The notes under the pieces are model-generated. The model had not been told where the DNA came from. It did no database searches and saw only the letters and a list, made by a program, of their open reading frames with translations. Positions 1-64,000 of a stretch of DNA of 64,000 bases are shown here, piece after piece. The stretch is taken from assembly GCA_000442015.1 (NCBI GenBank), contig KE561154.1, forward strand, positions 62,001 to 126,000, given 5' to 3'. This stretch comes from Rozella allomycis CSF55 (lineage: Eukaryota; Rozellomycota). Every line of letters starts with the position of its first letter. Position 1 is the first letter of the stretch. Both the position numbers and the translations under genes were made by a program.

Positions 1-3000
1 TTTGAGGGATTCATATTCACTACGAATCGCATCACATTCAATAAGAATTGTTTCATTCTCGTTGCGTAGAGATTGGTTTTCATCTTTAAGAGATGTAACT
101 TCAACATTGAGATATTCATTTGAATTGTGTAGCGCTTCATTCTCATCTTTAAGAGAGTCATTTTCACGTTTAAGATATTCATTCTCACTTTTAAGGGATT
201 CATTTTTAACTTTGAGATTTTCATTCTCATCTCTAAGAGAATCATAATCATCTTTAAGGGATTCATAGTCACTGTCAAGTTGATCATATTTAGATTTATA
301 TTCTTCAATTGTATTTTCATAAACATTTTTTTCTTTATCAAATTTCTCTTTAATATTTTCATTATTTTCTAATTCAGATTGTAGATGATTATTTTCAGTC
401 TTCAAAAGATTAATTAAACCTTCAAATTCATCAATTTTAATTTTTAAATCTTCAACGTAGAAAGAATTTAAAGAAGCTTCTTGAATTTTCTCATTAATTT
501 TTTCAATTTGGAAATTTAGAGAATCTAAATCACAATCTGGGTTTATTTCTTTTAATAGATTTGAAAGTGAATCTAGAATTAATTCATCTTTAATAAATTT
601 ATTTATTTTATTTTTTATTTCTTCTTGATTCTCTTCCTTTTCTTTTAATTCATTCTTCAAATTCAATTCATTTTCTTTTAGTAAATCTATTTCATCTTTT
701 AATGAATTTATTTCAACTTTAAAGAATTCTATTTCATCTTGCAATCCTTTTAATTCATTCAATTCAATCATTGTTTTATCAAACCTATCAGCCAATTCAA
801 TCAATTCTGCTTTGTTAGTGTTTAATTCTGAATCTTTAGCATTCAACTCTACATCTTTATCTTTCAACTCACTTTCTTTAGCGTTTAACTCACTTTCTTT
901 AACATGTAGTTTCGATTCTAATTCATTAATAATTTCTTCTTTAATCTTTAATGATTCATTTAAAGCTTCATTAGCTCTTTCATGTTTAACTAACTCTTTA
1001 CTTAAATTATCAATACTCGTTTCTTTAATTTGAATTTTAGCTTTAATTTCAACCAATTCTTCATTCAAAATAAAAATTTGTTTTTCATTCTCATTAATTT
1101 CTTCTCGCAAACTTTTTCTCAAATTCTTTATTTCTTCTTTCAATTCCAAATTTTCTGCATTCATCTCATCAATAACTTGATCCTTGTATTTTATTGTTTC
1201 AAGATTAGAGATATCTTCTTTCAACTTGTCATTCATTTCTTCAATTGTTGAAACTTCATTTAGAAGAGAAGAAACTTTTTCTTTCAAAGTTGAAACTTCA
1301 ATTCTTAATTTATTGTTAGATTCTTCTTTATCTCTTAACTTACTCGCAAGGTCTTCATTGGTCAACTTAGTTGATTCTATTTCTTTTATTAATTCTTCAC
1401 TTTTAACTTTTTCATTATTTAATTCATTCTTCAATTCTGAAATCATTTCATTCTTTCTATTCAATTCTTCTTCATTCATTTTATCAGATTTAATCAACTC
1501 TGTAACCCTTTCTCTCTCCTTTTCAATTAATTCATTCAACTCTTTATTCTTTGCTATTTCAACGTTAATTGCTTCATTCAATTCAGCAATAGTAGCTTCA
1601 TGTAACTTCATAGCTTCTTCATTCTCCTCTCTCTCTACTCTAATCATTTCGTTCAATCTATTATTTTCTAAATTGATTTGGTTCAACTGTTGGAGAAATT
1701 CTTCAGCTCTTAATTTCTCTTTTTCAAGACATTCATCAAGCTCCACAATCTTCATTTGTTGTTCTTTATAACTCCCTTCCATGTTTGATTGATCAGATTT
1801 GATTAATTCACTCAATTCTTTATTCTTTCTCTGTTCTTCTTTAATCCTTTCATTCAATTGTTCATTCTTCAATCTCCCTTCTTCCACAAGCTGTTCAATG
1901 TTTATCTTTTCAGTTCTAACCTTTTCAATCAATTCTTCATTCTTTAATTTCATTTCTTCTAATAAATTTTCATTCTTTAATCTCTCCTCTTCCACTATCT
2001 GTCTCTGTTCTTTTACAATTTGTTCAATCTTGCTTTGTTCTTCCTGCAGCAATCCATTCAACTGTTCATTCTTCACTTTCTCTTCTTCCATTAGCCTTTC
2101 AATGCTTATCTTTTCAGTTTTAATCTTTTTAATCAATTCTTCACTCCCTATTTTCTCAGATTTCATCTTTTCCTCCAACTCTGCATTTCTCAACCTTTCG
2201 TCTTCAACTTTTGCCTTTTCTTGCTCAATCATATTCTGTAATTCTTCTACTTTGGTCTTCAATTCATCAACTTTTGCATTCTCAAGTTTAATCATTTTAT
2301 CGAATTCTTCAATCTTCTTCTTCTCTTCTGATCTTTCTTTATTGTTTTTCATATATTTCTCAACCAGATCTTTAATCTGATCATTCAACTCTTCAATGCC
2401 TTTCTCCTTTTTCTTCAATTCACTCTTTAGCTCTTCATTTTCTTTCTTCATCATGTTGTAATCTTCTTCAACCAAAGACAATCTTTTAGCTTCAATTTTT
2501 AATTCTCCAATTTCATCCTCTTTAGTTGATTCTCTAGTTTCACTCTCTTTTTTCAATTCACTAGTTGCATCTTGTTTGTTAAATTCACTATTATCATCCT
2601 CATTGGTTGGTGATTTTTCAGGGGAGCCATTCCTCGAAAGGTATATTTCTTCAAATGGATCAACCTTGGTCGGTGATACTATCCTCTCTTCATTCTTTTC
2701 AATATTAATAGTAGCCACATCCATCTATACATACCACAGCATTATCATACCACATCATTTGCAGACACAGTTTTCACCGGCGACACACTTCTAACCGGCG
2801 ACGAAGCCATACTCTTCACAGGCGATCCACTCCCTACACTCTCACCTCTATCACTCTTCTCTCCACCTCTATCACTCTTCTCTCCACCCACCAAACGCCC
2901 TACCTCCACACTCTCCCCTCCCTTGCCATTCAAAACACTCTTCCTCTCGCCCCTCTCCTCCTCCTTTTCGCTCGATATCCGTCTAGCTATGCCAAGCGGA

Positions 3001-3168
3001 AGCCCCATATTCTTCAGCAACTGCGAATCAGACGCATAGCTCTTCACTATATCACTCCCACTAATCCAGCTTACATGTTGCATGCACATCCACCAACTTG
3101 TCTGGGAGCGTCTCGGTCACTTTCTTGCGCTTGTACTTTTCTAAACGTGCCCGTCCGGCGGCCTCCAT
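1..3168 (-). CDS. Large coiled-coil protein, 3'-partial
   Basis: This is a long coiled-coil protein that runs off the left edge; at least 1,038 residues are visible. Coding exons are 3168-3075, 3046-2751 and 2724-1, separated by introns of 28 and 26 nt that restore one frame. The first ~130 residues are charged and Ser/Pro-rich with short SPVK/SPVR-like motifs. From about residue 190 the chain is almost pure heptads, and near the window edge it becomes regular 7-residue units of the pattern N-E-x-L-K-x-E, seen in the DNA as a 21-nt period. The lack of any stop over 908 codons on this strand supports coding. The architecture suits a golgin, a centrosomal scaffold or a cytoskeletal filament protein, but no family-defining domain is visible, so no function is assigned. 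Open frames on the opposite strand here are mirror images of the heptads. Confidence 0.85.
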
Positions 3169-3527
3169 CAGGTTACGAAATTTGGAGATTGGTGATGAGG
3201 TTTTTAATTGGGATTTAAAAATTATTTAAAGATGGATTATGAGTAAAAAATGGATAGTTGTAAATTTTAATTTAATAAATTTAAGTGTGTCACTTTATCA
3301 TTATATTTTTTGGTGGGAATGTTTGATCTCATGAAATATTAATACAAATATTTTAACTCTACATTAATTAATTAAATATTTAAATATTTCAACTCCTCTA
3401 TTGTCATATCGCGCCTAAACTCTGATTTCACGAATTTCTGAAACTATTTCTTATTTTCCAGATTTTTTTTCAACCCCTGCAAACTTTTAAGAATCGTACC
3501 AACACAGTATGTTTATAATTCTAGAAA
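3169..3527. promoter_or_regulatory. Divergent intergenic region, coiled-coil gene and uS8
   Basis: About 360 bp separate two divergently read start codons, so the stretch must carry both promoters. It is very AT-rich with poly-T/poly-A tracts. I see no RNA gene, repeat or conserved element that I can name. Confidence 0.4.
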
Positions 3528-3949
3528 ATGGTCCGCATCTCTGTGTTGAACGACACCCTTAAAAGCATCAACAACGCTGAACGCCGTGGAAAGCGCCAAG
3601 TCCTCGTCCGTCCATCCTCCAAGGTCGTTGTCAAATTCTTGTCTGTCATGCAAAAGCACGGTAAATACATCTTTTATGTTTTATAATAGGATATATTGAC
3701 GAATTCGAAATCGTCGACGACCACCGTTCAGGAAAGATTGTCATCCAACTCAACGGACGCTTGAACAAGTGCGGTGTTATTTCTCCTCGCTTTCCTATCA
3801 AGGTTACCGAAGTCGAAAAGTGGGTCAACAAACTCCTTCCATCTCGTCAGTTCGGTTTCATGGTCTTTACTACCTCCCTTGGAATCATGGATCATGAAGA
3901 AGCTCGTCGTCGCCATACCGGAGGTCGCATTCTCGGATACTTTTATTAA
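3528..3949 (+). CDS. RPS22: Cytosolic 40S ribosomal protein uS8 (S15a/RPS22)
   Basis: Cytosolic small-subunit protein uS8, 130 residues, the usual eukaryotic length. Exons 3528-3660 and 3690-3949 flank a 29-nt intron; splicing joins the family-typical MQKHG to YIDEFEI. The C-terminal signature GGRILGYFY is intact. Start: the ATG opens directly on the conserved [13 protein letters not shown]. It is read away from the coiled-coil gene and toward MSH1, whose stop lies 29 bp past this one. AATAAA begins on the last base of the stop codon (3949-3954), so the 3'UTR is probably very short. Identification is secure. Confidence 0.98.
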
Positions 3950-3978
3950 ATAAAACATTTTATTGATCATGCAATTAA

Positions 3979-6728
3979 TTATTTATTGGTTAAGGAGTTT
4001 TTCAGCTCTTCTAAAAGGCAAAGTGCCTTGACTCCGTTGAGTGTGTTTAAATCTATCTTTTTTATTCGCTCTATTGTTTCATTAGAAAGTTCATTAACAG
4101 TTTTTGAGTCACAAGGATGGGATGTGACTGATTTGTTAAGATATTCTCGTGCAAGCGATGTTACAGACTTTGGTAAACCAGCGAGTTCAGCAATATCAAT
4201 GCCATGAGAATGATCAGCAACACCGGGTGAAAGTTTATGAATGAACATTAATGAGCCATTTTCATCTCGCGCTGCTTCAGTTTTCAAAAAGTTTACAGTT
4301 GTATCATGTTTCAATTCATCCGCCAACTCATGATAATGTGTGGCGAATAACGTCATTGATTCATTTCTATGAGCTAAATGCTGACAAACAGCATATGCTA
4401 TTGCCAACCCTTCTCGCGCGGATGTGCCCCGGCCCACTTCGTCTAGAAGGACCTTTCATATTTGATATAAAATATTACCAGAGACTTTGAAGTTGCACGT
4501 TTCAAAATTTCTTCAGTTTCTTTCATTTCTACCATAAATGTTGATTCATTTTTAGTCAGATCGTCGTTCGCTCCAATCTATGGTTCAAAATCGCAATTAC
4601 TTTTACTCTTGTAAAAACGGCATCTCTAAGTCCTATTTTGGCTTGTTTTGCTGGTATGTAGCATCCTGTTTGTGCAAGAATAACGATTAACGCAACCTGC
4701 CGTAAAAATGTGCTCTTACCGCCCATGTTAGGACTTTTACAACGTGAAATAAGATTTACCCGGTAATTAAGGAAAATCTCTTCTTTGAATCAAGTAAACA
4801 GTCGTTTGGTACAAATGTTCTTTGCGAATTCAATTGAATGGATTCCACCATTAAATGTCGCCCGACACTTATATCTATTTCATTCCTTTTAAACAATTTA
4901 AATTTTATTACTTTTTAGTTAAGATAGGTTTTGATAAATTCCTTTCAATGGCTACGATAGCATTGCTTAGGGCAACATCCAGTTCCGATAACGCTGTCGC
5001 TGCTACATCAATTTGAGGAACTTTTTTCCTTAAAATTTCTTGTATATCTTCAAATATTTGAACTTCTAATTCAACCATTTGACTGAATAAGATATCAATG
5101 TCTTGTTTTTGCTTGTCCAAAGCCTTTTCAGAATGAAATAAAGGAGTTACTTTCAACGAATATTGAAATTCACCATTAGTTAGCCTAGCTTCCATTAAAA
5201 AGTGGGGATGTCTAATTTCCTTCTTGGATGCAACAATCCATTTCCTTGACTTCCTTCTAACACAAAGTTGTGATACATCAATTTTCAACTCTTTTACGTA
5301 CTTTTCTAGAAAATCTTTGCTATCTTCATCACTATTATTGTCCAGCTTAATCCTTATCGCGTCGATCTTACGACAATAGCCATCCTTTACAAAATACCCA
5401 TCAGAAACACAAGATTTATATTGCTTGTCATTTAAGCTTTTTTCAAGAATATTTAATAATTCATTGTCATAATTTATTTGTTTAAACAACGTTTCTAGCT
5501 TCTCAGGGACTTTAGATAAAGATATAAATTTCTCCTTTAGTTCTTTAATGACTTTTAAAGAGTTTAAGATTCTGATGAATTTTTGTGGTATTCCGGTCTT
5601 TGAAGGTCTTGATGCAAGAATGTCCCTTGAAATTCTCTCAATGTCATTAATATTTTTCAAATCAATTCTTAAAAGATCAGTTATATGAGGATTGTTTACA
5701 AAATAATCAACAAGTTTAAGCCTATCATTGATGACCTTCATATCTGTTGAAGGCGAATTGAGCCGACTGAACAACAATCGTTTACCCCCTGCTGTGCATG
5801 TTCTGTCTATTATTTTAAACAGTGAGTTTTTCTTGCTATTCAAAGATTCCATTAAGTTTAAACTTTTCACAGTTTGCGGAGTAAGGTGCATTTTATCAAG
5901 CTTGGAATATCTTTTGGGTTCTTGAAAAGAAACTATGGCATCAGACTGCACTTTTTCCAGATAAGAATAAAAATACGACACTGCATTACTTTCTGCGTTT
6001 TTGTTATAGTTTTTTATGTGGGGATCAAGTTCATGCAGGTGGATGTATGCGTTACCATCTACATCCATTTTACCTATAACGCCCAAAACTATTCTCTTAA
6101 TCTCCTCATTCTGGCAAATTATTTCTTTTGGCTTAATTTCATTAAGCAATTGAAACAATCCTTCATCATCACTTAACTTGCAAATATCCGTATACATAGT
6201 TCCAGTACTAACGTCTCCCCAACACAAACCAATAGAATCATTGCATTCCTCATCCAAAACAATCGACATTAAATAAGAAGGCCTCCCTTCGTCCAACAAA
6301 TCTTCGTCAAAAATTGTACCCGGAGTAAACACCTTTGTCAATTTTCTTTCAAACTTTGTCGAATTCGAAATCTTAAACTGGTCATAAACAGCAATATTGT
6401 AATTCTTTTCCACCAATATCTTTATGTACTTCATTAAACTAGTGACAGGAAATCCCGTAACTTTTCGTTCGTTGACAGGCGGCGCAATATTTATCAGTTC
6501 AGAAAGGAGATGCCCATTCTCGCCATAGCATTCGTAAAAGTCGCCAACCTGCACAAGAACAATATAGCCTGGATGCAACTTTAGCTTTTCGAAAAAGAAT
6601 CTGTGCATGCCGGTTGCATCTTTTGATATATGTCTTGCCATGAAAGTGTACGTTTTGGCATTGAAAAGTGACAAACCATGAAAAAACATAGGTGGCTTGT
6701 GGAAAGATTGAAATTTATTTATTGACAT
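3979..6728 (-). CDS. MSH1: MutS homologue, mitochondrial MSH1 type
   Basis: DNA mismatch-recognition ATPase, 880 residues from five exons (6728-4912, 4885-4760, 4733-4607, 4577-4479, 4452-3979); the introns are 26, 26, 29 and 26 nt. The N-terminal mismatch-binding domain has the F-x-E element as DFYECYG. Domains II-IV follow, then the ATPase with Walker [10 protein letters not shown] (residue 648 onward), the signature block ending STFMVEMKE, Walker [12 protein letters not shown] (724 onward) and ATHYHEL. Full domain I plus a basic, hydroxylated leader before it suits the mitochondrial MSH1 branch. MSH1 is inferred from the leader and domain set; another MutS branch is possible. The ATG used touches the stop of the upstream gene, and a downstream ATG (MFFHG or MARHIS) could be the real start. 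Confidence 0.93.
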
Positions 6729-7096
6729 TCATGGTAGACTTTCGAGAGCTCCTGAATACCATCTGGAAACGTTTCGTTTTCCCTTGGCGTATGGAGCGAA
6801 TTTGTCAATCTTGTCGGAATGCCATGCCCATCCGTATTGCTGCGAAGTGGTGCAGGGAACAGAATATTTATCTTTTAATTTGACAGATGATTGAATGGCA
6901 TCGAGATTAAAGGAAGCCAGGTAGTCTTGGGCTGTTTCGGTTTTCAAGTATTCTGATTTTACTGGGAATGGTGTATTGGTAGCATTCAAGTTTGATGTCT
7001 TTTTCTGTTCACTTGATTTCTGTGCTATGTGATGTTTTGCTTTATTATACTTGTGAATTTTCTTGTTCTTTCATGAAGCCCCAATTCTTTTCCCAT
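6729..7096 (-). CDS. Small conserved-looking protein of unknown function
   Basis: A 113-residue protein from two exons, 7096-7051 and 7024-6729, with a 26-nt intron whose removal gives one open frame starting MGKELGLHERTRKF and preceded by an in-frame stop. There is no signal peptide or membrane segment. The N-terminal half is polar and Lys/Ser-rich. The C-terminal ~40 residues are aromatic and look constrained (YGWAWHSDKIDKF, then RWYSGALESLP). Small proteins of this sort are common among axonemal microtubule-inner proteins, but I cannot match it to one and assign no function. Its TGA is followed immediately by the first ATG of MSH1 on the same strand. Confidence 0.7.
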
Positions 7097-7390
7097 GTTT
7101 CAGATGTGTTTTGTTCGAATCGAATGACTTGTCTCCTTTATTTAATAAAATTAACTGGGATACCAAATTGCGTCATCGTGTACTGCGTTTCGAATTCTTT
7201 CTTTTTTGTCAGCGTTTGCCATGGATACTCATGATACTGTTACGGCTAAAATTAAATGTAACCATTAAGGTTTAGTATAATGCACGTCATTAAATATTTC
7301 ATTTTCATTTTTTATATAAATACCTGTAATTGTAATTGATACTTTAATCATGAAAGGTTTGGAAATAGGCCGCATGATAAACCCTTGTCA

Positions 7391-10072
7391 ATGACATTCA
7401 GTTTTTCAAATTTGGCATCTAGTAAAATAGCATATTGCTTTTTAACTTTATAGAATTATATTGGGGCTGGAAAAAGAAAACGATGCAAGATGCAGAAATT
7501 CAGGAGCTTTGCTGTACATTAGAGGAGGGCATATGGGAAGAGATTGTAGATGTTTCCAATGAATCACTTGGAATACTATTTTGGAATGATTCAGTAAAGG
7601 AATCCAAGCAGGACAAGGACAACCCAATTTATGGATTCTGTATGTATTTCTAAAATTGTATATAGTTATGGAATTGGCATGTTTCATACTACAAGATAGT
7701 CAGAATATATCGATTTATACATTACTTGGGAAGACGATAGAGTATTATGCAAATATTGCGATGAAGGAAAAGACATTGTATTTGATAAATAAAGGAATTG
7801 AAGTAAGAAGAGAATAAAGATGAAATAGAAAATAAATGAAAGTAGTGTAAAGATGAATGAAATAATTAATTTTACTAAATCTGTGATTTGGAGTGTAAAT
7901 TGAAAGACCTTTTTGATTAAAGTTGATGGTTGTTGATGAGATGGAAATTTTGAAGGATTTTTATATCCAAATGACGATCTTGATTAATGTATGTAAAACT
8001 AGCCAAGAAATTAGACCAATTGATATGAAGAGCGTAAGTTTATGAATCGGGTAGTCAAAGGCTATACAAATGCAGTTGAAATTTGTGGAAGCTATTAGAG
8101 AGGATAAAGCTGATGATAATTTTATAAAAATATTTCTAGAGTTTCTAAAAGATATTGATGAAACCCCTGTAAAGATAGATTGTATTTTAAAAAAGATTAT
8201 TGAAGTAATGGAAGCAATAAATGAGAAAGAAATGATTGATTTTTCTATTTTATTACCCTTTTATAGAAATATGATTAAACAGTCAAACGATGATTCAAAA
8301 ACCTATCGAATATTCTATTGGATTTTGTTAAATGGACCAGAAGATAGTTTAAGTTTGTTTCCCAACATTAATTTTGAATACTTAAAGCCCCAGTAGTTCT
8401 ATTTAGTTTTTATAATAGTTTAAAGACAGCTGTGTTGAAATTGGTTGACATGAAAGCGTTTGAAAAGGCTGGAAAGATTTGTGAACAATCAAAACAATTA
8501 TACTTTTATAATAATGATTTCGAATTTAAAGAAATGATTGATTGTCTTTATGTTTATTCTACTTTTGAATCATTAAAACAAAATTCTCATTCTTTACTTC
8601 AATGGGCTAAAGCCAACAAGGAAATGTTACAAAAGGTTTCATTTATACCAATTTCACATATAAATCAATTAATGAAAGATGAAAAATATCAAACAGCGAT
8701 AAAATGGTTAAATTTAATAAAGAATGACAAAGATGAATTTACTTTAAAGTATTTAACATTAATACATATCAATTAGAAATCTTTTATACTGTTATTGGAA
8801 AATAGAGAATTATGAAGCATTGAATGATATTCTAAATGAATGTGATTCTGATGACCCCTTAATAATAAAATATAAACTATTCATTCAAATTTCTAATAAT
8901 GATTCACAAAAGGGTAATATAAATGTTTGATTACATAAAAAAGTTATGGAGCTTATTGGATCAACATCTGACCCTGATACCTTGTTGGCTTGTGTAAATG
9001 AATGTTTTAAAGTATTAAACTACATTTTAAATTATAAAGAATGATAAACAAATTTTAATGTTAACTTTATTAAAAAGAATAGTTGATGTTTATGAAGAAT
9101 CTCACGGGCAAACGTTTGGACCAAAAATTATGATTCAAGTTTATCGTTCATTGATTGTTTTAGCTGAGAAATTACTTCCAGAGTAATCAAATTCAAATCT
9201 CTTTCAAAGACATGCATTGCAATTAAACATATCTTATTTAAAGAAATGTATCTTTAAAATTTTAAATTCATTTAGCTTCATCAATAATTTTAGCTGCGAA
9301 ATTGATTTCTGATTCTTTGAATCTAAGAGAGTTGAAGGAAATTGAATGGATTCTCTCCAAATCTCACAACTTTGCAATATCACTTGAAAATGAAAATATT
9401 AACGAATCCCTTGAATTAAGTAGAATTTGCTTGTCAGTAAATCTAATTAATATAAAATAATCAAAGATGGGGCAATTACTAAAACTCAAAATCCCTGATC
9501 TTTATTATAAATCTTGCTATTTATTCATCACCACTTGTCTAAAATCAACTTGCTTGGAAAGGGTAAACTTGACGATAGATTTTAATTAGCCATATATTGA
9601 AGAATTGGTTGATGAATTGCTAGACAATACGTTCGATGACACTCGAGCAAACCTTTTCATTATCAAATGCCAATGTCTAGTCTGGAAAAGAACCTTTACA
9701 GACTGTTTAGAATTATTAAATGAAATGATTTCATCAGAAAATTTAGACATTAACATTCATCACATTCAAAGCTTTGCCCATTTAACTTTAACAAATTCTA
9801 ATTGCCCTTCTGATAGTAAATTATTAAATGAATTATATCAAGTTAAATTCCAAATACTAGAAGGCCTCATGACTTTATATGTTAAGTTACCAGATCAAAC
9901 CTTCAGTGATATTGATGCCTTTTTCAAAACTCTGCTGGATATTGGTCAAAATGTTAACATTGATGTTTGCTATTCTTATTGCAAACAATACATCTCTATT
10001 ATCAAAGTAATAAATTCATTAGAAATTAAAAGTCTCAAATTAACATTGAAGAATTGGCTGCAGAAAGTTTAA
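7391..10072 (+). CDS. Helical-repeat protein, possible SPO22/ZIP4/TEX11 relative
   Basis: A 772-residue protein from 14 exons: 7391-7421, 7454-7639, 7666-7802, 7829-7894, 7923-8033, 8061-8392, 8419-8748, 8777-8913, 8944-9011, 9040-9182, 9210-9247, 9276-9436, 9467-9562 and 9590-10072. All 13 introns are 26-32 nt, and every junction keeps one frame, which is strong evidence for one gene. The product is helical throughout and resembles TPR-type solenoids: paired amphipathic helices, with a C-terminal half rich in LNE/LLD turns. Length, absence of other domains and blocks such as EIEWILSKSHNFA recall meiotic SPO22/ZIP4/TEX11, which organises crossover proteins. That assignment is by pattern only and remains tentative. 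Confidence 0.72.
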
Positions 10073-10196
10073 ATTGGGTTCATTCATATTGCAAAAGTAT
10101 ACACACATTCTATACAAAACTACATCACAAAGAGAACGCTCAAAAATGGATAGACTTGATAAATTAATAAATTACAGTATTATTTATTAAAGTGTA

Positions 10197-10772
10197 TTAT
10201 TTGATCAAAGCTGGACATGCTATTTCTTGACTTTGAGTTATCCCCTGCAACGGTATCACAAATCCAACTAATTTTAACTTCAATGCAAACACAAAGTCCA
10301 GCGTTATCTTACCAGACCCATTACCGCCACAATTCTTCAAAATGTCTTTAACAACAACATTATCAGCGTTCGAAGCTGCATACTCAATATTAACACCAAC
10401 ATTAGCATCGGTCTTGGACTTTTCAGCAATGTACACTTCATTAAATGAACGCAATGTTCCTATCTCCGGTTTAGTCCCATCAGAGCCCTTGAAATTGATC
10501 GGAGATTCGATGCTCTGCACGTAAAAACTAAATACGTTTGGGTTATCAACATTATATGATAATTCAAAGGCACCCTTCAAGGTGTACGGTATGGATGAAG
10601 TCAGGTAGAATGAATTGGCATTGGCATTAGTGCCAGTAATACTCACGGTAGGTACTTTCACTATAATCGCTAACACTATTACTGCTATGATTATCAGCAC
10701 AATTATAAACAATAACAAATAACAGATCGCGCGGCAAATTGGTGATCTCTTTGGCTTCTTTTCAACTTCCAT
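10197..10772 (-). CDS. LEA2-type single-pass membrane protein
   Basis: An intronless 191-residue protein. A short basic N-terminus (KKPKRS) precedes one strongly hydrophobic segment at about residues 17-40, then a predicted all-beta extracytoplasmic domain. The spacing YNVDNPN followed by an alternating beta pattern resembles the WHy/LEA14 domain found in plant and fungal stress proteins and in some vacuolar membrane proteins. Topology is probably type II, with the beta domain in the lumen or outside. Two cysteines near the end (NCGG, IACPAL) might pair. The family call is by fold pattern and the cellular role is unknown. It converges with the upstream helical-repeat gene, 124 bp stop to stop. 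Confidence 0.75.
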   Translation of the reverse strand: MEVEKKPKRSPICRAICYLLLFIIVLIIIAVIVLAIIVKVPTVSITGTNANANSFYLTSSIPYTLKGAFELSYNVDNPNVFSFYVQSIESPINFKGSDGTKPEIGTLRSFNEVYIAEKSKTDANVGVNIEYAASNADNVVVKDILKNCGGNGSGKITLDFVFALKLKLVGFVIPLQGITQSQEIACPALIK

Positions 10773-11290
10773 TTTGTTTGAAGGGGTAAAGGGAGGTAAT
10801 TATATATTCAAATTTACAAATAGGTACTCAAAGCTAATTAAATATCTGTCGGCTAAATTAAGAAATGAAAACTTAATTTACATTAAGTTTAGAATTGTTA
10901 CTATTTTTATAAAACTTTTTGTATGTAGTTTTAATCACTAATCGGTATCCTACCAGAACAATTTTGCGGTATGACTGAATCTATCTGCAGCTGTTACATC
11001 AAAAGCAAGAATATAGTGCTCGCCACATGGTCAGGCAAAAGAAGTGGTGAATGACTAATGAGTTGATATTATAAATAACAAGAATAGTAGAAAAATATCG
11101 CAAATGCGAGCTCAAGTAACCCTCAATATTACCAAACTACGCATTTTGACCAAATTATATATAACAAGCTTATTTTTAATCTTATACACATTTATTAATC
11201 TATTTTATTCACTTCAAGAAAGTTTAAACTAAGAATTACAAGTCGTATAGAAATTGACCTCGCTCAGCCACGGAAACCCTTGTTGAAAAA
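10773..11290. other. Divergent intergenic region before eS24
   Basis: About 520 bp between divergently read starts. It contains a less AT-rich block around 10940-11050, but I find no open frame with homology, no tRNA-like fold and no repeat shared with the rest of the window. It must include the promoters of the LEA2 gene and eS24. Confidence 0.35.
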
Positions 11291-11750
11291 ATGGTACAAA
11301 GATTTTACACTAGTTATTAAAGGACTCTACCAGCGTTACCTTGCGCACCAAAAAATTTATGACAAACCGTCTTTTACAAAGAAAACAAATGGTACAAATA
11401 TTTCCATCCCATCAAAAAAGGTTGTTGATGTCCTTCACCCAGGCAAAGCTAATGTATCCAAAGACGATATTAGAAACAAACTCGCAACCATTTACAAAGT
11501 TAACAAGGATGTTGTCTCTGTTTTCGGTTTCCGTACTGCTTTTGGTGGAAGCAAATCCACTGGTTTCGCACTCATCTATGATTCAGTTGAAGCTGCAAAG
11601 AAATTCGAACCAAAACACCGTTTGATTTCTGCTGGACTTGCTTCCGCTCCAACTGATAAGGGTGGACGTAAGCAACGCAAGGAAAAGAAGAACCGTTTGA
11701 AGAAATTTCGCGGTACAAGAAAGGAAAAGAGAGAAAGAAAGAAACAATAA
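11291..11750 (+). CDS. RPS24: Cytosolic 40S ribosomal protein eS24
   Basis: Ribosomal protein eS24, 133 residues, normal length. Exon 1 is only the ATG (11291-11293). Exon 2 is 11323-11391 and exon 3 is 11421-11750, with two 29-nt introns. Both introns follow an ATG triplet and begin GTACAAA. Spliced, the protein opens [16 protein letters not shown] and continues [17 protein letters not shown], the conserved eS24 N-terminus. The basic C-terminal tail is present. Reading straight through the introns gives a longer but non-homologous N-terminus, which is why the split start is preferred. The stop codon lies inside AATAAA (11746-11751). A start-codon-only exon is unusual but is seen in other fungal ribosomal genes. 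Confidence 0.96.
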
Positions 11751-12075
11751 ATAAATACGTTCATTTCATATATACTTTTCAAACGGATTTTGTAATTAGA
11801 CTATTTATTTCTGGACCCTTACAAGCTTATTTGATATAATCACAAAAGGGCACTTAAATCATGTTATTATTATTCATCGAGTTTTGCTCAAAAGTCAAAA
11901 TGATCATAATCCAAACTTGTAACTCCGATCATTGAAGTGTCTCTTTGCATAAAGCAACATTTTCAACCACCAAAATACATAATTTATCGCGTTCATGGTC
12001 TACTCTTTTCATCAAAAATATGATTTGTATCACGGAAAATGTTAAAAAGGGTTTTTGAATTTCGGAAACTTGTGA
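11751..12075. other. Intergenic, eS24 to thymidylate synthase
   Basis: 325 AT-rich bp between two genes on the same strand. It should hold the eS24 terminator and the thymidylate synthase promoter. I see no RNA gene, repeat or additional coding potential. Confidence 0.35.
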
Positions 12076-13001
<926 letters not shown>

Positions 13002-13143
13002 GACAAATATTAAAATAATAAAAGTTTTATTGGTTTTTCATTTTGTTTTATTCGTTGATTTTGAACCACTCCACTTTAAAATTTCTATTTTTTGAAAAAC
13101 AATAACACCCGGTAGCTACGGCGATCGACACAACCTACTCTCG

Positions 13144-34830: not shown

Positions 34831-35080
34831 GATAAGGATAGCAAATAATCAATTTTGCACTCCAAGTCATAATTCACATATAATAATCGAGCCTCCATTC
34901 CGTATCAGACTCGCCCTGCACATTATTATATCTACATGAACACCCATATAATAATCAAGTGATCACTCTGAGTGATACTTGCTNTAATTATCCCTGCTAC
35001 ATATAGAAGGCTAGGATAATCTAAATGAAATAATAACATTCTCATCGTACTTTCCTTTCCTATCTTTCTTAAACATCTNA
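34811..35080. repeat. Dispersed repeat cluster between N's
   Basis: Contains CATTCCGCATGATA and CATATAATAATCAAGTGATCA-type segments that match, in inverted orientation, the repeats near 59281-59400 and 26530-26575. N's at 34984 and 35080 bound it. Confidence 0.5.
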
Positions 35081-35880
35081 TCTATTTTCAATTAGATTAT
35101 GTTCAACATTTGTTGGATATGAAATAGAATCAGATACAGAAGAGGAATTAGATCGATTAATAAAATGTAAATTTGATTGATTAGATAAATTTGAAGAAGA
35201 AAGATTAGAAATATGAGACTGAGAATGATTTGATTCAAAAGAATGTAATGAAGGATTGATGGAATGAAAATTTTGAGACCATGGACTGCCATATGGTGGC
35301 GCAATGTTTTGAAACTGATAACCACGAGGTGGCTGAAAGTAGAATAGGTACCGAAACATCCTGGTAAGTTGAGAAGCATACTTTTCAGCAACACTAAATT
35401 CTGATACTAGTTTTGAAAATTGAGACAAGGACAGAACAAAACCTTTGCTTGCTGTTGCCAAACTGTTGGCGAGGGCTACGTCAAAGCCGCGTTCAAAAGT
35501 GCTGTCGCTTCTCCCTGTTAAAGGTCAAAAAGAGATTCCAAATCTTGACAAATAGGAAGCTCTAGGATTTCACAAGTAGACAAGAAAGATTCCTTTGCTT
35601 CCTCAATGTCTTCATACCTTTGCAGTAGATTTCCAGCATTTTCGGCTGTCCAAAAGATTTCTACAGGCTTTTGGTCAGTTTTTCGCACCAAATCTATTCA
35701 TTAAACTTGAAAATAACAATGGAAAGCCGTTGTGACTGAGTTCATTTAAAAGTTTTTCTTCAGCCAGGGTATATGATTTTAGAATTTCCCGAATAGCAAA
35801 CAAAACAATATTCAAGATTGTTCACACCAGCCATCGGAAAGTACTGTCTTTTTTCATTCGGCCAGGCTCCGTCAACGATC
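35081..35880 (-). other. Fragmented coding region, unidentified
   Basis: Several minus-strand frames look coding: FAIREILKSYTLAEEKLLNE, then PVEIFWTAENAGNLLQRYED...FLSTCEILELPICQDL, then FDVALANSLATASKGFVLSLSQF...FYFQPPRGYQFQNIAPPYG and a Ser/Asn-rich tail. Each passes to the next only if one base is inserted or removed in a short A/T run, so the stretch is either a decayed gene or a poorly sequenced one. I cannot name the family. The 3' end stops at an N (35080). Confidence 0.45.
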
Positions 35881-35940
35881 AAGGAATATTAATCATGTCT
35901 GATTTGTGAGTAAAATTGAGTAAAATATAACCTAAAGGTA

Positions 35941-36060
35941 CTTTCCGTCGTACCAGGGTTTCTCATTGCATTTCATAGAGGGATTCTCATCCCAACCTTG
36001 TTAGATTAATTATCAAAGAGAGGAGTCATAACTCTCAAAGGATCTCTTAANTTGCCCCTT
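35941..36060. repeat. Two contig-end repeats side by side
   Basis: 35945-35995 is related to 19441-19491 and 34764-34810. 36007-36050 is almost identical to 26791-26833 (one C/T difference). An N follows at 36051. Confidence 0.65.
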
Positions 36061-36207
36061 ATAAATAGGGAAAAAGATTACAAAACAATAACAACAAGCT
36101 ACGGTCCAACATACAAAGTCAAAGTATGGGCCAAAGCTAAGCAAGGCCAGAAACCAGACCAGCAATCCAAAGCTCCTGACAATTCGAAAAAAGAATAAGC
36201 AAATTTA

Positions 36208-37532
36208 TTATCTAGCCGATGTGTTAAATTGTTGGTAGTATTCGTCTTTTGGCCTATTTTGATAAACAATCTTATCCAAGAACATTTTCCTATATTAATT
36301 AGATTTGATATTTACCTTTCGGCTTGCTCTATTGCTAGCTCCTCGTTCTCCCTCTTGTCCTGTTCAAAGCGCCTCTTGGCCGCAATCTTCGCTTCGTTTT
36401 CCAGGTGTTCAATCTGATGCAGGATTCTTTGCTGTTCTTTAGCATGAGCCAAGGCTTCTTCTTTCTGTTGTTGAATTTTTCTTTGATTTTCTTGTCTTTG
36501 GTATTCTTGCAAGTCCTGAATTTGCTTGATTTGCTCGGCGGACATTCCCTTGAACTGATCCACACGAATTCTCTAAAATATAACACAATATGTTACCTAT
36601 GTGGTCCATAAACTGATTTCATTTGTGATCTGCTTTCAGTTAGAAACGGTCCTTCACAATGGCCCTTGATTTCCAACGCATTCATTTCTTGTTCAATTTT
36701 ACGCTGCAGTGCCTCTCGATCTTTTTTCTGTTGTGCCTATAACTCTAAGACTTATAAAATTACGAGCCTCATATTCTCTTCCAGAATTTCTCGCGCCTTG
36801 TTGGCTCGGAAATTCTTCTCTGACAATTCATACTGCTCCCTTAAACTCACCAGTTCAGCTTGTCTTTTGGCTTCCAGCATATCTTCTTCTTTCCTCTTCT
36901 CATTCAATCGTCTTTCTTCCTCCTTCTTCTCATGCACCCATTTCCTCATCTGCATTTTCTGGAGTTTCGCACGTTCAGCAGCCATCTGATCTTCCCCATC
37001 GAATTCTTGCAATGCCGAAACTCCAACATCAGTCTCATGATCCTTTGTGNGTTATTATGGTATTATTTCATCAATCTCTTAAATAGATTATTTTAACTCG
37101 TTAAAAAGAGAAAAACTTATTTTATTGCAACCCATAAGGCACATAAATTTTTGTCATGNCCGGTCGCTGGTGATTTCTTCTAAATTCATCCAACTCTTTC
37201 TTCTGCAATCTCTTTTCCTGTTCTTCTTCTTGCTTTCTTTGTTCCAATATTTTCATTATTCTTAATGTCTCTTGATCTGAAACATGTTTACATAAAGAAC
37301 GTACCATATGTCTTGTTTCGTTCTGATTCCATGCGTGCCTTTTCTTTTTTAATCTCTTCCTGTGCTCTTAAGGTATCGACGTCTACCTGGATTATTTATT
37401 GAATCAAATGAATACACCCATTGTTCTTACACTTGCATTGAAAAATCTCTCTTTGCGTTCTTTTTCTTCTCTTCTGCGTCTTTCAATGGCTAATTTTTCG
37501 AATTCCTCTCTGGATTGCTCAAGTCTAAACAT
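36208..37532 (-). CDS. RIB43A flagellar doublet-microtubule inner protein
   Basis: A coiled-coil filament protein that lines ribbon protofilaments in axonemal doublets. Exons: 37532-37416, 37386-37305, 37276-37160, 37049-36764, 36736-36597, 36570-36316 and 36289-36208, with introns of 26-29 nt. Signatures are RFFNASVRTMG-VDVDTL, FRRNHQRP, VSALQEFDGEDQ, RVDQFKGMSAEQIKQIQ and the C-terminal YYQQFNTSAR. Between 37050 and 37159 an unrelated AT-rich segment sits between two N's and interrupts the reading. It shares sequence with 37648-37710, so it looks like a misplaced contig end rather than part of the gene. Confidence 0.9.
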
Positions 37533-38200
37533 CTGTTGTCAAGCGCACTTGTGATGCGTAGCAAGGTATAGCAACTTAAAGTTTTAGGCGAAATGANCCA
37601 AGATTGAATAATATTATTTTTATTTAGTATTGGCATAAGAAATATTAGACTATTTTAACTCAAAATACTTTGGTACAACCCATAAGGCACCTCAATGTTT
37701 GTCATGGAAGTATAAGAACGATGTCGGTGTTTAGTNATTTGTGATGCAATTGAAACAATTTTTTCTTTTTTTAAAATATATCAACTTTAATAAGGGAAGT
37801 CAACTTTTGCAAGTTGAACAATATTGAATTTCTAGTTCTAAATTCGCAATGTGTAAAGGGAAGCGGCGATTGGCTTAATATGGTACCAGTTAGTGGCCTT
37901 GGTTTGATAATGGACTCAAGATCTTACCGAGCGCTTTTATGGCGTAGNNNNNNNNNNNNNNNNNNNNNNNNNNNNNNNNNNNNCACCTGTTTATTCATTT
38001 GAGAGACTTTAATCTTGAAAGACCTTGGCGGGGCGGGGCGCTTTGATATCTAGCGAGTAAAGGTTAGTATCCCAATCTGTATCATGCATGGACTCAACTT
38101 GGGATAAGGATTGATTGGACTTGCTTGAAATTATCACACCTGTATTTAATTTCAATCTTGAAAAGGTTATTTAAAACAAACTATTAAATAATCCAATATA
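37533..38200. other. Assembly gap region
   Basis: Contains N's at 37597 and 37736 and a run of about 36 N's at 37948-37983. 37648-37710 repeats sequence found at 37087-37158. No gene supported. Confidence 0.7.
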
Positions 38201-41200
38201 TTAATGATGATTTATTAAATAACGGTGTAAATGCTTGCCACTCTGAACAGCCTTGACAATGACAGTTTCATAAAGATTCACTGGTATGGCATCACGATCT
38301 ATTCCCAGCCACCCCAGTAATTTTTCAAATCTCGGTGTAGCATCGCCCATAAACTTTAGTTGTGGTTCCAAAATCATTTGCGAAGAAGGCTGAAATTTTC
38401 TGTCGCTTCTAGTTGTTGTTGTATTTGAAGTTAATAGATTGAGAGTCTCCTGCAGAAACTTGTACAAGCCGAGGTTTAATGATGCGTCGATTGGATGATC
38501 AAATTCTGAGATTAATTGATAGTAATGAATGTTGTTTATTTCTTCGACTTCCATGTAGAGAGTGCATTGTGGTATTGTAACTATATTCTTTTTAGATGAA
38601 TCGTTGAGGAAATTGATTAGTTGAAGACAAGATTTGTAATTTTTTAATGAAACATCTTTTGATTGTTTTTGAATTGAAAATGCTTCGAATTGAATGACTA
38701 GTTCTTCAAGCTTTGAATGGTTAACGTTTATTAGAATTTCTTTGGTTGACGCAGAAACAAAATCAATTTCTGAAAATGAATTTTTGTAAAGCAGAAAGTT
38801 TATTTCATTTCCTCTCACTAAAAACTTAAACGGAAGATCTAAAATGTTAGATTCAACCTTCAAATCCTCTTTTTCATTTAGAGAAATTAATTGAAAAATC
38901 TTTTCTTTAATTTTCATCAACTGATTTTGACTTTCTTTATGCATCGCCAAATAAAATTTGTTAAAATAAAAATCAATCGAAAATTCCAAATTTTTTTCTT
39001 TTAAAACAAAAATAGATCTATCTAGATAAAACATTAAAAATTTTTCAAAATCATATCCACAGAATACATCAATTAAATCAAAACTTGCAAAATAACCCAA
39101 ATTTCTTCCAATGAATAGATCCAACAATGAAAAATTAATATTCAATCTTCCTTTATTTTCTAAATTTATTGAATTTGAATTAAAATAAAACGAATTTGGA
39201 TTTTTTCTAATAATAGATTTCTGAATTTCCAAAATAGATGATCCGAGAGTCTGGGAAGCATCAATATTTATTTTTATGTTTTGAATTGCCCCACTAAAAT
39301 ATTTATCAATCTTTTGAACGACATCCTGATCAATGTCATCCTGATCAACAACATTATTATCATCATTATCTTTGTTGATGTTCCATGCTTTAATAAATGA
39401 AATCAGATCATTAATATTTCTCAACACTACAAACACATTTAACTGATCTGAATAGAAGATTATTGATTGTTTAGAAATAAAAGGAATATTTGACGAATTC
39501 ACTGAACAAGATTGAAATGACAAACTAAAGCTATCAGTCTTTGAATGAATATGTTTAAACGACAAACTCATCAAAGGAAAACTCAAATTAACTAAATTAT
39601 GAACATTATTGTCTTCAACCAATGCAGCAGACTCACACTTTATTAAATCCCCTTTAACATTCATCTCAAAGTAATCAAAACTCTTCAATATCAAGTCAAA
39701 TTCTTTTATTTCAACTTTAAATTCTCTTAAAGCCCCTCCACTTTCCATTGAATTCATCAAGACCAAAACATCAGGCATCAACGTTCCTTGCACTTTACCC
39801 ACTCTCAATTCCTTCATATCAACAAGACAAAAATCAATTATTTCCACATTATTCAATTTATTAAAAGAAAAAGAAAAGAAATCAAAACAAAATTCAAGAT
39901 TTGGTGGCTTGGCTACCATAGGAATAGATGAAGATGGCGTTTCAAACGGAAGACTAAACCCCACCAACGCTTTATAATGCTTGAAATTCAAATTCAAACC
40001 ACCATTCCTAAATCTACATCTTCCATTCTCATACAACAACCCATCCACCTTAAACACAACATCCATTCCATCCAACAATGTAACATTACCAATACCAGCT
40101 CTAAAACTCTCAGAACTAACCAAACAATCTCTAATCTCCAAAAACCAAGTATCATCAATCGTCAGCTTAAACTCATCCACAATCACCTTGAAACTAACCA
40201 TCGACTTTGACGATCTCATTCTCTCCCTAATAATCACCACTTGCCTATTCAAAGTAACCGCCTGTCTATTATTAATCTTCTTTATCCACTCCTTAAAAAA
40301 CTGCAGCAGGGACCCAAGACACTGAAAACTAGTCACAGTCATTATCTTGCTAATCTTGAAATCATAGCAGCTTAGATAATCCACCAACTGCCATTCGAAA
40401 TTAAATGAGAATAAAGTCAACTCTGCTACTTTGAAAATGGCGCCAGATTGAACACCTGTTAATGACCAGGGTAATGAATGGCGTTTGGAGCCAATTATTT
40501 GGCCGGTTTCTATTGAGAANTGGAGCCCATTATTTGGCCGGTTTCTATTGAGAATATTTTGTTATTTGTTTTAAATGAAATTGTTGAACCCAAACTGGCT
40601 ACTTTGATATTCATTAATGATGGGGAATTGGTGGTCATCTTAACATTTAGCAGCTCGTTGAAAGCAACTTCGTAATAGAATAGAATTGTGTCAAGGGATT
40701 CTATAGTGTATTCCACTTGATCAACTATAATTGAATACCATTCATTATTCGCTCTTAATAGAAATCTTGGAAGTTGCATTGAGGATTGCTCTGTCACATA
40801 CTTTGTTTTTATAATTGTTTCAGGCCAAAAGATTGAATATTTACCATCCACTACAACAACTCTAATGAATGAAGTTTCTGACTGTACATGCATTGATTTC
40901 AATGGTTCAAATTCCAATTTCAAACAACCAAGACATACACTTCCCTTATTAAACAAGGATTTACTTTGATTTGATTCTCCATTGCTTAATAAACTAGAAA
41001 ATTCATGATAAAGAATACTCGCTCTTTCTAAACAAAGAGTACAAGCCAAACACTCAATAAACAATGTAAAATATAAACTCTCAATAGTTTTTGAAATAAC
41101 ATTTGAAACATTAAACGCTATCCCATTAAACTTGCATTCTAGGATTGTTTCTTCATTTCTGAAAATTCTGAAATCCAAAAATGGTAAATAGAGCAAATTA

Positions 41201-44200
41201 CTCTTGTCAAGAATAGCTCTTTGTTTTCTTTTAATAGAAGATATATCATCATTGTGGGGTAAATCACTTGGAGATACTGATAGAAACGAATAGATCATTG
41301 ATTGTGTGTTGAGATTGACTGTATAGTTGAAATAGTGAAATTGACAGTTTATGTTATGGATTAGCATATTGTAGATTCCTTTAAACTTTATTATGGAATC
41401 ATCTACTTGTTTATTATCTTTATTAAGATTGAAGAATATATTGAGAAGATTGTGATGTAAATTGATGTCGATGTAATCAATAGAAGAAATGATGTTTGAA
41501 TCTTTTGAATCATCGTTTAAAGAGAGATAACCCTTTGAACACAGATTTTGAATACTTAAAAGATTATCCATCCAATTCAAAGAAACATTTATTTTAGATT
41601 TCAAATCTCCACAAACTTTGAATATTTTCTCATTCATAAACAAAAAAATTGGCATATTTTGAATCAACGTTGATGACCAATTAGAAAATAATTTATTAAT
41701 CTCATTCAATGAAATATTTGAATTTAGAGAATTATCAAAACAGAAATCAGATGACATTAAATGTTCTAATCTTGATAAAAGTTTGTATTGATCAGAAATA
41801 ATCAAAGGATTTTGAATTAATCTTCTTATATTGGATGGCTTGGTAATGAAAACTGGCTCAGTTAAAACTTTTAATGAATATTCAGCCAATTGATAGATTA
41901 AATTGTTTGTATCATTTGAACTAAAGTTGGGTAATTTTATTAGATTAATAAAGTCTATAAATTCAAAATCTTTTTGTATTTTGCAATCCAAATTGAAATT
42001 CAATTCTATTTCTTGTGAATCATGATACTCGATAAAGAAATTTGTTAATGTTGAATCTCCCCAGACATTTAAATTGAAATCTAATAATTTACATTCCATT
42101 AAAAGATTATGAAAACTAAATTCATTCAGATTGTTTAAAATCTCACAATAATTTATTTGAATATTCTTTGAAAATATTTCTAAAATTCCCTTTTCATTCA
42201 TATATTGGATTATTGTAGATTGATTTCTAACAATGCATCTACTAGATTTAATACAAGACAAGAGATTCATGTGAATTTGATCCATCATTGATCTCACATC
42301 TCTCTTCCTAGTCAAAGAGTTAATATCTTTGATTAAAGCATCAGAAATGAAGATGTTTAAAGTAGAATTAATTTCAATCAAAGTTTCCAATTGATCAGAC
42401 CCTGGTAATTCAATTTGGTAAATTTCAGATTCACTTTTATTAATTGTAAATATTTTTCTTTGATTATTAATTACAAACTTTTCATTTATCTTTTTGAATG
42501 TATTCAAGTAACGTGAATAAGTTAATTTGTTTTTATTATTCGCACAAGATTGTTTTTGAGGAAACTTTGGTGAATGTAAACTAGAAAGTGATTTAAATGA
42601 TATTTCATCAAACGAAGTAGAATCTGATTTCAGCCCTTCTACATTCATCTTTGATTCAATATCTATTTTAGATTCAATGTTCAATTTGGACTCTCGTTGA
42701 GTTGACTTGTTTCTTTCTTTACTTTCACTTTCAAATATATCATAGAATCCATGAAATGCTAAAAATTCTCTCTGTTGTTTCTCAATTTCAATCTTTTCTC
42801 TCTCAACAATTCTCACTTGATCTACCTTGACTCCGCCACATTCTAAAAATAGTTCATCATCTNTAGCCCTTCTACATTCATTTTTGATTCAATATCTATT
42901 TTAGGGCCAATGTTCAATTTGGACTCTCGTTGAGATTGTCTATTTAACTTGTTTCTTTCTTTACTTTCACTTTCAAATATATCATAGAATCCATGAAATG
43001 CTAAAAATTCTCTCTGTTGTTTCTCAATTTCAATCTTTTCTCTCTCAACAATTCTCACTTGATCTACCTTGACTCCGCCACATTCTAAAAATAGTTCATC
43101 ATCTTGTATGACAAAAGATAGGGATAAATCATCAAAAGAATAAACAGATTCAATATAATTATTCTTTGATACTGAACTTGAATAATATTTAACATTTGAA
43201 GCTATAATTATTACATCATCAAACATTGCATTGATAGAATTTAGAGTAAATGACATTATAAAGGCTTCAATTGAGTGCATTGATTTAAGTTTGATAGAAT
43301 CTTCTAATCCATAATAATGATACATGGAAGTCTTATAAGCATCATACAGCAATATAGAATCATTAATCTTTCCACTTAAACAGCCAAACGTTCCAGTAAT
43401 GTTTGCATAAAATAAATTAAATGGTGAAACTCCATAATAATTTTGTTGAGTTATTTCAATACCTATTTAAGAGATTTGAATCTATTACATTCTAATGAAA
43501 GACTAGCATTTGAATCATCATTAGTGGATATCTTTATTTTATCAGTTTGAAAAACCAAATCTTTTATTAAATTTAATTAATATTTACTCTTTTTTGAATT
43601 GAAACTTTCCAAATTAATTGACCCCTGTTCAAGAATTACATAAACGCCACTTTCAAATGAAAACAATCTACTTGGAATAAAAACATTTGAATTTTCTATC
43701 AAAAGATTCAATTCATATTCAAATAGATTCACATTCTTAAATCTAACAATCCAATCCTTTTCCCTCTCATCCCCCTGCCGGTATTCATCAATTGTAATAA
43801 AGGATTGTTGAACCCCACTAAAATTTTCAATCAGCTGGAATATTATTCTTACAGCAAAGCCCGACAGTNATCAGCTGGAATAAAACTTTAACAGCAAACC
43901 CCGACAGTTTAAATTTACCATTTTTAAGCTTTTAAAATTCATTGAATAATTTACTAAAATATTAAAAGCCATTTTATCCACATTTGAATCACAGATATCA
44001 TAATAATATTCATAATTGAAATCTATTTTAATCATCGACGCTTGAAGAAGATTAAATTTGGTTTGGTTTGCAAAACATGCGACGGTATGTGACTGTGGCA
44101 AAGACAATTCAATAAATGGTTTAAATATCTTCAAAACCTCAATAATCAATCTTTACTTGAATATCAAATGGAATGAATGACTTTTCTTGTTCAAATTCAT

Positions 44201-46027
44201 CAAACTCCAATTGACACTTAAAATGACTCTTTGGCGAGTATATTGTTATTAAAGCTATATCAATACACTAATAAATTTACTATTTTCATTTTTGTCACAC
44301 GGCTGTTGAATTATATTCAATTCATTACAATGAAACACAACATTCGACTCTGTAAGATTCACATTAACGAAATAAACAAACGGTACAAATTCATTCAAAC
44401 GAATCTTTGGCTTTTGTGAAAAATCATTTGAAATATCATTAAACTGGAAAACATGCTCTTTCAACAAAAATACACTAGCTTTATGGCCACTAATCGTAAT
44501 CTCCCATTTAGCCTGGTCTCTCCATTTCAAGGGATAAACAGTCAAAATATGAAATCTAAGATGTTCTGCATTCAAAAATTGTGAATAATTAACACTCGTT
44601 TTAATAACAGCTTCCTTGAACGTAATTTCATATTCTGTCCGTGTTCCAGTCTCACTGTATACCATGGGAACATTAACATTAATAATCACACCATGCGATT
44701 CAACATCAACCCACCCATAAGCTCTCTTCATTGCATTTTCATTGTTGAACCGATAGTCCTTGGATGCCTCTCTATGCGGAATGCGCCAATTTGTTTTCCC
44801 AGTGAATTGAACAAAAACTTTAAATTTGGTATATTTTCTCATCTGTCCAATTATAAACTGATCATCTGCCTTCATGTCATGGAAATGGAACGGGTAGAAA
44901 TATTTCATAAACAAATCTCTTTGTCTGTCTGCCCAGGGTCCATATTTTATTACAGAATTGTGAAATATCAAATCTAGTCCCCATTGCGGCGGCAATTCTT
45001 CATCCTGCCCTGATGATGGATGGATCCCTTTTATTTCATTAATAATCAAATTTACCTGCTTGGTCTACATAGTAATTCATTTTCAGTGAATCTGACTGCA
45101 AAATCTCAATCACCTTGGCATACTCCCCATCATCAATTTCAACCATCTCTCTCATCCCAATCGTTTCAACTGCAGTCTTCCTCTTAAATATCCTCCTCCA
45201 ATTAAATCCTCCACGCAGTCCCCCACCTTCCATCTCCTCAACCTGCACTCTATTATAATCAATATTCGTCCTCTGCCGAATTTTCAAAACACTAACCACC
45301 AAAATCAACACACTCTTGGCAACATCCTGGCTGCTTCTCGACGGCATCGCGCCATAAACTCCACTCGCTTTTTGAAACTCGGCAACAAATATAGTAGGAA
45401 TGTTTTTATTGCCAATCAGTAATGCACTCTTGCCAAGGTCCAGAAACATGGGCACATGGTTGATCCATTCACGTGATAAATTGATCGAGGGCAATTCAAA
45501 AGGGTACTGTGCGGGATCTTTCAAATGGTTGATCCAATAATACGCGGCTGTATTGTTATATAGAAATACTTCGATTCCCGAAGCGCATATTGCTAGTCGG
45601 CATCTTTTGCCATTTTCATCTCTCTATTTCAAAATGCGATTTTACCATAGTCGTTTTCATTCAAATTAACCTCAATCCCCCTTCTAGTCTCAGATATCCA
45701 GTATCTTCTAACACTAACCAATCCAACATACCTAATAGTAATGCTGCCCTCGGCTATCGACACCATCATATTCTCGCTAATGTATTTCACATTCTTAAAC
45801 AGCAATTGACCTCCCAGCAAGGAAAACTTTATCGACTCTTATCATTATCAATTAAACTGTTTACCGACATCTACATACACATTGCACTTTCTAGTTAGGT
45901 ATATCCGGGCAATGTAGAAAATGATTTGGGCTAGGATTCGGTTGGTGTAAAATACATAGAATGCAATGACTGTGATCACGACTAGAGAATACACCAAAAA
46001 TACGCCGAATTCTTCGATGCCTACCAT
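38201..46027 (-). CDS. CSF1: Giant bridge-like lipid-transfer protein, CSF1/BLTP1 family
   Basis: A repeating-beta-groove protein of about 2,400 residues that shuttles lipids between the ER and other membranes. Exons 46027-45865, 45837-45646, 45619-45056, 45027-44281, 44254-44157 and 44128-43588, then one long exon 43560-38201; introns are 26-28 nt. Residues ~12-35 form the N-terminal ER anchor, followed by the family strand pattern VESIKFSLLGGQLLFKNVKYI and the landmark KYGPWADRQRDLFMKYFYP. The C-terminus has GDATPRFEKLLGWLGI...IPVNLYETV, as in Csf1/KIAA1109. N's at 40520, 42863 and 43868 carry duplicated flanks, and single A's seem missing near 43465 and 43930, so the exact length is uncertain. 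Confidence 0.93.
42632..43104. repeat. Unmerged overlapping contig ends inside CSF1
   Basis: 42632-42862 and 42864-43104 encode the same ~75 residues on either side of an N, with several substitutions and a ~10-bp length difference. This looks like two allelic or near-identical contig ends placed end to end, not a protein repeat. Confidence 0.85.
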
Positions 46028-46109
46028 TCTTGGTGGCTGATGTTAAGACAATTTGAATTTGTGAAATCTTTTACAACAATAGGTACGACTTAGTATTTCT
46101 CGAATTCAA

Positions 46110-46182
46110 GCCCTGATAGCTCAATCGGTAGAGCGTGCGGCTTTTAACCGCAAGGTTCGGGGTTCGATCCCCCGTTGGGGCG
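46110..46182 (+). tRNA. tRNA-Lys (anticodon TTT)
   Basis: 73 nt, no intron. The acceptor stem pairs GCCCTGA with TTGGGGC (two G-T pairs). The D arm is GCTC/GAGC, the anticodon stem TGCGG/CCGCA around loop CTTTTAA, and the T stem CGGGG/CCCCG around TTCGATC. Anticodon TTT reads AAA/AAG. A-box and B-box promoter sequences are standard. It lies between CSF1 and the phosphatase gene. Confidence 0.97.
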
Positions 46183-46291
46183 CTTCTCTTTTGATTTTTG
46201 ACTATTTTAAACAATCTGAACGAGGATGGACATTCATTTGTAATCTTGAAAAATTTTTTTTATTTTAAATAATGATGTTTAAATTGTTTTA

Positions 46292-47243
46292 TTACATACG
46301 AGACAAATCAGCTTCAACTCCCTTTTCAATATCCATTAACTGGCCAATAAATCCGAGGTTAATTTGCAAAGTGACATTTTTGTCTTCCATGATTCTACAA
46401 GCCTACACTTATTCCATGTAAAGTACCTTTTACCTTTTTATATCCAATTTTGAAGCGGAACACAAGATACGCAACAACAATCGCAGCGCTTCTAGATCTT
46501 CCAGCCAAGCAATGCACAAGAACACATGAATCGTTATCCAATGCTTGGTCAATGAACTGAAAGCATGTTAGAAGGATGGCTTTCAAATCTTGTCTAGTGG
46601 TGTCCTTCAAGGGAACATGGCAATAAACGAATCTCTGGTCATTCTTGAAAACATTTTCGCATTCTTCTGCTACATTTAAAATGTATCGGATATTATAGGT
46701 CAATAGCACTTCCTTGTTTGATGCTTGCTGGTAGTCTCCAATAAACAGCCCGTCAATTATTTCAATGGGTTTGGAGAAGAATGGTTTTGGAGTTGTTGGT
46801 TTCCAGCAGGCGCCGCGGCAGTGGTTGATTGTGGATATGTCACGCACTATGAGGTAAGGATATTTTTCTTTGAACTGTTTTAAACCACCGTCCAACCAAT
46901 ATATATCACCCTTGCATTCTTGTTGAAGTTTGTTAATGAATAGCTGAATCTTACTAGACGAGTCCAATGGACATTTTGAAGCATGGTCAACTAAAACAAT
47001 TGATTTTGCATTGTCTCGTTTCTTAAATTCTTGCAAGAAATCACATTTTTTCATTATGGATTCAAGTTTGGCGCATGTGACAGACTTTCTTTTCAAGAGG
47101 AGTGACGGCGCGCAAATGTTAATGGAATGCATGATATGCGATGTAAGAAATTGAGATGGAGATCTAGTGTCTATTATAAGTATAAAACATGTGTCTGAAA
47201 TTATTTCTGCAAGCTGTTCCGGAGTGATGGCAGAGGCCGTCAT
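46292..47243 (-). CDS. Rhodanese plus dual-specificity phosphatase (MAP-kinase phosphatase-like)
   Basis: A 306-residue protein in two exons (47243-46434, 46402-46292) with a 31-nt intron. The N-terminal rhodanese/CH2-type domain (about residues 5-135, with IIDTRSPSQF) lacks an active cysteine loop, as in MAP-kinase phosphatases. The C-terminal DSP domain has HCLAGRSRSAA with catalytic Cys245, the general acid probably Asp in VPLKDTTRQD, and ends INLGFIGQLMDIEK. The domain order is that of MKPs, which dephosphorylate Thr/Tyr in MAP kinases. A docking motif is not obvious, so the exact substrate is unknown. Confidence 0.92.
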
Positions 47244-47461
47244 GACGTCACTTTTAAGGCGAAGACTAATACTTGTAGTTTCTTTAAATGCTACTGTGAT
47301 GAAAATAGTTTTTGATGTTGTTCAAGAATTTTGTTGAGCATCATATAGCGGCATATTGACGGATTCGGTCCCTACTTCCTCTGTCCTCGCACTAATTCAC
47401 CTTTCGAAATACAAGAGATATATTATAATAAATGGTCAAAATGATAAAGAAAAAGATTTTA

Positions 47462-49420
47462 TTAATCCACTTCTTCAATATGGGGCCCTTCCTTGCTAGT
47501 AGATTCACCTTGGCCTGATGCTCCCGAAGTTTCATGAAGTTTTGTCATGATAGGATTTGCAACATTTTCCAATTCTTTCAATTTTGCTTCAAATTCATTT
47601 TTTGACGCATTTGGGTTTTCATCAACCCATTTCAAAGCACTTTCAATGGCTTTATTCAAAGTCACAGAGTCGTTGGATGAAATCCTGTCCTTCAATTTTG
47701 GGTCATTCAAAGAATTTCTCAAAGAATAAGAATAACTTTCCAGACTATTCTTTGCTTGAACGGTCGCTGCAATCTCCTCATCTTCTTGCTTAAATTTTTC
47801 AGCTTCTGAAACCATTCTTTCAATATCATCTTTAGAAAGACGTCCTTTATCATTGGTAATTGTTATTTTATTCGTTTTTCCGGTTGTCTTGTCCATCGCA
47901 GAAACATTCAGAATACCATTGGCATCGACATCAAAAGACACTTCAATTTGAGGAATTCCTCTTGGTGCCGGAGGTATACCAGAGAGTTCAAATTTTCCTA
48001 AAAGATTGTTATCTTGGGTTCTTGTTCTTTCTCCTTCATAAACTTGAATCAAAACGCCTGGCTGATTGTCAGAGTAAGTTGAAAATATTTCACTCTTTTT
48101 GGTGGGAACAGTTGTATTTCTTTTGATTAATGGAGTAAAAATACCACCAGCAGTTTCAATTCCTAAGGATAGTGGTGTGACGTCAAGTAACAACAAGGAC
48201 TGTGTCTTTTCCGAGGAAACTCCTGCCAGAATTGCTGCTTGAACTGCTGCACCATATGCGACCTAATTTAAATATACATTATTAGTTACAGCTTCATCTG
48301 GGTTAATAGATTTACAAGGCTCCTTTCCATTAAAATAATCGGACACTAGTTTCTGAATTTTAGGGATTCTTGTTGAACCTCCGACTAAAACAATCTCATC
48401 AATTTTATATTTATCAACTTTAGAATCTCTCAAAACCTTTTCCAATGGTTCAATGGTATGACGAAACAAATCAGCGCAAAGCTCCTCAAATTTAGCCCTA
48501 GTGATTGAAGTATAAAAATCGATCCCTTCATATAATGAATCAATCTCCATAGTTGTCTGTGTAGCTGAAGAAAGCGTCCTCTTTGCTCTTTCACATGCAG
48601 TTCTCAATCTTCTCAATGCTCGAGGATTAGATGAAATATCCTTCTTGTGTTTCTTAAGGAACTCTTGTGCAAAATATGTAACGAGCCTATTATCAAAATC
48701 TTCTCCTCCCAAATGTGTGTCACCAGCAGTCGCCTTGACCTCAAAAATCCCTTCTTCAATCATCAAGAGTGAAACATCGAATGTTCCTCCACCGAGGTCA
48801 AATATTATTATGTGGTTCTCTCCTTTCAACTTCTTATCAAGACCATACGCAATAGCAGCTGCAGTCGGCTCATTGATAATTCTCAAAACGTTCAGTCCCG
48901 CTATAGTACCTGCATCTTTCGTCGCTTGTCTCTGAGAATCATTAAAGTACGCAGGAACTGTTACAACTGCGTCCCTAACATCTGTACCCAAAAATGCCGA
49001 AGCCGTATCTTTCATCTTGGTTAATATCATGGCCGATATTTCTTCGGGGGAAAACGTTTTTGTCTCGCCCTTGAACTGAACTTGCACTAGGGGCTTTCCT
49101 CCAGAGTTCACAACTTTAAATGGCCTTTGACATAAAATGTATATATTTTACCAGTGTTTCATGTCAGATTGTACTTCCTCGTCATTGTATTTTCTACCAA
49201 TTAGCCTTTTCGCATCGAAAATAGTGTTCATAGGATTAACAGCTACCTGATTCTTCGCAGCATCTCCGATTAGCCGTTCATTTTCTGTGAACCCGACGTA
49301 TGATGGCGTTGTTCTGTTTCCTTGGTCATTTGCTATTATCTCCACTCTATCATGTTGCCAAACACCTACGCATGAGTAAGTTGTACCAAGATCTATTCCA
49401 ATCGCAATGTTCTGAACCAT
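47462..49420 (-). CDS. Cytosolic Hsp70 chaperone (SSA type)
   Basis: A 634-residue Hsp70 from exons 49420-49152, 49124-48290 and 48262-47462 (two 27-nt introns). It opens [17 protein letters not shown], has [12 protein letters not shown] and [11 protein letters not shown], an interdomain [11 protein letters not shown], and ends with the cytosolic EEVD motif that binds TPR co-chaperones. The BAG1-type nucleotide-exchange partner is also in this window (54057). The gene is full length and intact. I looked for heat-shock elements upstream and found no convincing run of nGAAn units. Confidence 0.98.
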
Positions 49421-49766
49421 TAACTTAAGCTTTCAAAATCAACATTAAATGGCTTCAATCTGATGAAGCTTAAATTAATTAAATCAGATGCGACTCCTGC
49501 GAACATGTGATTGAAAATGTAAATTTTATAGCCACATCTCTTTATGTCGGTTCCTCTTGAATCAGAAAAGTCGCATTCTTAAATATCAACAAATAGATTC
49601 AAGAAGTAATACAATCATCCGTAATTGTTTCATGATAAAGTTAATTTTTTTAAATATGCTAAAGGTATTTCGAAAATGCTGAGTTAAACCTGCATCGCGT
49701 GTTTCCTAATTTGGCAATTTCAGGCCTTGCAAAAGGCCGCACAATCTCAGCCACAAACACGTTTGC
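49421..49766. promoter_or_regulatory. Divergent promoter region, HSP70 and secreted-protein gene
   Basis: About 345 bp between divergent starts. A few scattered GAA/TTC motifs occur but not in the regular 5-bp spacing of a strong heat-shock element. No other feature seen. Confidence 0.35.
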
Positions 49767-50339
49767 ATGAATTTTAAACAGGCGGTTCACATTATAATCT
49801 TGGTCGCTGTTTATTCGGTAGTTGGCCAGAACGATAACAATGATATCAAAAGTGCGATAAATTGTGGATCTACAAGGATCCTGCACAGACGCACAGATTC
49901 TAGACAAAAAGATCTAAGATCTCCAAGTATACGTATGCAAAATATAATAGCAAAAATAGGTTCTGATTATTGTAAATGTCGTGGAGATTGCGATAGAAAG
50001 AGTGAAGACACCTTGATCATTAAAGCTATAAGCCCCATGCATTCACCATACGGCAGTTTTATGTCAGAGTTCACAGAGTGGAATCAATTGAGTGGCCAAA
50101 CACATTTGGAATCTTCGGATCAAAAAGTACAATCTGAGCACGATACAACGCTTGTTGACGACTCATTTTCTGATAATGAAGATTTCGACATATCACCTGC
50201 TTCACCTTCAACTCCGACAGAATCAAGGGAAGAATTTTTCTCAGAACAATATAGAACGCCAACAATCTACTCGAAATTGAAGTTAAAAGTGAAGAAAATT
50301 AAAGATTTATTAAAAAACAAGAAAGCTTCGCGTAAATAA
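49767..50339 (+). CDS. Small secreted protein, tandem paralogue A
   Basis: A 190-residue intronless protein. It begins with a signal peptide (MNFKQAVHIIILVAVYSVVG) and has no membrane segment after it. The mature part has a Cys cluster (CKCRGDC), short SP-containing stretches, an acidic Asp/Ser patch (DDSFSDNEDFD) and a strongly basic C-terminus (YSKLKLKVKKIKDLLKNKK). The next gene downstream has the same plan, the same length and the same M-x-FK start and Y-S-K-[LI]-K tail. I recognise no domain. A secreted, fast-evolving tandem pair in a suspected parasite suggests surface or effector roles, which is inference. The stop lies inside AATAAA. Confidence 0.85.
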   Translation: MNFKQAVHIIILVAVYSVVGQNDNNDIKSAINCGSTRILHRRTDSRQKDLRSPSIRMQNIIAKIGSDYCKCRGDCDRKSEDTLIIKAISPMHSPYGSFMSEFTEWNQLSGQTHLESSDQKVQSEHDTTLVDDSFSDNEDFDISPASPSTPTESREEFFSEQYRTPTIYSKLKLKVKKIKDLLKNKKASRK

Positions 50340-50414
50340 ATTTTGAAATTATGGCACTTAAATGTCATCGAGCTATTTCCTTTTTGGGTATTAACTGATC
50401 TGAGCCACGATTGA

Positions 50415-51010
50415 ATGATTTTCAAGGAATTGATCTTTACTAGCATAGTGTTAGCATCTTTAACTTTTGGAATAATACAACCAGTTGAAAGATGGGATGC
50501 TTATAACAATGAACAAAATCTTTTAAACTTGAGATTGCGAAGAAAAATTAAGGGGTCTCTGGCAATTGTTCCGCCTCCTTCAGGTATAAATACATGAAAA
50601 TAGTAAATCTAGGGCCTGTTCCAAATCATGAAGAAGGGCATGTGCACAGTCCTTTGAGAACAAGTTTTCCTAAAGATATATTTGGCCCAGACCTAAATGC
50701 CGATCTTTTAGAGGAAGAAATTAAATACAGAAGTCCACTTCAATCACCAATCCTGCGAAAACAAACTTTTACATCCGAGAATGAGAACACGCACGTCAAT
50801 ACTGAGTATAGTCAATCCACGTCATTCGATGAAGAAACCATAAACAACGACTCTTATGATGATGTATCTGAAGTTGAAGATATGTCTTTTCAACTTGAGC
50901 ATGACTTTAATCAAAACCTGCCATCCAAAAGTCTTCGTCAAAAAAGAAAGTCTTTCTATTCCAAAATAAAATCCGCAGCTAAATCTATGTTGGCTAAAAA
51001 CAGAAATTAA
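50415..51010 (+). CDS. Small secreted protein, tandem paralogue B
   Basis: A 188-residue protein in two exons (50415-50583, 50613-51010) with a 29-nt intron. Signal peptide MIFKELIFTSIVLASLTFGI, then a polar chain with SP motifs (VHSPLRTSF, RSPLQSPIL), an acidic patch (NDSYDDVSEVEDM) and a basic tail (FYSKIKSAAKSMLAKNRN). It lacks the cysteine cluster of paralogue A and has gained or kept an intron that A lacks. Start-to-stop plan and length mark the two as an old tandem duplication. No known domain. It converges with the aldo-keto reductase gene, stops 27 bp apart. Confidence 0.85.
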
Positions 51011-51037
51011 AAAAGATCTTTTTAAATAAATTTGCAT

Positions 51038-52024
51038 TTATTCATCACCAAATTTTGCCCATTCAGGATTTATGAAACGATGGCGAATTTTTATAGAATT
51101 AATTATATTCATCGAACTTTCACTCAATTTCTTAACATTGCTGTTTTCTTCAAGCCTTCCTTTATGTATAGTTTTTGGTATGACGATAGTGCCCCTTTGA
51201 ATTGCCCAAGAAAGTAAAACTTGGGAAGGCGAGATTCCCTCGGCATCAGCGGCTCTTAATATCTTTTAATAGATATCGATAATGTTTACATTTTTGTCGT
51301 TTAAAAGGCTTGGTTCTCTTCCAGATCCAAATGGCGAATAACAAGTGATCTTAATGTTAACAAAAGATCATTTTTACTAAAATGCCATGGGAGTTGCAGA
51401 AATCTAGCATATCCCATTGAGGCAAATACGGATGAGATTCAATTTGATTTGTGTATGGCTTGACTTTAGCATATTTTAATAAATCTTCCAGCATGGCGAT
51501 TGTAAAATTGCTAACTCCGATATTTTTAACTAATCCCATATCCACAAGTTGTTCCATTGCTTCCCAAGTTTCTTTGATTGAAACATCTTCATAAATGATA
51601 TTATCATCATCATCACGAGGGGTCCATGCAGCACTTTTCTCAACTTTTTGAAAAGCTACAGGCCAATGAATTAAATACAAATCTAAGTAATCCAATTTTA
51701 AGTCCTGTTTAACTAAAAGAAGAAAAACTACCCTTAAAGTCTTTTGACATGCGGGAATGACCCTGTTTGCCGAATGCTCTGTATTCCAGAGCTTACTTGT
51801 GACGAATATATCCCCCCTTGATAAATTATATGTTTTCATGGCATCACATAGAGCGGACCCAATGGCTTCTTCGTTTTCATAAACGGCTGCACAATCGAAG
51901 TGGCGATATCCAATTCCTAATGCCCAATTAATACAGTTAGGTACATCATTGCCTTTAATTTGCCCTTTTAATAGTATAAAATGTTATTTTTACAAGTCCC
52001 AAGACCAATACTTGGTATCTTCAT
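51038..52024 (-). CDS. Aldo-keto reductase
   Basis: An NADPH-dependent carbonyl reductase, 291 residues from exons 52024-51994, 51964-51732, 51704-51378, 51349-51290 and 51262-51038 (introns of 29, 27, 28 and 27 nt). The catalytic tetrad is visible: Asp in YRHFDCA, Tyr in AVYENE, Lys in VTSKLW, His in YLIHWP. NADPH-binding IGVSNF and PKTIHKGRLEEN follow. It belongs to the GCY1/YPR1-like AKR group by length and motifs. Substrate is unknown. The stop codon sits in GAATAAA. Confidence 0.94.
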
Positions 52025-52361
52025 TTTGGAAATTAAAAATGGAGATTTGGTTATTTTCATTTTCTACGAAACTGAAAGATAGTAAGTATATCAAAAACCT
52101 AATCAAAATTTTATAGACGATTTGGAAATGATTTCCCACGAGGTTTATATTCTATAAAATTATGTATCCTTGATCTGTGTCCGCATTCAAAGGCTGGAAT
52201 TCTTGCACTAGAAGACCCATACTGATCAGTAAAACTCATCAGGGTGGTTAATATGATGCATAGAAAAACTGTTGAATATTTATGAAATGGGCGCGAAGGT
52301 TCAATATCAAACCCGGGACTGTTTCATCAGACAAAATCTAATTTATTTATGTATTGTGTTT

Positions 52362-53986
52362 TTAACATTGCTGCCTGTTCTTCTTTGGTTGTAATGCTGT
52401 TATTATCGATAGTGTGGTACTCAAGATCATCGTAACAATTCCAAACACTAAAACAGCTAATGGAAGGATATTTTTGTATGAGAAGACGCGATCTTTTTTC
52501 AGTTTAATAACACATAAAGGAGGTAGAATAAATGCTAACAATACCGCCGAAAATCCACCCTGCTAATATTACCAATACCTAACATACTGTTAATTCCAGC
52601 ACGATACCAAGATCGCATGTCAGTTTCGACACTAGAAAGGAAGTCAAAACGAGTAAAAACGTTATTAGCAAATGTCTTATTCGATTAAAGGGTCTATCGC
52701 TGAAAAGAAAGTTTTCAATGACTTCTCTTGCGACCAAACATTCCATGGGAAATGTGAGAAGTATGTTAAACGCAAATAGTAATCGTGCGATGTTTATAGA
52801 CAACAAATCAAAAGAAAAATTATTAAGGATGTTCCCTATTGCAATTTAAAGTGTGAATTTACCTTTTGTGCTATCAGTGAAGGCTAAATAAGTCGGAATG
52901 GCCATTAGCAATGACATTAACAATGAAAATCCTGTGCTATAGTGAGTAACTTTTTCAAATCGATCCAAAGTTGGTGTTCTTAATGAACCATATATTATGA
53001 ACGTATTATGATGACAAACAAATGCTAAACATTCATATTAAGATCTAGAATTTACCAAAGCTGATAACGCCAATAGCCTAATGAATTATATTTTGCAGAT
53101 TTACCTGAAAAAAGTTTGGTTTGATAAATGCGAATTTATCGTCAGAGGCAGGCAAACTATTTTTCCTGACTTCTATAATCGTCGTTAAAACTAATGCGGC
53201 TATCGCCACCAATGAAATAAATGAGGTTTTTGCTAAATGAGTCTTCTTTTGTTAAGAAATGTGTTCTTACCATTGACTTGACCGAACTAAGTGGCAAACA
53301 AATAAGAAATGTACAAATTGTTAAAATCGTGAGTCTCGAAACACCATTCGAGTAATGCGCAATAACACTTCCCAGAGTGTCAGCGACTATTACCAAGTAT
53401 GCACACATGCCTATATATCAATGTATCAAATAAATACCACCAAAAGCAAATACAATCTGGAATATTGTAATCATCCAATAACCCGGTTTACCAAGAACAC
53501 TTCTTACTAAATCCTGGTAAGTATTTGTTGATGTTAATTTGCCGCACTTTATTAAATTTATTACAGACCAGTCTTTAAATGCCAANGCCAAGAACACTTC
53601 TTACTAAATCCTGATAAGTATTTGTAGATGTCAATTTGCCGCACTTTATTAAATTTATTACAGACCAGTCTTTAATTGCCAAAAATACATCTTACCGACG
53701 ATCCATGTTATCACCACCAATAAAATAATGCCAAAGAAAAAGCCCGCCTCATTCAAGGCGTAAGGCAATCCCATTATACCTGCCCCAATTATTGAATTGG
53801 TGAAATTGAATATCGAATTGTACAGCGAGCTCTTCTGCTCATTATCTTCCAGCACGAAATTAATCTTTCATAAATCGCTGATTTGGATACCTGATAAGAC
53901 TCTTCACTACTTTCAGCCGGCGAAACAATTAATTTCCCATTTTTCAAGCTGTCATCGGAAACATTGNTATCGCTTTGCCCAGACAT
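52362..53986 (-). CDS. Amino-acid transporter, AVT/SLC38 type
   Basis: A polytopic transporter of about 430 residues with eight coding exons (53986-53696, 53669-53438, 53410-53271, 53242-53105, 53077-53056, 53024-52863, 52835-52588, 52559-52362) and introns of 26-31 nt. TM1 has NSIIGAGIMGLPYALNEAGF, diagnostic for the AAAP family, and FVCHHNTFIIYGSL is the conserved middle segment. The N-terminus is Ser/Glu-rich and cytosolic. An N at 53586 joins two copies of the same ~100 bp, and one A seems missing near 53866, both assembly-type faults. It is likely vacuolar (AVT6/7) or plasma-membrane; direction of transport unknown. Confidence 0.88.
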
Positions 53987-54056
53987 TCAAAAGTCCGCCA
54001 GCACACAATAACAGTATCTGAATTTTCGTTATTTACACGAAAACACATTAATCAAA

Positions 54057-54639
54057 ATGGATAAGAGGTATTTTGTAACTGAAATTTCAAAAATCGAAAT
54101 GAACGTTACCGTGACATTTCAAAAGCAGAAAAGGATTTTCGAGGTTGCTGGTGAAGAAACAGTGTTAGATCTCAAAAAGAGGATTGAAGATTGGACAGGA
54201 GTGCCTATGGCTGGCCAGAAATTAATCGTCAATGGTTTTGCTTTGAAAGATGACACGGCCAAGGTTTCCTCTTTGGGATTAAAGGAGCCTTGTAAAATTT
54301 TATTAGTGGGAGTAACATACATTTTCTATTAAAAAGTGATAGAATGTACCAGAGAATGAGGTCAGAATTGCAATGAAGCCAATGGAGGAGCTAGAAAAAT
54401 CGGTACTTGAGTATCCCAAATACTGTGAGAATGAGGAGCTTTCGGAAGATAAAAAGAATTTTGAATTTTTGAGGATACAAGAGGAGCTGATGAGGATTAT
54501 TTTGAAATTGGATTCACTTCAGCTTAATTCAGACCTTGACCGAGCGATGAGGAAGGAGAGTATAGTGAAAATTCAAAAGCTTTTAAGCAATCTTGACAAA
54601 TACAAGCATCCAAGAACCCAAGAGCCATCTCACGAATAA
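54057..54639 (+). CDS. BAG1-like Hsp70 co-chaperone
   Basis: A 183-residue protein with exons 54057-54311 and 54343-54639 around a 31-nt intron. The ubiquitin-like domain (about residues 12-85: FEVAGEETVLDLKKRIEDW, VPMAGQKLIVNG) is followed by a three-helix BAG domain (EELMRIILKLDSLQLN...RAMRKESIVKIQKLL). The order UBL-BAG matches BAG1 and yeast SNL1-like factors that release ADP from Hsp70. The partner HSP70 gene is 5 kb away on the other strand. AATAAA overlaps the stop. It converges with SEC15. Confidence 0.9.
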
Positions 54640-54728
54640 ACACCAAATTTATATTAATAATAAAAGGCAATACATAGTGTTATTATTATAAAATTACAAC
54701 ATTTAATAACCTCATTCAATTCTGTTTA

Positions 54729-57372
54729 TTAAATGTGTTGATCTTTGATAGATTTGATGAAATTTTCAATATTCCTCTTTTGTGCTTTAGAATCTTGCTT
54801 TAGAGGTGTTGTATCTTTGAGCCTATTTATTGAGAAAGAAAGAGAATTACTTTTCCATGACAGAAATAACATTGCTACTTTTAAGCATTGAAAATCTTTT
54901 GTTTCTAATATTTGAATCTAAATAGTCATCAAATTTATTATTTCTGATTAATTGAAGAATCTTTAATGATTTGAAACATAATTTGTTACTTGTCTGATTT
55001 CAATGAAAACATCATCAAGATTTGCGTCTTTTAATTTTTTAATAAAGCTTTCCAGTAAAGTTAAATCAATGTTTAAATTTTCAATGAATTGATAACTTAG
55101 CTTGGGAGGTGATGGACCAACGAGAATATTCTATAAAGAAGAATGAATGAAATTACAAGAATAGAATTTGAGAGATGCGTTAAAGCTTCAAAATAAATAA
55201 AAGCTTTTTCTTTTTGTGGAAGTTTTAAAAGTTTATCAATTTCTTCAAGATAATTAATTAGATCTGAATTAATTGAATTTGAAAATTCATTACTTGAAAT
55301 GTAAGAGCTTGGAGATCCTTTGATTTTGTTTGTATTAAATTCATAGCCAGNATTCATAACCAGATTGTTGAATTAAACTTTCAATTTTATTGTTAACCAT
55401 TTCAAATAGTTTAAATTCAACAGATTTCTTTGAATCTTTAAATGTTTGTTCTGCCGTCAAAACAATATTTGAAACTTTAAAATTTCTTTTTTCTAGCAAA
55501 ATCTTTGAGATTCCACTGCAGAGATAAATAAACGCTTCAAAATTTAAACAAACTTGAGAAATCAACTTCAAATCTTCACTCGTAACTTTTTCTAAATATT
55601 TCGTTGCAATAATCCCATTAAGAAAATTATCTACATGCTACATTCACTAAACTCTTGTTAAATACCTTTTTAACAATATCGTCAATGTCTCCAGACTCAA
55701 ATTCGTTATCATCAAAAAATAAATAAAAATTAAAAATGAATTCTTTAATTCGAAGAAATAAATCATAAACACTTTTTGTAAATGGTAAATCAGATGGATA
55801 TTCACTATTTAGTAAATTTCAGATAATTTACCCTGGCTCTTGAATGAATTCCAATTCTGATTTTAAAATAGAAAAAGTATCTTTATTAGGACAATGAAAC
55901 AATTCAAAATCATCTCCCTCTATAGATTTAAGTATCTGTTCATTCATTTGTGACCTTATTGTATCCAAATATCGATTAAAAAGAATCAATTGGAAATCTT
56001 CCATTGGTTGTGTATTGAAATTATATCCCTTTAACGTTATTAATGAAATTTAATACTCTCATTGTCTTTATTACATTGTAGTTCATTTTCTTCAACGAAA
56101 GAAAGATTTGTGGATTCTTGCAATCTCTAAAATTTTCAGAAACAATTGAATTTATTTTGCTCATCGCATTTTCCCACAAAGATTCAATTTTCAATTTTGA
56201 TCTAAAAGCGTGCGGTGAATGCAACAAGTAAAATTCAACAATGAAAAATCCAACAACTTCTCTCAAAAAGAATTCAAAATGAGCAAGATCTTCATCAAGT
56301 TTCACATTCTGAGTCAATGTCAAATTAGCTTGAATCTTTTAAAGAAATCTTTCGCTTTTTACTCTTCGATTTTCTTCAAAAAGATTTTGAAATTCATTTT
56401 TGATTCCAAGGGTATCAAAAATGTGAAGGCATTGGTAAACAGGCTGGAATGAAACACAGACTTGTGAATTGTCAAGCAAATTGTCTTTCATTACACAAAT
56501 TGTTTATAACATACAATCAATCTCTTCATGAACAATCAATTCTAATGTTGCATTCTTTGCATGTGATAATTTGCCTCTTAATCTCGGCGATAGAGTCTCT
56601 AGTTTATTTTTTCTTGCTTTTGTCAATTCAAGGGCCAATTCTCCAACTATTTTACTCTTTTCTCGAACACTATTCTCAAATTTTCTTTGTTATGTTACCT
56701 CGTCATCCAATCTTTAACTTGATCCAAGACAATTTTCTTGATTTCATTCCGCATTCTAGGAATATCAGCCTCTATCCATCAAATCTATTATCCGTTTTTA
56801 CCAAGTTTCTGCGCAATTTTAAAGCTACTAATCTCTTTTAACTTATTCATTTGTAAATCATCCATAGTCTTCAACGCTTGATAAAACTTTCCTTTTCCCA
56901 TCTCCATTTGCGCCTTTTGCATGCACTTCAATGCAGTTAAACAATTCTTCAAATTTGCCACAGTTTCATTCAAATTAGTTTGCACTTTTTGGCTACTATA
57001 TATTTCTTTTTTCGTTTCATAAATCTCGCCAGCATTTTCATTCCATTTCTTGAACAAGTCAGAATGATCCTCTTTAACCTTTCTAGCCTCGGTGCGCACA
57101 CTACTTAAATGCTCAACGGAACTCACAAATTCCTACATCTTGAAGAAATATTTGACTTGTACTTGGTAGTTTTTATTACATATAGTTTCAATCTCTGATT
57201 CCTTTTGAGAGATGAACTTTTTCAAAATTGATCTCAAATTGTCAAGTCGGTTGGAAGAGTGCAATTTTAATAATGTGGATACATATTGNTTTAACAATGT
57301 GGATACGTATTGTAAATCTGTTGAGGTGCCTTGGTAAACAAATTGGTTCAGTAATACGGCATCGTCACTCAT
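54729..57372 (-). CDS. SEC15: Exocyst subunit SEC15
   Basis: The exocyst tether subunit that binds Rab Sec4/Rab11. About 710 residues over many exons: 57372-57163, 57132-56802, 56771-56699, 56669-56515, 56484-56363, 56335-56057, 56028-55832, 55804-55666, 55637-55157, 55130-54990, 54960-54851 and 54822-54729, with introns of 26-30 nt. Family landmarks are GKFYQALKTMDDLQ, IPRMRNEIKKIVLDQVKDWM, FQPVYQCLHIFDTLG and TFKDSKKSVE. N's at 55351 and 57289 have small duplicated flanks, so a few residues may be counted twice. No other domain. Confidence 0.92.
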
Positions 57373-57634
57373 TGTATGGTGGCGCAGCTGTTAGGTAAAG
57401 ACGCCAATAAAAATATTGAAAAATATCAACTGAATGACACCCATTAATAAATTTCATGTAAATTATATTTTTTGATAATATCCGTTGTAGTATACACAAA
57501 GTTAGTTCTCAATTTTTGCTTTGCCAGGCTTCAATAAACTTTACTCCATTAAGCCAAAAAGCTTTTCCATGATATAAAACCGATCCAGAGGCTCAGTTTT
57601 GAATTTTGTTTGTATTTTTCAGAATCAAAAGAAA

Positions 57635-58015
57635 ATGAGAAAAGTGGTCGGTGTTGTCCCATTCAACCCCAAAACATCAGAGTTTATCCTCGTCACTTCT
57701 CGAAAGCACCCCTGCGAATATATTTTGCCAAAGGGCGGCATAGAACACGGCGAAACCGACCAGGAATGCGCCCTCAGGGAAGCCTTTGAAGAAGCTGGCA
57801 TACACGGGGAAATTACGCTCAAGCTGTCGGCTACTACCGTAAAGTCGTCTGAAATTACATGGTATGCAATGCAAGTTGACAAGATTGACCAGAACTGGAG
57901 CGAAAGTCATGAACGGGAACGGATAATGGTGAAACCTGGGGTTATTTTTGATTATATCAAAAGAGATCATATGCAGGAAGCTATCAAGTGCTTTCTAAAA
58001 ACTCATAAAGTATAA
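57635..58015 (+). CDS. Nudix hydrolase, diphosphoinositol-polyphosphate phosphohydrolase type
   Basis: A 126-residue single-domain Nudix enzyme without intron. The Nudix box at residues 34-56 fits G-x5-E-x7-REUxEExGU, beginning GGIEHGE and ending REAFEEAGI. The preceding PKGGIE and strand RKVVGVVPFNP match fungal APS1/DIPP enzymes, which cleave diphosphoinositol phosphates and diadenosine polyphosphates. The ATG used is the first in frame; a TTTTTCAG just upstream may be an acceptor for a 5'UTR intron. Confidence 0.92.
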   Translation: MRKVVGVVPFNPKTSEFILVTSRKHPCEYILPKGGIEHGETDQECALREAFEEAGIHGEITLKLSATTVKSSEITWYAMQVDKIDQNWSESHERERIMVKPGVIFDYIKRDHMQEAIKCFLKTHKV

Positions 58016-58473
58016 CTTTTTGTATGTAAATTTTACTATTCAATTTACCACTAATCTTGCAATTAAAGATTCTGATTAATTATTTATTGTGAGATCTGCA
58101 AAATTCTTCAAAACATCTGCATTTTCAAAAGAAATAGGTTAAAATAATGATTGTGTTTTCAACTTTTTACAATTTCTGGTCATGAAAATATTCAAGATTG
58201 TTCAACTGGGGATTCACAAAAGAAATCTAAAATCAAGTGCACGATTAGTGATTACGTTCATTTTTATAGTTATTCTTAACATACAATATACCTACACTGG
58301 GATTACTGAAACATTGAACAATCCAATGATCCATGGATAATGGGAATTGGAAAATGAGAACAAAGATATGAAATAAATCAATAAGACTTTGATATATCGA
58401 CCAGAAAATGATAAAGATATTTTTGCGGGTTTGTTCAAAATACTCAAAAATACGCAAGCCACCGACAACTAAA
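58016..58473. other. Intergenic, Nudix to GPATCH4
   Basis: About 460 AT-rich bp. A minus-strand frame with a few hydrophobic residues lies at 58245-58457 but lacks coding character. No repeat or RNA gene seen. Confidence 0.3.
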
Positions 58474-58729
58474 ATGTCCTCAATAGCAGAAAAATTGATG
58501 CTTAAACAGGGCTGGATCCCGTAATAATGTTACTTTTGTAAAACTAGTGGAGCAGGACTAGGAAAAAATAGCGACGGGATTATCGCCCCACTAAAGAACA
58601 AACTAAAAGATAATACTCTAGGAGTAATTTGTGCAAAAATGTTTAATTGAGATTGGAGCATCAAAAGAAAATTTCTTTCCTTGGTGGGATGCTGTTTTTA
58701 ACAAAGCCGCGAAAAATTTGGAAAATGGC
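58474..58729 (+). CDS. G-patch protein GPATCH4 type, 3'-truncated at an N
   Basis: The start of a G-patch protein of nucleolar RNA helicase cofactor type. Exons 58474-58520, 58548-58623 and 58652-58729 are separated by 27- and 28-nt introns. The spliced N-terminus shows the G-patch core MLKQGWIPGAGLGKNSDGI, then LKNKLKDNTLGIG and FFPWWDAVFNKAAKNLEN, the order found in GPATCH4 (TMA23-related). The frame reaches the N at 58730 and has no continuation on the other side, so the rest is missing from the assembly. It binds DHX15/Prp43-type helicases in other organisms. Confidence 0.82.
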
Positions 58730-58873
58730 NTATGTTTTCCAAGATTGATCTTTAAAAGGGGTTCTAAGTGATCTATCTTTAAATGTTCTGCATATGCCTC
58801 AGTAAGAAAATCGAAGTAGGTTGAATTTGATTTATTCTCATCTTAGGATTGGATTGTTTCTTGAAGGTTTGGT

Positions 58874-59062
58874 TTAGGACCATTGTATCCCTTCTCTTAT
58901 CTTTTCCTTGGCTACCTCGGGCTCCTGCTTTTCATTTAGGAAATGGACTCTGAGTCCTTCAATGACCATTCCAGGCTTAGACATTGTATCCAGTCCTAGG
59001 ATGATACTAATGGCAATGCCATTATCTTCGCCCATGTCAAGGACCTCAAAGCGATGCTTGAT
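58874..59062 (-). mobile_element. Retrotransposon protease-like fragment
   Basis: A minus-strand frame of about 62 codons reads HRFEVLDMGEDNGIAISIIL followed by GLDTMSKPGMVIEGLRVHFL. The pattern of beta strand then I-L-G-[LM]-D resembles the second half of LTR-retrotransposon aspartic proteases. Base composition is a little higher in GC than the surroundings. No reverse transcriptase or LTR pair is seen here, so only a fragment is present. Confidence 0.45.
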
Positions 59063-59266
59063 TTATTGTCTCCATGGCAAATAGTTATCTCTTCAGTTAT
59101 TCTTCTTCTTGGCGTAGTAGTTGATNCCAATATGTAAATTATCAAAAATGAAATTTCGACATGTTCGATGACCGTAACAGTCGCTCCATACGCTTATAGT
59201 ATAGTTAAAACAGAAGTCGAATGAGAACGGATTGTCTCAGATCTTGGAATTTATAGGTAATCGGGA

Positions 59267-59490
59267 TGCTGTCTACAGAATAGTGCAGCCCAGTATCATA
59301 CGGAATGATTACTCAGTTATTAATTATATGGGTAATGGGTGTTCACTGTTCATGATATAATATTGCAGCCAAGCATCACGCGGAATGATAACTTGATTAC
59401 TATATTTTAGGGATTATAATAATGTGTAAGCGCTATTGTGACTCGTGATGCATAATTGATTATTATCTGCGTAATAATGTGAAGTGCTAT
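59267..59490 (+). repeat. Dispersed repeat, tandem imperfect units
   Basis: Two units of about 80-90 bp, each starting near GCAGCC[CA]AG[TC]ATCA followed by CGGAATGAT and an AT-rich tail. The same motif occurs inverted near 26530-26575 and in parts of 34811-34980. All copies lie in gene-free, N-containing stretches. Confidence 0.6.
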
Positions 59491-59565
59491 CCTTACAACA
59501 ATTCGAAACATTATTTAAATCGGCGATGAAATAATATACAATGAAATTTATACTCTGTAGATATA

Positions 59566-61260
59566 TCATGTACTATGCTTTCCATTTAACATTGAACTTA
59601 TTAAGCTTTGATTTTTTAGTAGCGATGAAAGTATCGATGAGTTAATTTTCTCATTAGGAGCCAAACTCCTCGTCGGTAGATTGGAGCCACGTGCTATCTA
59701 ATAAATTTACAAGCTAAAGATTACTGTGATGTTATTGCTAATGTATCTTTTCAGAGGTATCATTATAGAGGACCTTGAGGGTATACCGTGTTTTATTTCA
59801 AACTCTTGTGGGGAATCAGGAATAAGGTCTTCCTTTACATAGGACACAGATAACACTTTATTTTCTCGATCTTCTTGTATTTTTTTCTGATTGCTTTTAG
59901 ACCCTGATATATTGATGTAACCAGTGTTTAACACCAGCTCTTTTGACAACAAGGAATATATATTACTCGGTGGAGAGATCCAGTCTAGAATTGGTTCGAG
60001 TCCCTGTGAATTTTTCTTAACAAATTTTCCTTCTAATCTATCGAGTGAACGATAATCATAGTTCGGCTGGCGATGTATTCTTTCATTCTATTAGTAAATT
60101 TCAGAATGAAAACTTACTTCATCTATTTCAAAATATCGATATTCAACTAAATTTTCAGCAAAAGTGACAGATTTGCGTTTCCGCTTTCGTTCAGAACAAG
60201 TTTCTGTTTCCTTTAACGGCTCCGAAGAGTTCATAGCAGATAGCTTTTCGGCCAAATTAATCTTCCTGTATTGAGGTGATTTTACTTCATTTTCTTCGAC
60301 ATTATCACTTTTGGCACCACTGGAGGAACTATTAATCCAAATATTAGTGTGATCTTTACGGCTTAGATAATGAATCGCCATTAGATAATACCGGGCTTTT
60401 CTTTTGAGAAAGTGGTATTATATTATGTATATTAGTAGATGTAGGTTTATTTTTAAAAAGAGTAAAGGACTTTGAATCGATTTCCAAAGTTTTAACTTTA
60501 ACTTGTTTTTCTTTTAAAAAATAATCAATGATTATACTTTGAGAGATTTTAATCTCCTGGGATTTGTCTGGGATGGTAGGTGTGTGACTTTGCGAGGAGC
60601 TCATGCTATCCGGAGATAGAATTGAAGAGCTAGTCTCTTTACCAAGTGATCCCGATTGGTTTGGTTTGACACCAATATTTAGGGTCTTTTTCCATTTCTC
60701 TTTTAAGCCTTCCGCTTTCTTACAAATTTCTTTTCCATACGACATAATGTACATACCAGGGTCAGGTACTTTGCTAGCCCGAGAGACCAATTTTCCCATC
60801 TGGAACTGCAGTAAATGCTCTGTTGTAACTGGAAACTGATCCCAAACATCCAAAATTTTTGACATTATACCGTAATTGGAATCTGTCATGGACTTTTTAA
60901 ATAATGAGTTTAACATGAAAGGAATGTTCTTTTCATTTAAGACTCTAGACAGCACCAAAATAAATTCATTACTCGTTTAAAATGGTTTTTCTTTTTGTAT
61001 TTAGTAAAAGTCCGAGCAAAAGGCCAACATTGCCATCTGTAGTTGCGTACTTTGCAAACATTCTTTGCACTTTTCCCAAGTGTTTCAAATCACTTATCCC
61101 TCCAGTATTTGATATAACACTTTGAATATCCCGTAGTAGCAAAGATGTATCCTATTTCGGAGATATTTTTTATTAATACTGATAAACTCACTTCTGCGGG
61201 AGGCACAGGTGGAGTAGGCGAGTCTGCAGAAGGTACTTCAATAATAATGTCATAATCCAT
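59566..61260 (-). CDS. PNUTS (PPP1R10)-like protein phosphatase 1 nuclear targeting subunit
   Basis: A nuclear scaffold for PP1 at sites of transcription. Exons 61260-61180, 61151-60973, 60944-60392, 60361-60118, 60087-59725 and 59697-59566 with introns of 27-30 nt. The N-terminal TFIIS-like helical bundle (about residues 30-140) ends CKKAEGLKEKWKKTL. The PP1-binding RVxF site is in RKRKRKSVTFAENL, followed by YRYFEIDEV exactly as in PNUTS. A linker rich in Ser/Lys separates them. The junction 60392/60361 is off by one base, probably in the A-runs near 60403-60412. The C-terminal zinc finger of animal PNUTS is absent. Confidence 0.82.
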
Positions 61261-61571
61261 GTCTTTATCTTGGTTTCGAGAATCGTTGGCTTCATCTGGA
61301 GAATTGCAAATGCCATCCCCAAAAAGGAACTTTTGTATTGCAACAAGCCACTTATAAACCTTTCTAACGATATAAAACACTCAATACTTCTTCTTTGTTT
61401 AAGTTTAGGTGTGATATATAGGTGTAAAAGTTTATTCCTCTCAAGTTATTCAAGTTCTCAAATATATGTGATATTTGTTTTTCATCCACTTGAAAACATT
61501 CTTATTTTCACTTGAAAACTTTTCCTTACCTAAAAAATTTTGTTTTGCAAGCTTTAGCTGCTCGACTTCAG

Positions 61572-63148
61572 ATGTTTCCATTTTGGTCCTATTTGTGAAT
61601 TTTCGTGAAAGTTTGGAAAGAGAAAACATTTATGAAACATGGATACCAATATATGACAACATGATGAGAAAGAACACTCCTATAGTTGTACAAAAATTTA
61701 AAAGACCGGGAACTAATTTTGGAATTCCAAAACCGAGATTTGTTCATTTACCGCCAATTAATGAAAAGTCTCGTGAAAATGACGCAAATAAAAAAGATAT
61801 TGAAATCGTGAAAGATTTGATTGATTGTCTTGATTTTTCCTCGGAAACAGTAATATTTAAAGTTCGGCGAAACCAAGATTATGATTGCGTTTGGAGAATC
61901 ATTGCAGAGAAGGATTCCAAAAGTCTGGGAAGAAATGTCATCGACAATATCACACATGCTAATTTCATCTCGTAATACCATTAATGTAAGAATTACTAGG
62001 CGATTTTATAGAAAAGGGACAAGTTATTTGTTTTCCCGCCATCACGGAAGAAATAGGCAAGCAAATATTAACATATATGAGTAAAACTGCAAGGAAGGAG
62101 ACTTATATTATAAAAAATACTGAGACCGTTGTTGGCATTTTGTTGGCATCGGATTATTTGGGAATGCATGTACTAAAACAACAATGTGTCAAATTTATAG
62201 CCAAAAACATTTATTGTAAGCGCCAACTCATATTCTAATAGAGGTATTAGTAACATGTGTCAGTTGCCTCCACCTTTTCTTGCAGAAATAGCTAAAGAAA
62301 CGAATATCCCCGCGTTGTTTTATTTGGAAACCGTATTAAAACAAAAAATTACACCAAATCTTTGGAAAAAAAAGTTTGATGTTATCTATACCATAGTTGA
62401 GCCATTCAACCTTTCATTTAAAGAAAATAGCTCATTCATGGAAAAGTCATTATGGTCATTCTATTATCTTTGGGAAAGAAATGAAACCATTCAAAATGGA
62501 ACACCTTTTTCTATTGTGAAAAGAATTGCCGAAGAATGTACTTATTATGAGTTTGACCATTGGATAAATAACATGCAAGCAGCTAGCGTAATTTCCACGA
62601 ATCACTGCGGAAAGATTTTCATCTATTCTTCGTTAATCCGCTACTTGCCTATGTCCAATAAACAATGTATTATTGTGTTAGAAAGCGAGAATAGTGCAGA
62701 TTATCTAAAAAATCAATTATCTTTAAGTCCAAATTTTAAGAATCTTGTACATGGAATTGCACTGATAGCAAATGTGACTATGAAAGTTGACATTTTAAAG
62801 TATTTGCTCAGGGTTAACATCGTGGAACTTTATTTTCTGGGCCCTGAATATGATGAATCATATATGGAACATTTGTTGAATTCGACTGTGAACTTGGAAA
62901 CATTGGTCATTAAATATGGCAGTAGTAGAGTACCTACTATAGTCGCCAGTGTGCTTCATAGAAGCGTAAATTTGAGATATCTAGAATTACAAAACATTGA
63001 ATTCACTGTAAACTCTGGATTACTTTTGGTTTCAAAACTCGGTGAGTTAAGAAACTTGAAGAGACTGGTGTTGAAGAATTGTTCATTTCCTCAAACTATT
63101 GAAAACATGTTGCATAAATTTATTGAAAGCAGAGATGAACTTCAATAA
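61572..63148 (+). CDS. BTB/SKP1-like plus leucine-rich protein, unresolved middle junction
   Basis: Exon 1 (61572-61585) and exon 2 (from 61612) are joined by a 26-nt intron. A middle exon ends at 62215, a 28-nt intron follows, and exon 62244-63148 closes the gene. The middle segment EKGQVICFPAITEEIGKQIL...GILLASDYLGMHVLKQQCVKFIAKN fits the end of a BTB/SKP1-like fold. The last 300 residues contain irregular leucine-rich units (LRYLELQNIEF, LKRLVLKNCSF). The junction between exon 2 (open to 61975) and the BTB segment (about 62005) does not keep frame with any GT-AG intron, so one base is wrong or an exon is missed. BTB-LRR proteins often recruit CUL3; here that is inference. Confidence 0.6.
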
Positions 63149-63740
63149 AATACTAGTCTTTTTTTTTTCAGTATATATCAGCTAAGTCGCAGAAAATATA
63201 CCAGACGTGGCAACACTAACAAACATTTAAGGGAAAATCCTAATGTTTTCCATCATACAATGCCATCAAACCGCCTACCATTACTTCGGTCCAACAAATT
63301 CGCCAAAGAACTTTTGCAGATCACGGCCGATGCATATTTTCATCCTTTTTGATCTCACCCACAACATTCCGGCATAATTCCCCCTCAATTGCTCATGTCC
63401 CCAAAACTACGGTCGGGATAAGGCACTTCATAAAACTTCATATGAAGTCATGGAGAATCTAATGCAGTACTCTTAGTTGAAATCGATTTTTTCGATTTTA
63501 CCTAAACTAGGAAATTTGCACTGAATTTGATTAGAAATATCGAAAAAAAGTCGCCACCCTGGTTTGAATAAAGCTATCGCAGATAAATTCGCGCAATGTA
63601 GAAAAATATTACCTATTCAGTCGTTTANGAAAAACATTACTTATTCAGTCGTATAAAAGGTGTAACGGTTTACCTTTTACAAACGAGACGAAGCACTTCG
63701 CTTTGCGTACTGCGATTTGAAATAGCATAGCCAAGAATTT
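63149..63740. other. Intergenic, downstream of the BTB-LRR gene
   Basis: Roughly 590 bp, more GC-balanced in the middle (63240-63440) than average, with an N at 63628 whose flanks repeat about 25 bp (TTACCTATTCAGTCGT). I tested it by eye for tRNA, 5S and U6 patterns and found none. Confidence 0.3.
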
Positions 63741-64000
63741 CGTGAGCTAGATAAAAAATTAAAGGTAACTTGCTAAGTGCTAACAAAAACTCTTTCAGGC
63801 CTACCTCAAAAATAGAGTCCGTAAGAGTTCACGGAAGATTGCAAATCAGACTTCCGAGTCAATTGGGGCTACGGAGGATGCTATTGCTGATGTTAGAACA
63901 GTCGTTGATAAAGACGTTTTTGATTCTAGGGAAGCTGCTGAGATAGATAATAGAATTGACCTAGAATCAAAAACGTCTTTATCAACGACTGTTCTAACAT
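63732..64000 (+). CDS. Partial gene at right edge, unidentified
   Basis: Two exons, about 63732-63764 and 63799-64000, can be joined across a 34-nt intron to give EFRELDKKLKAYLKNRVRKSS...SIGATEDAIADVRTVVDKDV, a charged helical segment that stays open to the window edge. No start codon is seen in the upstream exon, so more exons lie further left or the start is spliced. The right-hand half of this exon is also the right arm of a perfect palindrome, which makes its last ~40 bases doubtful as coding sequence. Confidence 0.4.
63890..64000. repeat. Perfect 41-bp inverted repeat at window end
   Basis: 63890-63930 (ATGTTAGAACAGTCGTTGAT...) is exactly complementary to 63960-64000, with a 29-nt spacer. 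The right arm ends at the window edge and may extend past it. A perfect long hairpin like this is usually a foldback assembly or library artefact, or the tip of an inverted-repeat element. Confidence 0.8.

Follow-up and report, generated by a model that had tools for sequence, protein, structure and literature searches.

The predicted introns of Rozella allomycis form a narrow length class with an abrupt lower edge at 26 nt. The findings as a whole are probably best explained by predicted major-type introns of 26–32 nt whose 3ʹ end is likely determined by how far it lies from the 5ʹ splice site. Introns were called with a codon-based gene finder that favoured no intron length, in the window (the whole 64,000-nt stretch of DNA analysed; GC 33.8%, with the flagellar gene RSP3 present) and in 240 kb elsewhere in the genome. 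The resulting 304-kb sample comprises the window, C191:1-100000, C132:100001-200000 and C158:100001-140000, and it covers four contigs and about 3% of the available assembly (9.97 Mb, 213 contigs). The flat run admitted GT...AG introns only, with no length preference and no splice-site matrix. The strict run used splice-site matrices, a flat length prior and an intron penalty of -11, and the looser run a penalty of -9. Control runs used 11 other dinucleotide pairs, including GC..AG, AT..AC and nine more. The finder's background model was fixed; training schemes that took their background from the gene-dense window collapsed, and a 26–31-nt spike was already visible in the first pass of the second of these. 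All intron calls are the finder's own predictions, and introns with lengths divisible by three and no in-frame stop escape detection; in the flat core set, all 60 introns of 27 nt and all 13 of 30 nt carry a stop.

The predicted lengths break off sharply below 26 nt. The flat run returned 379 introns of 6–80 nt across the 304 kb: 247 at 26–32 nt, 20 at 16–25 nt, 25 at 6–15 nt and 87 at 33–80 nt. Two introns of 25 nt stand against 59 of 26 nt in this run and one against 97 in the strict run, and the cliff is present in each of the four sampled contigs, so the hard floor at 26 nt described in the earlier note is confirmed for predicted introns. The wider tabulation of lengths that the earlier note called for likewise gave a narrow class below ~35 nt across the sampled contigs, with 362 of 469 strict-run introns in 304 kb at 26–32 nt. 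For the window (1..64000), more than 100 introns had been claimed, nearly all of 26–34 nt. The strict run predicted 107 in 34 gene models; the number at 26–32 nt is slightly lower than claimed, at 85 (25 of them exactly 26 nt). The other strict calls comprise none at 20–25 nt, four below 20 nt, five at 33–60 nt and 13 above 60 nt. The looser run gave 149 introns, with 94 at 26–32 nt and three at 25 nt. In the flat run, longer calls have weaker splice sites, and some of 33–36 nt look genuine.

It is extremely improbable that this class is an artefact of gene finding or assembly, produced by sequencing errors, frameshifts and chance GT...AG pairs. The assembled window does contain 27 single Ns, and 22 of the 79 strict-run introns longer than 32 nt (304 kb) span an N; however, no N falls in any of the 362 introns of 26–32 nt. 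Moreover, the 26–32-nt peak appears with the GT...AG run only and is absent from the 11 control pairs, which yielded 19–47 calls each at these lengths. The same lengths emerge without any gene model: raw GTA[AT]...[AT]AG spacings on both strands are most enriched at 26, 27 and 28 nt (z 4.9, 3.9 and 6.0), followed among the listed lengths of 12–60 nt by 52 nt (z ~2.8), and one control motif attains z 2.9 at 23 nt.

Further evidence against an artefact comes from solved protein structures, with which eight spliced proteins were compared. Six gave usable alignments, and 14 junctions in these six are free of indels where the exons meet. For the ribosomal protein uS8 (gene 3528-3949), removal of a 29-nt intron (3661..3689, + strand) leaves all 130 residues gap-free against solved uS8. 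The MutS/MSH1-like gene (3979-6728), on the minus strand, has four such introns. Intron 1 (4886..4911, 26 nt) is gap-free at the junction, with the nearest gap ~15 residues off; intron 2 (4734..4759, 26 nt) lies at the Walker A motif, with the gap-free junction SLIT|GPNMGGKS; intron 3 (4578..4606, 29 nt) has the gap-free junction VFTR|IGAND; and the junction of intron 4 (4453..4478, 26 nt) lies in a gap-free stretch against MutS. On the plus strand, the 26-nt intron of the thymidylate synthase gene (12076-13001; intron 12584..12609) has a gap-free junction against solved thymidylate synthase. Residues 37-329 of radial spoke protein 3 (RSP3; gene 13144-14300, + strand) are gap-free against solved RSPH3B across five introns, at 13296..13322 (27 nt), 13393..13420 (28 nt), 13545..13570 (26 nt), 13855..13885 (31 nt) and 13970..13997 (28 nt). 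The 28-nt intron (21307..21334, + strand) of a glutathione-peroxidase-like gene (21051-21603) falls in a gap-free stretch, the best PDB match being a designed protein of that fold. Finally, two 27-nt introns of the cytosolic HSP70 gene (47462-49420), at 49125..49151 and 48263..48289 on the minus strand, have gap-free junctions against solved heat shock-related 70 kDa protein 2. The two remaining proteins were rejected as junction checks: the repeats of a mitochondrial carrier aligned out of register, and an aldo-keto reductase had no match at the 1e-70 limit. Their seven introns are outside the 14-junction count.

Apparent exceptions just below the floor are mostly associated with tandem acceptors. 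An AG lies exactly 3 nt downstream in seven of nine candidates of 24–25 nt, as compared with seven of 390 introns of 26–32 nt (Fisher p 4e-10; two of 286 at 26–28 nt and five of 104 at 29–32 nt). In the opposite direction, 11 of 286 introns of 26–28 nt have an AG 3 nt upstream, at 23–25 nt. Two 25-nt calls in an amino-acid transporter gene on the minus strand read better as 28 nt, one at 53243..53270 (tandem acceptor AAGAAG) and the other at 52560..52587 (TAGCAG); the Pfam Aa_trans score is 220.8 bits with both sites at 28 nt versus 207.0 with both at 25 nt. The MscL-like gene has an intron of apparently 25 nt, or 28 nt (25998..26025, - strand, tandem acceptor AAGCAG), and here the Pfam MscL score slightly favours 25 nt (107.8 versus 106.3 bits). 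The proposal that apparent introns of 22–25 nt are really 26–28 nt long thus fits the candidates of 24–25 nt but not those of 20–23 nt. In the looser run, none of eight candidates of 20–23 nt has an AG 3 nt further on, and real introns below 26 nt may therefore exist, if rarely.

Additionally, exonic AGs are avoided at a defined distance from the donor. Observed and expected counts are 1 and 18.0 at 27–29 nt, 6 and 38.2 at 30–31 nt and 23 and 45.4 at 32–33 nt, rising to 35 and 46.7 at 34–35 nt and 71 and 70.1 at 36–38 nt. No comparable loss is found in the same five bins for GA (26/21.7, 39/46.1, 49/54.8, 50/56.4 and 76/84.6) or AC (15/12.8, 24/27.2, 32/32.3, 29/33.3 and 52/49.9). Two other exonic controls are not clean: TG falls to 10/18.4 at 27–29 nt, and [AT]GA gives 2/5.2, 11/23.9, 23/35.4 and 29/38.2 from 27–29 to 34–35 nt, part of this drop being due to the AG contained in AGA. 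Out-of-frame AGs, a count immune to reading-frame bias, number 6 versus 39.3 expected at 28–31 nt from the donor (P 5e-11), and 5 versus 25.5 in a run without the splice-site matrix (P 9e-7). The window taken by itself shows weak avoidance (2/8.9, P 0.007). Together, the tandem-AG asymmetry and the AG avoidance from ~26 nt suggest that the floor is functional rather than statistical. Because the avoidance fades by ~36 nt, the allowed lengths form a bounded range and not a floor alone; the earlier note had recognised the floor and read the 26–34-nt range as nothing more.

Inside introns, AGs at 8–23 nt are at ~0.7 of the shuffled expectation (174 versus 251.8), and 24–25 nt is the only range in which they are clearly tolerated (26 versus 19.2). 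AGs at 26–29 nt inside longer introns are without measurable depletion (4 versus 5.7). Exonic sequences were also searched for GTA[AT]...[AT]AG decoys. At 29–34 nt, a range picked after the data were seen, sense decoys number 165 versus ~250 expected from other lengths and antisense decoys 207 versus ~228. At 26–28 nt, sense decoys number 114 versus ~125, although a simple model predicts the strongest depletion there. Against a synonymous-codon shuffle, decoys are low at all lengths, with z -8.6 at 26–34 nt, -4.3 at 26–29 nt and -2.2 to -3.3 outside 26–34 nt. AT-rich decoys are not the only ones depleted, and the controls at 26–34 nt are mixed (observed/expected 0.82 for GTA[AT]..[AT]GA, 1.22 for GTA[AT]..[AT]AC and 1.07 for CTA[AT]..[AT]AG). 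As a sign of avoidance, decoy depletion is suggestive only.

These patterns bear on how the acceptor is chosen. Under ordinary acceptor competition, the first AG after a branch point near the acceptor would be taken and exonic AGs just past the acceptor would be avoided at any donor distance, leaving the floor as a by-product of minimal donor–branch and branch–AG spacing. Other eukaryotes usually follow this rule, and in an offset-only model AG avoidance does correlate with offset past the acceptor. Donor distance nevertheless fits better (log-likelihood -545.5 versus -549.8), and offset adds nothing when both are combined (-545.5). Furthermore, at offset 2–3 past the acceptor, AGs number 0 versus 12.6 expected in the 96 introns of 26 nt but 5 versus 5.0 in those of 30–32 nt, of which there are only 38 and for which the counts that follow are 1 and 3 versus 5.0 each. 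A further point against a first-AG rule is that 11 of 286 introns of 26–28 nt have an AG 3 nt before the acceptor used, and we regard competition as quite unlikely to be the explanation. An evolved size preference, in which length is a recognition signal tuned by efficiency and shorter introns would splice if made, is a conceivable though less probable alternative to a distance-set 3ʹ end. Such a preference has been proposed for nucleomorph and Paramecium introns, and many lineages are reported to settle at differing lengths. In P. bursaria, introns of 23–26 nt are reported to be spliced best, with shorter and longer ones worse (PMC12862383), and nucleomorph introns of 18–20 nt are reported to be spliced better than those of 21–27 nt. 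However, a preference would be expected to fade both ways, so the one-sided, abrupt edge in Rozella counts against it; the upper side decays over several nucleotides.

Among 187 introns of the first flat run (264 kb), donors are GTAA in 135 and GTAT in 35, and acceptors are TAG in 111 and AAG in 56, as the earlier note had described. Its remark that there is no room for a polypyrimidine tract also agrees with the predicted introns, in which none was found. The branch-site motif that it suggested at a fixed distance from the acceptor was not found by k-mer enrichment, by position-specific composition from both ends or by U2 complementarity, the last being equal to that of shuffled introns (score of at least 5 in 22 of 357 versus 23.2 expected). 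Intron sequence is weakly conserved beyond its ends. TTGA (73 versus 37.7 expected) and TGAA (59 versus 34.7) are weakly enriched inside introns, which may reflect dinucleotide bias because the shuffles were mononucleotide.

Three spliceosomal RNAs, U1, U2 and U6, were looked for in the genome. U2 snRNA (139.2 bits) has GUAGUA, U6 snRNA (88.5 bits) has ACAGAGA, and a U1 candidate with the 5ʹ end ACUUACCUG scores 69.0 bits, just below the cut-off of 69.5; the pairing regions of all three are canonical. Given the GT-AG ends and this snRNA pairing, the introns may be of major (U2) type in the sense that they work like such introns, with a degenerate branch site. SF1, Slu7, Aquarius, ISY1 and CWC25 were found, and a U2AF65-like candidate scores under the cut-off. 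The Pfam profile of ISY1 is matched from end to end (positions 1-253 of 253), N-terminus included. In CWC25, Pfam Cir_N matches residues 11-46 (1-36 of 37) and the first 10 residues, MGGGDLNLKK, lie outside the match; this start is presumably identical to that of the human protein.

If donor distance sets the 3ʹ end, AGs closer than 26 nt would be ignored, those at ~26–33 nt used and those beyond ~36 nt out of reach. Without a fixed branch sequence, the intron would be recognised as a single unit that stretches from the 5ʹ splice site to the active site. The minimum length would then correspond to the shortest RNA able to connect the 5ʹ splice site, bound by U6, with the 3ʹ splice-site pocket by way of the branch helix. 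The ceiling would reflect how far AG selection extends from a branch adenosine whose position depends on geometry, not sequence. Introns probably shrank by deletion down to this floor. The steric limit of the spliceosome put forward in the earlier note matches an edge that is sharp and looks functional, with a steric cause as one possible reading; as a general rule it fails on introns of 15–24 nt elsewhere. In a bolder version, which we consider unlikely, no spliceosome with a complete and unaltered set of parts could remove an intron of fewer than 26 nt, counted from the 5ʹ splice site. Erosion would have brought Rozella introns right down to this minimum, and only changes in branching factors, of the sort apparently made in Stentor, would have let other lineages go below it.

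Introns that are both uniform and ultra-short have been described before, and Rozella would add a further case. Because other lineages splice introns of 15–25 nt, a general spliceosome limit at 26 nt is excluded, and the 26-nt limit belongs to Rozella's lineage rather than being an absolute steric one. Paramecium and Nyctotherus (~25 nt) are reported to resemble Rozella in having GT-AG introns nearly all within a narrow range, for which a limit or size signal has been proposed (PMC5014332, PMC12862383), a functional limit for very short introns having been put forward in Paramecium already (PMC5014332). These are ciliates, not fungal relatives, and the accessible portions of the Paramecium papers describe no cliff at 26 nt; P. 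bursaria is given a median of 24 nt and a minimum of 15 nt (PMC12862383), and another paper gives 25–45 bp for Paramecium. Stentor coeruleus is likewise described as having tiny introns of uniform size that lack a strong branch consensus, together with all snRNAs, but its introns are 15–16 nt, with the branch A nearly always at position 10 or 11, and its ISY1 N-terminus is reported as non-conserved, unlike the Rozella protein, and its CWC25 N-terminal plug as distinct (PMC9505925). Mikrocytids (16–17 nt) and chlorarachniophyte nucleomorphs (18–21 nt) share very narrow sizes in a parasite or reduced nucleus; mikrocytid introns are reported to be shorter and highly conserved in sequence, with 17–19 identified spliceosomal proteins (PMC10245619), whereas in Rozella all spliceosomal protein families looked for gave matches (U2AF65 below cut-off). 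Type B introns of Trichomonas vaginalis (23 to ~25 nt) are short and near-uniform too, but the account of them gives 24 in the genome, otherwise mainly T and with a CTAA branch motif adjoining the acceptor (PMC12316389); in Rozella, hundreds are predicted in 304 kb and no motif was found. Within intron-bearing fungal-lineage genes, Rozella introns are less than half the mean of 63 nt reported for C. neoformans, at a reported Rozella density of 2.53 introns/kb (PMC8476143). Among the matches listed, no paper on Rozella intron length was found by title or abstract start.

If this reading is true, the fungal lineage has uniform ultra-short introns at its base, next to the Microsporidia, which are poor in introns, and the Rozella introns coexist with matches to all spliceosomal families looked for and an ISY1 with a conserved N-terminus. 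Annotation that presumes introns of at least 50 nt would mis-model Rozella genes, with knock-on effects for studies of the fungus–microsporidia transition. The minimum intron also becomes measurable, as the AG-avoidance footprint may read out the accepted donor–acceptor distances (~26 to 33–35 nt), and Rozella would offer a natural setting in which to test the lower limit of intron length.

Introns were predicted from DNA with a codon-level Viterbi gene finder that demands only a GT donor and an AG acceptor; because all lengths between set bounds are allowed, it has no built-in favour for 26 nt. The sample comprised 304 kb from four contigs including the window, about 3% of the genome. When the finder was run with no length preference, 247 of the 379 predicted introns of 6 to 80 nt measured 26 to 32 nt, with 1, 2, 59, 61, 59, 36, 13, 15, and 4 introns at 24, 25, 26, 27, 28, 29, 30, 31, and 32 nt, respectively, stop-free introns of a length divisible by three being under-counted. 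Replacing GT and AG by 11 control dinucleotide pairs gave 19 to 47 calls at 26 to 32 nt and no peak. Without any gene model, the spacing from GTA[AT] to [AT]AG on both strands is maximal at 26, 27, and 28 nt (z 4.9, 3.9, and 6.0), and the runner-up is 52 nt (z about 2.8). In a strict run, with splice-site matrices and an intron penalty of -11, 362 of 469 introns of 6 to 150 nt fall at 26 to 32 nt. The hard floor at 26 nt proposed in the earlier note is borne out by this run, which places 97 introns at 26 nt versus a single one at 25 nt. The window itself contributes 107 introns, of which 85 measure 26 to 32 nt, 25 measure exactly 26 nt, and none measures 20 to 25 nt.

Junctions were checked by aligning the predicted spliced proteins to solved structures. 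At 14 junctions in six proteins the alignment showed no indel: four in MutS/MSH1, two in HSP70, one each in thymidylate synthase and uS8, five in radial spoke protein 3 (293 aligned residues, zero gaps), and one in glutathione peroxidase, for which the reference was a designed protein of that fold. Two further proteins, with 7 introns, were left out of this tally. The window, which carries a flagellar gene (radial spoke protein 3), has a GC content of 33.8%; the genome is listed at 34.5% GC (PMC5701793 Table 1), and an intron density of 2.53 per kb is reported for Rozella allomycis (PMC8476143).

Several other features of the window were recorded. It contains 27 single-N positions that resemble assembly joints, and at two of them (53586 and 40520) the flanks share at least 14 identical bases, 43 nt and 26 nt, respectively; some joins therefore duplicate sequence, which can give rise to spurious long introns or to repeated stretches in predicted proteins. 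A multi-exon protein model at 38009-46027 (minus strand), of more than 2,400 residues, includes a repeated segment for which the N at 42863 may be responsible. A long Glu/Lys-rich, coiled-coil-like reading frame lies at 1-3168 (minus strand), and GC skew is extreme (-0.354) over the first 4 kb. An intron-free frame at 17590-18864 (plus strand) has a hydrophobic N-terminus and a HELMHILGAPHD motif, spotted by eye, and its predicted product resembles a secreted zinc metalloprotease.

Two tests independent of the length histogram bear on the floor. One concerns tandem acceptors. In a looser run (penalty -9), seven of nine candidate introns of 24 to 25 nt have an AG exactly 3 nt downstream, giving an alternative length of 27 to 28 nt, versus just 7 of 390 introns of 26 to 32 nt (Fisher p 4e-10). 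Most apparent introns of 24 to 25 nt can thus be read as 27 to 28 nt, much as had been claimed from restored reading frames. For two tandem cases in an amino-acid transporter gene (53243-53270 and 52560-52587, minus strand), the Pfam score is 220.8 bits with both taken as 28 nt versus 207.0 bits with both as 25 nt; for the tandem at 25998-26025 (minus strand), in an MscL-like gene, it favours 25 nt over 28 nt by 1.5 bits. The latter gene (25870-26411, minus strand) is of the bacterial-type large-conductance mechanosensitive channel family (Pfam MscL, 107.8 bits), with two short predicted introns and a short zinc-ribbon-like CxxC tail read by eye. None of the eight candidates of 20 to 23 nt in the looser run has an AG 3 nt downstream; they may represent either miscalls by the finder or a few true exceptions.

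The other test concerns competing AGs, which are nearly excluded from the exon just above 26 nt. Relative to expectation, downstream-exon AGs occur at 0.06 at 27 to 29 nt from the donor, 0.16 at 30 to 31 nt, 0.51 at 32 to 33 nt, and 0.75 at 34 to 35 nt, returning to about 1.0 from 36 nt onward. Over the same five bins, the controls GA (1.20, 0.85, 0.89, 0.89, and 0.90) and AC (1.17, 0.88, 0.99, 0.87, and 1.04) show no such drop; TG (0.54 at 27 to 29 nt, then 1.40) and [AT]GA (0.39, 0.46, 0.65, and 0.76 in the first four bins), which partially overlaps AG via AGA, are less clean. Out-of-frame AGs, the class that a frame-based finder cannot select against, are likewise scarce at 28 to 31 nt, with 6 observed versus 39.3 expected in the 304 kb, 5 versus 25.5 in a run without matrices, and 2 versus 8.9 in the window alone. 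This avoidance tracks distance from the donor, not distance past the acceptor: a donor-distance model reaches a log-likelihood of -545.5 versus -549.8 for an acceptor-offset model, and adding the offset to the former yields zero gain. Introns of 26 nt have no AG at 28 to 31 nt (0 versus 25.2 expected), and those of 30 to 32 nt (n = 38) have 5 versus 5.0 expected right past the acceptor, then 1 and 3, each versus 5.0. Within introns, AGs are undepleted at 24 to 25 nt (26 versus 19.2 expected) and occur at about 0.7 of shuffled expectation at 8 to 23 nt; the few internal AGs at 26 to 29 nt of longer introns show no measurable deficit (4 versus 5.7 expected). Exonic GTA[AT]...[AT]AG decoy pairs are depleted at 29 to 34 nt, a post hoc observation made after looking at the data, and weakly so at 26 to 28 nt, with mixed control motifs.

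Sequence features were taken from 357 introns of 26 to 32 nt starting with GTA. Most donors are GTA[AT] and most acceptors [AT]AG, with A favoured at -4 and -5, so that the GTAA/GTAT and [AT]AG forms described in the earlier note are indeed the majority. A+T makes up about 78% of the interior, at a T/A ratio of 1.14, and there is therefore no polypyrimidine tract, again as described. A branch-site motif at a fixed distance from the acceptor, sought in the 26- to 32-nt introns as a position-fixed k-mer and as complementarity to U2, was not found, the complementarity being no higher than that of shuffled introns. Inside these introns in the 304 kb, TTGA (73 versus 37.7 expected) and TGAA (59 versus 34.7) exceed mononucleotide shuffles; this enrichment is not tied to one position and might mark a degenerate branch site.

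The pattern thus pairs an abrupt lower edge with a gradual upper one, and AGs at 24 to 25 nt are tolerated. Donor and acceptor would be recognised jointly, the short intron acting as a single unit. Its lower edge would be the shortest RNA that can span the active site of the Rozella spliceosome, and its upper edge would reflect how far AG selection can reach, with the branch adenosine set by position rather than sequence. The floor may instead be a size preference that evolved, as has been proposed for Paramecium, with introns of about 24 to 25 nt, and for nucleomorphs (PMC5014332, PMC12862383); abruptness on one side only speaks for a physical edge over such a preference. Uniform ultra-short introns are of an already known kind, being reported at 15 to 16 nt in the ciliate Stentor (PMC9505925), 16 to 17 nt in mikrocytids and 18 to 21 nt in nucleomorphs (PMC10245619), and 23 to about 25 nt for Trichomonas type B introns (PMC12316389). 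Because other lineages have introns of 15 to 25 nt, the steric limit suggested in the earlier note cannot be a general spliceosomal one near 26 nt; a physical edge in the Rozella lineage is the part that is favoured.

Among spliceosome components, U2 and U6 clear their cut-offs by a wide margin and retain, respectively, an intact branch-binding GUAGUA and an intact ACAGAGA box, and a U1 candidate with the 5' end ACUUACCUG scores 69.0 bits versus a cut-off of 69.5. SF1, Slu7, Aquarius, ISY1, and CWC25 were found in the genome, together with a U2AF65-like gene, scored per exon at 126.7 versus a whole-protein cut-off of 310.3, and a single match to the LisH domain, sought as a sign of SMU1. In Rozella the ISY1 match begins at model position 1, in contrast to Stentor, where the N-terminus is reported as non-conserved (PMC9505925). 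The CWC25 match covers residues 11-46 only, short of the extreme N-terminus, which is reported as distinct in Stentor (PMC9505925). The models of these spliceosomal genes contain introns of 26 to 29 nt (four in Slu7, two in Aquarius, three each in the U2AF65-like gene and ISY1, and one in CWC25), alongside further calls whose lengths are doubtful. As far as a literature search shows, the original genome description lying outside it, what is new is a member of the fungal lineage with hundreds of ultra-short predicted introns in 304 kb, in which a spliceosome apparently intact among the parts examined goes together with a measurable acceptance window.
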